Below, piece after piece: positions 1 through 64,000 of a stretch of 64,000 bases of DNA. Under the pieces are notes generated by a model that searched no databases, was not told the DNA's origin, and saw only the letters and a list, made by a program, of their open reading frames with translations. Each line of letters starts with the position of its first letter. The stretch's first letter is position 1. This stretch comes from Arthrobacter sp. StoSoilB20 (lineage in GTDB: Bacteria; Actinomycetota; Actinomycetes; Actinomycetales; Micrococcaceae), in NCBI RefSeq assembly GCF_019977295.1, contig NZ_AP024651.1, forward strand, positions 1,240,001 through 1,304,000, read 5' to 3'. The position numbers were made by a program, and so were the translations under genes.

Positions 1-192
1 GTCCAGGTATGGACCATCACGGCTGAACTGCCCGCCGGTTTCTACACCTACAAGATCGCGCTCAACCGCTCGTGGGACGAGAACTATGGTGCGTTCGGTG
101 CCCGCGACGGCGCCAACCACGAGTTGAACCACGACGGCGGCCCGGTCACCATCACGTACAGCCACGCTACCCGGGACATCGTGGTCAGCTAA
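1..192 (+). CDS. C-terminal end of a pullulanase/alpha-amylase-type enzyme (partial)
   Basis: The window opens inside a reading frame that ends at TAA 190-192, giving 63 residues. The piece (LPAGFYTYKIALNRSWDENY, then a Gly/Ala/Asn stretch and ending in IVVS) matches the pattern of the X25-type beta-sandwich modules at the ends of actinobacterial pullulanases and secreted alpha-amylases. Those modules help bind or orient starch. The catalytic part lies outside the window, so the exact enzyme class cannot be seen. A hairpin follows 19 bases after the stop. Confidence 0.7.
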   Translation, partial: VQVWTITAELPAGFYTYKIALNRSWDENYGAFGARDGANHELNHDGGPVTITYSHATRDIVVS

Positions 193-210
193 GTTCCTTT
201 GCCGGCATCA

Positions 211-274
211 AACCTGCCCTTGTTCGCTCCACTCCCAGTTCAACGGTGAGTGGGACGGGCAGGGGCAGGTTTTC
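211..274 (+). terminator. Rho-independent-type hairpin after the starch enzyme
   Basis: Perfect 9-bp arms AACCTGCCC (211-219) and GGGCAGGTT (263-271) enclose a second inner stem CCACTC/GAGTGG, and TTCG follows. The position directly behind the partial gene and just before acylphosphatase fits a terminator. The T tract is short. Confidence 0.55.
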
Positions 275-288
275 GTTAAGGTGGTTCC

Positions 289-573
289 ATGACTGACCAA
301 GCCCAGCGCGTCACAGCCCGCATCACCGGCGTTGTCCAAGGCGTGGGTTTCCGCTATTGGACTGCCCGGAGAGCTGACGAGCTCATGCTGAAGGGAACGG
401 TCCGCAACAACCACGATGGCTCTGTGCAATTGGTTGCCGAGGGAACTGTCTCCGACGTTGAGCACCTCGTGGCATGGCTCCACTCCACCCGCGCGCCCGG
501 CCGTGTGGAGAATGTTGACCTTGAGCTCTCCGAAGCAACAGGGGAGTTCAGCGACTTCCGGATTGTGGACTAG
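289..573 (+). CDS. acyP: Acylphosphatase
   Basis: This 94-residue protein has the full acylphosphatase pattern. GVVQGVGFRYW (about residues 14-24) forms the phosphate-binding loop with the catalytic Arg, and GTVRNNHDGSVQL carries the catalytic Asn. The family hydrolyses the carboxyl-phosphate bond of acyl phosphates in the cytosol. The length is normal for the family (about 90-100). AAGGTGG lies just before the ATG. The stop is 14 bases from the end of the convergent PIN-domain gene. The physiological substrate is unknown, as for most bacterial members. Confidence 0.93.
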   Translation: MTDQAQRVTARITGVVQGVGFRYWTARRADELMLKGTVRNNHDGSVQLVAEGTVSDVEHLVAWLHSTRAPGRVENVDLELSEATGEFSDFRIVD

Positions 574-587
574 CGAGTCTGCGGATG

Positions 588-980
588 CTACGCCCCTGGT
601 GACGTGGTGGTCAGGCCTGACTCTGTAGCGGCAAGGAGCAGTTCATGGTCATAAGCAACCAACTTGTCGGTCTGGAGCCGAATGGCTGTGGCCAAATGAA
701 TGGCATCGGCGCTGCGAAGTTGTCCCGGAAGGGCAGCTGCATACATGAGATCTGAGCGGGTTACGTCCACCAGATTGATGCCGGCCAAAACGGCATTGAC
801 AACGTCGAACGGCATATTCCTGCGACGGGCCGCGCAGTGCAGCTCTGTGTAAAGGAGCATGGAGGCCACCAGGTGACCTCCGGAGGCTGCTACCTCTACC
901 AAGTAGGCGGCAGCGGCTGAGGACTCGCGTTCATTGACCACCAACTTCATGGCGGCTGAAGTGTCTACGTAGGCGATCAC
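588..980 (-). CDS. PIN-domain ribonuclease toxin (VapC type)
   Basis: This is a 130-residue PIN domain. YVDTSAAMKLV at the N-terminus gives the first catalytic Asp, and LRSADAIHLATA and YDHELLLAA carry further acidic residues expected in the metal site. VapC toxins cleave tRNA or rRNA when freed from the antitoxin. The start is GTG at 980 and overlaps the antitoxin stop (GTGA), so the two genes are translationally coupled. The RNA target cannot be told from sequence. Confidence 0.87.
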   Translation of the reverse strand: MIAYVDTSAAMKLVVNERESSAAAAYLVEVAASGGHLVASMLLYTELHCAARRRNMPFDVVNAVLAGINLVDVTRSDLMYAAALPGQLRSADAIHLATAIRLQTDKLVAYDHELLLAATESGLTTTSPGA

Positions 981-1243
981 CGATCGCCACGCAGATCGGC
1001 CAGGATCTCGGCTGTGGTCATGTCGCTGCTGATGCGAGGCAGGAGAGTGAAGTCCACAGGCGACTCACTGGCGGGCCGGACGCTGCCCGCTTGGAGAAGT
1101 CGCTCAAATGGCGAAGCTGATGGAGGAATGAGGGTGGCCGTCACCTCGCCATTGTTGGTGACGTCAATGACTTCCCCATTCTTGACGCGTTCCAGAATCT
1201 TACTGCTCTGGTTGCGTAGTTCCCGGTGCGGAATAGTTGTCAT
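977..1243 (-). CDS. Phd/YefM-type antitoxin (VapB partner)
   Basis: This 88-residue protein starts with MTTIPHRELRNQSSKILERV, the classic prevent-host-death/YefM N-terminal fold that binds the operator DNA. The C-terminal part (SDMTTAEILADLRGDR) would wrap the toxin. ATG 1243 is preferred over an upstream GTG at 1270 because GGAGG lies 5 bases before it. It is first in the two-gene operon with the PIN toxin. Such antitoxins usually repress their own promoter, but I see no obvious operator palindrome. Confidence 0.86.
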   Translation of the reverse strand: MTTIPHRELRNQSSKILERVKNGEVIDVTNNGEVTATLIPPSASPFERLLQAGSVRPASESPVDFTLLPRISSDMTTAEILADLRGDR

Positions 1244-1297
1244 GGCTTGCCTCCGTAGCAATCGTAGCACGCGGGTTTTGGAGCCCCCTCGCGCGTA

Positions 1298-2182
1298 TCA
1301 AGCGGGCTGGGCAGCGGTCTTCGTCGCCTCGATGTAGTGCTCCAATGGCTTCAAAGCCGGCTGGGATGAGGCATCCCGGACGGCGTCCGCTCCAACGGCA
1401 TTGGCGACAGCCAAAGCGTGTGCATATTCCAGTCCGGACTGAAGTGCCAGGACCAGCGCCGCGCAGAAGGCGTCCCCGGCTCCGATGGTGTTGGCGATAT
1501 CGTTCACAAGCACGGCAGGAGCCTCGGCCACCCGTTCGCCGTCGACAAAGATGGCCGATCCATCCCCGCCGTAGGTCACTGCCACCAGCGGGGCGTCACG
1601 AAGAGCGGGGATCAGCTCATACTCCGTCTCGTTCACGATCACCAGGTCACAGCGCTCCAGGAGTTCAGGAATGAGCGGTGCCGCAGGGGCGGCGTTCAGG
1701 GCGAAGAAGCCCTTGGCCTGCCGCGCGGCTTCCAAGACAACGTCCTGGTCCACTTCGAGCTGGCAGAGAACGGCCTCGTTTGCACCGAAGGTCACGCCCT
1801 CCAGGGCCACATCCGCGTTGGCGCCCGGGCACACCACAATCTGGTTCTCGCCGTTGCTGTCCACCAGCACCAGCGCGGTGCCCGTGGCCGCGTCCACGCG
1901 GGCGATGTCCTGGACGTCGACGCCGGCACCTGCCATGGCGCTGATGAGGCTGAGTCCGGCGTCGTCCTGGCCCACTGCCCCCACCATGCGGGAAGTGCCG
2001 GCGAGCCGGGCTGCCGCAACGGCTTGGTTGGCGCCCTTGCCGCCGGGCTGCTGGCGGAGGACTCCGCCGCCCACGGTTTCACCGGGGGAGGGGAGTCGTT
2101 CGGCTGTGGCAGTGATGTCGAGGTTGATGCTGCCCACTACGGTCAGGGAAGAGGGCGCAGCAGGCTGGAGGGACGTGCTCAT
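1298..2182 (-). CDS. rbsK: Ribokinase (PfkB family)
   Basis: This is a 294-residue PfkB-family sugar kinase. N-terminal VVGSINLDI and GGKGANQAVAAARL (about 47-60) form the sugar-binding region. NTIGAGDAFCAAL (about 231-243) is the PfkB signature with the catalytic Asp and the anion hole. It phosphorylates ribose to ribose-5-phosphate in the cytosol. It lies 33 bases downstream of the GntR gene on the same strand, and the divergent genes encode a transporter and a nucleoside hydrolase, so the ribose probably comes from nucleosides. AAGGA precedes the ATG. Confidence 0.92.
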   Translation of the reverse strand: MSTSLQPAAPSSLTVVGSINLDITATAERLPSPGETVGGGVLRQQPGGKGANQAVAAARLAGTSRMVGAVGQDDAGLSLISAMAGAGVDVQDIARVDAATGTALVLVDSNGENQIVVCPGANADVALEGVTFGANEAVLCQLEVDQDVVLEAARQAKGFFALNAAPAAPLIPELLERCDLVIVNETEYELIPALRDAPLVAVTYGGDGSAIFVDGERVAEAPAVLVNDIANTIGAGDAFCAALVLALQSGLEYAHALAVANAVGADAVRDASSQPALKPLEHYIEATKTAAQPA

Positions 2183-2215
2183 GGAAGGTCCTTTACGGAA
2201 GATCGGGGAGGTAAA

Positions 2216-2989
2216 TCAGGAGGACTGGATGACGGAGAGATGGCCCGCCTTGGCAGCTACGAGGCATTTGGCAAGGTAGAACGCATTGCCGTTGCGGCGA
2301 ACGTATTGGGTGAGGACCAGCACGGGGTCGGAGGGGCGCAGTCCCAGCAGCTTTGCGCGGCTGGGGCCGGCGGTGCTGAGGCTGATCTGGCATTCGCCGG
2401 GGCCGAGGGACATGCCCGGGAGCCCACCCAGGACCTCGAGGAGCGTTGAGGCGGACAACGTGGGGGCTTCTGCTGCCTCGGCGAGCGCTTCGGCTTCGGG
2501 TATTTCCTGGGCCACGTTTTCCTGCAGGTGGGCAACGGGTTCGCCGTTGCGGATCAGCACGCTCTCCCAGAACCACACATCCTGGTCGGGCTGGACTCCG
2601 ATGCCGGGCGCCACGAATTCGGACGCCGGCTGCTTGATGGCCGCCACCCGTTTGACCTGGATGTCTTGCTCGGTTCCGCCAAGGAGTTGATCGAAGGGGC
2701 GGATGTGCTCGATTCCGATGCGGGGGAGTGAGTCGGCAACAAAGCGGCCAACACCCCGCCGTGCGCGGGTAAGGCCGTCTTCTTCGAGCAACATCAGGGC
2801 TTCCCGGATCACGGTGCGGCTGACGTCCATCATGGTGCCCAGTTCGGTCTCGGTGGGCAGCAGTGAGCCGGGCGGCAGGATTTTGGTCCTGATGGCTTCG
2901 GCTATGCGCGAGTAGGCTGCGACGCGCAAGGGCTGGCCCGGCTGGGCAGCGATGGGTCGTGACAGGAACTGGACGGCGTTGTCGGTCAA
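2216..2989 (-). CDS. GntR/HutC-family transcriptional regulator
   Basis: This is a 257-residue regulator. The N-terminal winged helix (about 27-90: SRIAEAIRTKILPPGSLLPT, then SRTVIREAL) is typical of GntR proteins, and the C-terminal half is a UTRA-type ligand domain of the HutC subgroup. The start is TTG 2989, supported by GAGG 6 bases before it. It sits between the ribokinase gene and the divergent MFS/nucleoside-hydrolase genes, so it is likely the local repressor with a sugar or nucleoside as effector. That role is inferred from position. Confidence 0.88.
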   Translation of the reverse strand: MTDNAVQFLSRPIAAQPGQPLRVAAYSRIAEAIRTKILPPGSLLPTETELGTMMDVSRTVIREALMLLEEDGLTRARRGVGRFVADSLPRIGIEHIRPFDQLLGGTEQDIQVKRVAAIKQPASEFVAPGIGVQPDQDVWFWESVLIRNGEPVAHLQENVAQEIPEAEALAEAAEAPTLSASTLLEVLGGLPGMSLGPGECQISLSTAGPSRAKLLGLRPSDPVLVLTQYVRRNGNAFYLAKCLVAAKAGHLSVIQSS

Positions 2990-3046
2990 GGGTGCCTCAC
3001 TTGGGATGGGTTACGGACACTGTACCGGATGACTGTGATAGGTTGC

Positions 3047-3074
3047 ACAAGCTCGTAATACATGCTTGTATAAC
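3047..3074. promoter_or_regulatory. Probable GntR operator and -10 region between divergent operons
   Basis: Two overlapping inverted repeats lie in the 135-bp gap between the GntR gene and the MFS gene. ACAAGC-N11-GCTTGT spans 3047-3069, and ATACA-N4-TGTAT spans 3058-3071. The hexamer TATAAC (3069-3074) could be the -10 box of the rightward genes. The position suits control of both sides. Confidence 0.5.
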
Positions 3075-3124
3075 AACTCACATCTCGTGGCGCCGCCCCG
3101 CGCCCTCGGACAAAGGAGTTTGAT

Positions 3125-4594
3125 GTGAACATCCCCACCGCCACAGGCCCGAACACAGTAGACGGGCAGCCCGTGAACACCCAACCCCCGGGAGCATCGG
3201 CAGCAACAACTGAGCAGACGGACGAGGGCCGCTTCCATGGCAAAGCCGCTGCGCTGCTGATCACCACGCTGGTTTTGGCCGTGCTGGCCTTCCAACTCAA
3301 CGCCAGCATGATCACCCCGGCACTGCCGCATATCGGTTCCTTCTTTGGCGAATCCCCTGAAGCCGTGGCGCAGGTTCAGTCCATGTTCTTCCTGGCAGGA
3401 GCAATTTCCGGTCCCGTGATCGGGCGGTGGAGCGACTTCATCGGCCGCCGGAACGCTTTGTTGCTGGTTTTGGCTGTCATGGCCGTCGGAACCGTCCTGT
3501 GCATTTTCGCGCCCACGCTGCCATTGCTTGTCACTGGCCGGTTCATGCAGGGCGTCTCGAGCGCCATCTTTGCGCTGTCCTACATCGTGCTCAACGAGTA
3601 CCTGCCCGCCCGGCTCTTCGGAACATCCATCGGCATCATCGCGGCCATCAACGGTGGCGTTGGCGGAGTGGACGGCTACTTCGGCGGGCTCATGGCCGAG
3701 ACCCTGGGCTTCCAGTCGATCTTTGTTGCCGTGCTGGTCCTGGCCGCGATCGCCGTCGTGTGTGTCATCAAAGTGGTTCCCGGCGGAAAATCCGCCGTCG
3801 CTCCGGGCCGGATGGACTGGTGGGGTGCGGGCTCGCTGTCTGTGTTCCTGGTCTTCATCACCTATTTCGTGTCCACGGGCTCCTCGGCTGGCTGGACCTC
3901 ACCTGCCGCGCTCGGCCTGCTCGCGGGCAGCATCGCTTCCTTCACCGCGTTCTGGCTCATTGAGAAGAAACGCGAGACACCCCTTGTTGCCGTCCACCAC
4001 CTCCGCTCACGCCAGGTTTGGCCGGTCATCGCCACTACCGTGCTGACCCTCGCCGGAATCTTCGCCATCATCAACTTCACCGTGGTGCTCCTCAGCCAGG
4101 ACAAGGAGAGCGGCTTTGGCCTCTCCGCGTCGGTTGCCGCCCTGCTGTTCCTGACTCCTGCCGCCCTCATCGGCGTCTTTGCCGCTCCGCTCGCCGGCTG
4201 GATCGCCGACCGCCGTGGCTGGATCAAGACCGTCCGCGTGGGCACGGCAACCAGCCTCGCCTGCGCAATCGTCGCTGCACTGTTCTCACACAACCAGGTG
4301 GCGGTCCTCATCGCCATTGCCGCGCTGGGCGTCTTCTACAACGGCTTCTTCCTTACTGCGATCAACGGATTGTCCGTGCTGCTCTCGCCCAAGGAAGCGC
4401 CCGCTGCCTTGCCGGGTATCAACGGTGCCTCGTTCGGCATCGGGGCGAGTCTCGGCGTCGTGATCGTTGCACCGTTCGCGGGCGTCGGCACCGCGGCCGG
4501 TTACTCCACAGCCTTGTGGATCTCAGTGTCCATCACGGCGCTGGCTTTCATCGTCAGCCTCTTTATTGCAGCCCCCAAGGGCGAAAAGATCTAA
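3125..4594 (+). CDS. MFS transporter, probably for nucleosides or ribose
   Basis: This 489-residue polytopic membrane protein has a soluble N-terminal tail of about 40 residues, then alternating hydrophobic segments in the 12-14 helix range. The loop after helix 2 (GRWSDFIGRRNALLL, about 100-114) is MFS motif A. The overall type is the DHA2/multidrug-like branch. GTG 3125 is supported by AAAGGAG about 7 bases upstream. Its neighbours are a nucleoside hydrolase (downstream) and ribokinase with GntR (divergent), so import of a nucleoside or ribose is the best guess. The sequence alone does not fix the substrate. Confidence 0.85.
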   Translation: MNIPTATGPNTVDGQPVNTQPPGASAATTEQTDEGRFHGKAAALLITTLVLAVLAFQLNASMITPALPHIGSFFGESPEAVAQVQSMFFLAGAISGPVIGRWSDFIGRRNALLLVLAVMAVGTVLCIFAPTLPLLVTGRFMQGVSSAIFALSYIVLNEYLPARLFGTSIGIIAAINGGVGGVDGYFGGLMAETLGFQSIFVAVLVLAAIAVVCVIKVVPGGKSAVAPGRMDWWGAGSLSVFLVFITYFVSTGSSAGWTSPAALGLLAGSIASFTAFWLIEKKRETPLVAVHHLRSRQVWPVIATTVLTLAGIFAIINFTVVLLSQDKESGFGLSASVAALLFLTPAALIGVFAAPLAGWIADRRGWIKTVRVGTATSLACAIVAALFSHNQVAVLIAIAALGVFYNGFFLTAINGLSVLLSPKEAPAALPGINGASFGIGASLGVVIVAPFAGVGTAAGYSTALWISVSITALAFIVSLFIAAPKGEKI

Positions 4595-4732
4595 CGCACG
4601 ACGCCGGCACCACGCTTTTGGCGCCTAGCGCACACCCCAACTGGACATCCGAGCAGAACCCGACACGCTGCACGTTGCATCCACCGCACAACTCACAACT
4701 GCAGCCCGATCCACCTGAAACGAGAGACCACC

Positions 4733-5734
4733 ATGACCCAGCCCGCACCCTTCTTCCTCGACTGCGATACCGGCATTGACGACGCCTTGGCTCTCGCCTA
4801 CCTCCTGGCCTCTCCGCAGGCAGACCTGGTGGGTATCGGCACCGTCAGCGGCAACGTCAGTGCAGCCGGTGGTGCCCGGAACACCCTGGACTTGCTGAAA
4901 CTGGCCGGCCACCCGGACGTTCCCGTGGCAATCGGTGCGCACGATCCCCAGGTTGGTACTTTCCACGGCGGCGCCCCGCACGTCCACGGTGACAACGGCA
5001 TCGGTGGAGTGGACCTGGTCCGGTCCCACCGCGAACCGGTGGAGGCTACCGCAGCGGAACTGCTAGTCCAGTTGGCGCACCAGTACGCGGGGGAGTTGCA
5101 GCTGGTGGCGATTGGCCCGTTGACCAACATTGCCCAGGCCTTGCGCCTGGAACCCAAGCTGCCCGAACTCGTTGCCGGGGTCACCATCATGGGTGGCGCG
5201 GCGCTGGCACCGGGCAACATTACGCCGGTGGCCGAGGCCAACATCGCCAACGATCCCGAAGCTGCAGCCGAGGTCCTGGCGGCGGCCTGGAACGTGACGC
5301 TGGTACCTCTGGATGTCACCATGACCAACGTCCTGGAGGAAAACCACCGCCAGGAACTGCTCGCCAACGAGCACCCCGTCTCGCAGGCATTGGGCCAGAT
5401 GCTGGGCTATTACTTCGGCTTCTATGTCGATATCTTCGGCCGGGCATGCTCTGCGATGCACGACCCCCTCGCCGCCGCCATCGCCGTCAGGGGAGTGGAG
5501 CTGGCCTCGGCACCAACCGTCCGCGTCCAGGTGGACACTACGGACGGACCGGGACGCGGACAGACAGTGTGCGATCTCCGAGGGCTCTATGCTGGCCTGC
5601 CGGATCAGCGGGGCGCTCGTTGCCGCGTGGTCCTGGAAATCGGCGAGGACTTCGCGCCCCACCTGTTGGGAACCCTGCAGGCGGCCTGGCTGACGGAATC
5701 TGAAGTGATAAGGGCAGTGGAACCTGTCGCCTGA
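4733..5734 (+). CDS. Inosine-uridine preferring nucleoside hydrolase
   Basis: This is a 333-residue N-ribohydrolase. DCDTGIDDA at residues 10-18 is the calcium-binding Asp cluster that defines the family. HGDNGIGG and GPLTNIAQAL are further active-site and family motifs, and HDPLAA near residue 243 supplies the late conserved His-Asp. It splits ribonucleosides into base and ribose, which ribokinase can then phosphorylate. It lies 138 bases after the transporter gene and ends before a strong terminator. Base preference (purine or pyrimidine) cannot be read off. Confidence 0.92.
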   Translation: MTQPAPFFLDCDTGIDDALALAYLLASPQADLVGIGTVSGNVSAAGGARNTLDLLKLAGHPDVPVAIGAHDPQVGTFHGGAPHVHGDNGIGGVDLVRSHREPVEATAAELLVQLAHQYAGELQLVAIGPLTNIAQALRLEPKLPELVAGVTIMGGAALAPGNITPVAEANIANDPEAAAEVLAAAWNVTLVPLDVTMTNVLEENHRQELLANEHPVSQALGQMLGYYFGFYVDIFGRACSAMHDPLAAAIAVRGVELASAPTVRVQVDTTDGPGRGQTVCDLRGLYAGLPDQRGARCRVVLEIGEDFAPHLLGTLQAAWLTESEVIRAVEPVA

Positions 5735-5768
5735 CTGGCGGAAGAGTAACTGGCGGAAGAGTGACAGG

Positions 5769-5811
5769 GGACGACGACGGCGGCAGCGGCCCGCCGTCGT
5801 CGTCCTCTTTT
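5769..5811 (+). terminator. Strong Rho-independent terminator, probably bidirectional
   Basis: Perfect 15-bp arms (5769-5783 and 5791-5805, GGACGACGACGGCGG and its complement) enclose a 7-base loop, and TCTTTT follows. It separates the nucleoside hydrolase from the convergent ArsR-type gene. Just before it, a 15-bp direct repeat (ACTGGCGGAAGAGT plus one base) occurs twice from about 5733. Confidence 0.85.
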
Positions 5812-5833
5812 AAGCCGCTGTTATTCAGGCCCG

Positions 5834-6586
5834 CTACGCGTACATGAGCGAGCCGGGCGTGGTCAGGGTTTCGCCGGTCTCGAGCCAGGTCTTGAGGCCG
5901 GACAGGATCATGGGCCAGCCGCCGTAGAGTTGGTCGTTTGCGCCTTCGCGGAGCTGATCGTGCGTGACGGTGAGGTGGCATGAGTCGCCCACGGGTTCAA
6001 TTTCCCAGGTGATGCGCGAGGTGCCCTCGGCTTTGACATCCTCGCCCCACAGCGCCTGCATGGTTTGGACGAGCCGGCGTGGGGGATCAACCTCGATGTT
6101 CTCGCCCTCGCCCAGCGGAGCATCGGCCTTGGGGTTCCGCATTTCGAAGCGGCTGCCCGGCGTCCAATCGGAGCTCAGCGTGTTCCCGAACTGGTACTTG
6201 CTGCGGATCTCGCTGGTGGTGATGGCTTCCCAGAGCCGTTCCGGGGTGGTCTTGATATAGATTTCGAAGATCTTTTCCATGGGACTTTCCAATCTGGATT
6301 TGAGGTCGCTGAGGGCAGCGGCCCATGGTTCTGAGTATTTACTCACCCAGCGGTCGTGGATGAGGCGGATGGGTACCGGGTTGAGGAAGTGCAGCTTTTC
6401 ACGACCCCGACGGCGGGTGACGACCAGTCCGGCATCTTCCAGGAGCTTGAGGTGCTTGGCGATGCCGAAACGGGTCATTTCGAACCGGGCGCCCAAGGCA
6501 GACGCGGACTGGCCGTCCTCGCGGAAGAGCTCGTCCAGCAATTCCCTGCGGGTGGTGTCTGCCAAGGCCTTGAACACGGCGTCCAT
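5834..6586 (-). CDS. ArsR-type HTH regulator fused to an SRPBCC (AHSA1-like) domain
   Basis: This 250-residue protein combines two domains. Residues 1-90 form an ArsR-type winged helix (MDAVFKALADTTRRELLDEL, then RFGIAKHLKLLEDAGLV). Residues about 105-235 form an SRPBCC ligand-binding fold (EIYIKTTPERLWEAITTSE, then LGEGENIEVDPPRRLV). Such fusions are common in actinobacteria and probably sense a hydrophobic ligand. An alternative TTG at 6622 would extend the protein by 12 residues, but those bases form a textbook promoter with an operator. ATG 6586 is therefore the likely start of a leaderless mRNA. Autorepression is inferred. Confidence 0.87.
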   Translation of the reverse strand: MDAVFKALADTTRRELLDELFREDGQSASALGARFEMTRFGIAKHLKLLEDAGLVVTRRRGREKLHFLNPVPIRLIHDRWVSKYSEPWAAALSDLKSRLESPMEKIFEIYIKTTPERLWEAITTSEIRSKYQFGNTLSSDWTPGSRFEMRNPKADAPLGEGENIEVDPPRRLVQTMQALWGEDVKAEGTSRITWEIEPVGDSCHLTVTHDQLREGANDQLYGGWPMILSGLKTWLETGETLTTPGSLMYA

Positions 6587-6592
6587 GACCTC

Positions 6593-6622
6593 AGAATATG
6601 TGACCTTTTGGTCACGTGTCAA
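6593..6622 (-). promoter_or_regulatory. Leaderless promoter with an embedded operator
   Basis: On the minus strand TTGACA (6622-6617) is followed after 18 bases by TATTCT (6598-6593). Six more bases lead to the ATG at 6586, so transcription should begin at or next to the start codon. The perfect inverted repeat GTGACC-TTTT-GGTCAC (6600-6615) fills the spacer, where a bound ArsR-type repressor would block RNA polymerase. Confidence 0.75.
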
Positions 6623-6652
6623 TGGATTTTGGGTCCTTGCCGCCGGGTGGGT

Positions 6653-6932
6653 GTGCGGGATGGCGGCGAGATCGCGGGAAGGGTGCGGGGATGGCGGCGA
6701 GGTCGCGGGAAGCGTGACGGGGGCGTGCGGGGATGGCGGCGAGATCGCGGGAAGGGTGCGGGAAGGGTGCGGAGATGGCGGCGAGATCGCGGGAAGCGGG
6801 CCGGGGGCGTGCGGGGATGGCGGCGAGATCGCGGGAAGCGTGCGGGGATGGCGGCGAGATCGCGGGAAGCGTGCGGGGATGGCGGCGAGATCGCGGGAAG
6901 CGTGCGGGGATGGCGGCGAGATCGCGGGAAGC
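6653..6932. repeat. 31-bp tandem repeat array
   Basis: Four perfect 31-bp units run from 6809 to 6932. Each contains GGGGATGGCGGCGAGATCGC and ends in GGGAAGC. Four more diverged units, with short insertions between them, reach back to about 6653. There are no unique spacers, so this is a minisatellite and not a CRISPR array. The units can be read through in several frames on both strands, but the peptides look like repeat translation and not like proteins. The 6623-7056 interval holds no gene that I can support. Confidence 0.85.
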
Positions 6933-7056
6933 GTGTTGGATCGCCGTTCCGGTCCCGCGATCCCGCAGGCTTTCCCACGAACTCGGCAGTTCGCCCGGCA
7001 GGGTAGCTAGCCAGGCAGAGCAGTGACCTGCCAGGGTTGGTCCGAGCCGCCGGCAG

Positions 7057-7245
7057 CCTCCGATAGTTTCCATGAAGGGTCGGAAACTTAACTGCTTTCA
7101 GGTTGATCTGCGCCCGCCACTACTGCGATCCATCGGCCCGAAACCCCGCCAAACGCTTGATTATCCGTTATTTCCGGGGCTCTCATGTTACTCACGGGTT
7201 TCCGAAATCAACCTGTTGTTATTGCGTAAACTTTACGATAGTTTC
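7057..7245. promoter_or_regulatory. Operator-like sites upstream of the beta-galactosidase operon
   Basis: Read on the minus strand, GAAACTATCGGAGG (7070-7057) and GAAACTATCGTAAAG (7245-7231) match each other and the site at 23292. TTTCCGAAA also occurs near 7200-7208, as in the sites at 23425 and 26337. The second site contains AAACT-N7-AGTTT. They lie 57-245 bases before the GH42 start and may bind the LacI regulator encoded at 26389. Confidence 0.55.
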
Positions 7246-7301
7246 TCTGTGTGATGTGCGTCGCACTGTTGTTCAGGGCGACGAAGGCCGAGTGAAGGAC
7301 A

Positions 7302-9380
7302 ATGATGACCATCCACCCAGAGGACTTGCGGACAGCCGGGGCGCGGCTGCGGCAACTGCACCAACGAATAGGCGGCGTAGCCTACGGCGGGGACTACAAC
7401 CCCGAGCAATGGCCGCGCGAAGTCTGGCTTGAGGACGCCAAACTCATGCGGCAGGCCGGGGTAAACCTGGTGACCTTGGCGGTCTTCTCCTGGAGCCGGC
7501 TGGAAACCAGCGATGACGTTTTCGATTTCGGCTGGCTGGATGACGTCATGGACCTCATGCATTCGCACGGCATCGGCGTAGACCTGGCAACCCCGGATGC
7601 CGTACCCCCGGCTTGGCTGGTGGAGCAGCACCCGGACATCATGCCCGAGCGTCCGGACGGGAGCATCTTCGGCTTCGGTTCCAGGCAGCACTTCGATGTA
7701 TCCCACCCGGTCTACCGCGCCAAGTCCCTGGCGCTGGCGGAGAAGATGGGCGAGCGCTACGCCAGCCATCCTGCGCTGCGGATGTGGCACGTCGGCAACG
7801 AATACGGACCCGTGTCGTATGGTCCGTGGGCTGAGAAGGCGTTCCGTGAGTGGCTCCAGCGGAAGTATTCGTCGTTGGATGAGCTCAACCAGGCCTGGAG
7901 CACCACGGTGTGGGGTCAGCTCTACACCGACTGGAGCCAAGTCCGCGTCCCTGCCCAACCCCGCACCTGGTCCAACCCGTCGCGACGCCTGGACTTCCAC
8001 CGCTTTACCTCGGACAGCATGCTGGAGCACTTCAAGGCCGAGCGGGACATCCTCCGCCGGCACAGCCCGGACCTGCCGATCGTCACGAACTTCATGCGCT
8101 TCTACAAGACCAACGACTACTGGGCCTGGGCAGCCGAGGAAGACGCGGCAGCGCTGGATATCTACCCGGACCCGCGGGAGGACGACGCCCACATTGCTGC
8201 TGCATTGAACTTCGACCTCATGCGGTCGCTGCGCCACGGACAGCCTTGGATGGTCATGGAGCAGGCAACCGGCGCCGTCAGTCAGTGGTCTGTCAACGTC
8301 TCCAAACTTCCGGGCAAGATGCGGCTCGGCTCATACCAGGCCATAGCCCAGGGCGCTGATTCCATCCTGTTCTTCCAGTGGCGGCAAGCCAAGGGCGGCA
8401 CGGAGCGCTACCACTCGGCCATGGTGAACCACGCCGGACCGAACACCCGGATCTTCCGGGAAGTCTGCGAGCTCGGCCAGGAGTTGAAGTCCCTTGGCGA
8501 CCTGACGGGCACCAGGTCCACGGCCAAGGTGGCCATCGTTTTCGATTGGGATTGCTGGTGGGCGCTGGAACTCGGCAACTCACCGAGGTCGGACCTGACC
8601 TACGCCCAGGAGGTCCTGCGCTTCTACCGCCCGCTGTTCGATGCCAACATCACCGTTGATTTCGTCAACGCCAACAGCGACCTTTCCGGGTACAGCCTGG
8701 TGGTCATGCCGGCGTCGTATCTCTTGACTGACAACGCCGCGCGGCGTTTCGAGGACTACGTCGCCGACGGCGGACAGCTGGTGGTCTCCTACCTTTCGGG
8801 GATCGTGGACCAGGACAATACCGTCCGGCTGGGCGGCTACCCCGGGGCATTGAGGAACGTCCTGGGCGCCTGGAGCGAGGAAATGCACCCGCTCGCCGGC
8901 GCGGATGAGCAAGTAAAGCTCTCAACGGCCGACGGCGGCACCTCCTCCGCGAGCTACTGGACCGAGCACCTGCACGCTGAATCCGCGGAGGTCCTGGCCA
9001 GCTACTCGTCGGGCCGCCTTGCCGGCACCCCGGCCGTCACCCGTAACTCCTTCGGGCGCGGCACCGCACTGTACTTATCGGCCCGTATTGATGACGGGTT
9101 GCTGAACCAGATATTGGCGGACCAATTGCGCACCGCCGGTGTGGAACCGGAACTGAAGACGCCCGCCGGAGTCCAGGTCCGGCGTCGTACTGGCACCGCA
9201 GCTGAGGGCACCGCCGGAAGTTTCCTCCTGGTGCTCAACCACAACGACGCTCCGTCCATGGTGGACGTGCTCGACGGCGGCACGGACCGCCTCAGCGGAC
9301 GCACGGTCAGCGGGCTGGTTGAGCTCCCTGCCAACGGTGTCCTGATCCTGGACGAAACAACGGGACGGGAGGCTGACTAA
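7302..9380 (+). CDS. Beta-galactosidase, GH42
   Basis: This 692-residue protein has the length and layout of GH42: a catalytic TIM barrel (about 1-390), a trimerisation domain (about 400-610) and a small C-terminal beta domain. GGDYNPEQWP (29-38) is a GH42 hallmark. The acid/base Glu lies in HVGNEYGP (E167) and the nucleophile Glu in WMVMEQATG (E320). There is no signal peptide, so it acts in the cytosol on imported beta-galactosides. It heads an operon with two sugar permeases and a binding protein, and its TAA overlaps the next ATG. Two ATGs (7302, 7305) are possible; GAAGGAC lies before them. Confidence 0.93.
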   Translation: MMTIHPEDLRTAGARLRQLHQRIGGVAYGGDYNPEQWPREVWLEDAKLMRQAGVNLVTLAVFSWSRLETSDDVFDFGWLDDVMDLMHSHGIGVDLATPDAVPPAWLVEQHPDIMPERPDGSIFGFGSRQHFDVSHPVYRAKSLALAEKMGERYASHPALRMWHVGNEYGPVSYGPWAEKAFREWLQRKYSSLDELNQAWSTTVWGQLYTDWSQVRVPAQPRTWSNPSRRLDFHRFTSDSMLEHFKAERDILRRHSPDLPIVTNFMRFYKTNDYWAWAAEEDAAALDIYPDPREDDAHIAAALNFDLMRSLRHGQPWMVMEQATGAVSQWSVNVSKLPGKMRLGSYQAIAQGADSILFFQWRQAKGGTERYHSAMVNHAGPNTRIFREVCELGQELKSLGDLTGTRSTAKVAIVFDWDCWWALELGNSPRSDLTYAQEVLRFYRPLFDANITVDFVNANSDLSGYSLVVMPASYLLTDNAARRFEDYVADGGQLVVSYLSGIVDQDNTVRLGGYPGALRNVLGAWSEEMHPLAGADEQVKLSTADGGTSSASYWTEHLHAESAEVLASYSSGRLAGTPAVTRNSFGRGTALYLSARIDDGLLNQILADQLRTAGVEPELKTPAGVQVRRRTGTAAEGTAGSFLLVLNHNDAPSMVDVLDGGTDRLSGRTVSGLVELPANGVLILDETTGREAD

Positions 9381-10360
9381 TGGCACTGCGACTTGATGTT
9401 CCGCCCAAGGCAGTGGCCGGCCCTGAGACCGGTGCCGGCAAGAAGCGTCGCGACAAGCCCGGAAGCTGGAAGCTGGCCCTCAAACGCGACTGGCGCCTGT
9501 ACACATTGCTGGCGCTGCCCTTGCTGTATCTGCTGATCTTCAGATACCTGCCCATGGCCGGCAATGTGATCGCTTTCCGCCAGTTCCAACCCGGCGGCAG
9601 CATCTTCGGCGAGAAGTGGGTGGGCTTCAAATACGTCACCCTGTTTATCAACGATCCCAGCTTCTGGCAGGCCTTCCAGAACACCATCATCCTGGGTGTC
9701 CTGACCCTGGTGTTCTGCTTCCCGATGCCGATTATTTTTGCCCTGATGCTCAACGAGTTGAGGTCGCAGAAGTTCAAGAAGTTCGTCCAGACTGTGGCCT
9801 ACCTGCCGCACTTCATGTCAGTAGTGATCATCGCCGGGATGATCCTGCAGAACTTCTCCATGAACGGCACGGTCAACCAAATCGCGGAGTCGTTGTTCGG
9901 CACCACCGTGAACTTCACTCAGGACCCCGGGTGGTTCCGGCCCATGTACATCAGTTCCGAGGTGTGGCAGACCATGGGCTGGGGCGCCATCCTCTACCTT
10001 GCAGCGCTGACGCGGGTGGACGAGTCCCTGTATGAGGCGGCCAGGATCGATGGTGCCAACCGTTGGCAGCAGACCTGGCACGTGACGCTTCCGGCCATCA
10101 GGCCAACCATCATTACCCTGCTCATCCTGAACATCGGCACGTTCATGGCGGTGGGCTTCGAGAAGATCCTCCTCATTTACAACCCGCTCAACTATGCAAC
10201 CTCAGACGTCATCTCCACCTACCTGTACCGGGTGGGCCTGGAATCCAGCAACTTCAGCTATGCGGCCGCAATCGGAATGTTCGAATCCGTCATCGGCCTC
10301 ACGCTGATCCTCTCAGCGAACGCGATCTCAAAGCGCCTCGCAGGAACGAGCCTGTGGTGA
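9380..10360 (+). CDS. ABC sugar transporter permease, LplB-like (CUT1)
   Basis: This is a 326-residue inner-membrane permease with a basic N-terminal tail and six predicted membrane segments. The EAA loop that contacts the ATPase is visible (YEAARIDGANRWQQTWHVTL, about 215-234). It belongs to the LplB/YtcQ-associated branch of carbohydrate permeases that work with large binding proteins. It starts on the TAATG overlap with the beta-galactosidase gene and overlaps the next permease. No ATPase gene is present, as usual in this branch, so a shared MsiK-type ATPase is likely. Confidence 0.9.
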   Translation: MALRLDVPPKAVAGPETGAGKKRRDKPGSWKLALKRDWRLYTLLALPLLYLLIFRYLPMAGNVIAFRQFQPGGSIFGEKWVGFKYVTLFINDPSFWQAFQNTIILGVLTLVFCFPMPIIFALMLNELRSQKFKKFVQTVAYLPHFMSVVIIAGMILQNFSMNGTVNQIAESLFGTTVNFTQDPGWFRPMYISSEVWQTMGWGAILYLAALTRVDESLYEAARIDGANRWQQTWHVTLPAIRPTIITLLILNIGTFMAVGFEKILLIYNPLNYATSDVISTYLYRVGLESSNFSYAAAIGMFESVIGLTLILSANAISKRLAGTSLW

Positions 10361-11286
10361 ACAAGACAGCTACTGCCATCAAGGGCGGCGCCGCCCAAGG
10401 CGTCCTTGTGAAAGACATGAAAGTCTCACGCGCCATGCGGATCTTCCGGGCCGTCAACCTGGTGTTCCTGCTGTTGGTCGTGTTCCTGACGGTGTACCCG
10501 TTCCTGAACATCATTGCCCAATCGTTCTCCAGCGAAGGGTTCATCAACGCGGGCCAGGTCAACCTGTTCCCCATGGGCTTCAACACCGAGACGTACAAGC
10601 TGATCCTGGCCGACTCCACCTTCTGGAACAACTACGGCAACACCGTCCTGTACACCGTGGTGGCGACGGCCATTTCCATGGTCCTCACTACTGCATTCGC
10701 GTACGCGATCGCTAAAAAGGACCTCAAAGGACGCAGCGTGTTCATTGGCCTGGCCGTGTTCACCATGTTCTTCAACGGCGGCCTGATTCCCAACTACGTG
10801 CTCATCAGCTCCCTGGGCATGAGGGACTCCATCTGGGCCGTTGTGCTCCCGAACGCGATCAGTGTGTTCAATTTGCTCATCATGAAGTCCTTCTTCGAGA
10901 ACATGCCCCGCGAACTGGAAGAAGCAGCATCGATCGATGGACTCACCCAGTACGGGGTGCTGTTCCGGGTGGTGCTGCCGCTCAGCAAGGCAATCGTGGC
11001 CACCATGATCCTGTTCTACGCCGTGGCCAACTGGAACTCCTGGTTCCAGGCTTTCCTCTACCTCGACAACCCTGACCTTTTCCCGGTCACCATCTACCTG
11101 CGCAACATGATCGCCGGAGTCACCACAGCGGGCTCAGCCGGCGGAACAGCGGAGAACGTCGGCCAGATCGCCGCCAACATCCAATCGGTCACCATCGTCC
11201 TGACCGTCATCCCCATCCTTTGCGTCTACCCCTTCGTGCAGAAGTACTTCTTCTCGGGCGTCATGCTCGGTTCCGTCAAGGAATAA
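10357..11286 (+). CDS. ABC sugar transporter permease, YtcP/LplC-like (CUT1)
   Basis: This 309-residue permease is the partner of the upstream one. Six membrane segments begin after a short cytosolic tail, and the EAA loop reads LEEAASIDGLTQYGVLFRVV. The start is one of two adjacent in-frame GTG codons (10354 or 10357). The second overlaps the preceding stop as GTGA and is preferred. A much longer reading frame from 10063 exists but its first 98 codons overlap the first permease out of frame. The binding-protein gene follows after 20 bases. Confidence 0.9.
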   Translation: MNKTATAIKGGAAQGVLVKDMKVSRAMRIFRAVNLVFLLLVVFLTVYPFLNIIAQSFSSEGFINAGQVNLFPMGFNTETYKLILADSTFWNNYGNTVLYTVVATAISMVLTTAFAYAIAKKDLKGRSVFIGLAVFTMFFNGGLIPNYVLISSLGMRDSIWAVVLPNAISVFNLLIMKSFFENMPRELEEAASIDGLTQYGVLFRVVLPLSKAIVATMILFYAVANWNSWFQAFLYLDNPDLFPVTIYLRNMIAGVTTAGSAGGTAENVGQIAANIQSVTIVLTVIPILCVYPFVQKYFFSGVMLGSVKE

Positions 11287-11306
11287 CCCTTATGAAAGGA
11301 CATTCA

Positions 11307-12941
11307 ATGATCCACAAACCTGAGCTTCGCAGACGAGATTTTCTTGGACTCGCATCTGTTGTCACCATCGGCCTCATGCTGACCAGTTGCGACGCCGAAA
11401 CCACCGAAAAGGTGGACACCTCCAAGTCCCGCAAGGGCGCGATGGACAGCTTCGGCGTCGGTGACACGTTCAAGGCGACGGAGCCGCTGACGTTCACATT
11501 CCTGTTCTCCGACCAGCCCACCTACCCGTACAAGAAGGACTGGCTGCTGTTCACCAAAATGGCCAGCGACAACAACGTCACCCTGGAACCCACCATCGTT
11601 CCGAACAGCGACTACGAGCAAAAGCGCAGCCTGCTCATCAGCTCCGGCAGCGCCCCGGAAATCATCGCCAAAACCTACCCGGGACAGGAAGCAGCATTCG
11701 TTTCCGCCGGGGCCGTTCTGCCGGTCAGTGACTACGTGGACCTGATGCCGCATTTCCAGGAGAAGGTGAAGAAGTGGAAGCTTGAGCCGGAGATTGCAGG
11801 ACTGACGCAGGAAGACGGCAAGTACTACGTCCTCCCGGGCCTGCATGAGGAACTCTGGCCGGATTACTCCCTCTGCTTCCGCAAGGATGTGTTGAAGAAG
11901 GAAGGCCTTGAGGAACCCGCCACGTGGGAAGAATTCAGGGAGGTCCTGCGCTCGTTGAAGAAGGCCTACCCTGATGTGGTTCCCTACTCCGACCGGTTCA
12001 AGGGCGACAGTGTCCTGAATATTGCCAGTGCGGCTTTCGGGACCCAGGCCGGGTGGGGGCTGGTGGACGGCCTGCAGTTCGATGAGGACAAGAAGGAGTT
12101 CGGCTTCGCCGCCGGCTCGGACAAGTTCAAGGACCTGGTGACCTACTTCAATTCGTTGGTCTCCGAGGGCCTGATGGACCCCGAAAGCTTCACCCAGACC
12201 GACGATTCAGCCATCCAGAAGTTTGTGTCCGGCAAGTCGTTCGTCATCAGCGCCAACTCCCAGAATGTCATCACGTACCGCACCTCCATGGAGCAGTCCA
12301 TGGGCAAGGGCAACTTTGAGATCGGTAAGATCACGGTTCCCGGAGGCCCGGAGGGTGACGTCATTGGAGGCACCCGCTTGGAGAACGGCATCATGCTGAA
12401 CTCCTCCGTGAAGGACAAGGACAGCTTTGTGGCACTGATCCAGTACATCGACTGGTTGTTCTACAGCGACGCCGGCCAGGAGTTCAGCAAGTGGGGCGTG
12501 GAAGGAACCACGTTCACCAAGTCCGGCGGCAAGCGTCAACTCGCTTCCGACATCAACTTCCAGGGCCTCAACCCCGCCGGCACCAAGGACCTCCGGGTGG
12601 ACTACGGCTTCTCCGGTGGCAACTTCGCCTACGGCGGAGCCACGGAACTGTTGCACTCTACGTTCAATGAAGAGGAGTTGGCGTTCCAGGAGGCAATGAA
12701 GTCCAAAAAGCCCCGCCCGGTGCCCCCGCCCGTACCGTTCAACGACGTTGACCGGGAACAGGCAACACTGGCGCTCACCCCGCTCAAGGACCACGTCAAG
12801 CAGAACGCTCTCAAGTTCATCACCGGGCAGCGGGCCCTGGGCGAGTTCGACGCCTACGTCAAGGAACTCGACAGCAAGGGCCAGACCAAATACGTGGAGT
12901 TGGCCAACAAGGCCTACAAGACCTACGCGGACAAGAAGTAG
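11307..12941 (+). CDS. Extracellular solute-binding lipoprotein of the sugar ABC transporter
   Basis: This is a 544-residue binding protein. The N-terminus has a twin-arginine motif (RRRDFLG, residues 7-13) followed by a hydrophobic stretch and a lipobox LTSC. It should therefore leave through Tat and be lipid-anchored outside. The large size is typical of LipO-type family 1 binding proteins paired with LplB/YtcP permeases. ATG 11307 is chosen because AAAGGA lies 6 bases before it; ATG 11292 is the alternative. It probably binds galacto-oligosaccharides, given the adjoining GH42 gene. This is inference. Confidence 0.9.
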   Translation: MIHKPELRRRDFLGLASVVTIGLMLTSCDAETTEKVDTSKSRKGAMDSFGVGDTFKATEPLTFTFLFSDQPTYPYKKDWLLFTKMASDNNVTLEPTIVPNSDYEQKRSLLISSGSAPEIIAKTYPGQEAAFVSAGAVLPVSDYVDLMPHFQEKVKKWKLEPEIAGLTQEDGKYYVLPGLHEELWPDYSLCFRKDVLKKEGLEEPATWEEFREVLRSLKKAYPDVVPYSDRFKGDSVLNIASAAFGTQAGWGLVDGLQFDEDKKEFGFAAGSDKFKDLVTYFNSLVSEGLMDPESFTQTDDSAIQKFVSGKSFVISANSQNVITYRTSMEQSMGKGNFEIGKITVPGGPEGDVIGGTRLENGIMLNSSVKDKDSFVALIQYIDWLFYSDAGQEFSKWGVEGTTFTKSGGKRQLASDINFQGLNPAGTKDLRVDYGFSGGNFAYGGATELLHSTFNEEELAFQEAMKSKKPRPVPPPVPFNDVDREQATLALTPLKDHVKQNALKFITGQRALGEFDAYVKELDSKGQTKYVELANKAYKTYADKK

Positions 12942-12949
12942 CCCTTCCG

Positions 12950-13675
12950 ATGGCTGCGAAGGAAGCCCAGTACGGGTCCGGCCCGTTGTTCAAGGCAGCG
13001 GGCCTGGTGTACGGCGTCATGGTGGGCGGGGCATTGCTGGCGCTGGCGAATGTGCTGGTGGTACTTATGCCATTGCTGGCCGGGCTGGTGGGTCCCGCGG
13101 CATTGTTGGGCTTCGTGCTGGTGGGGCCGTCACTGGTGGCCTGCTGTTACGCCTTCAACCGGCTTGTCGCCGGTGAGGACACTGGCGTGTTCGGCGACTT
13201 CGTGAAGTCATACCGGAGCAACTTCGGCCAAGCCTTGGTGCTTTGGTTGCCCTACGCAGCACTCCTTGCAGTCATTGTTGCCAATCTCAGCAGCCTGCCG
13301 GGCAGCAACCCTGAAACGGTTGCTGCCCGGGTCGGGCTGGTGGGCCTGGGCCTGGTGGTGAGCACGGCTGCTGTGCACGCGATGCTGTTGCTGTCCCGCT
13401 TCACTTTCCGCACTGTGGACATCTACCGGTTGTCGGTTTACAGCATTGGAGCCAGGAAGCGCGTAGCCCTCGGGAACCTGGGGATCCTCTTTGTTGCTGG
13501 GTTCGTGCTGATTTCCAGCAGCGTGTGGTTACTGCTGTTGGTCGGCGGACTGATCCTTTACCTGTTGTGCTTGAACTCCCGCCCGCTTCTGGAGTTGGTG
13601 GAGGAGAGGTTCACTGTGGCTGCAGAGGTTTCCGCGGCCGGTTACTCCCCGGCGGGTTCCTCCGCGACGGGCTAG
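12950..13675 (+). CDS. YesL-family (DUF624-like) membrane protein
   Basis: This is a 241-residue integral membrane protein with about five hydrophobic segments. The N-terminal part (GPLFKAAGLVYGVMVGGALL) and the FNRLVAGEDTGVFGDFVKSY loop match the YesL/DUF624 pattern. Such proteins recur in operons for plant-polysaccharide uptake, though their job is unknown. It starts 8 bases after the binding-protein stop with no clear ribosome site, so translation is probably coupled. Its stop overlaps that of the convergent amidohydrolase (CTAG). Confidence 0.8.
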   Translation: MAAKEAQYGSGPLFKAAGLVYGVMVGGALLALANVLVVLMPLLAGLVGPAALLGFVLVGPSLVACCYAFNRLVAGEDTGVFGDFVKSYRSNFGQALVLWLPYAALLAVIVANLSSLPGSNPETVAARVGLVGLGLVVSTAAVHAMLLLSRFTFRTVDIYRLSVYSIGARKRVALGNLGILFVAGFVLISSSVWLLLLVGGLILYLLCLNSRPLLELVEERFTVAAEVSAAGYSPAGSSATG

Positions 13676-15009
13676 AGGTTGGTCCGCACCACGGCACCTT
13701 GGGCGATCACCGTGCTGACCTTTTCCAAGGCCGAGCCGTCAGTCAGGGGATCCGAATCCACCACCACGACGTCCGCCATGGAGCCGCGAACCAAGCGACC
13801 AACATTTTCGCCGCGGCCCAGCAACCGCGCCGCATTGGTGGTGGCTGCCTGCAATGCTTCCAACGGGGTCAGCCCGGCTTCGGCGAGCAAACGCGCTTCC
13901 GTGCCAATGGGCGTCACACCCGTTCCGAAGGAATCGGTGCCGGCCACGATAGTCACTCCAGCGTCCTTGGCTGCCCGTACGGCGGCCTGGAGGATGGGCG
14001 TGTACTCGGTTCCGCGTGCTGCCAGGATGGGGTTGGCGGAGCGGGCCATGCTGGTGATGGCGTCCATGGTGGGCGTAAAGAACGTACCGCGACGGGCCAT
14101 TTCCTGGATGGTCTTTTCCGTCATGAAGACGCCGTGCTCAATGCTGCGAACCCCGGCCCGGACGGCGCCATCGATTCCTTCGGCGCTGTAGGCGTGGCAG
14201 AGGACACCGGCTCCCTTGGCGGCCTTGACGATCGCGCCGATCTGGTCCACGTTGTAGACCAATTCACGGGGATCCTGTTCGGGAATGCCAGCGCGCGGGT
14301 TGGCGCGGGTCTTGATGACCTCAGCGCCCCGTTTGAGGTTGATGCGGGTGAGGTACGCGAGGTCCTGCGGGTCCTTCACACCACCGCTGAGGGTCGCCAA
14401 GGGTGCCAAATCCGGATCAGCCAAAAGTGAATCCCCTTGATCCGGTGAGATAAACAGTCCCGCCGGCGTCATCCTCGGTGAGAGACCAGGCGCCCACGAC
14501 GGCAGGGCGGCGAGGGCAATGTCCTGGTAGAAAGTGCTCGAACCGCTGCGTACGCTGGTGGCACCGCCTTGCAGGAGGGCGCGGGCATCGGCCAGAGCGT
14601 TGGCGTGGACGTGGGCATCGACGAGTCCTGGGAGGACCCATTTACCCGAGGCGTTGAGTTTGCGGGCACGGTTCGCGACGGCGGCAACAGCCTTGCGCGT
14701 TTCGTCCCGGGTACCGACGGCGGCGACCTTGCCGCCGTCGAGCACTACCACCCCATCGGCCACAGCATCGCCGGTTTTTGGGTCCACCACGGTTCCGCCG
14801 TCGATGATGAGGGCCTGGGTGGTCAATGGCCGGCCCGGGTAGTTTGGAGCCGACTGCGTGTTGTCGGCGAGGGCAGCCGGCGCTGAAGCCAGCTGCGCGG
14901 CTATGCCGGCAACGGAGATTCCGGCCAATGCTGCAGCGCCGGCGAGGATGCCACGGCGGGGCAACTGACCCTCGGGTTTGGGTGCTGAGGTGTGATCGTG
15001 AAGGCACAT
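13672..15009 (-). CDS. Tat-exported amidohydrolase
   Basis: This is a 445-residue amidohydrolase-superfamily enzyme with a Tat signal (PRRGILAGAAALAG, then AxA near residue 48). Metal ligands can be seen in DAHVHANA (the HxH of the TIM barrel), in CHAYSAEG, in EHGVFM and in AGTDSFGTG. The family covers imidazolonepropionase- and prolidase-like hydrolases of cyclic or peptide amides, and the substrate is not evident here. The gene stands alone behind a 384-bp region that holds two operator-like palindromes. Confidence 0.86.
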   Translation of the reverse strand: MCLHDHTSAPKPEGQLPRRGILAGAAALAGISVAGIAAQLASAPAALADNTQSAPNYPGRPLTTQALIIDGGTVVDPKTGDAVADGVVVLDGGKVAAVGTRDETRKAVAAVANRARKLNASGKWVLPGLVDAHVHANALADARALLQGGATSVRSGSSTFYQDIALAALPSWAPGLSPRMTPAGLFISPDQGDSLLADPDLAPLATLSGGVKDPQDLAYLTRINLKRGAEVIKTRANPRAGIPEQDPRELVYNVDQIGAIVKAAKGAGVLCHAYSAEGIDGAVRAGVRSIEHGVFMTEKTIQEMARRGTFFTPTMDAITSMARSANPILAARGTEYTPILQAAVRAAKDAGVTIVAGTDSFGTGVTPIGTEARLLAEAGLTPLEALQAATTNAARLLGRGENVGRLVRGSMADVVVVDSDPLTDGSALEKVSTVIAQGAVVRTNL

Positions 15010-15063
15010 GATTGGACTCCTGGGGAACGAGCTGCCCGGCCGCTACTTGCCTGCGGTTGAGCA

Positions 15064-15152
15064 TTTGGTATTCCAGAATGCCTCAGCGTAGAGGTGTGAC
15101 GCAAGCAATAACGGGAAACTCTCAGGATCAACAGCATGTTTGGTATTCCAAA
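15064..15152. promoter_or_regulatory. Two TTTGGTATTCCA palindromes upstream of the amidohydrolase
   Basis: TTTGGTATTCCA occurs at 15064-15075 and again, extended to a TTTGG-N4-CCAAA repeat, at 15139-15152. The first is inside a longer palindrome with GCATT/AATGC outer arms. The spacing is 75 bases. The form resembles FadR-subfamily GntR operators (TGGTATNCCA type). No GntR gene lies beside it. I see nothing else in the rest of the gap up to 15393. Confidence 0.5.
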
Positions 15153-15393
15153 TGGCAACCGCTTCGGGGCACCACGGGCCTCTCATCGCCGGCTTCGGTG
15201 CGGGCCCCTACCAGCGTGCATTTGATCTTGTTCGCCGGCGCTCTGCTGGTCTACCGCGGTGGCATTCGCAGGTCGCACATCGCGGGCACGGGGAAGCGGC
15301 CCGAAAGCAAACATCGCTTCGCCTGGCCCTCCCAAATTTCGACCCGCAAAGTACACGCTCACCCAAGATCGCGGCGCATCCGCGCGACACCCT

Positions 15394-17379
15394 TTATGTT
15401 CGTTGGGGTGTGTGGTGGTGGTTGCGTCGGGGTTTTTGTTGGGGGTCGATGTGGGGTGGGGGGATGAACCAGGGGACGCCGGTTTTCATGTCGATCCGCC
15501 ATTGTTCTTTGTGGATGAGGTGGTGGTGGTGGCTGCAGAGGAGGGTGCCGTTGTGTGTTGAGGTGGTGCCGCCGTGGGACCAGTAGGTGGTGTGGTGTGC
15601 TTCGCACCAGGGTGCTGGAATGGTGCAGTCGGGGAAGGCGCAGCCGCCGTCGCGGGCGGTGATGGCTTTGCGGATGTGGGGTGGGAAGATCCGGGTGGTG
15701 CGGCCGATGTCCAGGATGCGTCCTTCGCTGCCGAGCAGGACGGGGATGATGTCGGCGTCGCAGGCTATTTTGCGGATGGTGTTGGGGTGGATGGGTCCGG
15801 CGAACGTCGCTGTGCCTGTGCCTGTGTCTGGGCTGGTGCCTGTACCCGCGCCTAAACCGGTGCTGGTGTGTTGGGTGAGTTGATCGAAGAGTTCGTTGTA
15901 GTCGATGGTGACGGTGAGTTGGGGTCTGAGTCCGCCGTTGGAGGGTAGTTTCGCGGTGGTCATTGCGAGGTTGCAGGCGCCGGTGAGGCCGTCCAGGAGT
16001 TTCTGGGCCCGGGAGCGCCGGTCAAGGTCAGGGCCGTCGCCGGCATCAGGGCCAGCATCAGCACCGAAGCCAGCATCAGCACTCAGACCCGCACCGGCCC
16101 CAGTGCCAGCTCTAACGCGGGGGTCAGCACCAGCGGCCATGGCCGTGCCGGCGCCTGTGGTGGTCAGGCGTGGGTTGGTGGCGGTGTTCATGGTGGTGGT
16201 GAGGGTTTCGTATTGTTCGGTGGTGGCGAAGATTTCGATGTGGTGCAGGCCGTAGCGGCGTCGGCGGCGCAGGAACGCGCCTTGGTGTTGGCGGAGGACT
16301 TCTTCGGTAGGTTCGGGTCCGTCTTGGTCGATGCGGTCGGTCCAGCGTTTGGCCATTTTGGTGACGAAGTCGGGGTCGGACTCGACTGCGGTTTTGGTGA
16401 GGGCGTGTTCCATCCGGGTGATGGTGGCGTCGTCGGTGAGGTTCCGGACTTTGTCCAGGGCGCTGCTGATGATGGTCGCTGACCGGGACGGCAGGTCTCC
16501 GGTGGCCAGGGCTTCGGCCAGGATCCCGCGTCGGGCCGGGATGTCCTGGCCGGTCATGCCGGGTTGGGGGAGGACATCCGGGGCGAGGGCGAGCCTGCGC
16601 CGGGCCTCGCCGATCCCGATCCGCAACCGTGCCCGCAAGAACTCAGCCGCGTTCCGGTACCCGTCATCCAAGACACCGGCCGATCCCGCAACACCTGCCT
16701 CGGACCCTGTTTTCGCTCCGGTCTCGATGCTGCCAGCGTGAGTGCTGCCAGCGTGAGCGCTGCTGGTTCCCGTCCAGGACTGGGAAGTTGCTGCGCCCTC
16801 GGACCTCTGCTCCGTCACCGGCACCGGCTCGACCCAGCCCGTCCGCCATTCCGTCGCTGCCGACAACGTCCCCGCACTCGACTGCTGCGCCGCCGTCCGC
16901 GTCCGCTCCACAGCCTGCGCCGCCACGACCTGTAAGTACTCAACGGACCGGGCGATCTCCTCCACCCTGCCGGCAAAATCAGCAGCCTCAACAAACGCAA
17001 AAAGAGAAGCTTCGTCGGCAGCAGAGACGCGTGCGGAGTCCAGAAGTGCCGCACTGTCGTTAAGAAGGGCCCTCAGGTCCAGCGCGGCAGATGAAAGGTG
17101 TTTCGACTGCGTAGCATCGAAACGTTGGATCGGCTGGAGGGCCGGACTCGATCCGGGGCTGCGCGTGGCAACGGCTGGCGACGGAGCGCGCTTAGCCGGC
17201 TTCTTTGGGAACCCAGCGTCATGGAATCCGACGCTGACGGTCACCGGCGTCGAATCCTTGAATCCAGCCCTCAGCAAGTCCGGCATGCTCAAGAAGCGTC
17301 GTGACCGGAAAGCGGTCAAGGCAGCCACAGCAGGGGACGTCTGCGCCCTTAGTGCCGATACCTGCCCTGCATCTTCCAT
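15394..17379 (-). CDS. DUF222/HNH endonuclease-type protein (13E12 family)
   Basis: This 661-residue protein has an N-terminal DUF222 region of helices (about 90-420) and a C-terminal HNH motif. In the latter, CAFPDCTIP and WCEAHHTTYW give the zinc Cys and the HH pair, and LLCSHHHHLIH completes the beta-beta-alpha metal site. Two stretches (about 415-455 and 515-535) are low-complexity Gly/Ala/Asp/Thr repeats, visible in the DNA as short tandem repeats. Such genes occur in many scattered copies in actinobacterial genomes with no established role. The start is uncertain; ATG 17379 is the furthest upstream. Confidence 0.85.
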   Translation of the reverse strand: MEDAGQVSALRAQTSPAVAALTAFRSRRFLSMPDLLRAGFKDSTPVTVSVGFHDAGFPKKPAKRAPSPAVATRSPGSSPALQPIQRFDATQSKHLSSAALDLRALLNDSAALLDSARVSAADEASLFAFVEAADFAGRVEEIARSVEYLQVVAAQAVERTRTAAQQSSAGTLSAATEWRTGWVEPVPVTEQRSEGAATSQSWTGTSSAHAGSTHAGSIETGAKTGSEAGVAGSAGVLDDGYRNAAEFLRARLRIGIGEARRRLALAPDVLPQPGMTGQDIPARRGILAEALATGDLPSRSATIISSALDKVRNLTDDATITRMEHALTKTAVESDPDFVTKMAKRWTDRIDQDGPEPTEEVLRQHQGAFLRRRRRYGLHHIEIFATTEQYETLTTTMNTATNPRLTTTGAGTAMAAGADPRVRAGTGAGAGLSADAGFGADAGPDAGDGPDLDRRSRAQKLLDGLTGACNLAMTTAKLPSNGGLRPQLTVTIDYNELFDQLTQHTSTGLGAGTGTSPDTGTGTATFAGPIHPNTIRKIACDADIIPVLLGSEGRILDIGRTTRIFPPHIRKAITARDGGCAFPDCTIPAPWCEAHHTTYWSHGGTTSTHNGTLLCSHHHHLIHKEQWRIDMKTGVPWFIPPPHIDPQQKPRRNHHHTPQRT

Positions 17380-17479
17380 AAAAACATCGTGTCAGGAGGG
17401 TCTGACATTTTTAGGGGCTCGACTCCTGCGTGCCTGCTCCCACATGACCGTGCCCCAGAGCGACCTGTCCCGCAATGCC

Positions 17480-17572
17480 CGCTACGCCGTCACCCGCTAC
17501 GCGGACCCTCCGCTACGCCGTCACCCGCTACGCGGACCCTCCGCTACGCCGTCACCCGCTACGCGGACCCTA
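17480..17572. repeat. Three tandem copies of a 31-bp unit
   Basis: The units run 17480-17510, 17511-17541 and 17542-17572 and begin CGCTACGCCGTCACCCGCTA. The third differs only in its last base. They lie between the 13E12 gene and the end of the DinB gene. The sequence differs from the 31-bp array at 6653-6932. Confidence 0.85.
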
Positions 17573-17574
17573 CG

Positions 17575-18069
17575 CTACCGAGTGACCTGCTCGCGCAGAA
17601 TATCCGCATGCCCGCAATGCTGGGCGAGCTCGCGGAGCATGTGGAGGTATACCCATCTAAGGGGCAGCGGCCCGCGCCGATTGCCCAGGACCAGGTCATC
17701 GAGCCCAAGGGATGAGGCCGCCTCCCGGGACTCCGAGCAAGCCTCGGCATGGGCGCGTTGAATGCTGGCAATGGTGTCGTGATCTTCCAGGATGAAGGAC
17801 TCATCAGGCGTCGCCGGGATGCCGATCTCTGCCCGGGATGGGCACGTGATGGCTTCGTCGAACCACACCTTCTCCACGAAGGTTGCGTGTTTCACCAAGC
17901 CCAGGAGCGTAGTGCGCGAGGCGACCAGCCGCCGTCGTGCTTGCTCTTCAGTGAGCCCGTCGAGGCACTCGTTGAGGGCCCGGCGGTGCTCGTCGAGGAA
18001 CGTATCAAACTGCGTGCGGGCGTCCTGGTTGATGACGTCCTCAGTGAAAGTGTGCGGCAGTGCGCTCAT
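17575..18069 (-). CDS. DinB/DUF664-family protein
   Basis: This is a 164-residue four-helix protein of the DinB/DUF664 type. The metal-binding His residues are seen in [13 protein letters not shown] and in [14 protein letters not shown] near the C-terminus, which is the usual His triad. Related actinobacterial enzymes use mycothiol as thiol cofactor. The ATG overlaps the stop of the VOC-family gene by 4 bases, so the two are cotranscribed. The substrate is unknown. Confidence 0.86.
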
Positions 18070-18497
18070 CCGAAAACCACCGTTCCGTCGTCGTTGATGT
18101 TCCAGCCGGGGTTATGGGCGATCTCCCAGATGATGCCGTTCGGATCCTTGACGTGCCCGTGAAAGATGCCGCCGAAAGCTCCTGCCTGCGCCGGTTTCAA
18201 AACCGTCGCACCAGCCGCCGCCAGCGCCTCGATGGTGCTGGACACCTCAGCCGCACTGCCCACGTTGTGGGAGAGCGTCACTCCGCTCACGCCGGGGGAA
18301 GGAGTGCTGGCGCCAAGGTCCTGATCGAACTTGTCGGCATCGAACAGGCCGAGCATCAGCCCCGGCGCAATCTGGAAGAAGAGAATCTCGCCGGGTACGT
18401 CCATGGCCGGATCCCACCCGAGCCCGTCCCGATAGAAGTCGCGGGCGGCGTCGAGGTCCGGCGTGGCGAACGTGAGGAAATGCAGTCGCTGTTCCAT
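18066..18497 (-). CDS. VOC-family (glyoxalase/bleomycin-resistance fold) protein
   Basis: This 143-residue protein has two beta-alpha-beta-beta-beta modules. The N-terminal half is [20 protein letters not shown] and the C-terminal half ends in [19 protein letters not shown]. The His, His and Glu at metal-ligand positions are consistent with a metal-dependent VOC enzyme. Reactions in this fold range from isomerisation to dioxygenation and drug binding, so no specific function is claimed. It is first in a two-gene operon with the DinB protein. Confidence 0.85.
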
Positions 18498-18593
18498 AGG
18501 GGAAGCCTAACGGGAAGGTACGACGGCGATACCCGCCGCGCGAGTCCTGCCCGCCTGTTGAGGCCTGGTCCAAGCCGGTGGGAGGATGGAGCA

Positions 18594-19283
18594 GTGGAAC
18601 CCCTCTTCGACTTCCTTGGCAGTTACTGGTGGCTCATTTTCCCTATCGGCGCGATGGCTGGTGGCTGGGCACGGTCGTGGTCCAAGGCCAGCGAGGAACG
18701 GCACCGCCGCAAAGTGGAGTTGTTGAAGTTGCAGAACCAGTTGGCGGTGCACGAGGAAGCCAACCAGGCCGAGGTCGTTTCGCTGATGTCCGCTCACGAT
18801 TCCGTGAACCACAAATGGCTCGACTATGAGCTGGACGTCGGCAACCTCATTGATTTCCCGCTCATGACCGACGTTAGAGAACCCCTCACAGTCGCCTTCC
18901 TGCGCGCCAAGAAAGAGGCCGACGGCTTACGGACCGCCACCCCGGAAGAGATTTCGACGCCGGCCCGGCTGGCTGAATACCGTGCGGCCGTCCACAGCTA
19001 CGAACTCGCTTTTGATGTGGCCGAGCGGGAAGCACGGCGTATCAAGGACGGCAACTTCAGTGGCCCCGAACGTCAACGGCTTGCGACGGCGAGGAAGCTG
19101 CTGCGCATCGCCGAAGACACTGCCGCCACCCCTGCCGAGCGCCAAACCGCATACAAGCGTGCCCGCAAGGAACTCGACGGCTTGATTGTCCTGCCGGAGG
19201 CTACGGTTGCCGCACTCGAAAGCAAAATCGTCAGCATGCTTGATTCCCGCAAGGACCCGGACACTGACGTGCGGTTCGCTTGA
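18594..19283 (+). CDS. Membrane-anchored coiled-coil protein of unknown function
   Basis: This is a 229-residue protein. One N-terminal membrane segment (about 7-26, YWWLIFPIGAMAGGWA) precedes a long charged helical region rich in Arg, Glu and Lys (about 27-215), probably a coiled coil facing the cytosol. GTG 18594 is the likely start because GGAGG lies 8 bases upstream. A reading frame extends back to 18060 but overlaps the VOC gene on the other strand. The stop overlaps the TTG start of the SDR gene. I do not recognise a functional family. Confidence 0.8.
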   Translation: MEPLFDFLGSYWWLIFPIGAMAGGWARSWSKASEERHRRKVELLKLQNQLAVHEEANQAEVVSLMSAHDSVNHKWLDYELDVGNLIDFPLMTDVREPLTVAFLRAKKEADGLRTATPEEISTPARLAEYRAAVHSYELAFDVAEREARRIKDGNFSGPERQRLATARKLLRIAEDTAATPAERQTAYKRARKELDGLIVLPEATVAALESKIVSMLDSRKDPDTDVRFA

Positions 19284-19969
19284 CGCCCAGGAAAAGGCTC
19301 GCGGTCATTACCGGTGCCGGCCGCGGTCTGGGGAAGTCATTGGTGGAAGAATTTTCCGACGCCGGATGGGCGGTTGTGGCGCTCACACGGACACCCGCGG
19401 AGTGGGCCGATCGGCAGCACGTCACCACAATCACCCACGATGTCCGACATGAGCCATCGGCTGAGTTAGTGTCAGCCCTCGGGGACAGCCACATCGATGT
19501 ACTGATCAATAATGCTGCCCAGGGAGCCCGGCATTCCAACCTTGGCGACATTGCAGCGGAAGGCGTCATGAACGCCGTCGACGTCAACGTCGCTGGACCC
19601 TTGCGCCTGGTGCAGGCCGTCCTGCCGAACCTGTTGGCCGCGCCCGATCCGGTGATCATCAACGTCACGTCCCGCCTGGGCTCAGTGGCGGCGCAGGCCA
19701 GGGGCGACTACTCGGACCTTTCCACGAGCTACGCCTACAAAATCTCCAAGGCTGCGCAAAACATGTTGACCACCTCCCTCGCCCAGGACCTCTCCGGCCA
19801 AGTGCGCTGTTGGGCAGTTCACCCGGGGAAGCTGGCCACGGGGATGGGGCAATCCGATGCCTCGAAGGATCCACGGCTGGCCGCCCGCGAGCTGCGGGAG
19901 TTGGTGGACTCGGGGGACCGCGTGTCGCCTCGATTTGTGTCACTCGGAGCGGCGGACCTCCCCTGGTAG
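19280..19969 (+). CDS. SDR-family oxidoreductase
   Basis: This 229-residue protein has a classical short-chain dehydrogenase Rossmann fold. TGAGRGLG (about 11-18) is the NAD(P)-binding glycine motif, and NNAAQ follows at the usual place. The catalytic Ser lies in NVTSRLGS and the Tyr-Lys pair in SYAYKISK. The start is TTG 19280, overlapping the previous stop (TTGA). The nearest relatives by pattern are broad-specificity carbonyl reductases; the substrate is unknown. Confidence 0.87.
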   Translation: MTPRKRLAVITGAGRGLGKSLVEEFSDAGWAVVALTRTPAEWADRQHVTTITHDVRHEPSAELVSALGDSHIDVLINNAAQGARHSNLGDIAAEGVMNAVDVNVAGPLRLVQAVLPNLLAAPDPVIINVTSRLGSVAAQARGDYSDLSTSYAYKISKAAQNMLTTSLAQDLSGQVRCWAVHPGKLATGMGQSDASKDPRLAARELRELVDSGDRVSPRFVSLGAADLPW

Positions 19970-20087
19970 TGGGGTGGACTGCTGCACTTCGGCGCTTCCC
20001 TGCTGTGGAGGCGTGGCTTCCTGACCTTCTTTGATCCCGGATAGGCCGCGGTGCAACCGAAATTGGGTGTATTACGGCCTGTCGGAA

Positions 20088-20100
20088 TCCAAAGTGGGTG
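20088..20100. repeat. TCCAAAGTGGGTG repeat, left copy
   Basis: TCCAAAGTGGGTG at 20088-20100 is followed by GTGACGGCACACC. A second direct copy lies at 20741-20753, and an inverted AAAGTGGGTGGTGA copy lies near 20685-20672. The three copies bracket the broken GNAT gene. Confidence 0.6.
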
Positions 20101-20127
20101 GTGACGGCACACCTGATGGCATATCCG

Positions 20128-20639
20128 CTAGGTCAACTCCACGCCCATCACGGTCCGCACAATGTGTTCGCCGCCGGATCCGCCCCCATCATCTTCAAGG
20201 TGCCGCATCCCCAGCCGCTCAGCGACCCGGCGCGACGCCACGTTGTCCGGATGGATGATCGCAACAAGGAGCTCAACCCCCAGGACATCCCGCGCAAGAT
20301 CCCGCATGCCAAGGCTGCTTCCGAGGCGTACCCCCGGCCCTGCAGCTCCCGCCGAACGTGGTAGCCGACCTCAAGCTCGCACCGCCCGTTGACCTGTTGC
20401 CACGTCAATCCGCAGTCCCCGACGAATCCGCCGTCGTGCGTTTCAATAATCCACAACCCGTGCCCGTCGCGCGCATAGTTGTCCCTGTTCCACTGGATCC
20501 AGGCAGCCGCTTCGTCGCGGGTTTTGGGAGCAGGGTAGTACGTCATCACCTCGGGATCACCCAGCAGCGACCTCATCGCATCGAGATCGGCCATGGTCAT
20601 TTCGCGGAAGCGCAGCCGTGGCGTGGGGTGGGGGAGCAT
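20128..20639 (-). pseudogene. GNAT acetyltransferase, frameshifted
   Basis: Reading from ATG 20639, the N-terminal two thirds is a clear RimJ/RimL-like GNAT domain (LRFREMTMADLDAMRSLLGD, then GYHVRRELQGRGYASEAALA). Near 20301-20306 the frame changes. The expected C-terminal part (LARDVLGVELLVAIIHPDNV, then ASRRVAERLGM) continues in another frame to a TAG at 20128-20130. One missing C in a GC-rich run (TGCGGGAT instead of TGCCGGGAT) explains it. The unshifted frame would run to 20148 with an unrelated tail. A sequencing error is the alternative to a true pseudogene. Confidence 0.83.
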
Positions 20640-20675
20640 CCCCGAAGCCTACCCGTCGTCGGGCTGTGACTTCAC

Positions 20676-20753
20676 CACCCACTTTCAGCTCCGCGGCCCC
20701 GATAAACAACCGCTATTGGCTGCATTAGCCCCGCACGGAGTCCAAAGTGGGTG
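20676..20753. repeat. Inverted and direct copies of the AAAGTGGGTG repeat
   Basis: CACCCACTTT at 20676-20685 is the inverted copy, and TCCAAAGTGGGTG at 20741-20753 is the right-hand direct copy, ending 16 bases before the stop of the GH3 gene. Between them there is no coding potential that I can see. Confidence 0.55.
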
Positions 20754-20768
20754 ATGGCCGCACACCGA

Positions 20769-23258
20769 TCAGGGCAGGGGCCGCAGCTCCACCGGGGTCA
20801 GCATTTCCCGCTCGAACCCCACCACGCGGCGCGGCCCGTGCAGGATCACCTCATGTGTATGGGCGTCGGCGGTGCTGGCCGTGGCGACGTGGAGCTTCAC
20901 CAGCCCGGGCGTCACCACGCGCTGAAGGTCCAGCCCGGTGAAGGAGGTGCGGTCGGCGTGAACCACAAAATCGACGACGGCGGACGCGCCGGCTTCCAGC
21001 TCGACGCGGGCATAGCCGATCAGCTCGCGCACGGGACGGACCACTTCGCCCACCGGATCTTCCAGGTACAACTGAACAACTTCGGCGCCGCCACGGGAAC
21101 CGGTGTTGGTGACAGTGCAGCTGACGGTGACCGAGTCCGACGTCGACATGGTGGGCGCGCTGCACTGATGGCCGGTCAACTCGAACGTTGTATAGGACAG
21201 GCCGTGCCCGAAGCCGAACAGCGGTGAGGGGTCCAGCGCGCTGACACCACTGGGACCGGCCAGCTTGGAATGCAGGTAGGTGCCGGGCTGGCCGCCGGGG
21301 GACCGTGGCACTGAGACGGGAAGTTTGCCGGACGGATTGACGACGCCGGTGAGCACGTCCCAGAGCGCCTCGGCTCCTTCTTCGCCCGGGAAGAACCCTT
21401 GGATGATCGCGTCGGCGCGGTCAGTGAAGTCGCCCAAAGCGTACGGGCGGCCGCTCAACACAACCACCACTGCGCGGGTTCCGGACTCAGCACAGGAAAC
21501 GAGGATACGGTCCAGCATTCGGTGTTGGTCGCCGGGCAGGCGGAGGTCGGCGGCGTCGTTTCCTTCACCCGAGGTGCCCCTGCCGAATAGGCCTGCGTTG
21601 TCGCCCACCACCACTACGCAGGTGTCCACGGAGGCTGCCACCTGACAGGCTTCGGAGATCTGTTCCTCGGTGGCGGCCTCGCAGTTTCCGGTGACGGATG
21701 TGGCCACCGATTCAAATTGTTCTGAGGCAACGCCTGCCACGGACGGAACGGAGATGCCCATGGGTACGTCGGGGTGGGAGGCTCCAACATGGGCGTCAAA
21801 GGAGTAGCAGCCAAGCATCGCGAAGGGGTCGTCGGCCAAGGGACCCACCACGCCCAGTGAACCGACGTGACCGAGGGGTAGAGCGGGAGCTTCAGCGAAG
21901 TCCCGGTTGCTCAGCAGCACTAGTGATTGGGCGGCCAATTGGCGCGCCAACTCCCGGTTTTCGGCGGGATCCAAGTCAACCCGGCCCGGTCCGTCACTAC
22001 CGGACAACAAACCATCAGCCACTACACCATCAACCCGGCCCGGTCCGTCACTACCGGACAACAAACCATCAGCCAACACACCATCAGCCAACACACCATC
22101 AGCCAACGCGCCGTCAGCCAACAAACCATCAGCCAACACCGCCGGAACAGGGGAGAAGTCCGGCGACAACAAGCCAACTTCCGCCTTCTGCCTCAGTACG
22201 CGGCGCAGGGCTTGGTCCACCACGGATTCGTCCAGCGCGCCTTCGCGGATACGCCGCAGCAGTGGCTCGCCGAAGCAGTTCACGGTAGGCAGTTCAACAT
22301 CGACGCCGGCACTCAGGGCCAGCACAGCGGCGTCACCGGAGTCCGCGGACACGCCATGGGTGACGTCCAGGAAGGCAACGCCGAAGTAGTCGGCAACCAC
22401 AGTCCCGGTGAAACCCCATTCCTCACGAAGCAGCCCGGTCAGCAGTGCGCGGTTCGCAGCGGCCGGTACGCCGTCGACGTCGGTATAAGCGTGCATTACC
22501 GAACGGGGAGCGCCGTGACGGATCGCCATTTCGAACGGCGGCAGCATGATGTCGGCGAGTTCGCGGGGTCCCATGGAGACCGGCGCGTGGTTGCGGCCGG
22601 CCTGGGAGGCTGAGTAGCCCACGAAGTGTTTGAGCGTTGCGACGATGCCGGTGGATTCCAGTCCCTGGACGTATGCGGTGGCAACGGTTCCCACCAAATA
22701 GGGGTCCTCGCCGATGGTCTCCTCCACACGGCCCCAACGGAGGTCGCGCACCACATCCAGCACCGGGGCCAGGCCCTGATGGACGCCCAAGGACCGCATG
22801 CTGCTACCGATGCGGGCTGCCATCTCCTGGACCAGGGCCGGATTGAACGTGGCGCCCCAAGCCAGGGGAACAGGGAACGCTGTGGCCTTCCATGCTGCAA
22901 GGCCGGCCAGGCATTCCTCGTGAACCTGGGCCGGGATGCCAAACCGGGACGCGGCCATGATCTGTTCCTGAGCGGCGGCCAGGCGTCGGGCGCCCTCGGC
23001 CGGCTCAACAGGAACGGTGCCGTACATGCGCGTAATCTGTCCGAGTCCATTAGCGATGATCTCGTCCCAGGAACGGGCGTCTCCCGCCATCTGGCTTTGC
23101 AGAGGAGCCACGGAATCGCCGTCAGTGGAGGCGTTGACCCACACGCCCACCAATTGGGCGAGCTTTTCCTCGAGGGTCATCTCGCGGATGAGGTGCTCTA
23201 CGACGTCCGACGCCGGAACGCGGGCAAGTGCTTGCTGATCGGCGGCGCCGGTGCTCAC
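20769..23258 (-). CDS. GH3 glycosidase (beta-glucosidase or beta-xylosidase)
   Basis: This 829-residue protein has the three GH3 parts: a TIM barrel (about 20-365), an alpha/beta sandwich (about 430-670) and a C-terminal fibronectin III-like domain (about 690-800). The nucleophile is D290 in VVADYFGV, and KHFVGYS (about 210-216) binds substrate. No signal peptide is seen, so it likely acts inside the cell on imported oligosaccharides. The linker between the first two domains is swollen by Leu-Ala-Asp-Gly repeats. It is divergent from the Gfo/Idh gene with shared operator-like sites. The sugar specificity is not settled by sequence. Confidence 0.9.
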   Translation of the reverse strand: MSTGAADQQALARVPASDVVEHLIREMTLEEKLAQLVGVWVNASTDGDSVAPLQSQMAGDARSWDEIIANGLGQITRMYGTVPVEPAEGARRLAAAQEQIMAASRFGIPAQVHEECLAGLAAWKATAFPVPLAWGATFNPALVQEMAARIGSSMRSLGVHQGLAPVLDVVRDLRWGRVEETIGEDPYLVGTVATAYVQGLESTGIVATLKHFVGYSASQAGRNHAPVSMGPRELADIMLPPFEMAIRHGAPRSVMHAYTDVDGVPAAANRALLTGLLREEWGFTGTVVADYFGVAFLDVTHGVSADSGDAAVLALSAGVDVELPTVNCFGEPLLRRIREGALDESVVDQALRRVLRQKAEVGLLSPDFSPVPAVLADGLLADGALADGVLADGVLADGLLSGSDGPGRVDGVVADGLLSGSDGPGRVDLDPAENRELARQLAAQSLVLLSNRDFAEAPALPLGHVGSLGVVGPLADDPFAMLGCYSFDAHVGASHPDVPMGISVPSVAGVASEQFESVATSVTGNCEAATEEQISEACQVAASVDTCVVVVGDNAGLFGRGTSGEGNDAADLRLPGDQHRMLDRILVSCAESGTRAVVVVLSGRPYALGDFTDRADAIIQGFFPGEEGAEALWDVLTGVVNPSGKLPVSVPRSPGGQPGTYLHSKLAGPSGVSALDPSPLFGFGHGLSYTTFELTGHQCSAPTMSTSDSVTVSCTVTNTGSRGGAEVVQLYLEDPVGEVVRPVRELIGYARVELEAGASAVVDFVVHADRTSFTGLDLQRVVTPGLVKLHVATASTADAHTHEVILHGPRRVVGFEREMLTPVELRPLP
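21976..22140. repeat. In-frame tandem repeats inside the GH3 linker
   Basis: A 54-bp direct duplication (first copy from 21976, second from 22030) encodes 18 residues, including GLLSGSDGPGRVD, twice. Beside it, 15-bp units built on ACCATCAGCCAACAC encode five-residue LADGV-type repeats. All units are multiples of three, so the frame is kept. Confidence 0.85.
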
Positions 23259-23291
23259 AGGCTTCTCCTTGGATTCTGAAGATGATTTTTA

Positions 23292-23438
23292 GAAACTATC
23301 AGAAATCCATATTTAGTTTCCATAGTCCCAAACCCTTGACTTGTTCAGCGCAGGCTTCATAGCGTTGAGCAGTGAAGCGGAAGCATTCATCTGGTGAGCC
23401 GAAGAAACTCACCAAATGAAATAAGAAACTTTCGGAAA
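23292..23438. promoter_or_regulatory. Divergent control region with two LacI-type sites
   Basis: GAAACTATCAGAAA (23292-23305) lies near the GH3 start. GAAACTTTCGGAAA (23425-23438) lies just before the Gfo/Idh gene. Between them, TTGACT (23336-23341), an 18-base spacer and TAGCGT (23360-23365) form a rightward promoter. The second site is close to the CGAAACTTTCG element described upstream of actinomycete xylanase genes. Confidence 0.62.
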
Positions 23439-23461
23439 TGAATCCCGATGGAGAGACTCAC

Positions 23462-24568
23462 ATGCACACGTACAGAGTGGCCCTTGTTGGCACAGGCGGG
23501 ATTGCGGCAGTCCACGCGTCCAACCTGGCACGGACGGATAACCGGGCGGAGTTAGTGGCAGCGTGCGATGTGGACGAGTCCCGCCTGCAGAGCTTCGCGG
23601 ATGAGCACGGCATCGCCGGCCGCTACCAGAGCCTCACGGAACTCCTGGCTGAGGCCAAGCCGGACATCGTGCACCTCTGCACGCCGCCCATGATGCACAT
23701 TGACCAAGCGATCGAGTGCCTCGAAGCAGGCGTCCACGTTCTCTCCGAGAAGCCGCCGGCCCTGAGCCTGGCCGACTTCGACCGCCTCAACGACGCCCAG
23801 GTAAAAGGCGGCGCACAGTTCTCCTGCGTCTTCCAGCATCGTTTCGGCGACGCCTCGGCCGCAGCCCGTACGCTGATCGGCGGCAGCGATTTTGGCCGCC
23901 CACTCGTAGCCCGCTGCGACACCCTCTGGTACCGCCCGGACGAGTACTTCGACCTCCCTTGGCGTGGCACGTGGAAGGCCGAGGGCGGTGGACCCACCAT
24001 GGGCCACGGCATCCACCAGTTCGATCTCCTGCTCCACCTGCTGGGACCGTGGGAAGAGGTCACTGCGATCGCTTCCCGGCAAGCCCGGGCCACCTCCACT
24101 GAAGATTTCTCCGCCGCCCTGGTCCGGTTCGAGAACGGTGCCGCGGCAACCGTGACCAACTCGCTGCTCTCGCCGCGGGAGACCTCGGACATCCGGATTG
24201 ACTGCGAATTTGCCACCATCGAACTCAGCCACCTCTACGGGTACGGCACCAAGGACTGGACCATCACCGCAGCTCCCGGGCACGAGGACTCCGTGTCCGC
24301 CGCGTGGAATGCGAAACCGTTGGAACGCGGCAGCGGCCACTCCGCCCAGTTCCTTGCCATGTATGAAGCGCTCGACGCCGGATTGCCGCTCCCAGCCGGC
24401 GCGGACTCTGCGCGGCAAACGCTGGAGTTCGCTGCCGCCATCTACGCTTCAGCCTTTACTGGGCAGCCCGTCCGACGCGGAGAAATCGTTCCCGGCCATC
24501 CCTTCTATGAGGGCATGGACGGCGAGGGCCGTGGTACCCGCGTCCTCGCCTCCACAGCCCGCGCCTGA
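23462..24568 (+). CDS. Gfo/Idh/MocA-family oxidoreductase
   Basis: This is a 368-residue NAD(P)-dependent sugar or polyol oxidoreductase. VALVGTGGIAAVHASNL is the Rossmann glycine motif at the N-terminus, and HVLSEKPPAL carries the conserved EKP motif with the catalytic Lys. The C-terminal half is the usual beta-sheet domain (HGIHQFDLLLHLLGPW). ATG 23462 is preferred because GGAGAG precedes it and because ATG 23438 lies inside an operator-like site. The PmoA-like gene follows after 25 bases, so the two probably work on the same compound. Confidence 0.88.
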   Translation: MHTYRVALVGTGGIAAVHASNLARTDNRAELVAACDVDESRLQSFADEHGIAGRYQSLTELLAEAKPDIVHLCTPPMMHIDQAIECLEAGVHVLSEKPPALSLADFDRLNDAQVKGGAQFSCVFQHRFGDASAAARTLIGGSDFGRPLVARCDTLWYRPDEYFDLPWRGTWKAEGGGPTMGHGIHQFDLLLHLLGPWEEVTAIASRQARATSTEDFSAALVRFENGAAATVTNSLLSPRETSDIRIDCEFATIELSHLYGYGTKDWTITAAPGHEDSVSAAWNAKPLERGSGHSAQFLAMYEALDAGLPLPAGADSARQTLEFAAAIYASAFTGQPVRRGEIVPGHPFYEGMDGEGRGTRVLASTARA

Positions 24569-24593
24569 AACCCTACTCACAACGGAGACCCTG

Positions 24594-25616
24594 ATGACCA
24601 CCACAGCCCAGACCACTACCCAAACCGCCCCCGCCGACACGCTGAGCTACACGGATGATGGCAGTTCCCTGACCTTGACTGTCGGAACCCAGGACATCGC
24701 GACGTACACCTACCGACCCACGGATGACCAGTACGAGAGTCCCCGTCCCTACTTCCACCCGCTCACCACCTTGGAGGGGGACGAGGTCACCATTTCCAGG
24801 CCGTGGGATCACGTCTGGCACAAGGGTCTCTCATGGGCGCTGCCAAACGTGGGCGAGCACAACTTCTGGGGCGGAGCCACTTACACCCGCGAGACCGGCT
24901 ACTCGAACCTGGACAACAACGGGGCCATGAACCACGAGGCTTTCACAAGCATCGAGGTCACCGGCATAGAGGGCGGCGGCGCGGGGATCACCGCGGCGGA
25001 AACGCTTCTCTGGACCGCTCAGCCGGCAGTGACTGCCCAGCCGGATGAGTCCGCCGCAGCCAGCAAAACCGAGGCCGGCAGCCCCCTCATCCGCGAACAG
25101 CGCCGTTTCGCCATTCAACTTCTCCCGGCGGGCAACGCGTGGACGATCCTCTTCGAATCCACCATGGAGAACGTCTCCGGTGCTGAGATCGGGATCGGCA
25201 GCCCCACCACCGAGGGACGCGACAACGCCGGATACGGCGGCCTGTTCTGGCGCGGACCCCGGTCCTTCACGGGCGGGGAATTCCGATCCGAAAACGGGAC
25301 CGGCGGGGACGAGTTCATGGGCACCCGCTCACCATGGATTGCTTTCACCGGCCAGCACGATGTCACCTGCCGGAAATCCAGCATCCTGTTCGTCGAGGAC
25401 CAAGCCAACCCGGGTGCCTCCAACCAGTGGTTTGCCCGCTCGTCCATGTTCGCTTGCCTCGGCTCGGCGCCGTTCTTCAGCGAAGTAGTCCCGCTCAAGG
25501 AGGGGCAGCCGCTGACGTACCGGTACGCCGTCGTGATTTCTGACGGCGCGCTGGAAGACCAGCAGGCCGCAGCGCTCGCCCACGCTGCGAAAACAGCGTT
25601 GGATGCCTGGGCCTGA
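24594..25616 (+). CDS. PmoA-family (DUF6807-like) protein
   Basis: This 340-residue protein contains RPYFHPLTTLEGDEVTISRP, WDHVWHKGLSWALPNV and HNFWGGATY. The pattern, with several His and Trp, fits the family named after methane oxygenase PmoA that is common in sugar-degradation clusters, not true methane oxygenase. ATG 24594 is supported by GGAG 8 bases upstream. It lies between a Gfo/Idh oxidoreductase and a cupin, and its stop overlaps the first possible start of the cupin gene. A role in modifying an unusual sugar is plausible but unproven. Confidence 0.78.
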   Translation: MTTTAQTTTQTAPADTLSYTDDGSSLTLTVGTQDIATYTYRPTDDQYESPRPYFHPLTTLEGDEVTISRPWDHVWHKGLSWALPNVGEHNFWGGATYTRETGYSNLDNNGAMNHEAFTSIEVTGIEGGGAGITAAETLLWTAQPAVTAQPDESAAASKTEAGSPLIREQRRFAIQLLPAGNAWTILFESTMENVSGAEIGIGSPTTEGRDNAGYGGLFWRGPRSFTGGEFRSENGTGGDEFMGTRSPWIAFTGQHDVTCRKSSILFVEDQANPGASNQWFARSSMFACLGSAPFFSEVVPLKEGQPLTYRYAVVISDGALEDQQAAALAHAAKTALDAWA

Positions 25617-25617
25617 G

Positions 25618-26364
25618 ATGTGCACATCGTTCCCGGGCGCAACCGCTGTGTCCGAGGTCAGTATTTACGATTGGCCCGGGCTGGATGGCGCGGCCGGAGG
25701 GTCGCCGCACCTGCATACTGCGTCCACGGAAGCGTATGTGGTGCAGCAGGGCGTCGGGCGGCTTGAGACTTTGGATTCCCGGGGCTTCACTTCAACTGCG
25801 TTGACGCCCGGAACCGTGGTCTGGTTTACGCCCGGTACCGTGCACCGCGCCATCAACGATTCGGGGGACCTCAGGGTTCTGGTGGTCATGCAGAACGCAG
25901 GGCTGCCCGAGAATGGCGACGCCGTGATGACGTTTCCGCCCGAGCACCTGGTGGATCACGATACTTACGCACGCGCCGCCGCCCTGCCGTCAAAGAACGC
26001 CGACGGCGGTGACGCGTCCTCCGAGGCGGCTGCGCGCCGTCGTCGTGACCTGGCGTTGGAGGGATATCTGGAACTGAAAGCTGCCGTGCAGGAAACAGGT
26101 GTCTCGGCGCTCGCAGACTTTCATGCAGCGGCAGCACGTTTGGTGAACGGGAAAACCGAGCGCTGGCGCGGATACCTCAACGAGGGCGCCGAGCGACAGG
26201 CCGGCCTCACAGGGGAGCAGTTGGCCTCTCTTGAGTCCATGGAAAGTTTCTACATGCAGGATGCGAGGACTACGATGGGCGAACGGAAAACCCGCAGGAT
26301 CTACGGCATGTGCGGCCGGATCCAAGCGTGGGAACTTTCCGAAACTGTCATCGCCGGGACGTGA
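25618..26364 (+). CDS. Cupin-domain protein
   Basis: The protein has 248 residues from ATG 25618 (an in-frame ATG at 25603 would add five and overlap the previous gene). An N-terminal cupin barrel (about 15-105) shows HLHTASTEAYVV and PGTVHRAIND, which provide the His and Glu of the metal site. The C-terminal part (about 130-245) is helical and charged without a family I recognise. It may be a sugar isomerase-like or sensory protein for this sugar cluster. An operator-like sequence for the following LacI gene lies inside its 3' end. Confidence 0.8.
   Translation: MCTSFPGATAVSEVSIYDWPGLDGAAGGSPHLHTASTEAYVVQQGVGRLETLDSRGFTSTALTPGTVVWFTPGTVHRAINDSGDLRVLVVMQNAGLPENGDAVMTFPPEHLVDHDTYARAAALPSKNADGGDASSEAAARRRRDLALEGYLELKAAVQETGVSALADFHAAAARLVNGKTERWRGYLNEGAERQAGLTGEQLASLESMESFYMQDARTTMGERKTRRIYGMCGRIQAWELSETVIAGT
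26331..26346. promoter_or_regulatory. LacI-type site upstream of the LacI gene
   Basis: GGAACTTTCCGAAACT contains the TTTCCGAAA palindrome shared with the sites near 7200 and 23431. It lies 43 bases before the LacI start, inside the end of the cupin gene, and fits autoregulation. Confidence 0.5.
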
Positions 26365-26388
26365 TTTCCGGCCGGGAAGGTGGGGACC

Positions 26389-27411
26389 ATGGTAACCAAG
26401 CAGGACTCGGGACGGGCGACGATCAGCGAGATCGCCCGGGAAGCCGGCGTGTCCGTGCCCACGGTTTCCAAGGTCCTCAACGGCCATGCGCACGTCGCGG
26501 CAGCTACCCGCGCGAGGGTTGAAGAAATCATCGCCAAGCGTGATTACGCCCGCCGCCCCGCCAAGCGCAGCAAGAAGGCCGGACTCATTGACCTCGTCTT
26601 CCCGGGCATGGGTTCGGAGTGGGCGTGCGAGATCATCGAAGGCGTGGAGCGGGTGGCCCAGGAAGCCGGGTACGGCACAGTGGTCAGCAGCTTGTCGCTG
26701 GACGGCTCGAGGATCCGGCCGTGGCTGGCGAACCTTGCAGAGCGAAAGTCCGACGGCGTCCTTCTCGCCGTGTACGAACTGGACTCCAAGCAGATCCAAC
26801 GGATCAAGTCGCTCGGCATTCCCGTGATCCTGATCGATCCTGTGGGCCAGCCCGGACCGGACCTCATGACCGTGGGCGCAGCCAACTGGGACGGTGCTTT
26901 CTCGGCCACCGAGCATTTGCTGAAGCTTGGCCACAAGAGAATCGGCATGATCGGTGGACGCGATGACCTCCAGTGCAGCAGTGCCCGTGAAGACGGGTAC
27001 CTTGCGGCGCTGCGCCGTGGGGGCGTGGAAGCTGATCCGACCCTCATGGTGCCCGGTGACTTCTCCACCGAGTCGGGGGCGCGGGGGACCGAGGCGTTGT
27101 TGGCCCTTCCCGACCGGCCCACGGCGATCTTCACCGGCAACGACGCCCAAGCCCTCGGCGCCTACAGGGCCGCCCGCTCGGCAGGCCTCCGGATTCCTGA
27201 GGACCTCTCCATCATCGGCTTCGACGACATCCCCGCCGCCGAGTGGATCGAGCCCGGCCTCACCACCATCCGCCAGCCTGTGGTGCAGATGGCTGAGACG
27301 GCCATGCGTGCGCTGCTCCGGCACCTTGAAGGTGATGAGGAGTTGCCGCAGAGGATCGAACTCGGCACGGAGTTGGTGGTGAGGGGCTCGACGGCGGCGC
27401 CGGTTTCCTAG
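26389..27411 (+). CDS. LacI-family transcriptional regulator
   Basis: This is a 340-residue regulator. The N-terminal HTH and hinge (TISEIAREAGVSVPTVSKVL, residues about 10-29, then NGHAHVAAATRARVEEI) are clear. The rest is a periplasmic-binding-protein-like sugar domain (LIDLVFPGMGSEWACEIIEG to FDDIPAAEWIEPGLTTIRQP). ATG 26389 is chosen over GTG 26380 because GGTGGGG precedes it. It ends the oxidoreductase-PmoA-cupin cluster and is the best candidate to bind the GAAACTTTC-type sites here and at the GH42 operon. Confidence 0.9.
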   Translation: MVTKQDSGRATISEIAREAGVSVPTVSKVLNGHAHVAAATRARVEEIIAKRDYARRPAKRSKKAGLIDLVFPGMGSEWACEIIEGVERVAQEAGYGTVVSSLSLDGSRIRPWLANLAERKSDGVLLAVYELDSKQIQRIKSLGIPVILIDPVGQPGPDLMTVGAANWDGAFSATEHLLKLGHKRIGMIGGRDDLQCSSAREDGYLAALRRGGVEADPTLMVPGDFSTESGARGTEALLALPDRPTAIFTGNDAQALGAYRAARSAGLRIPEDLSIIGFDDIPAAEWIEPGLTTIRQPVVQMAETAMRALLRHLEGDEELPQRIELGTELVVRGSTAAPVS

Positions 27412-27559
27412 CCAGGCCTTCCTAGCCCCGAGCGGTCTTAGCCGGGCGTCTTGGCAGAGCCTTGCTTAGCCAGGCGTCTGAGTCGGGCCTACCTAGCCCC
27501 GCGTCTCGGCAGAGCCTGCTTAGCCCCGCGTCTTAGCCAGGCGTCTTAGTCGGGCCTGC
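27412..27559. repeat. Degenerate short tandem repeats after the LacI gene
   Basis: CTTAGCCAGGCGTCTTAG, TAGCCCCGCGTCT and GTCGGGCCTGC recur several times in mixed order over about 150 bases between two convergent genes. TAG stops occur in many units. I see no hairpin with a T tract. Confidence 0.65.
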
Positions 27560-28006
27560 TTAGCCCCGACCCATGCTCGTCGACGGATCCCCGCCGCCTT
27601 CGGAAGGGTCCGCGCGAAGATCGTCGGGATCGTCCTGTGGCAGTCCTGCCGGGCCGGATACGTCACCTGAGGCAGCGGAAACGTCAGTGTCCGCTTCGCT
27701 GCCGCGGCTGGTGTCGGCGTCGTCCGTCGTCTCGGGTGAATCAGTGCTATGTGAAGCAGTGCCGTGCGAAGCGGTGCCGTGCGTCGTTCCGCGATCCGCG
27801 TGGCCGGCAGTGCGCGGGTCATCATTTTCGCCCGGCACATCAGAGTCCATGGAGTTGGAGCCCTCGCTGATGGAGGAGTGGACCTGGACGTCGTCATCCT
27901 TTTCGCCGGGCTCAGGGACGCGGTCATTGTTCACGGGATCGGACGTACCGGCCAAATCTTCCATGGCGTTTTCGGCCGTCTTGCGGATGCTGTCTTCTAT
28001 GCCCAT
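27560..28006 (-). CDS. Small acidic, mostly disordered protein
   Basis: This is a 148-residue protein. The first 25 residues (MGIEDSIRKTAENAMEDLAG) form a likely amphipathic helix like those of small stress-associated proteins. The rest is rich in Asp, Ser, Thr, Gly and Glu and should be unstructured. ATG 28006 is chosen because AAAGGAG lies 7 bases upstream; the frame is open further but that part overlaps the control region. Palindromes upstream suggest regulated expression. I do not assign a function. Confidence 0.7.
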   Translation of the reverse strand: MGIEDSIRKTAENAMEDLAGTSDPVNNDRVPEPGEKDDDVQVHSSISEGSNSMDSDVPGENDDPRTAGHADRGTTHGTASHGTASHSTDSPETTDDADTSRGSEADTDVSAASGDVSGPAGLPQDDPDDLRADPSEGGGDPSTSMGRG

Positions 28007-28028
28007 CAGTTGACTCCTTTGCATGAAA

Positions 28029-28070
28029 GGCCTGATACCAGGCCGCGCTTGCATAGTAAGCCTACTTACT
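28029..28070. promoter_or_regulatory. Two palindromes upstream of the small acidic protein
   Basis: GGCCTG-ATAC-CAGGCC (28029-28044) and AGTAAG-CCTA-CTTACT (28055-28070) are perfect inverted repeats. On the minus strand the second one reads AAGTAAGTAGGCTTA and closely matches a site upstream of the zinc-ribbon gene at 32780. Confidence 0.5.
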
Positions 28071-28271
28071 TCTTGGTTGATCCGAAAGCCTGCCCGGGGT
28101 TGACAAAATAGCTCCTCGCCGCTTGCGTTGCCGCAGGTCAAAACCTTTCGAGCCGCACTTTGTACCGTTGATCGTTGGACGATAAGGTATTGCCAGACCG
28201 TTTTGCAGAGGGCGGCCCTTTTCGCTCCTTTGCTGTCTGCTGGGGACGCATTTCAGTCAGTAGGAACGTGC

Positions 28272-29009
28272 ATGGTCAACCCCCGCCCTGAGCAGGAAGC
28301 TCTCCAGAATGGATACTTTTTGGATCTAGTCCTGGGCAGTGAAGATGTAGAAGCTTTTCTCGCCGATCTCGCGGCTTTCTCTGCCGAGAGCCTCTCGCAT
28401 CCCGACGCCACCGTCTTTTGCGGCATCACCGTGCTGCGCCGGAAGAAGGCGGCCACAGCGGCCAGCAGCGATGACCGCGCCCACGCAATGGACGAACTTC
28501 AAAACGACTTTGAGGGCCCCTGTCTCACGGCCATGGATAAGCTGACCTCCGTGCTGGTACCGGACCTGCTGAAGGAGCATCGCTGGCCGGAATACGTCGC
28601 GGCGGCCTCACATCATGGACTGCGATCCATCCTCAGCGTCCCCCTCCTGGTGGAGGGTGACACCCGAGCGGCCCTGAACCTTTACTCGGAACGGATCAAT
28701 GCTTTCAGCGAGTTGGACATAGAACGTGCCGAAGTGTTTGCCTCGCATGCTTCCAAGTCGTTGCGTCTGGCCCTGAAGATCGCCCAGCTCAGCGATGCCC
28801 GGAACGACCTCGCGGCGGCCATGCAGTCCCGCACCGTGATCGACCTCGCTGTCGGGGCGATCATGGCGCAGAACAAGTGCAGCCAGGATGAGGCCTTCAC
28901 CATCCTTCGCACAGCATCCAGCAACCGCAACATCAAGCTGCGGCATCTGGCCAAGTCGATCATCGCGGCAGTTTCCTCGGGCTCGGTCACTACGCACTTC
29001 GAGGAGTAG
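28272..29009 (+). CDS. GAF-ANTAR domain regulator
   Basis: This is a 245-residue protein. A GAF sensor domain (about 15-170) is followed by a C-terminal ANTAR domain (about 175-240: SRTVIDLAVGAIMAQNKCSQ, then EAFTILRTASSNRN). ANTAR domains bind paired RNA hairpins and prevent transcription termination. Together they suggest signal-dependent antitermination, a design widespread in actinobacteria. ATG 28272 fits the domain start, although AGGAA is only a weak ribosome site. The 260 bases before it hold the palindromes listed above. Confidence 0.88.
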   Translation: MVNPRPEQEALQNGYFLDLVLGSEDVEAFLADLAAFSAESLSHPDATVFCGITVLRRKKAATAASSDDRAHAMDELQNDFEGPCLTAMDKLTSVLVPDLLKEHRWPEYVAAASHHGLRSILSVPLLVEGDTRAALNLYSERINAFSELDIERAEVFASHASKSLRLALKIAQLSDARNDLAAAMQSRTVIDLAVGAIMAQNKCSQDEAFTILRTASSNRNIKLRHLAKSIIAAVSSGSVTTHFEE

Positions 29010-29016
29010 GCGGCCT

Positions 29017-29784
29017 TCAGCTGCCCGGAACCACCAAACGCTCACGCAGTTGGACGATCGTGGCGTCGGACAAACCGGCCCGCCGAACCGGCTCCAGCAC
29101 GCTTCCGTGCCGCTCAATCAGCAGCGCCTGCATCGCTTCCATGGACTCAGCGTGCGCGCCCATCATGGCGCCCATGCTCTTGATGGCTTCCTCATCCAGG
29201 ACGCGATCCGGCATGAGCCCGCCCAGGATGGCCCTCAGCCTCGGGAACAGCTGTGGCAGGCGGGTGGCGGTGACGGCGTAGTCGGCCGAGATGGTTTCGG
29301 GCGTAGCGCCCAACGCAGAAAGCACGACGGCGGCGAACACTCCCGTACGATCCTTGCCGGCCGCGCAGTGGAAGACGGTGGCGCCATCGGCCATGGCAAC
29401 CAGGGTCACACCGAGGGCGAGTTGCCGGGCCTGGGTTTCGAGCAGGTTGGCGTACCAGGCGCCCACGTGTGCGGGCGTGGTGGCGGCCGTCATCATGTCG
29501 TGGCTGATGGTTTCAGGCGACGCAATAGACGCCGTCAAGGCCAGGTGGTGGTAGCTCACGCCGGCTACGGTCAACGGACCCCGCCCGGTGAAGAGTGCCT
29601 CCTCCGGCGAGCGGAGATCGATGACTGACGTGACGCCGTCGTCGATCATTTGCTGGGCGAACGCGGCAGGCATCACCGAGACGTCGTCGCTGCGGAGCAG
29701 CACGCCGGAGCGGGTGATGCCGCCGGACACGGGAAGCCCGCCGAGGTCGCGCAGGTTGACGGGGGAGAGGTCCAGAGTTTCCAA
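29017..29784 (-). CDS. Tyrosine/lipid phosphatase, PtpB type
   Basis: This is a 255-residue protein-tyrosine-phosphatase-fold enzyme. The signature loop HCAAGKDRTG has C140 as nucleophile and R146. The N-terminal NLRDLGGLPV and VIDLRSPEE are typical of the PtpB/atypical DSP group, which includes secreted mycobacterial enzymes acting on phosphotyrosine and phosphoinositides. No signal peptide is seen here. The gene is convergent with the GAF-ANTAR gene with 7 bases between the stops. Confidence 0.9.
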   Translation of the reverse strand: METLDLSPVNLRDLGGLPVSGGITRSGVLLRSDDVSVMPAAFAQQMIDDGVTSVIDLRSPEEALFTGRGPLTVAGVSYHHLALTASIASPETISHDMMTAATTPAHVGAWYANLLETQARQLALGVTLVAMADGATVFHCAAGKDRTGVFAAVVLSALGATPETISADYAVTATRLPQLFPRLRAILGGLMPDRVLDEEAIKSMGAMMGAHAESMEAMQALLIERHGSVLEPVRRAGLSDATIVQLRERLVVPGS

Positions 29785-29927
29785 ATGAGATTCCTAGCTT
29801 GTCCGGCGCAGTGTGTGCGTAATGCTACAGGTGCTTTATGGGAGCGTCCTCCCAGTAAGCGGTCGCGAAAGTCCGCTTTGTGACCCCGTTTCGTGACCCA
29901 AGGCAACCATGGAGCACACTGGGTGGG

Positions 29928-31292
29928 GTGACCGTCAAAAAACCCCGCCCCGGCCTCGCGATCTTTGCGCTGAGCCTGGGGACGGCGCTGAATCCGCTGA
30001 ACTCATCCATGATCGCCGTCGCGTTGGTGGTCTTGAGGGAGCATTTCGAGCTCGACGTCGCCACGGTCACCTGGGTCATCACCTCCTTCTACCTCGCCTC
30101 CGCCGCCGGCCAGCCGCTGATGGGGCGCCTCGCCGATCGCTTCGGCCCCCGCCGCCTGTTCATGTTCGGCATGGCGTTGGTGGCGGTCACCTGCGCCATC
30201 GCGCCGTTCCTCCCCAACTTCGCGCTGGTCTGCGTGGCCCGCGCGCTCATGGCCGTAGGGACCGCGACGGCGTACCCGTCCGCCGTCGTGATGGTCACCG
30301 AGCTGAGCAAGCTGGCTAACTTGCCGTCCACGCGGCCCTTGGGCCGGATCCAGATGGCAAACACGTCCGCCGCAGCCGTGGGGCCCGTGGTGGGTGGGCT
30401 TTTGGTGAGCCTGGTGGGGTGGCAGGCACTGTTCGCGATCAACGTGCCCATCGCTTTGCTGGCCATGTTCGTGGTGTACAAAGTGGCACCGGTTGATTCC
30501 GGGCGCGAGACCGGCAAGCTCGGTCAACTGATCCGCGATTCCGATATCCCCGGCATCCTCGCGTTCGTCACCTCGCTGATGCTCGCCATGATGGCCCTGC
30601 TCAACGTCATGCCCGGTTACCGCTGGTACCTGCTGGGGGCCGCCACCGTGATCGGCGCACTCTTCGCTTGGCGCGAGTTGCGCTTTCAGCCGCCGTTCCT
30701 GGATCTTCGGCTGCTGGGCAGGAACCGGCCCCTGCTGCTGGTCTACCTGCTGTTCATCGTTTTCAGCGGCGTCTACTACTTCGCGTTCTTCGGCCTGCCG
30801 CAGCTGCTGCAGGAGGCAGGACAGTACGACGCCGGTGTGGTGGGCATGCTGATGCTGCCCCTTGCGGCGTTGTCGGTTGTGGTGACGCCACTGACGGTGA
30901 GGTTCATTGAGCGGTACGGTGTTCGTTCCGTCCTGATCACCGGCGTCCTGATTCTGACGGTTGCGGCGGGAACGCTTGGTTTCCTGACCATGACGTTGTG
31001 GGCTCCGCTGGTGTTCGTGCTGACAGCGCTGATGGGCGTTCCGTATGGCGTCGTGAGTACCGCCTCCAACCAAGGCCTGTATGTTTCAGCCCGTCCCGAA
31101 GAGCGGGGCGTTGCCGCCGGAATCTTCCAGACCTGCCGCTACCTTGGCGCCATTACGGCCACCGTGCTGATCGGCGTCCTCTATGGCCCGGGCGTGAACC
31201 AGGCCAACTGGGGGATCATGGTCCTGGTGATGCTGGGGCTCAGTGCCGTGGTGCTGGTGCTGGCCGTGATGTGGCGGAAGCCCGCGGTTTAG
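29928..31292 (+). CDS. MFS transporter (drug-efflux type)
   Basis: This is a 454-residue protein with 12-14 membrane segments. MGRLADRFGPRRLFMFG after helix 2 is MFS motif A, and the start (ALSLGTALNPLNSSMIAVAL, then LREHFELDVATVTWVITSFY) is typical of the DHA2 drug:proton antiporters. GTG 29928 fits the first helix; the frame is open back to 29880. It is divergent from the phosphatase gene with 143 bases between the starts. The substrate is unknown. Confidence 0.86.
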   Translation: MTVKKPRPGLAIFALSLGTALNPLNSSMIAVALVVLREHFELDVATVTWVITSFYLASAAGQPLMGRLADRFGPRRLFMFGMALVAVTCAIAPFLPNFALVCVARALMAVGTATAYPSAVVMVTELSKLANLPSTRPLGRIQMANTSAAAVGPVVGGLLVSLVGWQALFAINVPIALLAMFVVYKVAPVDSGRETGKLGQLIRDSDIPGILAFVTSLMLAMMALLNVMPGYRWYLLGAATVIGALFAWRELRFQPPFLDLRLLGRNRPLLLVYLLFIVFSGVYYFAFFGLPQLLQEAGQYDAGVVGMLMLPLAALSVVVTPLTVRFIERYGVRSVLITGVLILTVAAGTLGFLTMTLWAPLVFVLTALMGVPYGVVSTASNQGLYVSARPEERGVAAGIFQTCRYLGAITATVLIGVLYGPGVNQANWGIMVLVMLGLSAVVLVLAVMWRKPAV

Positions 31293-31314
31293 CGCTGAGA
31301 GAGTCGAGCGCGCA

Positions 31315-32520
31315 TCACGACCCTCGCCGCTGCTCCGCAATCCACGTGTGATTCACAATGGCTGCCGCGAAACTCTTGGACAAGTTGGCACTGTCCGGCC
31401 CGCGGTAGAGGTCCCTCTGAAAATACGGAGACCCATCCGTGTGGGGCCCGCTCTTGTCGATTTGCTTGACGAGCTCGGAGAGGTAATCGTGTCCGCCGGT
31501 CCGGTAGGAGTCGGTCTCGCCTTGGTCCAAACGGATCAGGGCCGAGGAATCCACCATCGAGTTGCGCCAGTACCGTGCTTCCAGGAAAAGGGATCCTTGC
31601 TGTTCCACCAGGAACCACGAGCCAGGCTGGTGGTCCACGTAGTGCATGGTGTCGCGGTCCTGGGCGAGCCTCAGTTCATCACCCCACTGCTCAACCGGCG
31701 GGATGGCTTCGAGGGGTCGCTGCCGGGCTTCGTTGAATACGGTGTATATGAAGGTGGCTGGTGACTCGCGATACAGGGTCAGGCAGATGATTCGCTTGCA
31801 CGCCGTGCAGCTGAGTTGGCTCTCCACCCGTTCCATGAGCCGGGATGCGCGGAGTGCTTGGAGGTCGGCGAGCGGAACCCAGCGAACGCTCTCAGTGATC
31901 AGTCCCGCGGCTGCGGCGCTGGCGAGCGCGGCGACGGTGTTCTCCACGTCGACTCCGCTGCCCGGGGCCTTAGCTCGAACCAGGAGATCGCTGCAGCTTG
32001 GGCAGTCGTCATCCTCAGGGCGGCAGGCGCGTTGCGGAGCCTCCACTGTGAAGCTGATGCTGAGGAGGTTGCCGGGGTCATTCCAGCCGCGATTGTTCTT
32101 GAAGCTTGGTTCGGCATACGCGCCGTCCAGCATGAATCCCATGCCGCCGAGGGTGCGGGGCGCGTCGATGGCGGCTTTGAGGTCGGCAAGGGTGGCGTTC
32201 TTGTCCAGACCCGGGATCCACTGGGAAAGATTGAACCCTTTCGGTGCGAACCCGGTAGGTGCTGCGTGCAGCGCGACTGCCACGACGGCGTCGTCGTGCA
32301 TGATGATTTCGCTGCCAGAGGCGAACTGCAGCCGCCGCGAAAGGTAAGCGGGTTCGCCCACCAGCCGTTCCTTGGCTGCCACCGGGTGACCGCCGAAGAC
32401 ATCGATCAGCCGCCGCACGGCGGGATCCTCTTCGCGCCCCACCAGGGCCTCAACGATCAGGGGCAATCGTGTTTTAGTGCGCCATCGCTCTTTCGCGCCA
32501 TCATTCTTCCGCCATCCCAC
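31315..32520 (-). CDS. Protein of unknown function with clustered cysteines
   Basis: This is a 401-residue cytosolic protein. Two Cys groups, CRPEDDDCPSC (about 205) and CTACKRIIC (about 270), could bind a metal, but no domain is recognised. The frame is open to 32853 but the extra N-terminal 111 codons overlap the zinc-ribbon gene out of frame. GTG 32520 is preferred. CATAAT (32532-32527) lies 6 bases before it, which suggests a leaderless mRNA, and no Shine-Dalgarno sequence is seen. The -35 region is weak. Confidence 0.65.
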   Translation of the reverse strand: MGWRKNDGAKERWRTKTRLPLIVEALVGREEDPAVRRLIDVFGGHPVAAKERLVGEPAYLSRRLQFASGSEIIMHDDAVVAVALHAAPTGFAPKGFNLSQWIPGLDKNATLADLKAAIDAPRTLGGMGFMLDGAYAEPSFKNNRGWNDPGNLLSISFTVEAPQRACRPEDDDCPSCSDLLVRAKAPGSGVDVENTVAALASAAAAGLITESVRWVPLADLQALRASRLMERVESQLSCTACKRIICLTLYRESPATFIYTVFNEARQRPLEAIPPVEQWGDELRLAQDRDTMHYVDHQPGSWFLVEQQGSLFLEARYWRNSMVDSSALIRLDQGETDSYRTGGHDYLSELVKQIDKSGPHTDGSPYFQRDLYRGPDSANLSKSFAAAIVNHTWIAEQRRGS

Positions 32521-32567
32521 CCGACCATTATGTAGTGCGGGGCCAGCGGTGAACGCGTACCTGCCGA

Positions 32568-32780
32568 CTATGCGCCGGTGTGCTGCGCGCAGTGCTCGCA
32601 GCAGAACATGCCGGTTTCGTTTTCCACGCCGTGGCCGAGGATGCGGCAGCCGCAGTGTCCGCAATTGGGGGCCATCGCGTGAATGGCGCATTCGAAGCTG
32701 TCGAAGGTGCCGGTCCGTTCTCCCTGGGTGATGGTGAAGGTTTTGTCGTACTCGTTTCCGCACGTATCGCAGGTTGCCAT
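32568..32780 (-). CDS. Small zinc-ribbon/metallothionein-like protein
   Basis: This 70-residue protein has four Cys pairs or near-pairs: CDTCGNEY at the start, CAIHAMAPNCGHCGC in the middle and CCEHC near the end. Similar short proteins are widespread in actinobacteria and proteobacteria and probably bind zinc. AAGGAGAG lies 6 bases before the ATG. A perfect 12-bp palindrome 67 bases upstream resembles that before the small acidic protein at 28006, so both may answer to the same regulator. Confidence 0.83.
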   Translation of the reverse strand: MATCDTCGNEYDKTFTITQGERTGTFDSFECAIHAMAPNCGHCGCRILGHGVENETGMFCCEHCAQHTGA

Positions 32781-32846
32781 GGGTCTCTCCTTTGGGGTTC
32801 GGAATCCGACTCCCGCTGGAGGGTGGGAGCCGGGGTGTTCTTAAGC

Positions 32847-32858
32847 TAAGCATGCTTA
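32847..32858. promoter_or_regulatory. TAAGCATGCTTA palindrome
   Basis: This is a perfect 12-bp palindrome in the gap between the zinc-ribbon gene and the TetR-controlled operon. On the minus strand it reads AAGTAAGCATGCTTA, sharing the AAGTAAG...GCTTA frame with the site at 28055-28070. Confidence 0.5.
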
Positions 32859-32881
32859 CTTTGCTGCAACAAGGACCTTTC

Positions 32882-32903
32882 GGGGAGCCCTTCGGGCTGC
32901 CCC
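32882..32903. other. GC-rich hairpin between divergent genes
   Basis: GGGGAGCCC-TTC-GGGCT-G-CCCC forms a 9-bp stem with one bulged G. It stands just before the promoter of the rightward operon, and T-rich sequence follows on the + strand. It may insulate the two promoters. Confidence 0.45.
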
Positions 32904-32932
32904 TTGCTTAATTTACTGAGTACACTCATAAT
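32904..32932 (+). promoter_or_regulatory. Promoter with TetR-type operator
   Basis: TTGCTT (32904-32909), a 17-base spacer and CATAAT (32927-32932) form a good promoter for the operon from 32969. TGAGT-AC-ACTCA (32917-32928) is an inverted repeat in the spacer overlapping the -10 box, a fitting site for the TetR protein encoded by the third gene. Confidence 0.62.
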
Positions 32933-32968
32933 TGAGTCAAGTCAGAAATTCTAATCAGGAGAACCCGC

Positions 32969-33964
32969 ATGAAAGCCTTCGTCCTCAACCAGTACAAGGA
33001 ACCGCTGCAGCAGATCGACGTCCCTGAGCCTGTGCTCGGCGAGCGCGATGTGCTGGTCCAGGTCCACGCAGCCGGCCTGAATCAGTTGGACGAGAAGATC
33101 AGGTTGGGGGAGTTCAAGCTGATCCTCCCGTACAAGCTTCCGCAGGTGCTGGGCCATGACGTTGCCGGTGTCGTTCTGCAGGTAGGGCCCAAGGTGCGGT
33201 CCTTCAAGCCCGGCGATGAGGTCATTGCCCGACCCGGCAACGACACGATTGGAACCTTCGCGGAGCGCATCGCCGTGGCCGAGGAAGACCTGGCCATCAA
33301 ACCGGCCACCATCAGCATGGAGGAAGCGGGTTCGCTGCCGCTGGTAGCTTTGACCGCCTGGCAGGCACTGGTGGAGCGCGGCAACGTTGGCCCCGGCCAG
33401 AAGGTCTTCATCCATGCCGGTGCCGGGGGAGTGGGCTCCATTGCCATTCAGCTGGCCAAGTACCTGGGCGCGACGGTTGCCACCACGGTCAGCGCGGGGA
33501 ACAAGGACTTTGTCCGTGAACTTGGCGCGGACGTGGTGATTGACTACCGCACCGAGGACTTCGTGGGGATCCTTCACGATTACGACCTCGTGCTGGACAG
33601 CCTCGGCGGCGAGAACCTGGAGCGGTCCCTGAAGGTTTTGAAAAAGGGCGGCAAGGCTATCGGCATTGCGGGACCGCCGGATGCCGGCTTCGCGCGCCAA
33701 TTGGGCGGAAATCCTGTACTGCTGGGCGCGATGACGCTGCTGAGCTCGGGCATCCGCCGCAAGGCCCGCCGCTTGGGCGTCAGCTACGAGTTCCTCTTCA
33801 TGCACGCAGACGGCAACCAGCTGAGGGAAATTGCGGCGCTGATCGATGCCGGGGAGATCAAGCCTGTTCTGGGCCGGGTGGTCCCGTTCGATCAGACGGC
33901 CGATGTCCTTGCTGCCCTGGAAAAGGGCGGCGTCCGTGGCAAGACCGTCGTCAGCCACCTCTAG
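32969..33964 (+). CDS. NADP-dependent quinone oxidoreductase-like protein (MDR family)
   Basis: This is a 331-residue medium-chain reductase without the zinc Cys ligands, so of the quinone-oxidoreductase type. A GroES-like N-terminal domain precedes a Rossmann domain with HAGAGGVGSIAIQLAK, the usual nucleotide motif. GHDVAGVV is the N-terminal family marker. AGGAG lies before the ATG. It heads an operon with an alpha/beta hydrolase and a TetR repressor, typical of inducible stress or xenobiotic-response cassettes. Confidence 0.9.
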   Translation: MKAFVLNQYKEPLQQIDVPEPVLGERDVLVQVHAAGLNQLDEKIRLGEFKLILPYKLPQVLGHDVAGVVLQVGPKVRSFKPGDEVIARPGNDTIGTFAERIAVAEEDLAIKPATISMEEAGSLPLVALTAWQALVERGNVGPGQKVFIHAGAGGVGSIAIQLAKYLGATVATTVSAGNKDFVRELGADVVIDYRTEDFVGILHDYDLVLDSLGGENLERSLKVLKKGGKAIGIAGPPDAGFARQLGGNPVLLGAMTLLSSGIRRKARRLGVSYEFLFMHADGNQLREIAALIDAGEIKPVLGRVVPFDQTADVLAALEKGGVRGKTVVSHL

Positions 33965-33995
33965 CCACCATCAACCACCCGATAGGACAAGCATC

Positions 33996-34844
33996 ATGAG
34001 TGAGCAGCACAACCAGAGCTATCTGCAGGTTCCTTCAAAAACGGTGACGGCCGGGGGCGTCACCTATGCGTATCGCGAACTGGGACCCAAGGGCGGGGTG
34101 CCGGTGGTCTTCCTGATCCACCTCGCCGGGACCATGGACAACTGGGATCCGCGCATCATCGATCCCATCGCTGCGAAGCACCACGTGATCACTTTCAGCA
34201 ACCGCGGAGTGGGTGCGTCCACAGGCGATGTTCCGGACAGCATCGAAAGCATGGCCGACGACGCCGCTGCCTTCATTCAGGCCCTCGGCTATCCGCAGGT
34301 GGATCTTTTCGGATTCTCCCTTGGCGGCATGATCGCCCAGTCGTTGGTCCTCAAGCACCCCGGCATGGTGCGCAAGATGGTGCTCGCTGGCACCGGCCCT
34401 GCAGGTGGAGAAGGCATCCAGAACATCATCGGCACTACGTACTACGACGTTCTCCGGGGAACCCTCACGCGGCAAGACCCCAAGGAATTCCTGTTCTTCA
34501 ATCGGAACGCAGCAGGGAAGCCCGCCGCAAGGGCCTTCATCAACCGGCTCAAGGAACGCACCACCAACCGCGAGGCGCCCATCAAGCTCGGCGCATTCCA
34601 GACGCAACTCAAAGCCATCCGCCGGTGGGGATTGTCGCCGTCGGCCGATCTTGGCGTCATCAGCCAACCGACGCTGATCGCCAACGGCGACAACGACCGC
34701 ATGGTCCCCTCGGTACTTTCGAGCGATATGCACCGGCGGATTCCGGGCAGCGAACTGGTCATCTACCCGGACTCCGGGCACGGCGGCATCTTCCAGTTCC
34801 ACGACCGCTTTGTTCCCGTAGCCCTCGAATTCCTGGGCCGATGA
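33996..34844 (+). CDS. Alpha/beta-fold hydrolase
   Basis: This is a 282-residue hydrolase. The nucleophile elbow is GFSLGGMIAQ, an Asp is present in NGDNDRMV and the His in DSGHGGIFQFH completes the triad. FLIHLAGTMDNWDP carries the oxyanion-hole region. ATG 33996 is chosen because it begins after the previous gene; the frame is open back to 33846. It lies between an MDR reductase and a TetR regulator in one operon. The substrate is unknown, with esters or epoxides as family options. Confidence 0.88.
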   Translation: MSEQHNQSYLQVPSKTVTAGGVTYAYRELGPKGGVPVVFLIHLAGTMDNWDPRIIDPIAAKHHVITFSNRGVGASTGDVPDSIESMADDAAAFIQALGYPQVDLFGFSLGGMIAQSLVLKHPGMVRKMVLAGTGPAGGEGIQNIIGTTYYDVLRGTLTRQDPKEFLFFNRNAAGKPAARAFINRLKERTTNREAPIKLGAFQTQLKAIRRWGLSPSADLGVISQPTLIANGDNDRMVPSVLSSDMHRRIPGSELVIYPDSGHGGIFQFHDRFVPVALEFLGR

Positions 34845-34871
34845 TGTGGCGCCCGCTGATACGGTAGCTCC

Positions 34872-35474
34872 ATGCAGCCTGCGCCCCAGACCCTTGGCCG
34901 ACGTGAGCGGAATAAGCAGGAAAAGCTTGACCGCATCACCTCGGCAGCCCGTGAGCTTTTCACCCAGTACGGGGTGGATGAGGTCACTACCCAGCAAGTA
35001 GCTGAAAAGGCCGACGTCGGTTCGGGAACCTTGTTCCTGTACGCGAAGACCAAGGCGGAGCTGCTTTTGTTGGTGCACAACGTCAAGTACGCCCAAGCGC
35101 TGGCCAAAGGCGTGGACGCGGCGTCCGCTGAAGCGGCGGTGCTGGATGCGGTGATGGCCATCATCCGGCCGATTATTGAATGCAACCGCGTCCAGATCGA
35201 AAATGGCCGGACATACCTCAAGGAAATCGTCTTCGGAGATCCCTCCGAGCCGCACCACGCGGAGGCGTTGTCCCTGACCATGCGCACCGAAGAAGCCATT
35301 GCCGACGTCCTGGGCCGGGATAAGAAATTGCTGGCCCGCGACCCCGGAAAGCTGGCGCGGATCACATCGTCCATCATGTTCATCAGCATGACGTCCTCGG
35401 CCACCATGGAAATGACAGACGCCCAGGTTGGCGACGAGATCCGGGATCAGATCAGCGTGCTCCTGGGCGCCTGA
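34872..35474 (+). CDS. TetR-family transcriptional regulator
   Basis: This is a 200-residue regulator. The N-terminal HTH (ITSAARELFTQYGVDEVTTQ, then KADVGSGTLFLYAKTKAELL) is characteristic, and the rest is a helical ligand domain. It is the last gene of the reductase-hydrolase operon, and the TGAGT-AC-ACTCA site in the operon promoter is its likely operator. This means autoregulation with an unknown inducer. Confidence 0.9.
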   Translation: MQPAPQTLGRRERNKQEKLDRITSAARELFTQYGVDEVTTQQVAEKADVGSGTLFLYAKTKAELLLLVHNVKYAQALAKGVDAASAEAAVLDAVMAIIRPIIECNRVQIENGRTYLKEIVFGDPSEPHHAEALSLTMRTEEAIADVLGRDKKLLARDPGKLARITSSIMFISMTSSATMEMTDAQVGDEIRDQISVLLGA

Positions 35475-35494
35475 GGTCTTAGCCGTGGCGGGAT

Positions 35495-36682
35495 TTAGCG
35501 GTTGAGGAATGCCTCGTGCTGGCGATGCGCTTCCTTGACCTGCTCGCGGATCGTGTCCACGTCCTTGGCCTTGTTGCGGTACTTCAGCGGCATCTGGACG
35601 ATCTGTGCCTCTTCCGCGGTGAGTGCGCGGTAGATGCGTTCGCGCTCGTTGGCGTCTGCGGTGTAGTCGAGGTCCAGGTAATCGACGGCGTGGCGGCGGG
35701 CGTTGTTGATGGCCGTCTGGGCCTTGCCCGCCGGGCTGATCAGGGAGAGCACCACGGTGACGATCAGGACGCCGATGATCACGCTCAGCGAGAGGCCGGT
35801 GCTGATCTCGATGACGTTGACGTGCTCGCCGTCGTTGATGAACGGCAGGTTGTTCTCGTGCAGGGCGTGCAGGATCAGCTTGACGCCGATGAACGCGAGG
35901 ATGGCTGCCAGGCCGTAGGAGAGGTAGATGAGGCGGTCAAGCAGGCCGTCAATCAGGAAGTAGAGCTGGCGCAGGCCCATCAGTGAGAACGCCGTGGCGG
36001 TGAAGACGATGAATACGTTCTGGGTGAGGCCGAAAATTGCCGGGATGGAGTCGAGGGCGAACAGGATGTCCGTGCCGCCAATGGCCACCATTACCAGGAG
36101 CATGGGAGTCAGGGCGCGCTTGCCATTGACGGTGGTGAAGAGCTTATCGCCGTCGTACTTATCCGTAGTGTGGAAGAGCCTTTTGGCGAGCCGGATCATG
36201 AAGTTGTTCGCTTGATCGTCCCCGTGGTCGCCGGGCTTGAGCAGGTTGCCGGCCGTGAGCAGCAGGATGAGGCCGAAGATGTAGAACACCCACGCGAACG
36301 AGTTGATCAGCGCGGCGCCCAGGAAAATGAAGCCGGTGCGGGCGATCAGCGAGAACACGATGCCGAAAAGCAGGACCTTCTGCTGATCCTCACGCGGCAC
36401 CCGGAAGCTGGCCATGATGATCAGGAACACGAACAGGTTGTCTACCGAGAGGGCCTTCTCCGTGATGTAGCCGGCGAAGTACTCGGACCCCATTTGGGCG
36501 CCGCCGAAGACCAGTACCAGGATGCCGAAGACCACAGCCAGGCCCACGTAAATGGAGGACCAGATGGCCGCTTCCTTGAGTGAGGGGACGTGTGCCTTGC
36601 GGATGTGGAAGAAGTAGTCGAAGGCCAGAAGCGCCAGAATGACGACGATGGTGATGCCCCAAATGAGGGGAGAGACGGTCAT
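35495..36682 (-). CDS. TerC/Alx-family membrane protein
   Basis: This is a 395-residue membrane protein with about nine hydrophobic segments. EYFAGYITEKALSVDNLFVF and GGTDILFALDSIPAIFG are the two conserved acidic motifs of TerC proteins. Recent work links the family to manganese export and loading of secreted enzymes, and older work to tellurite resistance. The start is ATG 36682 with AGGA upstream; a frame extending to 36733 is less likely. The C-terminal 80 residues are hydrophilic. It is monocistronic. Confidence 0.9.
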   Translation of the reverse strand: MTVSPLIWGITIVVILALLAFDYFFHIRKAHVPSLKEAAIWSSIYVGLAVVFGILVLVFGGAQMGSEYFAGYITEKALSVDNLFVFLIIMASFRVPREDQQKVLLFGIVFSLIARTGFIFLGAALINSFAWVFYIFGLILLLTAGNLLKPGDHGDDQANNFMIRLAKRLFHTTDKYDGDKLFTTVNGKRALTPMLLVMVAIGGTDILFALDSIPAIFGLTQNVFIVFTATAFSLMGLRQLYFLIDGLLDRLIYLSYGLAAILAFIGVKLILHALHENNLPFINDGEHVNVIEISTGLSLSVIIGVLIVTVVLSLISPAGKAQTAINNARRHAVDYLDLDYTADANERERIYRALTAEEAQIVQMPLKYRNKAKDVDTIREQVKEAHRQHEAFLNR

Positions 36683-36815
36683 ATGATCCTGCTTTCGTGA
36701 GGCGCGCGAGTGGTGTTGCTCACCGAGGGTCAAACTCTTTTTCTAAATTTACCGGGAGTGGTGGTTCGCGCGCTAACTAGGCTGTCTTGGGATCCGCACA
36801 ACTTTGGGGGAAACC

Positions 36816-37259
36816 ATGTACGAGACCACCGGCAGCATGACACCAGCTGAAGCACGCGAACTCCTTGCGAGGGCCGACTCAGTGGGTGCTTCATCCATCA
36901 ATGCAGCGGCTTGGCCCGTGGCCGTCATGTTCACCAGCCTGGCCATCATGGGCTCGCTGCTGATGATCGGGATGCACATTGTGACTCACACGGGATACGG
37001 CGCTGCTTTGCTGGCAGGCTCCGTAGGCGCCTGGGGAGCTATCACCGCGAGCATCTGGCCAATGTTTCAACGCTCCACCAAAGCCGGGTACACCAAGCGG
37101 TTCCTGACCTCTCTATTGGGGTACTTCGGGCTCTATGTCGTGGCCCTCGTATGCGGCGCTATCTACTTCCCGACCGGCAACCTCTGGTTCTACATCCCGG
37201 CCGCCATCGCGCTGGCCGCCATTGGCCTCGCCGCCGCCTTCCGCGAGCTCCGCGCATGA
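36816..37259 (+). CDS. Small membrane protein paired with a winged-helix regulator
   Basis: This 147-residue protein has four predicted membrane segments after a 25-residue cytosolic N-terminus that begins MYETTGSMTPAEARELLARA. GGGGG lies about 8 bases before ATG 36816. The last codons overlap the start of the winged-helix gene by 4 bases (ATGA), a pairing often seen in actinobacteria in which the membrane protein may sense a signal. No specific function is known. Confidence 0.8.
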   Translation: MYETTGSMTPAEARELLARADSVGASSINAAAWPVAVMFTSLAIMGSLLMIGMHIVTHTGYGAALLAGSVGAWGAITASIWPMFQRSTKAGYTKRFLTSLLGYFGLYVVALVCGAIYFPTGNLWFYIPAAIALAAIGLAAAFRELRA

Positions 37260-37561
37260 GCACCCCGGCCGAACACCCGCGCCACCAGCTCAACGAGATA
37301 GTGCACTCGCCGGTCCGGTTTTCCATCATGGCTGCGCTGGCCAAGGCCGAGTCGCTGGACTTCAAGGACCTGCGGGACGCCATCCAAGTCAGCGACTCTG
37401 TCCTCAGCAAGCAACTGGCCATCCTGGAGAAGGCTGAGTTTGTGAAGATCAAGAAGAGCTTCGCCGGGAAGTTTCCGAGGACTTCCGCGAGTTTGACCGC
37501 CGTGGGGCGGGACGTGTGGGCGGCGCACCTGCAGACGCTGCGGGAGATTGCGGGCGGCTAA
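37256..37561 (+). CDS. Winged-helix transcriptional regulator
   Basis: This 101-residue single-domain DNA-binding protein contains HSPVRFSIMAALAKAESLDF and DAIQVSDSVLSKQLAILEKA, with a wing at AGKFPRTSASLT. It matches the short ArsR/MarR-like winged-helix family. It is translationally coupled to the membrane protein before it. The operator is not obvious; it may act on the promoter of its own operon before 36816. Confidence 0.87.
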   Translation: MSTPAEHPRHQLNEIVHSPVRFSIMAALAKAESLDFKDLRDAIQVSDSVLSKQLAILEKAEFVKIKKSFAGKFPRTSASLTAVGRDVWAAHLQTLREIAGG

Positions 37562-37619
37562 CCAACCGCGGCGGTTCCATGGCGGGAACGCACGACGGCG
37601 GCTGGTTGCGTGGGTGGGT

Positions 37620-38684
37620 TCAGCCCGCCGAAGCCAACTGCCACTCGTCCTGGTTAGGCGGCCGGTGCCAATGCTGACGGGGCTCCCCGGATTCGCGGAC
37701 TACGTCGTTGAGCCAGAACGTGGTGTCGGGGTTCCATCCGGCGATGACACTTGCCGTTCCTTCCACAGGGTCCACGTCGAGCGCCCGCCCAGCAAGGTGC
37801 AGATAGCCGTTGATGGGGAGGTGCACAGCGTCCCAACGTGAGCTTGCCCGTTCCCAGTTGGGGATGACCCAGCGGCCTTGGCGGCCGGTGGTGCGGAACC
37901 AGTCATGCCTACGAGACGCAGTCACTTCGAGTGGGAACATCCTGCACAGCTCGATCCAGACCTCTGCCGACTCGATTTCCAGGATCCTGCCCGTTCCCGC
38001 GACAGGGATGGCGGTGGCGTTCTCCCACCCCAACGAGTCCTCCACCAGATTCAGTCCCTGGGGAATCTGCCCGGTCGTCTGCATGAGGTTGTGGGGTGTC
38101 GACCACCACTCGCCGCCGACGTTGGCCCTGATGTCTGCAGGGCGTTCCCATGCAGCACGATCCTCCCCGGTTCGTTGATTGCGCGACCACTCTGCCAGCT
38201 TCTGACGGGGATTTCCGGCGAGTGGCGCAGGGTCTCCCGCCGAACGCCAATCGATGCTCCACTGCTTCACCTCAGCCTCACTGGTCCACGATTCTGCCGC
38301 AGATGTCCCGAGGACGCCCTCCGCGACGTGGCATAGGGCATTCGTTATCTCGGGTGCGGCGGCGAGGACGTCTTCGCCGTCGGGCTCCTGCCAGTATCTG
38401 GCGGTATCCACTGCGCGTTGTAGGGCGTGTTGAACCAGCTCGTCCGTGATGCTCCGAAAATCCAAGGACCTGATCAGTGTTGCGAGCTCATCCACGGTTG
38501 GCTCCGGTGGGGGAGGCGTTGCCTCGCCGGAGGGATTCATCGTCAAAAGTTTTCGTGACGTGCCGGCGCCGGGATCGAGGTTATACCCGAGGTGGAAGAC
38601 GGCGATCCGGATGTCCTGGTCCATTTCCATGGCGAGTTCAAGGCAGAGGCGACGCCCTCGGGGGCCTTGCAGCAGTGAATTCAT
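37620..38684 (-). CDS. Hypothetical protein
   Basis: This is a 354-residue soluble protein without a recognised domain. It has many Trp and Pro residues (for example GGEWWSTPHNLMQTTGQIP and RHDWFRTTGRQGRWVIPNWE). A start at the internal Met (MNPSGEATPPPPEP, residue 49) is possible and would give 306 residues. It is the last of three minus-strand genes; the stop of the small membrane protein lies 5 bases before its start. Confidence 0.6.
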   Translation of the reverse strand: MNSLLQGPRGRRLCLELAMEMDQDIRIAVFHLGYNLDPGAGTSRKLLTMNPSGEATPPPPEPTVDELATLIRSLDFRSITDELVQHALQRAVDTARYWQEPDGEDVLAAAPEITNALCHVAEGVLGTSAAESWTSEAEVKQWSIDWRSAGDPAPLAGNPRQKLAEWSRNQRTGEDRAAWERPADIRANVGGEWWSTPHNLMQTTGQIPQGLNLVEDSLGWENATAIPVAGTGRILEIESAEVWIELCRMFPLEVTASRRHDWFRTTGRQGRWVIPNWERASSRWDAVHLPINGYLHLAGRALDVDPVEGTASVIAGWNPDTTFWLNDVVRESGEPRQHWHRPPNQDEWQLASAG

Positions 38685-38688
38685 GGCA

Positions 38689-38928
38689 CTAAAGGGTTCT
38701 GCGAAGGCGTATGCCTCCGCTCATGTTAGTCAGCCGCGGCTTCGCGTACAGCCACACCACAACACCGAACAGCGGCACCACGAAGAACAGCAGCACCCAC
38801 AGGATCCGCGCAATTTGGTCGAGGCCGTCTTGGCGCAGGACATCGAAGATTGCCCAAATGTTCGCTCCCATCACGAATACCGCGGACAGTCCCGCCAGCA
38901 GCACCAAGACCCATTCCCAAGCTTCCAT
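38689..38928 (-). CDS. Small membrane protein with PLDc_N-like region
   Basis: This is a 79-residue protein with two membrane segments. The second half (ILWVLLFFVVPLFGVVVWLY) together with DVLRQDGLDQIARILW matches the PLDc_N module found at the N-terminus of cardiolipin synthases and alone in small actinobacterial proteins. ATG 38928 has GGGGG about 7 bases upstream. It lies between a secreted repeat protein and a hypothetical gene on the same strand. Confidence 0.8.
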   Translation of the reverse strand: MEAWEWVLVLLAGLSAVFVMGANIWAIFDVLRQDGLDQIARILWVLLFFVVPLFGVVVWLYAKPRLTNMSGGIRLRRTL

Positions 38929-39036
38929 GTCATCCCCCTGAACCAGCAGCTTCCGTACAAAGTAGCACTGGCGCTGCAAACGTACGACGCCGGAGCCCTC
39001 CTTGGGTGCCTGCTTCTTAGTGGCGCTTCAGTTGGG

Positions 39037-39975
39037 TCAGATGAGCGCGGTCATGACGTTCCAGCCTTCCCCGATCTTCTTCCTTGGTTCCAAGTGACGG
39101 CTGCCGACCCCGGGGTAGAGCCAAAGGTCTCCGTTGGCGTCGCGGGCGATGATCTGTGAGTAGCCGGGGTAGTTGCCGTCGAATCTTCCGGTGGCGATGA
39201 TCGCCGTCATGGCATTCCAGCCCTCGCCCACCTGCATGCGGGGCAGCCACCCGCCCTTGCCGTCGCCAGGGTAAAGCCACAGTGCTCCGCTGGTGTCCCG
39301 GGCCATGACGTCCCGCTTGCCGTCCTCGTTGAAGTCACCGCGCCCGATCAAAGCTGTCATCACATTCCAGCCGACACCAATTTGGCTCCGGGGTTTCCAG
39401 CCGCCGGCGTGGTCCCCGGGGTACAACCAGAGTCGGCCTTCCGCATCGCGGGCGATGACATCGGCGCAGTAGTCGCCGTCGAAGTCGCCCGGACCCATGA
39501 TTGCCGTCATGGCATTCCAGCCGACTCCCACTTTGGTTCGTGGTTTGAGGTACCCGTAACCGCCGGGGTAGAGCCACATGTCGCCGTTGGTATCGCGGGC
39601 AAGAAGGTCGTCGTTGAACTCGCTTTGGAATTTGCCCGCACCGATGATGGCTGTCATCACGTTCCAGCCCTCGCCCATCTTGAAGCGGGGGTTCTTCCAC
39701 CCGCCCTTGCCGTCCCCGGGGTAAACCCAAAGGTCGCCGGCAGTATCCCTTGCCAGGACGTCGTCGTTGTATCCGGTGTTGATGTTGACGTAGTCCCAGT
39801 TGTTTGCCGGGACGTTCGCTGCGCGTGTGCCCGGCTGGGCTGCCTGTGCTGGAAGTGCTGTGGTGCCCAGGAGCAGGGCCCCGATCGCGGCCAGAGTTGT
39901 CCCTATGAAAAGTGGGCGCCTTGGTTTTCCCTGTGTTTTGTGGCAGGAATTCTTGCTCGATTTTGATCTGATCAT
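39037..39975 (-). CDS. Secreted protein with six FG-GAP/VCBS-like repeats
   Basis: This is a 312-residue protein. A basic N-terminus and a hydrophobic segment ending in ALPAQA form a signal peptide, then about six repeats of roughly 48 residues follow. Each repeat carries DLLARDTNGDMWLYPG, then GW, then a GWNVMTAI-type end and GDFDGD. The Asp-rich loops look calcium-binding, and the whole may form a beta-propeller that binds sugars or surfaces. ATG 39975 is chosen from several possible starts; GGGGGT lies before it. The repeats are also similar at DNA level. Confidence 0.82.
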   Translation of the reverse strand: MIRSKSSKNSCHKTQGKPRRPLFIGTTLAAIGALLLGTTALPAQAAQPGTRAANVPANNWDYVNINTGYNDDVLARDTAGDLWVYPGDGKGGWKNPRFKMGEGWNVMTAIIGAGKFQSEFNDDLLARDTNGDMWLYPGGYGYLKPRTKVGVGWNAMTAIMGPGDFDGDYCADVIARDAEGRLWLYPGDHAGGWKPRSQIGVGWNVMTALIGRGDFNEDGKRDVMARDTSGALWLYPGDGKGGWLPRMQVGEGWNAMTAIIATGRFDGNYPGYSQIIARDANGDLWLYPGVGSRHLEPRKKIGEGWNVMTALI

Positions 39976-40086
39976 CACTGTTACCCCCATCAGCAACATC
40001 GTCATCACGCGATGCAACGGAGCCTAGTCCTGCTGGGTGGCTTTTGTTAGGGGTGGGAGGTTCAGACTTTTGACGGTCCGGGTAGG

Positions 40087-40194
40087 AGCACCTAGAGGCT
40101 GTGTTTGAGCACTCATTTTCGGGCTTTTCGCCACCTATTTTGGTCCTGACAGCACCTAGTTTCGCGGATTCTGACACCTAGAGGGCGATTTGTG
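40087..40194. repeat. Five helically phased CACCTA repeats
   Basis: CACCTA occurs at 40089, 40132, 40153 and 40175, and a degenerate CACTCA sits in phase at 40110. The intervals are 21, 22, 21 and 22 bases, two helical turns each. Most are preceded by AG and followed by G/T-rich triplets. The array lies between the divergent secreted-protein gene and the membrane-protein gene at 40244. Confidence 0.7.
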
Positions 40195-40243
40195 GGCTCA
40201 GGCTGTGGGAGTCAAAGCAATTCCGTTTTCAGGGGGAGAGTTT

Positions 40244-40609
40244 GTGCCGGCAACGACGATGAAGACCAAACAGTACTCGATTACGTTGTCACTCATCCTG
40301 GGGGCGAGTGTGGTGTCTGTGGGGCTGGTTCCTGAACCGATGATCTTCGTCGTCGGCATTTTGTTGTTGATGCTCCTCCTTGCCGCAGCCCTGCACTACA
40401 AGAAGTGGGGGTGGGTGCCGTCCGATTCGGCGGAAGCGGGCATGGCCGGACTCAGCGCTGGTTGCGTAATGGTGACCACGTTGGCGTTGCTTCTCAGGGG
40501 ACACCCGTTGAGTTTTGTACCGACCCCTCTTCTCAGCATTGCTGCGATCCTCGGAATGTACCGTGAGCTCACCACGCGCGGGCGCCTTATTTGCAGGAGC
40601 AAGCGGTGA
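40244..40609 (+). CDS. Small membrane protein of unknown function
   Basis: This is a 121-residue protein with about four membrane segments. GTG 40244 is favoured by GGGGGAG 8 bases upstream; ATG 40259 is the alternative. The frame is open back to 40190 but that part overlaps the phased repeats. The last codons overlap the GTG of the next small gene, so the two form an operon. No family is recognised. Confidence 0.68.
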   Translation: MPATTMKTKQYSITLSLILGASVVSVGLVPEPMIFVVGILLLMLLLAAALHYKKWGWVPSDSAEAGMAGLSAGCVMVTTLALLLRGHPLSFVPTPLLSIAAILGMYRELTTRGRLICRSKR

Positions 40610-40800
40610 AAAGGGCTCCGCATCCACTCCAAGTAGTGATGTTCTTCGTCATGGCCGTCAATTTCGCGGTTTGGCAACCTTTCGCATGGTGGCGTGCCGG
40701 TGCTGCTGTTCTCATGCTGGGTTTCGGTTGCTACGGCGTTTATGAGTTGCGGCGGCGCAAACGTACGGCATCCCGGCAGGAGCCCAACGAGGTTGAGTGA
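40606..40800 (+). CDS. Small membrane protein, second gene of the pair
   Basis: This is a 64-residue protein with two membrane segments (VVMFFVMAVNFAVW and GAAVLMLGFGCYGVYELRRR) and a basic tail. GTG 40606 overlaps the previous stop (GTGA) and has AGGAG 6 bases upstream. A strong hairpin follows the stop. The function is unknown. Confidence 0.68.
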   Translation: MKRAPHPLQVVMFFVMAVNFAVWQPFAWWRAGAAVLMLGFGCYGVYELRRRKRTASRQEPNEVE

Positions 40801-40803
40801 CCC

Positions 40804-40837
40804 AGATGGCCCGTGGACTGATGTCCGCGGGCCATCT
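40804..40837. terminator. Bidirectional terminator hairpin
   Basis: AGATGGCCCG (40804-40813) pairs with CGGGCCATCT (40828-40837), and an inner GGAC/GTCC stem extends the hairpin. It lies between two convergent genes. The T tract is poor in both directions. Confidence 0.65.
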
Positions 40838-40842
40838 CGTTG

Positions 40843-41436
40843 TTAATGGGTGTTTCCGTCTGGGCGAAGGCGATTCTGCAGATCGGGGTCACCGAAGCCG
40901 GCCACAAAGCCGAAGTCGTGCTCTCCGTTGTCCGGAGGAAGATCGCGCTCCAGTTTTAGTGCCGTCGTCGGCGTGAACAGGGTTTTCGCGATGCCGCTTT
41001 CACTTTCGAAGGTGAAGGACCCGAAGATTGTCCGGTCTACTCGGTGCCTCAGGAGGAGTGTCGTGTCCGAGCCGTTCACTTCACAAGCGACAGGGTGGTA
41101 GTCGTCCAGTTGCCGACCCCAGATGGGTAGGGAGAGCGGGAACGAGAGCTGTACAGCTTCAGGAAACGAGAACGGGATGCGGTCTATGGAGAGGCCGTAA
41201 GGATCATCGACGCCGTCGGTCTGGATGATCAGTCTTCGGGGGTCGAAGGTTCGGGTCCGTCCGTCCGGCAGTTCCTTCGCGGTCCACATGAAAACCCTCG
41301 GGTGCACCGAAATTGCATGCCTCATCACCAAGTGGTTGCCGCTCTGGCAATACGAGGTGCCGGTGTAGGCGCTTGCCTGTCCGCCGCCCAGCGCTTTACC
41401 GATTGCCATCGCCAGTTGCTCAGAGGAAGTGTCCAC
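40843..41436 (-). CDS. Hypothetical protein
   Basis: This is a 197-residue soluble protein, probably mostly beta-strand, with no domain I recognise. Features such as HPRVFMWTAKELPDGRTRTF and LLLRHRVDRTIFGSFTFESE suggest a carbohydrate- or lipid-binding sheet, but this is a guess. It stands alone between a terminator and the MarR gene. Confidence 0.55.
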   Translation of the reverse strand: MDTSSEQLAMAIGKALGGGQASAYTGTSYCQSGNHLVMRHAISVHPRVFMWTAKELPDGRTRTFDPRRLIIQTDGVDDPYGLSIDRIPFSFPEAVQLSFPLSLPIWGRQLDDYHPVACEVNGSDTTLLLRHRVDRTIFGSFTFESESGIAKTLFTPTTALKLERDLPPDNGEHDFGFVAGFGDPDLQNRLRPDGNTH

Positions 41437-41466
41437 GCCTCATCCTCGCATGGGCGACACGACCGC

Positions 41467-41970
41467 TTAGGAGGGTTCGCCGTCGTTGTTTGTCAGCAGG
41501 AACTTGCGCAGCAGGCTTGCCAGTTGTGTCTGCTCAGCCTTGGAGAGGCCCTCGAGCATCTTCTGTTGGTTCTCGACGTGGTGCTCCACCACGTCGTCCA
41601 CCAGGGCGAGTCCCTCGGGTGTGAGGCTGATGAGGAGTTGCCGGCGGTTCTCGGGGTTGGTCTCGCGATGTACCAGGCCGCGGTTTACGAGCCGGTCCAC
41701 GCGGTTAGTCATGGCCGCAGAACCGATCATGGTGAGGCTGGCGAGTCGCCCTGGCGTCAATGGAGCTTCGGCAGCCGACCGGCGAAGCGTTGCCAGGACG
41801 TCGAACTCCCAGGGCTCAAGCCCGAACTGGTTCATGAACTTCTGCACCTCGAGCGAGGCGAGGCGACTCGCCCTGTTGAGCCGGCCCAGAACGCCCATGG
41901 AGCTGACGTCCACGTCGGGTCGCTCCGCGTTCCACTGCTCAAGAATCATGTCCACTGCGTCGCGGTCCAT
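41467..41970 (-). CDS. MarR-family transcriptional regulator
   Basis: This is a 167-residue winged-helix dimer protein. The HTH region (APLTPGRLASLTMIGSAAMT, then NRVDRLVNRGLV) and the wing (RETNPENRRQLLISLTPEG) are clear. GGGAGG precedes the ATG. It is divergent from the EamA transporter gene, and the shared gap has a TCAAA-N3-TTTGA palindrome. It likely represses the exporter and itself until a small phenolic or drug-like ligand binds. Confidence 0.9.
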   Translation of the reverse strand: MDRDAVDMILEQWNAERPDVDVSSMGVLGRLNRASRLASLEVQKFMNQFGLEPWEFDVLATLRRSAAEAPLTPGRLASLTMIGSAAMTNRVDRLVNRGLVHRETNPENRRQLLISLTPEGLALVDDVVEHHVENQQKMLEGLSKAEQTQLASLLRKFLLTNNDGEPS

Positions 41971-42020
41971 CGTCCTCCCATGCTTGACCTCAAACAGTAC
42001 AGCACCTACATTGTCTTACA

Positions 42021-42033
42021 TCAAATAGTTTGA
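42021..42033. promoter_or_regulatory. MarR-type operator between MarR and EamA genes
   Basis: TCAAA-TAG-TTTGA is a perfect 5-3-5 inverted repeat in the 87-bp divergent gap, 25 bases before the EamA start. The size fits MarR sites. Confidence 0.6.
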
Positions 42034-42057
42034 CATCGAAATGTATGGAAGTGAAAG

Positions 42058-43440
42058 ATGAGTTCATCTGCAGCGGTTGCCAGCAGGGCGGGAGTTGGGG
42101 CGTCCAAGGCGACCCCTCGCGACCTCTTCATCACCGCCCTTGCCCCGATGGTTTGGGGCTCCACCTACCTGGTGACCACGGAGTTCCTCCCCGCCGACCG
42201 GCCGCTCCTGGCCGCAACCGTGAGGGCCCTGCCAGCTGGGATCGTGCTCATGGTGGTCACCCGGACGTGGCCGCGGGGGAGTTGGTGGTTCAAAGCCGCG
42301 GCGCTGGGTGCGCTCAACATCGGGCTGTTCTTCTTTTTGCTGTTCTTCACCGCGTACCAACTGCCGGGTGGGCTCGCAGCGCTGGTCATGTCCATCCAGC
42401 CTCTGTTTGTGCTTTTTCTTGGCGTGCTGTTGCTGGGGGAGAGGATCCGCATGGCTCACATCATTGCCTGCGGGGTGGGAGCCGCGGGTGTCGGCTTGCT
42501 CGTCCTTCGATCCGACGCGACGCTGACTCTTGTGGGTGTGCTTGCCGGGATGGCGGCGGCGCTGAGCATGGCGGCCGGCATAGTTCTCACCAAACGTTGG
42601 GGAAGGCCCGACGGCGTGGGGCTGCTCGGGTTCACTGGCCTGCAGTTAGCGATGGGTGGGGTGATGCTGCTGCCCGTGACGTTGGTGGTTGAAGGGCTGC
42701 CTGCGTCGGTTTCCGGACCCAACCTGGCGGGCTTCGCCTACCTCAGCGTCATCGGGGCACTGGCCGCATACGCAGTGTGGTTCCGGGGCATTGAGCGGTT
42801 GCCGACGATGGTGGTGTCGTTCCTGGGATTCCTGAGCCCGCTTGTGGCTACCGCGCTGGGGTTTGTGTTCCTGGGGGAGTCGTTGTCGGGGTGGCAGTTG
42901 GTCGGCGCGGCGTTGGTGCTGGGGGCTGTGGGTTTGGTGCAACGGCCTGGGGGGGGATGGGCGCCACCTACCGCCACGCGAAGCGGTTGTCTCCACGTGG
43001 GACAAGAACATCGACGAGGACCCGCAGAGGTGCAGATACACGGGTCTTTGTGCGAACGCAGGCCGGTGCACTCGTTGTCGCCAAAAAGCAGACTTAACAC
43101 GTGGCCACCTGCTCTGATGGTCCGTCGTCAGTTTCGTCTATGTCAGCGGTCCGGGCGGGACTCTGGCTCCGCTAGACCGCTCTCCTTAGATTCTCTGTCC
43201 GTCTGTAGCTCAATGATCGCAAGTGCAAGTTTCCCAATTGTTTCTTCATACTTATCGCTGGATGGGTCGATTCCTAGGGTACGGAGGGCTTCCCTGCGCC
43301 GTTGGCTCTCATCAAGAGCCCCTGCTAATGCATCTAATACGGAGACCATGATTGATTTCATTTTGCTGCCAGGGGCGTTCATGTTGTTGCTCCCGGATTA
43401 TTCTGGCGATTCTTTGCTTGCTGTAACTCAACCTTTGTAG
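42058..43440 (+). CDS. EamA/DMT-family transporter with aberrant 3' end
   Basis: Residues 1-300 form a normal ten-helix EamA (RhaT-like) exporter: two EamA repeats, MVWGSTYLVTTEFLPADRPL in helix 1 and LVGAALVLGAVGLVQRPGG at the end of helix 10. Normal members stop soon after that. Here the frame runs on for about 155 codons (from about 42960) through a run of eight G and then antisense to the gene at 43143-43382. That tail has no protein-like pattern. The natural end was probably lost by a frameshift or by insertion of the neighbouring island. The MarR protein next door likely controls it. Confidence 0.82.
   Translation: MSSSAAVASRAGVGASKATPRDLFITALAPMVWGSTYLVTTEFLPADRPLLAATVRALPAGIVLMVVTRTWPRGSWWFKAAALGALNIGLFFFLLFFTAYQLPGGLAALVMSIQPLFVLFLGVLLLGERIRMAHIIACGVGAAGVGLLVLRSDATLTLVGVLAGMAAALSMAAGIVLTKRWGRPDGVGLLGFTGLQLAMGGVMLLPVTLVVEGLPASVSGPNLAGFAYLSVIGALAAYAVWFRGIERLPTMVVSFLGFLSPLVATALGFVFLGESLSGWQLVGAALVLGAVGLVQRPGGGWAPPTATRSGCLHVGQEHRRGPAEVQIHGSLCERRPVHSLSPKSRLNTWPPALMVRRQFRLCQRSGRDSGSARPLSLDSLSVCSSMIASASFPIVSSYLSLDGSIPRVRRASLRRWLSSRAPANASNTETMIDFILLPGAFMLLLPDYSGDSLLAVTQPL
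43143..43382 (-). CDS. Small hypothetical protein, last gene of the island
   Basis: This is a 79-residue, highly charged, probably helical protein that begins MNAPGSKMKSIMVSVLDALA and later contains IGKLALAIIELQTDRESKES. It follows the membrane protein gene at 58 bases on the same strand. It has no recognised family. Its other strand is occupied by the meaningless extension of the EamA frame. Confidence 0.55.
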   Translation of the reverse strand: MNAPGSKMKSIMVSVLDALAGALDESQRRREALRTLGIDPSSDKYEETIGKLALAIIELQTDRESKESGLAEPESRPDR

Positions 43441-44784
43441 TCACGGTTTCACCGCGATCGCGGCGAAAACAGTCAGGGATCCGTCGCTGTCCCGTTCGAT
43501 TTCGATTGCTACATCAGCGTTTTGGCTCCCCGCGTAGGTGCCCTCGCCTAGATCCCGTAGGCGATAGGCTGCACTAAGTAGTTTGTCTACCTCACCAGAT
43601 GTGAATGCTGGCACTCGGAATCCGCGCGGGCGCCTCAGCTCAAGTTTTGACAACTGTTGAAGAATTGAACTTATGCGCGCCTCCAACTCGTCAACGCTTT
43701 TTTGGGTTTTGTTTAGTTTGCTGATGAAGCTCTTAAAGAGATTATTCGGATTCTTCTGGGCGTGATCGACCGCCTGAACGACAAGAACCCTGCGCTTGAG
43801 AGCAATCGCCAGCCGCGCGATTTCCAATTGCGCCCGGAATCGTCCGCGCTCTTCGTCGATGCCAGGAAAGGCTTTGGTCAGCTCCTCTAGATCGATTGGA
43901 CCGTCAACGCCATCAAGGGCAGCCTCCCAGTTTCGGAGCCGAGTTCGAACTGTGGTGAACGCCTCGTTGATGGCGTGTACCGCCGAATCGAGTCCGAGTG
44001 ACAGGCCGAGTTCGCCTTCATCGAGAAGGACCGACGTTGCGGCAGCGACGGCGTCACCGCATGCCTCTAACGAAGTATGTTCCTTGACGAGCTTTTCGTC
44101 GTTCAGCTGCTCTAAGAGGTCCGTTATTTTTTGGATGGCTTTTTGACGCTGATGATCTGCGTAAGCGCTGACGCCGACGGAAACGGCCATGAGCACCAGC
44201 GGTGCGGCAACGGTCAAGGTTCCGGCACTCGCGACGGCCACACCAGCAGTTGCGGCTGAGCCAGTTGCTGCCCCAGCAGCAGCTGTCGCTCCAGTGGCTA
44301 CAGCTGAAGTTGATGCCAGACCCGTAACTGGCACGAATGTGGCATTGGCTACAATGCCAGCGGAGTCGCGGAGTGCGCTGTATACACCTCCTGCAGCAGC
44401 CGTTGAGGCCATCGGTTTGACCAGCCCCTGGCCTAGCTGCGCAGCGACTTTTGCAGGGACTACCATGCGATAAAGTACGTCACCCGTTGCGGCAATATTG
44501 ACTGTCGGCGGTGCCGACTTAGCCGTATGCGCGGCGAGCTGCGTCAAGTGCTGTGCGAGCGGGCTGGCTGCGTTGAGTGCGATGCCGTTGGTGCGGGTTC
44601 GCATGGTAGATCGCGGATGAATTTCTAAGGTTGCGATGGAGGAATCTGCCAGAGCAGCGAGCACTGTACGCAGTTCTGTGAGCCGTGCCGAAGTGAGGGT
44701 CTCGTCGGCGAACAGTTGGGGCACGGTGACCGGCTCTGTAGCCAAGGTCCAAACTGGCACAAGTGCATTACCATCGGCTGTCAT
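43441..44784 (-). CDS. Ala/Gly-rich membrane and coiled-coil protein
   Basis: This is a 447-residue protein. Residues about 125-215 form a long hydrophobic Ala/Gly/Thr/Val stretch (for example ATGATAAAGAATGSAATAGV) like a glycine-zipper membrane segment or hairpin. Then comes a helical, coiled-coil-like region (about 215-400) and a small C-terminal beta part. No signal peptide is seen. It could be a membrane-acting effector or a scaffold for the DNA-processing proteins upstream; this is inference. It has its own upstream region of 212 bases with a perfect palindrome, so it may be regulated separately. No known family is claimed. Confidence 0.6.
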   Translation of the reverse strand: MTADGNALVPVWTLATEPVTVPQLFADETLTSARLTELRTVLAALADSSIATLEIHPRSTMRTRTNGIALNAASPLAQHLTQLAAHTAKSAPPTVNIAATGDVLYRMVVPAKVAAQLGQGLVKPMASTAAAGGVYSALRDSAGIVANATFVPVTGLASTSAVATGATAAAGAATGSAATAGVAVASAGTLTVAAPLVLMAVSVGVSAYADHQRQKAIQKITDLLEQLNDEKLVKEHTSLEACGDAVAAATSVLLDEGELGLSLGLDSAVHAINEAFTTVRTRLRNWEAALDGVDGPIDLEELTKAFPGIDEERGRFRAQLEIARLAIALKRRVLVVQAVDHAQKNPNNLFKSFISKLNKTQKSVDELEARISSILQQLSKLELRRPRGFRVPAFTSGEVDKLLSAAYRLRDLGEGTYAGSQNADVAIEIERDSDGSLTVFAAIAVKP

Positions 44785-44811
44785 TGTGAATGTCCTTGCT
44801 CAAAAGGTGGA

Positions 44812-44826
44812 AGTCTAAATTAGACT
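44812..44826. promoter_or_regulatory. Perfect 7-1-7 palindrome before the membrane protein gene
   Basis: AGTCTAA-A-TTAGACT lies 28 bases upstream of the start at 44784. It is AT-rich compared with the surroundings and could be an operator overlapping a promoter. The rest of the 212-base gap has a weak CGCTCC/GGAGCG hairpin at 44939-44958 and nothing else that I recognise. Confidence 0.5.
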
Positions 44827-44996
44827 ATTTCGGAATCGATGCAGCTGAGGCATGCTATCGCTTTTCAACCTAAATTGTATTTGCCTCGGCCCTTCAATGA
44901 TGTAGTGATGTGTGCTTAGAAGAGTCAGCGGAGGTTAACGCTCCCTCCAAGCGGAGCGAACGCAACAGCCAAGTATTTTGTACCGGATGTCCATCC

Positions 44997-45677
44997 TTAG
45001 CCAGCCTCTTGATGAACAGCCATACCTTGCGATTTGCCGAACATCCACAAGACGACATCCATGGTGCGAAGATCGGAGATGTCGTGGTCAATCGCTGCCC
45101 TCCTACGAATCATTCTTAGCCGCTCGGGTAGGCCGGAACCGTCGGTTAGAACAGAGTGCCAAGTCTCCCATTGGCCGTCGCAGGTCGGATGGCCCATGAG
45201 TGGTCCCACTACCGAGTCGAAGATTGGGATGAGCCGTGGGCGCTTTCTCGCCATGACCTTACTGGCGGTAGTGGGCCCAATTCCCCAACGATAGGAGTCA
45301 CTGCCACGCAGCAGACGCCACAGTTGATTCGCCGGACTCTGCGAGCCCAGGACTTCGGCATACTCGTCAGGGGCAACAGCGGAGAGATCCAAGTCTGTCG
45401 GTATCCGTTTGAGGAGCTCTGACACCTCACCGGCATGGGTTTCGATGAGTCCGATTGCAGCTCTCGCAGTCACCTGTACGGATAGAAACGAAACAGCGAG
45501 GACGTCGTCTGCAGTGATGATATGCGCGACTTCTCCTTTATCGCCCCCACCTGCCCAATCGTCGAATCGGCTTCCGGTCTGCGGGAGGTCGTTACGGTAA
45601 AGCTTCGTGTAGTACTCACCGACCAGTGCAGCGGCTTCATCGATTTTGCTTTGTGAGAGGATTTTCGGCAATGTCAT
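44997..45677 (-). CDS. DUF6308-like protein
   Basis: This is a 226-residue soluble protein. YRWGIGPTTASKVMARKRP followed by LIPIFDSVV is the most family-like motif; it resembles the helix-hairpin-helix region of DNA glycosylases, where it would contact DNA. The pattern recalls actinobacterial DUF6308 proteins. It lies 24 bases after the helicase-sigma gene and is probably cotranscribed. A DNA-binding accessory role is inferred. Confidence 0.62.
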   Translation of the reverse strand: MTLPKILSQSKIDEAAALVGEYYTKLYRNDLPQTGSRFDDWAGGGDKGEVAHIITADDVLAVSFLSVQVTARAAIGLIETHAGEVSELLKRIPTDLDLSAVAPDEYAEVLGSQSPANQLWRLLRGSDSYRWGIGPTTASKVMARKRPRLIPIFDSVVGPLMGHPTCDGQWETWHSVLTDGSGLPERLRMIRRRAAIDHDISDLRTMDVVLWMFGKSQGMAVHQEAG

Positions 45678-45701
45678 GTTTGCTCCTTTTGGTCTCCGCG
45701 G

Positions 45702-48221
45702 TCAGGCGGATGCGGAATCTTCGACTGGAGTTGTGACGCCGCCGTAGTAGTGTTCCCTGAGACGTCGACAGCGCTCAGGGTCTTTCAGGAGCACCAAAGT
45801 CTTGGCCTCAATCTGGCGGATTCGTTCTCGTGTAACGCCGTAAATTTGCCCTATGGCATCCAGCGTTTTCTGTTCACCGTCCGTAAGTCCGAAGCGCAGG
45901 GCGATCACTCCAGCCTCGCGCTCCGTCAGCGTATCCAGAACCGCATGAACCTCGGCCGTCAACTGCTCTGCGGCAATAACCTCATCAACGTCCAGCGGAT
46001 AAGGATCGATAAGCTGGTTAGCAAGGCTCTCCATCCCGCCTCTGCCGTCCGGTACTAGAAAGTCCAAGGAGAGAACTGACCTGGACGCGGTGAGAAGGTG
46101 CTCTACTTTTTCGACAGTGTTGTCCGAAAGCTTCGCAAGCTCCGTTACGTGATGTTTGATCCCGGCGCGGTCTGCTTCCCGAAGGATTCCCTGAATCTTG
46201 TTGACCTGCTCCACGATGTGGACCGGAAGCCTGATGAGGCGTGCCTGATCAGCCAAAGCCCGCGTAATTGCCTGGCGTATCCACCACGTGGCATAGGTAG
46301 AGAACTTGAAGCCAAGTGAGTAATCGAACTTACAGGCCGCACGATGCAGGCCGATGTTGCCTTCTTGTATGAGATCAAGGAAGTCCATGCCTTGTCCGGT
46401 GTGGCGCTTTGCTATGGAAACAACAAGACGGAGGTTGGCGCTGATGAGGGAGTGCATGGCGCTTTCCCCGAGCTGTGCGATTTGAGTTAGCTCGCGGGAG
46501 AGCTTCCTGCTGCGCCAAGCCGTATCGTCTAGTAAGTGCTGAGCGTAGAGACCGGCTTCGATCTCACGTGCGAGTTCAACCTCTTGCTGTGCTGTAAGCA
46601 AATCTGCTTGCGAGGCCCGCTTCAGGTAGTCCGCGACGCTGTCGGCGCTGTAGCCCGAGATGTCTCCGAGTCCTTCGAGCCAACCGTCATCCTGAAGATC
46701 GAACGCGGTGGGTGCATCTGATTCGGGCTCCTTGGGGACAGCGGGGACAGTTGATGCAGTTTCTGCCACAGAAGTCCGTGGCTCAAAAACTGCCTGGCCC
46801 TCGGAAGCAATAGGGGCCGATACTTGCACCTTTGGACGAAGGAAGTCCTTCAGTTGGTCAAGTTCGTGCTTGATATCGAAGAACTCCACGTGATCAGCAA
46901 AGGGCAGGACTTTCCCCAGGAACTCTTCGCCCTGAATGTCAGGGTCTTCCACGGTGCCCTTTGAATAGAGGACGACGAGGCGGCCGGCGCGATTATTTGC
47001 CTTCTTGCGGATGACGCGGCCGAGCCGCTGCACCATCTGACGTTGACTTCGGTTGGCGGCGACGATGATGCCAAGGTCTGCTTCCGGGACGTCTATACCT
47101 TCGTCGAGGAGCCTTGGTGCCGCAAGAATCTGGGAGGCCCCGCTTCGGAAATCGTCCATCCCTTGACGCCGGTCCTCCTTTGCCATTCCGCTGAACAGCG
47201 CAGAGGCCGTCGAGCCCAAGGCCGTATAGAGCTCTTGAGCGCGCTTCGCAGAATCCTGTGTCTGAGTGAACACGAGTGTGCCGTTTGAGGAGTCAACGAT
47301 CTCCTTAATGGCAGCGAGCGCATGATATTTGGTCTTTGCATCCGCCAGCAGGGTTAGCCTGGACGCCATGGCCCGCATGTACTTTCGCGACAGAGTTGCC
47401 TCGCGGCTCGGGGACTCCGACGCGGCCAATGAGGCGACCGCCGCAACGAACCTGTGAAATGGTCGGCGGGGGATACCGGCATACGATTCGAGATGTCTGG
47501 AGGTTTCAGACATCGTGTTTGAAAGGTCATCGTAGTTGACCTGTTCGCTTGGAGTCAGTTCCACACCGACAAGCGCGATATCGAAGGGGGCAATGACCTC
47601 GTCAGCCAGTGCGCGGTCGTACCAGAGGTTGTAGACGACCCCGCCAAAGTATGGAGTCAGTAGATTCTCGTGCTCGCCGTCAGCACGTTCGTAGGTTGCC
47701 GTCAGCCCAAGGCGCCACGCGTAGCCTTCCTGCAACGCTCCGGTAAACATAGGGGCGGCGTACCGGTGGCATTCATCGGCGATGATCAAACCGGCCTTGT
47801 GGCTACGCAGCGTCATTCGATTGGAAGCCGAATGAACGATGGCGACAAGGACATCAACGTCGTCCAAGGTGTCGGTTCGACCATCGCCAAGAGCGCCTCG
47901 TCGGGCGGCGGGGAGGTCACGCTTAAGGGAGGACAACCACTGGCGCTGAAGTTCAGCGGTGGGCACAAGAATCAGCACTTTGATGCCCTGCCGAATCGCC
48001 TCGAAAGCTGCGGCGATTCCTACTCGTGTCTTGCCGGCACCAGTGACGGCCTCAACAACGCCGCGGCGGGCGTTGGAGTGCCAGGCTTTGAGTGCCTCTT
48101 GCTGCCAGGCGTACAAGAAGGCGTAGTCATAGGATGTGGAAACTGAGACCTGGTCAGTGTGGAGACGCCTCTGAACCCGATCTGTCATTCCGTTCGACTC
48201 CGCGTCGACCAACTCCGGCAT
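45702..48221 (-). CDS. SF2 helicase fused to a complete sigma-70 factor
   Basis: This is an 839-residue hybrid. Residues about 25-460 form a DEAD/DEAH-type SF2 helicase of the XPB/UvrB-like group: Walker A TGAGKT (60-65), DECH (149-152), LTAT (173-176) and QRLGRVIRK (398-406). A linker follows, then sigma region 1.2 (about 524-559), region 2 (594-669, with FSTYATWWIRQAITRALADQ), region 3 (670-729) and region 4 (759-824, GVTRERIRQIEAKTLVLL). Region 2.4 is very close to that of primary sigma factors. ATG 48221 is chosen because GGGGGA precedes it; the frame is open to 48344 but overlaps the previous gene. It presumably couples DNA or RNA translocation to promoter use. Confidence 0.9.
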   Translation of the reverse strand: MPELVDAESNGMTDRVQRRLHTDQVSVSTSYDYAFLYAWQQEALKAWHSNARRGVVEAVTGAGKTRVGIAAAFEAIRQGIKVLILVPTAELQRQWLSSLKRDLPAARRGALGDGRTDTLDDVDVLVAIVHSASNRMTLRSHKAGLIIADECHRYAAPMFTGALQEGYAWRLGLTATYERADGEHENLLTPYFGGVVYNLWYDRALADEVIAPFDIALVGVELTPSEQVNYDDLSNTMSETSRHLESYAGIPRRPFHRFVAAVASLAASESPSREATLSRKYMRAMASRLTLLADAKTKYHALAAIKEIVDSSNGTLVFTQTQDSAKRAQELYTALGSTASALFSGMAKEDRRQGMDDFRSGASQILAAPRLLDEGIDVPEADLGIIVAANRSQRQMVQRLGRVIRKKANNRAGRLVVLYSKGTVEDPDIQGEEFLGKVLPFADHVEFFDIKHELDQLKDFLRPKVQVSAPIASEGQAVFEPRTSVAETASTVPAVPKEPESDAPTAFDLQDDGWLEGLGDISGYSADSVADYLKRASQADLLTAQQEVELAREIEAGLYAQHLLDDTAWRSRKLSRELTQIAQLGESAMHSLISANLRLVVSIAKRHTGQGMDFLDLIQEGNIGLHRAACKFDYSLGFKFSTYATWWIRQAITRALADQARLIRLPVHIVEQVNKIQGILREADRAGIKHHVTELAKLSDNTVEKVEHLLTASRSVLSLDFLVPDGRGGMESLANQLIDPYPLDVDEVIAAEQLTAEVHAVLDTLTEREAGVIALRFGLTDGEQKTLDAIGQIYGVTRERIRQIEAKTLVLLKDPERCRRLREHYYGGVTTPVEDSASA

Positions 48222-48297
48222 TTCATCCCCCATCGGACTGTGTGGTGCTTCCTTACTGAAGGCTAATGGAAGGCCCGGACAATATTGCTTGCGATGC

Positions 48298-49986
48298 TCA
48301 TCCGGGCACCGCCAGCGAGTAGTCCCAAGCCTCAGCGCGCGCAAGGGAGTGCTTCAGTTCCCGTCCGCCCGCTTCTTCCAGGAGCTCTGAATCACCCACG
48401 ACGACCAGCAAGCTCCGTGCCCGGGACAACCCGACGTAGAGCTGTTCGGCGGCTCGGGCCATGTCCTTAAAGCCGTTGACACAGAGTATGACGACGGATC
48501 TTTCAAGTCCCTTGAACCCCAAGACATGGCCATAAAACTCCGCATCACCCGCATGAAATTCGCGCCAGTATTCCTCGGTGGCACCACGGTCAAAGTAGTC
48601 CAGATGAACGGGGTGCCTTTCCTTGGTGGTCAGTAGGGCTATCTGGTTATTTGCCCACCCTTCATCAATTAGCGCTTCTACACAGTCCCCCGCGACGTCG
48701 AGGGCTTCGTCGGTGGAGCAGTGGACTCTACGAACGGGTAGTCCGGTGCTGCCTCGCGGCGTGAAATGCTCGCCGGCAAACGGTTTGAAGGTTTCCGCAA
48801 TTTTTCGGGTGTTCCGCAGATTCTCGTCGATGTGGATGGGGACAAAGGTTGCTGTAGGTCCTTGGTTGAGGTCGGCCGTGAGCCCGCCCCATCTTTTGTA
48901 AACGTCCTGGCGGTCGTCCATGAAGGCATAAACTTCGCCGTTCTCTGGGTCAGCAGTGCATGCCAGCAATGCTTCCCACCATAAAGGGGCGAAGTCCTGT
49001 GCTTCGTCAACGATCACCGCATCCAGTCGCTGGTGTGCGGGCATAGTGCCGGCCATTTCCCGGAGAAGCCGTGGCATCTCTACATCGAAGTAGTCCTGGC
49101 CCTTGCCATCAGGCACCCCAAGCTGGCGAACGTACTCGTGAAATTCGCCGGTGAAGATTGGTTTGGCTTGCCGCCACGACGAGACCCGGTCTTGCAGGTA
49201 TTGCCCTAATCCCTTGTTGTAACAAAAGAGACCGACGCGCTTACCTTGTTTACTCAACATTCGGGCTTTCTCGACAGCAAGCCACGTCTTCCCACTGCCC
49301 GCCCCACCGGTAAAGCGAACGCGGGTAAGGGAACGCGTTGCCTGGAGCAAGACTGCTTGGCGCTCAGTTAGATGGTCTTGGGTGTCCTCGTCTTCCCTTG
49401 GACTCACGGGGGCGCCGGTGCCGCCATCAAGTGACCCGGCAAGCTGTCGTTCGATACGTTCCATGAACGCGGTCGCCAGTGGTGAGGCACCGCCACCCTC
49501 TGTTTCTATGGCCCTCCGGACGAGTTCAGCCGGCGACTCGCATTGTCTGTCGTCCAGAACCAAAGTGCGGGGGCACCCAGCCATGCCCCACTCCTTTGGA
49601 ACGGAGGTGTAGGGGAACGCGACCATGTAGGCGAAGCGACTGGTCAGCGGTGTACCGAGCTGCCGCCCCAGCCAGTTCTTCAGGGCGTGGTGAGAACTTT
49701 GAGACTGCACTACCGGGCTCTGAATCTTGTGGCTTCCGCCCCTGTCGGACTGTAACCATTGACCATTTTCCACGGAGATTCGGCCACCTTTGACTTCGAT
49801 CGCCGCCATGCCCACCCCCGGCCAGAGGACCAAAATGTCGATCTCATGTTCTGCCCTGCCATCCCGCAGCTGAACGGAGTGGGCTAGCACAGCATCGTCC
49901 GGGAGGGTTCGATTGAGGGCTTCCCACACTGAACGTTCTGCACTCTGGCCCTCAGTGAAATGCGGTTCTTCGGGTATGAATCTCAT
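48298..49986 (-). CDS. NERD-domain UvrD-like helicase
   Basis: This is a 562-residue protein. The N-terminal NERD nuclease-related domain (about 10-120) keeps the acidic and Lys positions in EIDILVLWPG and AIEVKGG. An SF1 helicase core follows: Walker A GGAGSGKT (227-234), DEAQD (327-331), NLRNTRKIAE (389-398), VLGFKGLE (488-495) and YVGLSRAR (517-524). Such proteins recur in phage-defence contexts. The stop of the AddA-like gene is 4 bases before its ATG. Confidence 0.88.
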   Translation of the reverse strand: MRFIPEEPHFTEGQSAERSVWEALNRTLPDDAVLAHSVQLRDGRAEHEIDILVLWPGVGMAAIEVKGGRISVENGQWLQSDRGGSHKIQSPVVQSQSSHHALKNWLGRQLGTPLTSRFAYMVAFPYTSVPKEWGMAGCPRTLVLDDRQCESPAELVRRAIETEGGGASPLATAFMERIERQLAGSLDGGTGAPVSPREDEDTQDHLTERQAVLLQATRSLTRVRFTGGAGSGKTWLAVEKARMLSKQGKRVGLFCYNKGLGQYLQDRVSSWRQAKPIFTGEFHEYVRQLGVPDGKGQDYFDVEMPRLLREMAGTMPAHQRLDAVIVDEAQDFAPLWWEALLACTADPENGEVYAFMDDRQDVYKRWGGLTADLNQGPTATFVPIHIDENLRNTRKIAETFKPFAGEHFTPRGSTGLPVRRVHCSTDEALDVAGDCVEALIDEGWANNQIALLTTKERHPVHLDYFDRGATEEYWREFHAGDAEFYGHVLGFKGLERSVVILCVNGFKDMARAAEQLYVGLSRARSLLVVVGDSELLEEAGGRELKHSLARAEAWDYSLAVPG

Positions 49987-49990
49987 TTAC

Positions 49991-52900
49991 TCAGCCTTCC
50001 GTGGTGGGCTGGGCGGCTTCGGAAACGGGTAGTACTTCATAGATTTGGCCCAAAGCAGGAAGATGCATGAGCGTGCGGATCACGGGCATCCCGGCGGCCG
50101 CCAATGCATCACGGTAGGCTGCCATCTGGCCGAGGTATTTGTCTCGGATATGGCCCTCAGGGTCATTCCCGGGATAGGTCTTGTGATCGATGAGGACGCA
50201 TCCCTCAGGTCCCTCGAGCAGAAGGTCTATCCACCCTTGCATCACTCTGTTCTCAGTCCGCCATCCAATGGCCGCCTCGCGATGGTATGTCCATCCCGGG
50301 TACTCCGTTTGCAGATACGTTTCGAGTCGCGCACCGGAGTCGATCAGCAGTTCCGGAGCTACTACATGACCTACTTTCCATCGCTCGATGATTGTCTCTG
50401 CAAGCTGAAGCTGGTCGGCGGAAGTAAGCGTTGAGTATTGCGTCCCCAAGTACGCGTGAACGGCGCTTCCCACTGCACCCCACTCTTCAGAACCGCGTGC
50501 AGCCAGTCTGGGACCGAGCTCTGTAGCCAGCAGGACTTTCACGTCATAGTCGGAGGATGATTCGGAGCTCGCGGTGAGTCGAGCCGGAGGGTAGACGGGC
50601 AGTGGCTGCAAGCTAGCTGGGTCTCTGAACTGGGCAACGTTAACTGTCTGGTCGGTCCTGGTTTCTTGCACGTCAAACGAGGTAACCCGGGCGGGCAGGG
50701 GAGAACTTCCCGCAATGTTCAGCAATCCACCTTCAACCTCTCCTGACCAGGATACGAGCGAGGGGACACCCAACAAGTTGAGGAGCTGTGGCTGATTCGA
50801 CTTCGCAGTCAGGATGGTGGTTTCTTTGGCACGAGTCATCCCCACGTACATGAGCCGGCTCGTGTTGTTGCGCTCCCGAAGCTCCGCGTCAACGGCGACC
50901 TGGCTTGTCTGGCCGGCCGCGTCGAGCGGCGAAGCCTTATAGGGGAACGGACTTGGCCAGAATCTTATCCATCGGTCCTTGAGCGGCTGTTCCAGATCCA
51001 GCTCTCCGTCCTGTTCAACGGCAGTGCCGAAAGCGGCGAAGCGGACGTCCTTATCCAGGGCTTCCATAACGACCACGGGCCATTCCAAACCTTTGGCCTT
51101 GTGATAAGTCATTACATTGACGACGTCGGGGCCCGCGTTTTCCGCTGATTGGTGATTAGCGGAAGCGAAAAATGTCAGGAAGCCGCGCAGTGTTCCGGGC
51201 GCCCGGAGCGCCCTGCAGTGCTCATAGTAATCTTCGATTGTGCCTCTCATGGCGTCGAGATTCAGGAGACGGGTTTCGGGAGACGTCCAAGACTTTATGT
51301 GATTTGTCAGCCCGACGGCGCCGATGACGGCCTCAAAAATCTCAAGTGGCGTTGCTGTGCCAGCGAGGTCACGGACCCGGGTCAAAGCACGTACCTGAGG
51401 CTGCTGGGCCCAGCTGGTGTGGACGGTTTCGGGCTCGACGGCGGATAACAGCTCCCGCTGCCAAGTTGCATTGGAGGGATGGCCAGGATGCAACGCCACC
51501 AACTCGGTGAGGGCAATGGTGTCTCGATCATCAGCAACATATGCCATGGCTGCGCGAGCAAGCTGAACTTCCCGGGCTTCATTAAGCTTGCGCGGATTTC
51601 GTGTTGCCCGAATACCCAAACCGTCCAGTGCAGCGGAGATGGCGTCAACGTCCTTGTTTGAGCGCGTCAGAACGGCGATGTCGCCGGGCTTCACGTTCCT
51701 ACGACGGTTAAGGAGGTCGGCTACCCCGGCAGCTGTGGCCAGAAGCCGGTCGTCGTCGTTCTTCTGTGGACGGGCCCACGCTTCCAAGCTTCCCTTTGGC
51801 CAGTCCTTGTGTGCGTCAGGCATATCGAGCCGAACTGACGCAGCGGGCATCCCTAATGTTCCGAAAACAGGCTCAAAGACAGCGTTGGACAATGCGATGA
51901 CAGACGAGCACGATCTCCAGGATTCTGAAAGCTGGCGCTTGTTCTCCACCTGATCCACAACGGTTTGCATGAGGGCAGGGTCTGTTCCACGGAACTCGTA
52001 GATCGCTTGCTTAGGATCGCCGACCCATACGGCTTCTTTGACCAAACCGCTCAGTTGCAGGAAAAGCTCAAGTTGGAGGGGACTCGTGTCCTGGAACTCG
52101 TCCACTACCAAGAAGCTGATCCTCCGAGAGAAGGAAGAGCGAAACGCATCGCTGGTGCGTGCCAAATCGAGGACGAGGGTCTCTTGATCGACGAAGTCCA
52201 TCAAGCCATGGAGGCGCTTAAAATCAGCGTAGGTTTCCAGGCATTCTGCCGCGCAGGCAAATATCTTACGAATGTACTGTTCAATGTCCGAGTGAAATGC
52301 CGGATTGGACAATAGTCCTTCGTGTATCCGCGTCCGGAGATCCAGGAAGATTTGAGCTATTGGCGCAGCGGGTTTCGATGCTACGAAACCCCGCCATATC
52401 TCCCATGGGGTCTCGTCCGGCGTCGTTGCGGAGTCAATTTTCTGGATGACCTTCGGATACTGTTCGACGAACACTCCAGTAGCGATCTTTGCTTGTCTGC
52501 CGGCGGCGTCGAGTCCTGTCTTGGCCAGTTCCTCCAGCTCTGCTCGCCCTGCGCGCATATCGCTCAGCCAAACGGGACGTTCATCCTCGGCGGGATCGTC
52601 GAGCAGCTCGCGGATGCCTGCCCACGATCTGTCTGCACAGGCTGCCAAGTCACTTGAGCGGAGCAGGTTGGTTCTGGCCGCATCGACAATTGACCGGACG
52701 GTATCCTGCCAAGTTTGCGAGTCATAGGGCGAGTCTTCGTCGGTTCCCATACGGCGGGCAATCGGTAGAATCCCCGTCGCATGGTCGGCCAAGACGGAAT
52801 CGACGGCAAGGTGGAAGATACTCCTGAGTTGTTCTTCGGGGATGACCTCAAGTGCAGGAGATAGACCAGCGTCTATTGCGTACTCCTGCAGCAGTTGACC

Positions 52901-53182
52901 ACAGACACTGTTAACAGTGCCAATAAGACTCGCTGGAAGTTGTTGAGCAGCAAGCTGTAGTGAACGGGCATGCGAACCGTCGGCAGCCCCGGCATGTTCC
53001 AATAGCCGAGCGCTGATTCGTTCCTGGAGCTCAGCAGCGGCTTTCTTAGTGAAAGTTGTGGCCATGATCTGGGTTGCCGTCAGTCCGGACTGGATGCGAT
53101 CCGTGATCTCTGAGGTCAGGTGGTACGTCTTGCCTGTGCCGGCGCTTGCCGAAACCATCGTCACATTGTCGAGGTTGGTCAT
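49991..53182 (-). CDS. AddA-like UvrD/RecB helicase-nuclease
   Basis: This is a 1063-residue protein. The SF1A helicase has Walker A SASAGTGKT (11-19), VVDEFQDTSPLQLELF, KQAIYEFRGTDP, YHKAKGLEWPVV and YVGMTRAKE. The C-terminal RecB-family PD-(D/E)XK nuclease appears complete: GWIDLLLEG, LIDHKTY and QMAAYRDAL provide the acidic, D-x-K and Gln-Tyr motifs. It would process double-strand DNA ends. It overlaps the AddB-like gene by 4 bases, the arrangement of an AddAB-type complex. It is distinct from the usual actinobacterial AdnAB by the partner's layout. Confidence 0.9.
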   Translation of the reverse strand: MTNLDNVTMVSASAGTGKTYHLTSEITDRIQSGLTATQIMATTFTKKAAAELQERISARLLEHAGAADGSHARSLQLAAQQLPASLIGTVNSVCGQLLQEYAIDAGLSPALEVIPEEQLRSIFHLAVDSVLADHATGILPIARRMGTDEDSPYDSQTWQDTVRSIVDAARTNLLRSSDLAACADRSWAGIRELLDDPAEDERPVWLSDMRAGRAELEELAKTGLDAAGRQAKIATGVFVEQYPKVIQKIDSATTPDETPWEIWRGFVASKPAAPIAQIFLDLRTRIHEGLLSNPAFHSDIEQYIRKIFACAAECLETYADFKRLHGLMDFVDQETLVLDLARTSDAFRSSFSRRISFLVVDEFQDTSPLQLELFLQLSGLVKEAVWVGDPKQAIYEFRGTDPALMQTVVDQVENKRQLSESWRSCSSVIALSNAVFEPVFGTLGMPAASVRLDMPDAHKDWPKGSLEAWARPQKNDDDRLLATAAGVADLLNRRRNVKPGDIAVLTRSNKDVDAISAALDGLGIRATRNPRKLNEAREVQLARAAMAYVADDRDTIALTELVALHPGHPSNATWQRELLSAVEPETVHTSWAQQPQVRALTRVRDLAGTATPLEIFEAVIGAVGLTNHIKSWTSPETRLLNLDAMRGTIEDYYEHCRALRAPGTLRGFLTFFASANHQSAENAGPDVVNVMTYHKAKGLEWPVVVMEALDKDVRFAAFGTAVEQDGELDLEQPLKDRWIRFWPSPFPYKASPLDAAGQTSQVAVDAELRERNNTSRLMYVGMTRAKETTILTAKSNQPQLLNLLGVPSLVSWSGEVEGGLLNIAGSSPLPARVTSFDVQETRTDQTVNVAQFRDPASLQPLPVYPPARLTASSESSSDYDVKVLLATELGPRLAARGSEEWGAVGSAVHAYLGTQYSTLTSADQLQLAETIIERWKVGHVVAPELLIDSGARLETYLQTEYPGWTYHREAAIGWRTENRVMQGWIDLLLEGPEGCVLIDHKTYPGNDPEGHIRDKYLGQMAAYRDALAAAGMPVIRTLMHLPALGQIYEVLPVSEAAQPTTEG

Positions 53183-55833
53183 GAAAAGTCACCTTTCAAC
53201 CCGCACAGCACTCCCAATTCACAGAAACGGCAGGGTGGCTTGATGTAGTGGAGGCCTCTGTCCCGCCATTCGCTTTCGCGGCCCGGTTCAGTCTCGGCCC
53301 GATTGTCCTCGACCACTTGGGTGGCGGTGACACGGCCGTTAACTACTTCGTCGATGCTGAATGTGATCGCCTTTTTCGCGCTGTCCCAGACGTCGGTTGG
53401 CTTCACCGCACTCTGAAGTGGCTGGCCGAAATGCGAGTCAGCAGAGATAAAAGATCCCTGCTTGAGCATGTAGTAGGCAGTGGGATCGTCAGTAGTGTCC
53501 GCACCCTGGTGCAGTGCCCATTGATACAGGGCAAGCTGTAGCGCGGTGCCGCCAGCAACTTCCTCCCGACGATACTTAGCATGGTTGGTCCACTTCAGGT
53601 CGATGACAACCCGTCGCCCATCGCCGTCAACCCCGACGGCGTCGGCGCTTCCACGAACTGTTACTAGGTAATTGTCCTGTGAACCGACAAGTTCAAGATT
53701 CTTCTCAAATTCCTGTTCAACCTCCTGAAGGGTGACTCCGCCCTTAGAAAGTTGGCTGAAGAAGGCGTGAACCGAGTCAATCAGGATACCGACGATCGCG
53801 TCCCGACGTCGCTGCTGGCCAGGTAGCAACAGTTCTGCCGCGTACTGGGGCAGGACTGCACGAATGCAGCGGTGGATTTCTTCCTTTTCGGGAATGGCCC
53901 TGTTTTCGGCACTGAGCTGGTGGTGGAGAGCCTCCACCACCTTGTGAGAAAAGATGCCGAGCAACGTGTTGTCAGCGGGAATCAGGGCAGCGTCGGTGGC
54001 GTGCACATTCGACTTCTTCTCCAGCACCCAAGCGAAAGAACAACCGAGCAGCTTTGAGAGCTGCGAGAAGGACAATTGCTTCGGCTTCAACGACGGGTTT
54101 GCGCCGACGTTGTAAATTGCAGCCGGGGGAGTGGGCGACAGCTGGGGAGCGGCTGCGAGCTTAGCCGAGCGGCCGGCAAAATCCCAGAGTCCATCAGCGG
54201 TTGTGAGTTGCTCCGGCACGGATCTCAGTTCACGCACACGGTCCGTCAGCGGCTTTGTCGCGTCTTCCGGATTTGTTGAGGGCTGCGAGGAAACAAGGGC
54301 TTCGAGCAACCCCTGTCCCTCCGTTCGTGCACCGTGTGCCTGCTCTACCTCGATAAGGATGAGGTTTTTACAGTGGACGGCAGACGCCAGGGTCTGTTGG
54401 GTGGCAAAAGCGGCTGCGTCCTCTGGAGCGGGCAAACTGATGCCGACCTTCTCCAGTGTTGCCACATCATGCGCTTCCCACCGTCTCCCGGGCATAAGGG
54501 TTGCATCTTTGAAACCCCACCACAGGACATCATCGACGTCGTCGGAAAGCTCGCTGAGGTGAGCCAGCCGCATCCATGGGCTCGCTTCCTGAGCGACAAT
54601 GGAGCTCGATTGCGGTGTGATGACCGAACTGACGATTCGTCGCACGTCCCGCCTCGATACTTCCGGGACAGTAGATAGAAGGTCAATGACCTGCAGGAGC
54701 TGTTCCACTGTCGGCAGGAGAGCAGACTTTTTCTTTGCGAGGCGACGAAGCTGTGCCGTCAGCCAGGCCGCTTTTTCCACAAGGACGGACCCGGGTGCCG
54801 TGTCCCCGTCAATGAGGCTCGTATTGAACAACTGGTCGACGTCAGAGGCCCACGAAGGACCCAAATCCTGATGGTCTGCGATCTTATCCAAAGCCTCAAA
54901 CCACGCCTCGCTGCCCGTGCCGGGAGCTTGCTTGAGTGCTTGAAGAAGATACCCCGAGGCCGGGCGCTCCACCGGAGTTCCAGGCAAAGAGAGAAACTCC
55001 GCCAGCAGCCGGACGTTGATTGGACCCCAGATCACCTCGAAAAACAGGGGGATGATTTGGTCATTGGCACGCCAACTGGAGCTTGCCCCGACACCCAAAC
55101 GCGGAAGCCCTCTATCAGCCAGATAGTGGTCGAGGACAGACGTGTGGTCTGAGCACACAACTGCAGTTTTCGTATTGTCGCCGCAAGCCAACCAGCGAGC
55201 GACGTTTTCCGCGGCTTCCCACTCCGTTTCCGCCGTCAGAACGTGAAGCTGTGGTTGTGCGCCATTCACTGCTTTCTCACTGACCAGAATTCCCCGCCCC
55301 CTAAGAAGCATAAAGATGTCCTGCCAGATTTTCGGAAAGCTAAATTCAGCATGTTGAAGAATGACTTGATCGATCCCCAATGGCAGCGGTGAGAGCAGCG
55401 CAGCCGGCAAGCCCCGGATGTCATCGGCCAAAGCTGGAGAAACATCTCCGTTGGCGGTTTCGACCGCGGCCAATGTTTGCAGCAGAGGGGAGACCTTGGC
55501 TCCGGGCGTGGCGTCCACAGGCAGAACTCCGGACCACCCATTGCTCACGGCGTCGTCGCGGGCCTCCAGAAGTTCTGCAGCTGTGGACCACGGGTCAACT
55601 GCAAGTGAGCTGTGGAACCATTTGTCTTCGGAATCGATGGACAGCAGACGTTGCAAGTATTGCCCCACACGATCAGCGTGTGTGGTGTCCGGCCGTGTGA
55701 GTCCGAGCCTGGTCAAGAGAAGGTTGGTAAAACCCTTGCGTCCAACTCGAACCCGGTTCAGTCCCGGATTGCTGAATGCCCACGGCGCACGGTCCAGGAA
55801 CCAGCCGAACTCGACGATCAATGTTGCCCCCAT
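53179..55833 (-). CDS. AddB-like nuclease with Fe-S cluster motif
   Basis: This is an 884-residue protein. The N-terminal two thirds resembles an inactivated helicase without a Walker A motif. The C-terminal PD-(D/E)XK domain shows GSADAVGVDGDG, VVIDLKWT and LQLALYQWAL. Four Cys, one in LLGCSFAW and three in CRFCELGVLCG, match the AddB-type 4Fe-4S clasp around the nuclease. It partners the AddA-like protein, giving two nuclease sites. The start is ATG 55833; no ribosome site is evident and an 84-base gap precedes it, so an extra promoter is possible. Confidence 0.85.
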   Translation of the reverse strand: MGATLIVEFGWFLDRAPWAFSNPGLNRVRVGRKGFTNLLLTRLGLTRPDTTHADRVGQYLQRLLSIDSEDKWFHSSLAVDPWSTAAELLEARDDAVSNGWSGVLPVDATPGAKVSPLLQTLAAVETANGDVSPALADDIRGLPAALLSPLPLGIDQVILQHAEFSFPKIWQDIFMLLRGRGILVSEKAVNGAQPQLHVLTAETEWEAAENVARWLACGDNTKTAVVCSDHTSVLDHYLADRGLPRLGVGASSSWRANDQIIPLFFEVIWGPINVRLLAEFLSLPGTPVERPASGYLLQALKQAPGTGSEAWFEALDKIADHQDLGPSWASDVDQLFNTSLIDGDTAPGSVLVEKAAWLTAQLRRLAKKKSALLPTVEQLLQVIDLLSTVPEVSRRDVRRIVSSVITPQSSSIVAQEASPWMRLAHLSELSDDVDDVLWWGFKDATLMPGRRWEAHDVATLEKVGISLPAPEDAAAFATQQTLASAVHCKNLILIEVEQAHGARTEGQGLLEALVSSQPSTNPEDATKPLTDRVRELRSVPEQLTTADGLWDFAGRSAKLAAAPQLSPTPPAAIYNVGANPSLKPKQLSFSQLSKLLGCSFAWVLEKKSNVHATDAALIPADNTLLGIFSHKVVEALHHQLSAENRAIPEKEEIHRCIRAVLPQYAAELLLPGQQRRRDAIVGILIDSVHAFFSQLSKGGVTLQEVEQEFEKNLELVGSQDNYLVTVRGSADAVGVDGDGRRVVIDLKWTNHAKYRREEVAGGTALQLALYQWALHQGADTTDDPTAYYMLKQGSFISADSHFGQPLQSAVKPTDVWDSAKKAITFSIDEVVNGRVTATQVVEDNRAETEPGRESEWRDRGLHYIKPPCRFCELGVLCGLKGDFS

Positions 55834-55917
55834 TTTGCTTGTTTGGTTGTTGTATCACGCTTTTGGATATCCGGCCCGGTTCGTCCACCTAGTGGGCTAA
55901 TTGTCCTGAGACGCGTG

Positions 55918-57372
55918 TCAATCGGCATCCGAACGGATCGTCTGCCAGTGAATCTCGCCAGGTGTACGTATTCCGAAACCCTCTCGGAGCACGACAAGAA
56001 TTTCATGGCCAGCGTTCATCGGATCTCCGAGGTTGTTTAACAAGTTGGATGTTGTGCAGTTCGATGCTCGCCAACCGCGAGGTCCCAAACTTGGTTCGTC
56101 GGATATTTGCTCGCCTGCGAAGCCCCAGGCTGGCCTGATTTCACATAGCACGTCGCCCTTGACGATGCTGGCTTGAGCACGTAGAGGTGGGCCTTCCAAG
56201 GTCTCTTTCCCGGATTCGATCATCAGGGTCCAACCTTCGGACAGGTCAGCCAAAGCCTCATTGAGCTCTTCTCCAACGGACGCCCACTTCTGCTCCAAGC
56301 GGTTTTCAGCACGGAATTGATTCGAGAGACTGCGCACCTCATCGTCATCGGTGAAATACGCAGCTGAGATGACTTCTTCCCACGTATTGAAATGTCTCCT
56401 CATCTCGATGGGAGAAGGTCGCTCACGTCCCGCCGCTGCTTCGTTGATGACCCAGGTGTCGTAGGTGGAAACGTCTTTAGGAAAGAACGGCGACTCGTGA
56501 TCCGAGCAGGCTTCCTTGAAGTCTTCAGCGGCTGCGTCGAAATCCGCGGCTTCAAACCTTGCTGCCGCCTCGTTCATGCTGAGGCCAACCGCGCGAAGAG
56601 TTTGTTCCCACGATCCTTTACCTACCCGGCGTCGAAGATTCCGGGCGGAATAGGGCCACATCGTGCTGAGTTCAGCAGGTGAGGCCAGTGCTTGCAGAGC
56701 GTCGCCGTAAGCCGTAATGGAAGGACCATTGACCTTGTCGGCTTGGACCTTAAGGGTAGTAGCTTCGACGATGGCCAGTATCTCAGCTACGCGGGCGCTG
56801 CTGAGGAATGAGCCCAGATTGTCCCGGATTTCTTGAATGTCGCCCGGAGCCATGTTGGCTAACGCGGCCTTGTAGTCGGGTTCAACCCGGAGATGCACGC
56901 CCGCTATGTACAGCAGGCTGAACCGGTCCAGAATAGCGATGGGCCTGGCTGGCGTTGTCCGCTCCGAGTTGTTCGCCAGCCAGCGCCGATTGCAGAGCAG
57001 TGCCACGGCGATTTCACTGTCGACGGGAGTGCCCAAAGCCTTAAGGACTTTAGGGATCTCGGAGTGGTGTATTCCAGCAGACAGAAGCTGCTGGATCGTA
57101 TTTCGCTGTTCAGCCAAGAGATCGGCCGTCTTCTGACTGCGCGCCATGAGTGACCGTGAACGTTCCAGTTCTCCGCGTTCGGCGATTCTGGGGCCCAGCT
57201 TTCGGAGCAGTTCATACCCACTGGCACTGGTCTCTTCAGCTATCGCGGACAGTGGTCTACCTGCCCGATACGCTGCGGCCGCCTTGGCCTCGGGAGTAGG
57301 ACCCATGCACCTTAAGGGGAGCCTCATGGCCTGCTCTGAGTACGCTCCGTCGACGTTCATCTCAGGTTTCAA
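55918..57372 (-). CDS. HEAR-repeat protein C (paralog with C-terminal chaperone-like domain)
   Basis: This is a 484-residue protein and the third of three paralogs. The N-terminus has a degenerate HTH (YRAGRPLSAIAEETSASG). Two repeats like the homing-endonuclease-associated type follow: SARNLRRRVGKGSWEQTLRA near 225 and STYDTWVINEAAAGRERPSP then HFNTWEEVI near 330. The last 130 residues align by eye with protein B (DAGHEIL, then LR.G and E.HWQT) and resemble a TY-Chap/T3SS-chaperone-like fold. Its ATG overlaps the stop of protein B. The function is unknown; DNA binding is likely. Confidence 0.72.
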   Translation of the reverse strand: MKPEMNVDGAYSEQAMRLPLRCMGPTPEAKAAAAYRAGRPLSAIAEETSASGYELLRKLGPRIAERGELERSRSLMARSQKTADLLAEQRNTIQQLLSAGIHHSEIPKVLKALGTPVDSEIAVALLCNRRWLANNSERTTPARPIAILDRFSLLYIAGVHLRVEPDYKAALANMAPGDIQEIRDNLGSFLSSARVAEILAIVEATTLKVQADKVNGPSITAYGDALQALASPAELSTMWPYSARNLRRRVGKGSWEQTLRAVGLSMNEAAARFEAADFDAAAEDFKEACSDHESPFFPKDVSTYDTWVINEAAAGRERPSPIEMRRHFNTWEEVISAAYFTDDDEVRSLSNQFRAENRLEQKWASVGEELNEALADLSEGWTLMIESGKETLEGPPLRAQASIVKGDVLCEIRPAWGFAGEQISDEPSLGPRGWRASNCTTSNLLNNLGDPMNAGHEILVVLREGFGIRTPGEIHWQTIRSDAD

Positions 57373-58892
57373 CTCGCGTTCCTCAGGGTTTGAACCGCAC
57401 CATTTAGCGCATCATCCAGGGTTACTCCTCCGTCAGGTCCGGGGCCCGGGGGGAACTCTCCTGTGGACCAGCGAAACTCCGTAACGTCAACACACTTTCT
57501 GCCGTATCTCAAGGCTGAGACAATCTGATGCCCGGCATCGCGTGGTGAGACCTGGGATTTCCACCAGTTGGGAAAATCGGCGTCCGGTTCCGACCAGTCG
57601 TTACTTGCCAAGAATTCCCGGTCGATTGGCCAATCTGTGGCAGGCAAGAACTCCTCCGAAACGACCTCGCACCAGACTCCGTCCGCGCTAGGTGTTGCTT
57701 GTGCATAGGGGTTGGCGCCGTTGGTTCTCGTCCCTGCATACTCCACTCTTAGGAAGCTGTTCCAAGGCATTTGTGCGAGTAGGTCGCTGATGAGAACTCC
57801 CGCCCGGTGCCAATCGTGGTCGATAGGCTCCCCATCGCCGTCGGCGTCTATTGCGTGCTCATCACGGAGCGCTCGCAGCAAGAACTTTGATTGAAGCGGT
57901 GTGGCTGACATTTCGGTCAGCTCACTGCCAAATACTTGATCAATGAGCTCGTCCCAAGAAACACCAAAGTGCCGCATGATTTCGTTCGCGGATGGTCGCT
58001 CGATCAGCATTCCCGCTTGCGAAAAGCCCCAGAGGTCGTAAGATTCTTCGCTCATTGCGTAGCCGCACAGTTCGCACTCATCGAGAAACGAGTCGAGGGC
58101 ATCTTGGTGTTCTTTCGTCCCGAATCGCCCCTCAGGTGTGCCCACGTTCAGTCGGATGGTGTCCAAAGCTCCCTGCCAACTGCCACCACCGTAGCGGCTG
58201 ACGAGGCTGGCTATAGGTACTGGCCACGGGTCCTTCTCGTCGCGGGAAACTCTTCCCAGTCGCCGCGAGATCTGTTGGGCCATTTCGTCGTACTCGGAGT
58301 AAGTGAGGGTAGCAATCGACTTGGCGTGTATGGCCAAGGCAGTGGTTTCAGCGACCGCCAGAATCTCTGCCAAGCGAGTGTAAGTAACCTCGGGCTTCAC
58401 GAGCTCCCGAAAGGCAGCGACGGCATCCAACGGCATCTTTGCAAGTGCAAGCTGGTAGTCGGGTTCAATGCCGTGATGCTTCCCGACGACGTAGAGCAGG
58501 CTCAACCTATCGCTCAGCAGTTTAGGAGCGGGCTCCGCGGGTGCTTCGTCAGGAATGCCAAGGAATTTCAGAATAGCTACGGCTACATCCACGTCAATGT
58601 CGTTCCCGAGCGCACCGATCACCTTCGGGGTGTCCAACAGTGGGATGCCGGCATCATCCAACCGGCTGACCATTTCCACGTTGTTCCAAAGAGCGCTCAT
58701 AGATTTGACCGCTCGGCTGCCCACCGACCGGGCTCGCGCAAGTTCGTCGCTGGGCTTATCAGCAATAGCATCGAAAATGTCGCCGGCATCGACACTGTGC
58801 GCTGACGTTATTGTTTCCAGCGGATCTCCGCGACGGTATGCTTCCCGAATCACCGCGGCACGTGTTTCGCTGTCCTTGTCGTCCCCCATCAT
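57369..58892 (-). CDS. HEAR-repeat protein B (paralog with C-terminal chaperone-like domain)
   Basis: This is a 507-residue paralog of proteins A and C. An N-terminal HTH-like segment (REAYRRGDPLETITSAHSVD) is followed by a helical middle (LSDRLSLLYVVGKHHGIEPD, conserved in C). Two HEAR-like repeats come next (SLVSRYGGGSWQGALDTIRL and ERPSANEIMRHFGVSWDELI). The C-terminal domain has CEVVSEEFLPATDWP and DADFPNWWKSQVSPRDAGHQ, close to the NWW and P-x-D-A pattern of TY-Chap domains. It lies 5 bases after protein A. Confidence 0.74.
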   Translation of the reverse strand: MMGDDKDSETRAAVIREAYRRGDPLETITSAHSVDAGDIFDAIADKPSDELARARSVGSRAVKSMSALWNNVEMVSRLDDAGIPLLDTPKVIGALGNDIDVDVAVAILKFLGIPDEAPAEPAPKLLSDRLSLLYVVGKHHGIEPDYQLALAKMPLDAVAAFRELVKPEVTYTRLAEILAVAETTALAIHAKSIATLTYSEYDEMAQQISRRLGRVSRDEKDPWPVPIASLVSRYGGGSWQGALDTIRLNVGTPEGRFGTKEHQDALDSFLDECELCGYAMSEESYDLWGFSQAGMLIERPSANEIMRHFGVSWDELIDQVFGSELTEMSATPLQSKFLLRALRDEHAIDADGDGEPIDHDWHRAGVLISDLLAQMPWNSFLRVEYAGTRTNGANPYAQATPSADGVWCEVVSEEFLPATDWPIDREFLASNDWSEPDADFPNWWKSQVSPRDAGHQIVSALRYGRKCVDVTEFRWSTGEFPPGPGPDGGVTLDDALNGAVQTLRNAS

Positions 58893-58897
58893 GATTT

Positions 58898-59905
58898 CTA
58901 CTCCTGGACTGCCCGCACAGCGTCAAGCCACGTGCCGTAGATGTTCCTGACTGCGGCACCTGAGGGCCGGGAATTGCCGGCATGAATCTCTTGCTTGACC
59001 CATGCGTCGTAACCTGCGAATGTCGGCTTGACTCCGCTGGACAGGGCGAATCTGTTGAAATTGCGCACGGCGTCTTCGTAGTCGGCCTGGGTGAACTTCA
59101 GGAGCCCTTTCGGCCGTCCTTTCGCAGCTGTTCCGATCCCCATTGCTTCGAGGCCCTCGTTCCACCCGCCGAAACGCTTGGTCACGGTCTGACGAGTAGG
59201 GGGCCACGGAAATGCTCCTTGGCGAGAGACGAGGCCCAGCGCCGGCACGAGTTCGTCGCGAAGATGCTCATATCGCTGTCCGGTGATACTGGTTTCGGGA
59301 TTCTCTTGGAGGTATTTTTGCGCAGCTCCGATAACTCCCAGAATGGTGGAGACATCCTCGACGTCGGCTTCGGCAGACTCCAAGGCGGCCCGGAGCTCGT
59401 TCATCAGAGACAGCTCGATATTGACAGCGGCCCATTGACGGTCCGGAGCAAGCCCAAGGTTGGACCCCAACAGGTACCAGACACCTGCCGCCACCGCTTC
59501 TTTAGAGAAGATGTCTTCCATCTGTGACTTGTCGAAAACGATCGACGACGTCCGCAGGGCATCCTCGGCAAGCTCAGCGTCCATCGCGGGAAATAGTGCC
59601 TTCAGTTTGTCGATCGCATCAGGCCTGGTAACTCCGCGCCGGGCCATTTGGCGAGCCAAGTCGCCGTACGCGGCCATGAAGGCGTTGCGGGCGGCCGTCG
59701 CTGCGGCTTCCTTTGAAGCAAGTCGGCTTTTGCGGGACTCTTCGGCGCTTGTGCCGCCTACTTTTGCGATGATCTGGCGGACGCGTTCGCGGGTGACGCC
59801 GAAGCTCTGGCCGATGGCATCAAGAGTCTCGCCGTCGGCATAGCGCTCCACCATTGCAGCGTCGCGTTCTTCCCGACTGAGTTCAGGAGTTGTGGTCATG
59901 GTCAT
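58898..59905 (-). CDS. HEAR-repeat protein A with sigma region 4-like HTH
   Basis: This is a 335-residue protein. Residues 20-48 form a sigma-70 region 4.2-like HTH (ERYADGETLDAIGQSFG, then VTRERVRQIIAKVGG), 18 of 22 residues identical to the matching part of the helicase-sigma fusion. A helical middle follows, then two HEAR-like repeats (TRQTVTKRFGGWNEGLEAMG and RPSGAAVRNIYGTWLDAVRA). It lacks the C-terminal domain of B and C. ATG 59905 (or 59899) is 7 (or 13) bases after the ADP-ribosylglycohydrolase stop, which links the two gene sets. No good Shine-Dalgarno sequence is seen. Confidence 0.78.
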   Translation of the reverse strand: MTMTTTPELSREERDAAMVERYADGETLDAIGQSFGVTRERVRQIIAKVGGTSAEESRKSRLASKEAAATAARNAFMAAYGDLARQMARRGVTRPDAIDKLKALFPAMDAELAEDALRTSSIVFDKSQMEDIFSKEAVAAGVWYLLGSNLGLAPDRQWAAVNIELSLMNELRAALESAEADVEDVSTILGVIGAAQKYLQENPETSITGQRYEHLRDELVPALGLVSRQGAFPWPPTRQTVTKRFGGWNEGLEAMGIGTAAKGRPKGLLKFTQADYEDAVRNFNRFALSSGVKPTFAGYDAWVKQEIHAGNSRPSGAAVRNIYGTWLDAVRAVQE

Positions 59906-59912
59906 ATACCTA

Positions 59913-61451
59913 TCAGGCGGTTCGGACATTATGAGGAAGGCCGTTGCGAGCCGAGGGACTGTGACGGCCCGTGGCAGAGCGGCCGGACCGTACGATGTCC
60001 AGGAACAGGGGATTCGGCGAGGCGTTCGGCAGCACCTGCCGGACGTCTGCCAGCGCTGCTTCAGCATCAATCCCCAGTAATGCAGCACCGTACAAAGCGG
60101 CAACAGTCGGGGTCCTGGACTCAGCGCGCACGCAGTGGAGCAGCACCGTCTTCCCTTCAGAACGGAACTGCTCGATGGCGGCAGCCGCTTCAGCGAGGAC
60201 AAACGCCGCGTCAGCATTGTCGGATGGGTCCGGCGAATCGATAATCCAGAACGATGCATGATCTGACACCGCAATAGTGGACAGATCAGAGGTACCCAGG
60301 CGGCACAGGGAAACAACTGCGTCGATCCCCAAAACTTCCATCCGCCCCAGGGAACCGGCGCCACCCAACCACACGCCGTCGTCGTGAGGGTGCTGTACCA
60401 GCACATCGGTGCGACTCCACATGCTGTAGTCCTGATGCGCCGCGCCCGGCCAGGACTGTTCCCGTGAGCCTTCTCCACGGGCGAGCTCCATTCCTAGTGT
60501 CATGAGGTCGCGGGTTCGTAGTCCGGGCCACCCATGCAAATGCCGTCGCCACTCGAAGGGCACCGAAGTGAAGCCGTAAGCCGCGCCCAGAAGTCCTCCG
60601 GCAATCGTCGCGACAGTATCGGTATCGCCGCCTCCCCGGACGGCTTCTTCCAGAGCCTGGCGGAGGTGTTCCGGCCCACGGGTTGCAGACACTGTGGAGT
60701 GAATGGCGCTCCAAGCACCTTGGAACGCTTCCACTACCCACCCGTTCCGGTGAAAGTCCCGTGCACGTGACTGTTCGGCGGACTCGATGCGCGATAGCCA
60801 AACTGCGCTGCGGTCAGGGGGCAGCAGTGCCAGCCCCGCCCGCACGTTCAGCTTCCCGGTCAGGACCGCCTCCCTTATGGCAACGCACCAGAGACCGCAT
60901 GCCTCCAAGGCGTCGGGATCCACGTGAGTCAGCGCGCTCACCCTGGCTGCCGCCGCCATCAGCTCACCAGGCTCGCGATCGAGATAGGCGAGGGCAAGGG
61001 GAGCGGTGCGCATGAGTGAACCATTTCCGGCGCTGCGGCCGATGCGTCCGTGGAACGCTTCGGCGGCAGCTGTGAAGTCCGAGGCGGTCACCGGCCTCCC
61101 CGCGGAAGTTGCTGCACGGGTAGCGGCGGCAATGACCGCGTTGGTCTGGGCGCCGACATCTTTGGCGTCGGCAGCCCAGGCACTCCACTCGCGTACAACT
61201 CTGCTCAGCGCCGCGTCAGAGGCAAGTTCAGGTCCAGACCAAACAAGCGCTCTTGCCACGGGAATGGCCATGGACGTGTCATCGGTCCATTCGGCGGGAT
61301 CGAAGCCGAAGGGTCCGCCGCCTTTCATCAATACCGGCGTTTCGTCTGGCAGCGGCGGGCCGAACTCGTAAGCGGCGCCGAGGGCGTCTCCGGCCGCAAG
61401 CGACACGAGGACGCCTGCCGCACGATCGTTCTGCAGGGGACTAAGTTTCAT
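59913..61451 (-). CDS. ADP-ribosylglycohydrolase fused to a dual-specificity-type phosphatase
   Basis: This is a 512-residue fusion. Residues about 5-325 form a DraG/ARH-type hydrolase, with GDALGAAYEF, EWTDDTSMAI (metal-binding Thr-Asp-Asp) and GGDTDTVATIAGGLLGAAYG (second metal site). Residues about 340-490 form a phosphatase of the DSP/rhodanese-like class with HCVRAESRT (Cys nucleophile and Arg). It would remove ADP-ribose and act on a phosphorylated product. ATG 61451 overlaps the ARPP stop (ATGA) and has GGAG upstream. The combination is known from predicted NAD-ADP-ribose operons. Confidence 0.9.
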   Translation of the reverse strand: MKLSPLQNDRAAGVLVSLAAGDALGAAYEFGPPLPDETPVLMKGGGPFGFDPAEWTDDTSMAIPVARALVWSGPELASDAALSRVVREWSAWAADAKDVGAQTNAVIAAATRAATSAGRPVTASDFTAAAEAFHGRIGRSAGNGSLMRTAPLALAYLDREPGELMAAAARVSALTHVDPDALEACGLWCVAIREAVLTGKLNVRAGLALLPPDRSAVWLSRIESAEQSRARDFHRNGWVVEAFQGAWSAIHSTVSATRGPEHLRQALEEAVRGGGDTDTVATIAGGLLGAAYGFTSVPFEWRRHLHGWPGLRTRDLMTLGMELARGEGSREQSWPGAAHQDYSMWSRTDVLVQHPHDDGVWLGGAGSLGRMEVLGIDAVVSLCRLGTSDLSTIAVSDHASFWIIDSPDPSDNADAAFVLAEAAAAIEQFRSEGKTVLLHCVRAESRTPTVAALYGAALLGIDAEAALADVRQVLPNASPNPLFLDIVRSGRSATGRHSPSARNGLPHNVRTA

Positions 61452-62398
61452 GCGATCTCCATCAGGGTGTGTTTGGTGTTCCAAACGGTCAGGTGCGCCA
61501 GCTCTGGACTGCGGTTTGGAAGTTCGACGGCGATACCGGCACCTTCCAGCCCGGCCCGGAGTGAGCTGACTGGACGGCTACGGAGGGGTCCTTGGCTTCG
61601 AACGCCGGTAAGTGGGCCGCCGTCGAACGCTCCAAAATCCAGCCCTTGGACAACCGCAGCGAAGTCCCTGGCCTGTTGCCCTGACATCCGGCTGGATGCC
61701 ATGACCTTGGCCGGAAGCAGCTCGAGGTCCAGCAGGGCCGCGCCTATGAGCTGGTGGTAGTGGCGTCGGAACATCGTGTGGGTGCCGAAAATCTCCAACA
61801 CCAGCGGCTGCGTGCCAATCCCGAACAGGACTCCGCGCTGGCCGTCGATTGGGGGTGGAACGTCATCCAGGTCGAAGCTCGGGGCCAAGGTCTGGCGGTC
61901 AAGGTGGTCGACGAGTGAGCTGGTGGCTGAAACGCCACGCGCGGCGTCCAAGCGGCGCACTCTTTCCCAGATGCGGCTTTGACGGTTGCTTGAGTCCGAG
62001 GCCCCGGCGCGGGATGCCAGCTCTGCCCGGACGTTGAGGGGAGCGCGGCGACTCTGTCGCCGATGACTGCTCATGCCGGCTTCCCAGCGCCCTTCCTCAA
62101 CACAGTAGGTCCCGATGGTTCGGGTCTCGCCTGCACCAAGGATGACGTCGCCGGCGCAGGTTCTGTGTTGCTTCCCGCCTTCCAGGAGTTCGCCTTCGAG
62201 GAGGAGTGCGGGACGGGGACCGTTGTTGCTGACAATCAGCTTGCCTACCTGGGCGCCGTCAGGCAGTTCGTTGACGGCGACGTTGGCGTGTGCACCGGTG
62301 CTGATGGCCAAGTCACCATGGCCTGAGGTCCAGATCGGGAAGATGCTGAGTGGGCCCACAGCGGTGCCAACGCCCAGATGCAGTTGTGGGACTTGCAT
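61448..62398 (-). CDS. ARPP-1-like protein
   Basis: This is a 316-residue protein. LGVGTAVGPLSIFPIW at the start, VSNNGPRPALLLEGELLEGG and GAGETRTIGTYCVEEGRW match the ARPP-1 family, named for its association with ADP-ribosylglycohydrolases and rhodanese/phosphatase proteins. The fold is probably beta-rich, and the biochemical activity is not established. AGGAGG lies 6 bases before the ATG. It heads the long minus-strand gene train and is divergent from NrtR, with an AATTAGC/GCTAATT palindrome in its promoter region. Confidence 0.83.
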   Translation of the reverse strand: MQVPQLHLGVGTAVGPLSIFPIWTSGHGDLAISTGAHANVAVNELPDGAQVGKLIVSNNGPRPALLLEGELLEGGKQHRTCAGDVILGAGETRTIGTYCVEEGRWEAGMSSHRRQSRRAPLNVRAELASRAGASDSSNRQSRIWERVRRLDAARGVSATSSLVDHLDRQTLAPSFDLDDVPPPIDGQRGVLFGIGTQPLVLEIFGTHTMFRRHYHQLIGAALLDLELLPAKVMASSRMSGQQARDFAAVVQGLDFGAFDGGPLTGVRSQGPLRSRPVSSLRAGLEGAGIAVELPNRSPELAHLTVWNTKHTLMEIA

Positions 62399-62415
62399 TC
62401 GTGCCTCCTGATTCG

Positions 62416-62486
62416 AATTAGCTCATTTTTGCGCTAATTGACTTCAGTATGCAGCGATTGCTTCTTTTGCGCAAGTCTGCGATAAA
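62416..62486. promoter_or_regulatory. Two NrtR-type operators and NrtR promoter
   Basis: AATTAGC-N10-GCTAATT (62416-62439) lies before the ARPP gene. TTGC-N9-GCAA (62458-62474) lies in the NrtR promoter. Both share a GCTN(A/C)TTTTGCGC-like core. TTGCTT (62458-62463), a 17-base spacer and GATAAA (62481-62486) form the promoter, and GTG 62494 follows after 7 bases, implying a leaderless mRNA. Confidence 0.68.
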
Positions 62487-62493
62487 TGATGAT

Positions 62494-63165
62494 GTGAACG
62501 CTTCCCGAAATCCCAGGTCACGCACACTGCTGGACTATCCGAGACCCTCAGTTGCAGTGGATGCGGCGGTCCTTACCGTGTCGGAGGGCGCGCTGAGTGT
62601 GCTGTTGGTTCAGCGTGCAAGCGGTGATAGGGCGGGGGAGTGGGCGCTCCCTGGGACCTTCCTCAGAGAGCGCGAGCTTCTTTCCGATGCGGTGCTCCGC
62701 TGTCTTCGCGAGAAAGTCGGGATTACTGGCCGTGTGCCTCAACAGCTTCACGTCTTCGATGATCCGGATCGTGACGACCGCGGCTGGGTCCTCTCAGTTG
62801 CGCACGTCGACATGGTGCCGCTTGCTGCGCTTGAGTCCGCGTTGGCGTCCGACGGCGTCAGGCTGGTTTCAGTAATGGCGGACCCGGAGGTTGTGGCACG
62901 GTTGCCGTACGGCCACGCTGACATTGTGGCCAACGCTGTGGGGAGGATGCGCCTAGCGTACGCTGAGGCGCCGGATCCGGGGGTACTTCTTGAGGAACCG
63001 TTTACGCTCAAGGACCTGCGAGATCTTCACGAAGCAGTAGCCGGCGAAACGCTCATGAGGGATACTTTCCGACGATTCATGGAGCCGAAGCTGGTGGGAA
63101 CGGGAAAGATGTCGGATGGGACGCGGGGGAGGCCTTCGCGGTTGTGGGTGCGGACGAAGTCTTGA
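62494..63165 (+). CDS. nrtR: NrtR-type regulator (degenerate Nudix plus winged helix)
   Basis: This is a 223-residue protein. The N-terminal Nudix-like domain (AVLTVSEGALSVLLVQRASG, then GTFLRERELLSDAVLRCLRE) has lost the catalytic Glu pair, as in NrtR repressors that bind ADP-ribose without cleaving it. The C-terminal winged helix is seen in FTLKDLRDLHEAVAGETLMR and GRPSRLW. GTG 62494 is preferred to ATG 62449, which falls inside the operator region. It likely represses both its own gene and the divergent ARPP train when NAD levels are high. This follows from the family and remains inference here. Confidence 0.86.
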   Translation: MNASRNPRSRTLLDYPRPSVAVDAAVLTVSEGALSVLLVQRASGDRAGEWALPGTFLRERELLSDAVLRCLREKVGITGRVPQQLHVFDDPDRDDRGWVLSVAHVDMVPLAALESALASDGVRLVSVMADPEVVARLPYGHADIVANAVGRMRLAYAEAPDPGVLLEEPFTLKDLRDLHEAVAGETLMRDTFRRFMEPKLVGTGKMSDGTRGRPSRLWVRTKS

Positions 63166-63235
63166 ACCGACTAACCTGCGCATTCGCTGATCCTTGCCTT
63201 CCATACGCACACAAACGCCGGACTGGAGAACGCAG

Positions 63236-64000
63236 ATGACGGACCTTGCCTTCGAGGCGCGTGTCGCTTTGAGATTGGCTTTGCTGAAGCCAGAAGATGT
63301 CGCCACCCTGCGAGCCCTCGTTGATGGATTGCCGGTTGTGAGGGACCAGATCGGAAGGCATGCCACAAGTCCGGCGAATTACGTCTTTTTGGGCAAACTT
63401 GAACGCTTCATACGTGAAATGATGTTGCCAGGCAATGTGCCGAAACTCTCTTCGGAGGAATGGGTGGTCCTGCGTCGGGAGCCGGCGCCGAATGCGGGCA
63501 TGGTCCTGCGCGGTCTGTCTGCTATTACTCAAACGACTTTGAGTACGGTTCCGATCAGCTCCGAGGCTCTGAACCTTCTCGGGTCACTGTTAAAACGACT
63601 GCAAAGTATTGTCGACTCAATCCATGCGGCAAGGCGTACCGATGACCTTGGCTGGCAGTGGAATGAGTTCAATGCGGGGTGGACGTCAAGTCTGACTAAT
63701 TCAGAATATGACCTGTCCTCTGTGTTGAGGGCTGTCAGTCGTCCGCATGGAGATTGGGTTCCCCCACTGAATCCAATTGGTTCTGGCGACCTCCGGCCCT
63801 ACATGACGTATTGGTTCTCACTGGCCGTCGTTCTACTCACCCACCTTGCATGGGCGGACCCTAGCCGGGGTATGACGGTGTGGATGAACCTCGGAATGCC
63901 GGACGATGGAGCCGTTCTGACGGGCATTAAGCGGCTCTTTGGAGCCGATTGTGCGGCGGTCATCCTCAACCACAATATTTCGAGGGTGGCAGAGCTCCTG
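63236..64000 (+). CDS. Hypothetical protein, cut by the window end
   Basis: The frame is open from ATG 63236 to the last base, giving 255 residues without a stop. GGAG lies 7 bases before the ATG. The protein starts MTDLAFEARVALRLALLKPE and later contains LAVVLLTHLAWADPSRG and VWMNLGMPDDGAVL. It is mixed helical, with one moderately hydrophobic stretch near 205-215. Codon use is less GC-rich than in the left half of the window, like the island genes. I do not recognise a family. It follows NrtR by 70 bases on the same strand. Confidence 0.7.
   Translation, partial: MTDLAFEARVALRLALLKPEDVATLRALVDGLPVVRDQIGRHATSPANYVFLGKLERFIREMMLPGNVPKLSSEEWVVLRREPAPNAGMVLRGLSAITQTTLSTVPISSEALNLLGSLLKRLQSIVDSIHAARRTDDLGWQWNEFNAGWTSSLTNSEYDLSSVLRAVSRPHGDWVPPLNPIGSGDLRPYMTYWFSLAVVLLTHLAWADPSRGMTVWMNLGMPDDGAVLTGIKRLFGADCAAVILNHNISRVAELL

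What the first reader, a model, noticed from the sequence alone, without database searches (positions are those of the whole stretch)
43143..62398. A 19-kb gene train joining ADP-ribose metabolism to DNA-end processing and a helicase-sigma hybrid
Twelve minus-strand genes run from an ARPP-1-like gene to a small protein. From 62398 to 44997 no gap exceeds about 90 bases and four junctions overlap by 4 bases. The order is ARPP-1, ARH-phosphatase, three HEAR/HTH paralogs, AddB-like, AddA-like, NERD-UvrD, SF2 helicase-sigma70 and DUF6308-like, then two more genes after 212 bases. The domains are those of known families; the combination is new to me. I infer an NAD/ADP-ribose-responsive system that recognises and degrades DNA and reprograms transcription, perhaps against phage.
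Basis: partly seen in the sequence, partly recalled or inferred. Interest (0 to 1): 0.95.

Follow-up and report, generated by a model that had tools for sequence, protein, structure and literature searches.

The report
ADP-ribose-switched sigma-helicase DNA-nuclease cassette
In soil bacteria of the Arthrobacter group one gene cluster joins enzymes predicted to strip ADP-ribose from cell molecules to predicted DNA-unwinding nucleases and to a helicase fused to a sigma factor (the promoter-reading part of RNA polymerase), behind a likely ADP-ribose-sensing switch; its parts are swapped and lost between strains, so it is probably a phage-defence unit.

Summary
The gene train is real. They are the only sites with up to 2 mismatches in the 4.78-Mb genome; the spacing is kept in the 8 closest loci, and is lost or changed in more distant ones. 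The order NrtR<>ARPP-1, ARG-phosphatase, variable genes, NERD-UvrD, helicase-sigma recurs in Arthrobacter/Pseudarthrobacter. Two distantly related AddAB-type pairs replace each other there, and one relative is a decayed relic at the site of other copies. In 13 Micrococcaceae genomes with ARPP-1, NERD-UvrD lies within about 20 kb in 9, an AddAB pair within about 23 kb in 7, helicase-sigma in 3. The sigma part keeps SigA-like -10- and -35-reading segments; the helicase is XPB-like. The ADP-ribose core is a published prediction (Iyer et al. 2022) whose main text has no hit for AddA, RecB, UvrD, NERD or sigma. Against: NERD-UvrD and AddAB also occur alone, and outside the family the link is almost absent. 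Verdict: new variant of a known kind, probably defence; ADP-ribose induction and every biochemical step are inferred.

The parts
62494..63165 (+). NrtR-type regulator: Nudix-like sensor + NrtR winged helix; GTG start proposed at 62494 (ORF from ATG 62449)
   Evidence: Pfam NUDIX and NrtR_WHD; best solved match 3gz5/3gz6 over residues 35-233, E 9.6e-23; in-frame GTG just behind palindrome O1
62466..62485 (.). palindrome O1 (predicted operator) overlapping the predicted -35 hexamer and lying just before the proposed NrtR start
62446..62474 (-). predicted promoter: TTGCGC, 17 nt, CATACT (CATACT identical in 8 of 8 aligned loci; TTGCGC in 7 of 8)
   Evidence: not among the consensus hits
62418..62437 (.). 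palindrome O2 (predicted operator) just downstream of the predicted -10 hexamer, 48 bp from O1
61448..62398 (-). ARPP-1
   Evidence: PF20208, 182 bits
59913..61451 (-). ADP-ribosylglycohydrolase fused to dual-specificity-type phosphatase (ARG-DSP)
   Evidence: PF03747, PF00782; TDDT, DTDT and HCx5R residues identical in the 6 sequences aligned
58898..59905 (-). P3: SigA-region-4.2-like helix-turn-helix + helical body + HEAR
   Evidence: Pfam; 118 hits; model pLDDT 83, pTM 0.44; no fold match better than E 1, but the HTH part aligns with solved sigma-A region 4 (7kug_D, 54% over 41 columns, prob 0.97, E 3.5)
57369..58892 (-). P4: P3-like helical/HEAR body + TY-Chap3 domain
   Evidence: PF22552; model pLDDT 78, pTM 0.60
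55918..57372 (-). P5: paralog of P4
   Evidence: 27% identity to P4, E 2e-41; TY-Chap3 25.1 bits, below cut-off
53179..55833 (-). AddB-like RecB-family nuclease with four AddB-type cysteines
   Evidence: PF12705; D/D-x-K residues in 7 of 7 sequences aligned; CRFCELGVLC motif and a further upstream Cys
49991..53182 (-). AddA-like UvrD helicase + RecB-family nuclease
   Evidence: PF00580, PF13361, PF12705; active-site residues in 7 of 7 sequences aligned
48298..49986 (-). NERD nuclease + UvrD-type helicase
   Evidence: PF08378; D..ExK and Walker residues in 7 of 7 sequences aligned
45702..48221 (-). XPB-like SF2 helicase fused to SigA-like sigma factor (HELSIG; 839 aa from ATG 48221; residue numbers are 11 higher)
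   Evidence: solved-structure matches HrdB/SigA and XPB; motif conservation
44997..45677 (-). DUF6308 protein, accessory; relatives also near the ADP-ribose core or its ARG in three other genomes
   Evidence: PF19827; (G429 57%, G547 48%, G261 32%)
43441..44784 (-). 447-aa protein after a 212-base gap; probably a neighbour, not core
   Evidence: relatives also near the core in G436 and G455
43143..43382 (-). 79-aa ORF, unassigned

Best explanation
A patchily distributed gene cassette that exchanges modules joins genes of ADP-ribose-handling families to AddAB-type and NERD nuclease-helicases and to an XPB-like helicase fused to a SigA-like sigma factor; it is likely switched on when ADP-ribose relieves repression by its own NrtR-type regulator, and would then undo ADP-ribosylation of host molecules while sending helicase-nucleases onto invading DNA. 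Shown: gene content, intact catalytic motifs, the double palindrome that is unique in the genome, linkage in several genera, module swapping, decay, and the nearby restriction genes. Inferred: (1) NrtR sits on O1 and O2 over the -35 and start region and keeps the train off. (2) Infection raises ADP-ribose, through phage ADP-ribosyltransferases plus basal ARG activity or through NAD breakdown, and NrtR lets go. (3) ARG, phosphatase and ARPP-1 remove and process ADP-ribose, with the TY-Chap3 proteins holding modified proteins. (4) HELSIG and P3, both with SigA-like -35-reading heads, mark active promoters, and the XPB-like motor plus NERD-UvrD and AddAB open and degrade that DNA. Step 4 is the least certain.
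For: Regulator: Nudix + NrtR winged helix, best solved match the Nudix protein 3gz5/3gz6 (recalled as the ADP-ribose-responsive Shewanella NrtR). Two palindromes with 48-bp spacing in the 8 loci aligned, bracketing a conserved -35/-10; the only sites with up to 2 mismatches in the genome. Linkage: of 197 Micrococcaceae genomes 13 have ARPP-1; in these a NrtR relative is found in 13 (30% identity in G261), an ARG-DSP relative in 13 (in G413 only the ARG part matched), NERD-UvrD in 9 (G454's 20 kb away) and an AddAB pair in 7 (G514's 22 kb from ARPP-1). Genome-level co-occurrence NERD/ARPP-1 p = 3.7e-8, not corrected for relatedness. Swapping: AddBA type 1 or type 2 in the slot behind HELSIG. 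Decay: relic in G155 with the right flank of L008 and L009. Defence setting: MmeI-type restriction enzyme and PLD-Snf2 helicase nearby, DpdE-like SNF2 inside one cassette, a GmrSD-type gene and type I restriction genes around HELSIG-AddBA in G382. Sigma part: -10 segment 58-84% and -35 helix 65-87% identical over 13 homologs where region 3 has 8-57% and the helicase 40-86%.
Against: No experiment. AddBA type 1 is unlinked to core or NERD in 9 of 15 genomes, and NERD-UvrD has no ARG, ARPP-1, AddBA or HELSIG beside it in 13 of the 28 loci examined, so these can be general genes that were recruited. Outside the family, 0 of 17 full-length ARG-DSP loci have AddAB and 1 of 17 a NERD relative (37%). 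HELSIG is in 3 of 13 ARPP-1 genomes, and 4 of 7 HELSIG genomes of the family lack ARPP-1. The palindrome pair is weaker, single or differently spaced in the more distant loci L042-L048. High conservation of regions 2 and 4 is usual for any sigma factor. ADP-ribose binding by this NrtR was not tested. No close relative of NERD-UvrD, HELSIG or P3 was found in the phage collections searched, so direct contact with phages is not shown.
Confidence: 0.55

Rival explanations
1. A DNA-repair cassette rather than immunity: the genes would answer ADP-ribosylated or otherwise damaged DNA (for instance from toxins of competing soil bacteria); ARG removes ADP-ribose and AddAB, NERD and the helicase mend the ends.
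For: AddAB-type enzymes and XPB-like helicases are repair enzymes in known pathways (recalled); a second pair of PDDEXK_1 proteins with AddA-like segments lies elsewhere in the genome, so this would be an extra, inducible set. AddBA type 1 sits without the cassette, among shared neighbour genes, in several genomes.
Against: Patchy presence (HELSIG in 7 of 197 genomes, ARPP-1 in 13 of 197), module swapping, decay and restriction neighbours look like conflict genes. No DarT relative in this genome. TY-Chap3 domains, predicted peptide-binding chaperones, point to protein rather than DNA substrates.
Confidence: 0.2
2. Two independent units side by side: a published ADP-ribose counter-defence core and an unrelated nuclease-helicase island that merely share a locus.
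For: NERD-UvrD, AddBA and HELSIG each occur without the core; outside the family the core lacks them.
Against: 84 bases is the largest gap over 17 kb; core + NERD-UvrD recurs in six ARPP-1 genomes of other genera at 63-70% NERD identity with different internal order. No further palindrome in the window; promoter-like sites inside are at chance level, 4 against a shuffled mean of 4.8, though internal promoters are not excluded.
Confidence: 0.2
3. HELSIG is an ordinary alternative sigma factor that drives cassette or stress genes, with the helicase only helping promoter opening.
For: SigA-like regions 2 and 4; XPB is the promoter-opening motor of eukaryotic TFIIH (recalled).
Against: HELSIG homologs lie in unrelated settings, including two plasmid backbones. 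I made no search for promoters shared by these loci, so this rival was hardly tested.
Confidence: 0.05

Closest known systems
ARG-centric ADP-ribose conflict systems (Iyer, Burroughs, Aravind and colleagues 2022, PMC9503650; section 3.8 read in full)
   Same: ARG + rhodanese-phosphatase-superfamily phosphatase, ARPP, Nudix repressor, TY-Chap3, no coupled ADP-ribosyltransferase; the paper also predicts accessory restriction-fold nucleases and helicases
   Different: Here the nuclease arm is AddAB-type + NERD-UvrD + helicase-sigma + HEAR/region-4 proteins; the main text has 0 hits for AddA, RecB, UvrD, NERD, sigma and HEAR (figures and supplements not seen)
MZA anti-phage system, MzaA sigma factor
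   Same: A SigA-like sigma domain inside a defence system called validated in PMC9523054 (one passage)
   Different: Only the sigma part matches (307.9 of the required 800 bits); no other Mza component is among the matches listed for the ten train proteins (some lists cut at 25)
PbeABCD, PbeA helicase
   Same: The helicase half of HELSIG is its best PADLOC match (2e-60)
   Different: Only the helicase part matches; no other Pbe component is among the matches listed
AddAB / AdnAB recombination nucleases
   Same: Fused helicase-nuclease subunit plus nuclease subunit with AddB-type cysteines
   Different: Far below the curated addA cut-off (169.6 of 707.65 bits); a second pair lies elsewhere in the genome, which I take for the housekeeping (AdnAB-type) pair from recall
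NrtR-family regulators of NAD metabolism
   Same: Nudix-like sensor + winged helix; best solved match 3gz5/3gz6
   Different: Palindromes only at this cassette, none with up to 2 mismatches elsewhere in the genome

Membership tests
ARG-centric ADP-ribose conflict system | ARG domain with intact active site, coupled to an R-P phosphatase | tested here: met
   (DSPc 32.1 bits, cut-off 33.5; HCx5R intact)
ARG-centric ADP-ribose conflict system | Nudix or WYL one-component regulator | tested here: met
ARG-centric ADP-ribose conflict system | ARPP and/or TY-type chaperone | tested here: met
   PF20208 and PF22552
ARG-centric ADP-ribose conflict system | no coupled ADP-ribosyltransferase | tested here: met
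   none among the Pfam matches of the ten train genes, the 447-aa gene and the flanking genes scanned (the 79-aa ORF was not scanned); DarT absent from the genome
ARG-centric ADP-ribose conflict system | protects against phage ADP-ribosylation | not testable with these tools
   a prediction in section 3.8 of the paper; no experiment here
NrtR regulator | Nudix-like domain + NrtR winged helix | tested here: met
NrtR regulator | binds ADP-ribose and releases its operator | not testable with these tools
   inferred from the family; the Nudix box reads REKVG where a catalytic box has REUxEE (motif recalled; sequence)
AddAB | AddA helicase and nuclease motifs; AddB nuclease with Fe-S cysteines | tested here: met
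   (CxxCx5C in 4 of 4 type 1 AddB; absent in the G382 homolog and in 2 of 2 type 2 AddB)
AddAB | curated AddA equivalog score | tested here: not met
   169.6 of 707.65 bits
AddAB | Chi recognition and recombination loading | not testable with these tools
   -
MZA | full-length MzaA score | tested here: not met
   307.9 of 800 bits, sigma part only
Gabija | GajA + GajB pair | tested here: inconclusive
   UvrD-type similarity of AddA to GajB models; no GajA among the matches shown, but the lists for two proteins were cut at 25
primary/group-2 sigma factor | regions 1.2, 2, 3, 4 | tested here: met
   Pfam; region 3 only 18.8 bits, cut-off 25.3
primary sigma factor | curated primary-sigma score | tested here: not met
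   360.6 of 582 bits

The most novel reading that the evidence does not exclude
HELSIG is a promoter-guided DNA-attack factor: a SigA-like head that finds active promoters joined to an XPB-type DNA motor, so that, once ADP-ribose reports an infection, transcription start sites of the invader become the entry points for NERD and AddAB nucleases. It would be a sigma-70-type subunit that carries its own ATP-driven motor, a kind I know of nowhere else.
Probability: 0.15. Interest if true: 0.92.

Novelty: new variant of a known kind. Interest (0 to 1): 0.72.

Why it matters
It ties a predicted class of ADP-ribose counter-defence systems to a concrete DNA-directed arm and to a private regulator with a palindrome pair, so the published hypothesis (ADP-ribose release switches the operon on) becomes directly testable with one operator fragment and one ligand. 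The helicase-sigma fusion (helicase plus sigma region 2 in 116 of the 120 best-listed protein clusters) has no description that my searches found and raises the question why a defence-type helicase should read host-like promoters.

Tried and rejected
Rejected: that the 447-aa gene is a cassette effector (1605 hits across actinobacteria). That the cassette is phage-borne: no NERD-UvrD match and no confirmed HELSIG relative in the viral-contig scans, which reach close relatives only, no P3 in phage records; 34 phage records match HELSIG but none over 80% of it, and the six rows shown cover only the sigma part, at most 38%. ARG alone has distant viral relatives (26-33% on 32 viral contigs). That NrtR controls NAD genes through the same palindrome: no other site with up to 2 mismatches; the ten sites with 3 mismatches (four for the control pattern) were not followed up. 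That a tRNA marks the insertion site: the only tRNAs called in 20 loci (L008, L084) are not at a cassette edge. Whole-fold match for P3: none better than E 1 in solved structures. Fold searches with the P4 model were not run.

Literature searches. Seen: PMC9503650 section 3.8 in full plus passages; PMC9523054, PMC7302621 and PMC11535050 passages only; all other papers search listings only.


Full report
WHAT IS THERE. The window is G000:C1:1240001-1304000 of a 4.78-Mb genome close to Paenarthrobacter/Arthrobacter (L010, Paenarthrobacter sp. CM16: 99.6-100% identical train proteins at its contig end). Pfam confirms ARPP-1, ARG + DSPc, Sigma70_r4 + HEAR, AddB-like and AddA-like PDDEXK_1 proteins, NERD-UvrD, ResIII/Helicase_C + sigma-70 regions, and DUF6308. 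P4 and P5 are P3 paralogs (23-24% identity to P3, 27% to each other) that end in a TY-Chap3 domain; AlphaFold models show an all-helical body in P3 and P4 and an extra alpha-beta domain in P4 (pTM 0.44 and 0.60, so domain placement is uncertain).

THE SWITCH. Divergent from ARPP-1 lies a Nudix + NrtR_WHD protein. Its best solved match is 3gz5/3gz6 (E 9.6e-23), which I recall as the ADP-ribose-responsive NrtR of Shewanella. Two palindromes, 62418-62437 and 62466-62485, lie 48 bp apart. In the 8 loci I aligned (window, L005, L006, L007, L011, L012, L039, L040) the spacing and a CATACT hexamer are the same, and a TTGCGC hexamer 17 nt upstream is kept in 7 of 8. The scoring matrix was built from ten sites, nine of the O2 type and the window's O1; the O1 copies in the other seven loci were not used to build it and score 19.8-28.4. 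In the window no other site scores 11 or more; five mononucleotide shuffles gave 0.2 sites of 13 or more per 64 kb. Over the whole genome these are the only two with up to 2 mismatches; ten more have 3 mismatches, against four hits for the reversed control pattern. In the more distant loci the pair is not intact: one site in L042, L044 and L047 (L047's strong, 27.8), two sites 44 or 45 bp apart in L043 and L048, and only weak hits in L045 and L046.

CONSERVATION. Eight cassettes with HELSIG were examined: the window and L005, L006, L007, L008, L009, L011, L012; L010 is a contig end of the window's own kind and L013 only a sigma match, both left out. ARG-DSP, and NERD-UvrD directly before HELSIG, are in 8 of 8. 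NrtR is in the 6 whose stretch reaches it; L008 and L009 are cut inside ARG-DSP. AddBA type 1 is in 5, type 2 in 2, and L009 keeps only a 199-residue start of AddB2 and the end of AddA2. The window differs in having AddBA before NERD and DUF6308 after HELSIG. Between ARG-DSP and NERD the content varies: P3, one or two TY-Chap3 proteins, an RNase H-like gene, a DpdE-like SNF2 helicase, a gene with a weak AAA match, and unknowns. L005 lacks an inner part of ARG-DSP, L011 keeps 45 residues of P3, and L009 has a frame break in HELSIG.

Among 197 Micrococcaceae genomes, ARPP-1 is in 13, HELSIG's helicase in 7, NERD-UvrD in 33 and AddB type 1 in 15. HELSIG and ARPP-1 coincide in 3. In the 13 ARPP-1 genomes the fetched stretches hold a NrtR relative in 13 (30% in G261), an ARG-DSP relative in 13 (in G413 only the ARG part), NERD-UvrD in 9 (G454's is 20 kb away) and an AddAB pair in 7 (type 1 in G000, G005, G455 and G514, the last 22 kb from ARPP-1; type 2 in G183, G544 and G472). 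Fisher tests at genome level: NERD/ARPP-1 3.7e-8, AddB1/ARPP-1 1.1e-3, AddB1/NERD 9e-5, HELSIG/ARPP-1 6.8e-3; they ignore shared ancestry and overstate independence.

RESULTS AGAINST. I looked at 28 of the 33 NERD genomes: 12 have ARG or ARPP-1 in the same locus (G454 at 20 kb and the G155 relic included), 2 have AddBA type 2 alone, 1 has HELSIG alone (13 kb away), and 13 have no ARG, ARPP-1, AddBA or HELSIG within about 9 kb each side or to the contig end (4-kb contig in G429; G251 has AddBA 13 kb away; a few show weaker hits to other cassette proteins); five NERD genomes with 40-45% identity were not fetched. Of 15 AddB type 1 genomes 5 are linked to the core, G251 lies about 13 kb from NERD, and 9 are unlinked. 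Outside the family I fetched the 17 loci with full-length ARG-DSP among the 57 hit genomes of 297 searched in the order (the 57 include family members): NrtR is nearby in 9 of 17, a NERD relative (37%) in 1, AddAB in 0. So NrtR + ARG-DSP is the widespread core, the DNA-end genes look like a Micrococcaceae addition, and HELSIG is the rarest and probably latest addition.

MOBILITY AND SETTING. L008, L009 and the relic L067 (G155: ARG pieces, broken NERD-UvrD, AddA tail) share 3.2-5.0 kb of right flank at 89-91% identity, whereas the window's flanks match none of the three. Right of the window's cassette are a 416-aa unknown, an HNH protein, an MmeI-type IIG restriction enzyme and a PLD-Snf2 helicase. 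HELSIG relatives also lie on plasmids pACHL01 and pYJN5-1 with similar neighbour genes and, in G382, opposite a GmrSD-type gene with AddBA (28 and 35% identity), next to type I restriction genes.

THE HELICASE-SIGMA PROTEIN. The sigma half matches HrdB/SigA structures (best E 7.8e-90) and the helicase half XPB (best E 1.7e-37). Against this genome's own SigA-like factor (54% identical) the -10-reading stretch and the region 4.2 helix are nearly identical and the long N-terminal part of that factor has no clear counterpart. Across 13 homologs, regions 2.2-2.4 keep 58-84% and the region 4.2 helix 65-87% identity, the helicase 40-86%, region 3 8-57% and the linker 11-34%. Walker A, DE(C/A)H and QRLGR motifs are present in 14 of 14 sequences. 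P3 carries a similar helix-turn-helix, and its E40, R41 and R43 are invariant in 17 of 17 sequences aligned, the window's and 16 chosen from 118 hits. That two proteins of one operon keep a -35-reading head is the basis for step 4 of the proposed mechanism; it is inference.

MECHANISM AND LITERATURE. Iyer et al. 2022 (PMC9503650, section 3.8) predict that ARG-centric operons with a Nudix repressor are switched on by ADP-ribose or nucleosides during attack by phage ADP-ribosyltransferases; chaperones hold modified proteins and nucleases act as a second line. This cassette fits the parts of that template that I could test. Some Microbacterium phages carry VIP2-type ADP-ribosyltransferases fused to a capsid protein (PMC7302621, passages), so the presumed trigger exists in phages of a related host. 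NrtR of Pseudomonas is described as binding ADP-ribose from NAD breakdown (PMC11535050, passages), so NAD-consuming defence could be the trigger instead. I found no description of the AddAB/NERD/helicase-sigma arm; the library lacks most subscription journals, and figures and supplements of the 2022 paper were not seen.

Noticed in passing
L083 (G000:C1:1303000-1318000), 195-9142: Right neighbours of the cassette: 416-aa unknown, HNH_2 + HTH protein, MmeI-type IIG restriction-modification enzyme and a PLD-Snf2 helicase, i.e. a defence island
   Followed up: partly
L028 17935-20907 (pACHL01) and L029 17935-20904 (pYJN5-1): 53-54%-identical helicase-sigma genes on large Pseudarthrobacter/Paenarthrobacter plasmids with similar neighbours (dnaE, single-strand-binding protein), without the cassette
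   Followed up: partly
L009 1045-4614: A DpdE-like SNF2 helicase (PADLOC 9.7e-215) sits inside the Soil736 cassette, where P3 stands in others
   Followed up: no
L007 13770-19942 vs window 49991-55833: Two distantly related AddAB-type pairs serve in different strains, behind helicase-sigma in most; the type 2 AddB lacks the CxxCx5C motif
   Followed up: partly
L067 8289-12963 (G155): Decayed cassette relic at the site that holds cassettes in L008 and L009; a stand-alone SigA-like gene lies just upstream
   Followed up: partly
L020 1222-19022 (G382): GmrSD_N protein + AddB + AddA divergent from a helicase-sigma gene, followed by type I restriction genes: a possible second kind of helicase-sigma/AddAB unit
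   Followed up: no
L104-L135: Distant ARG homologs (26-33%) on 32 viral contigs
   Followed up: no
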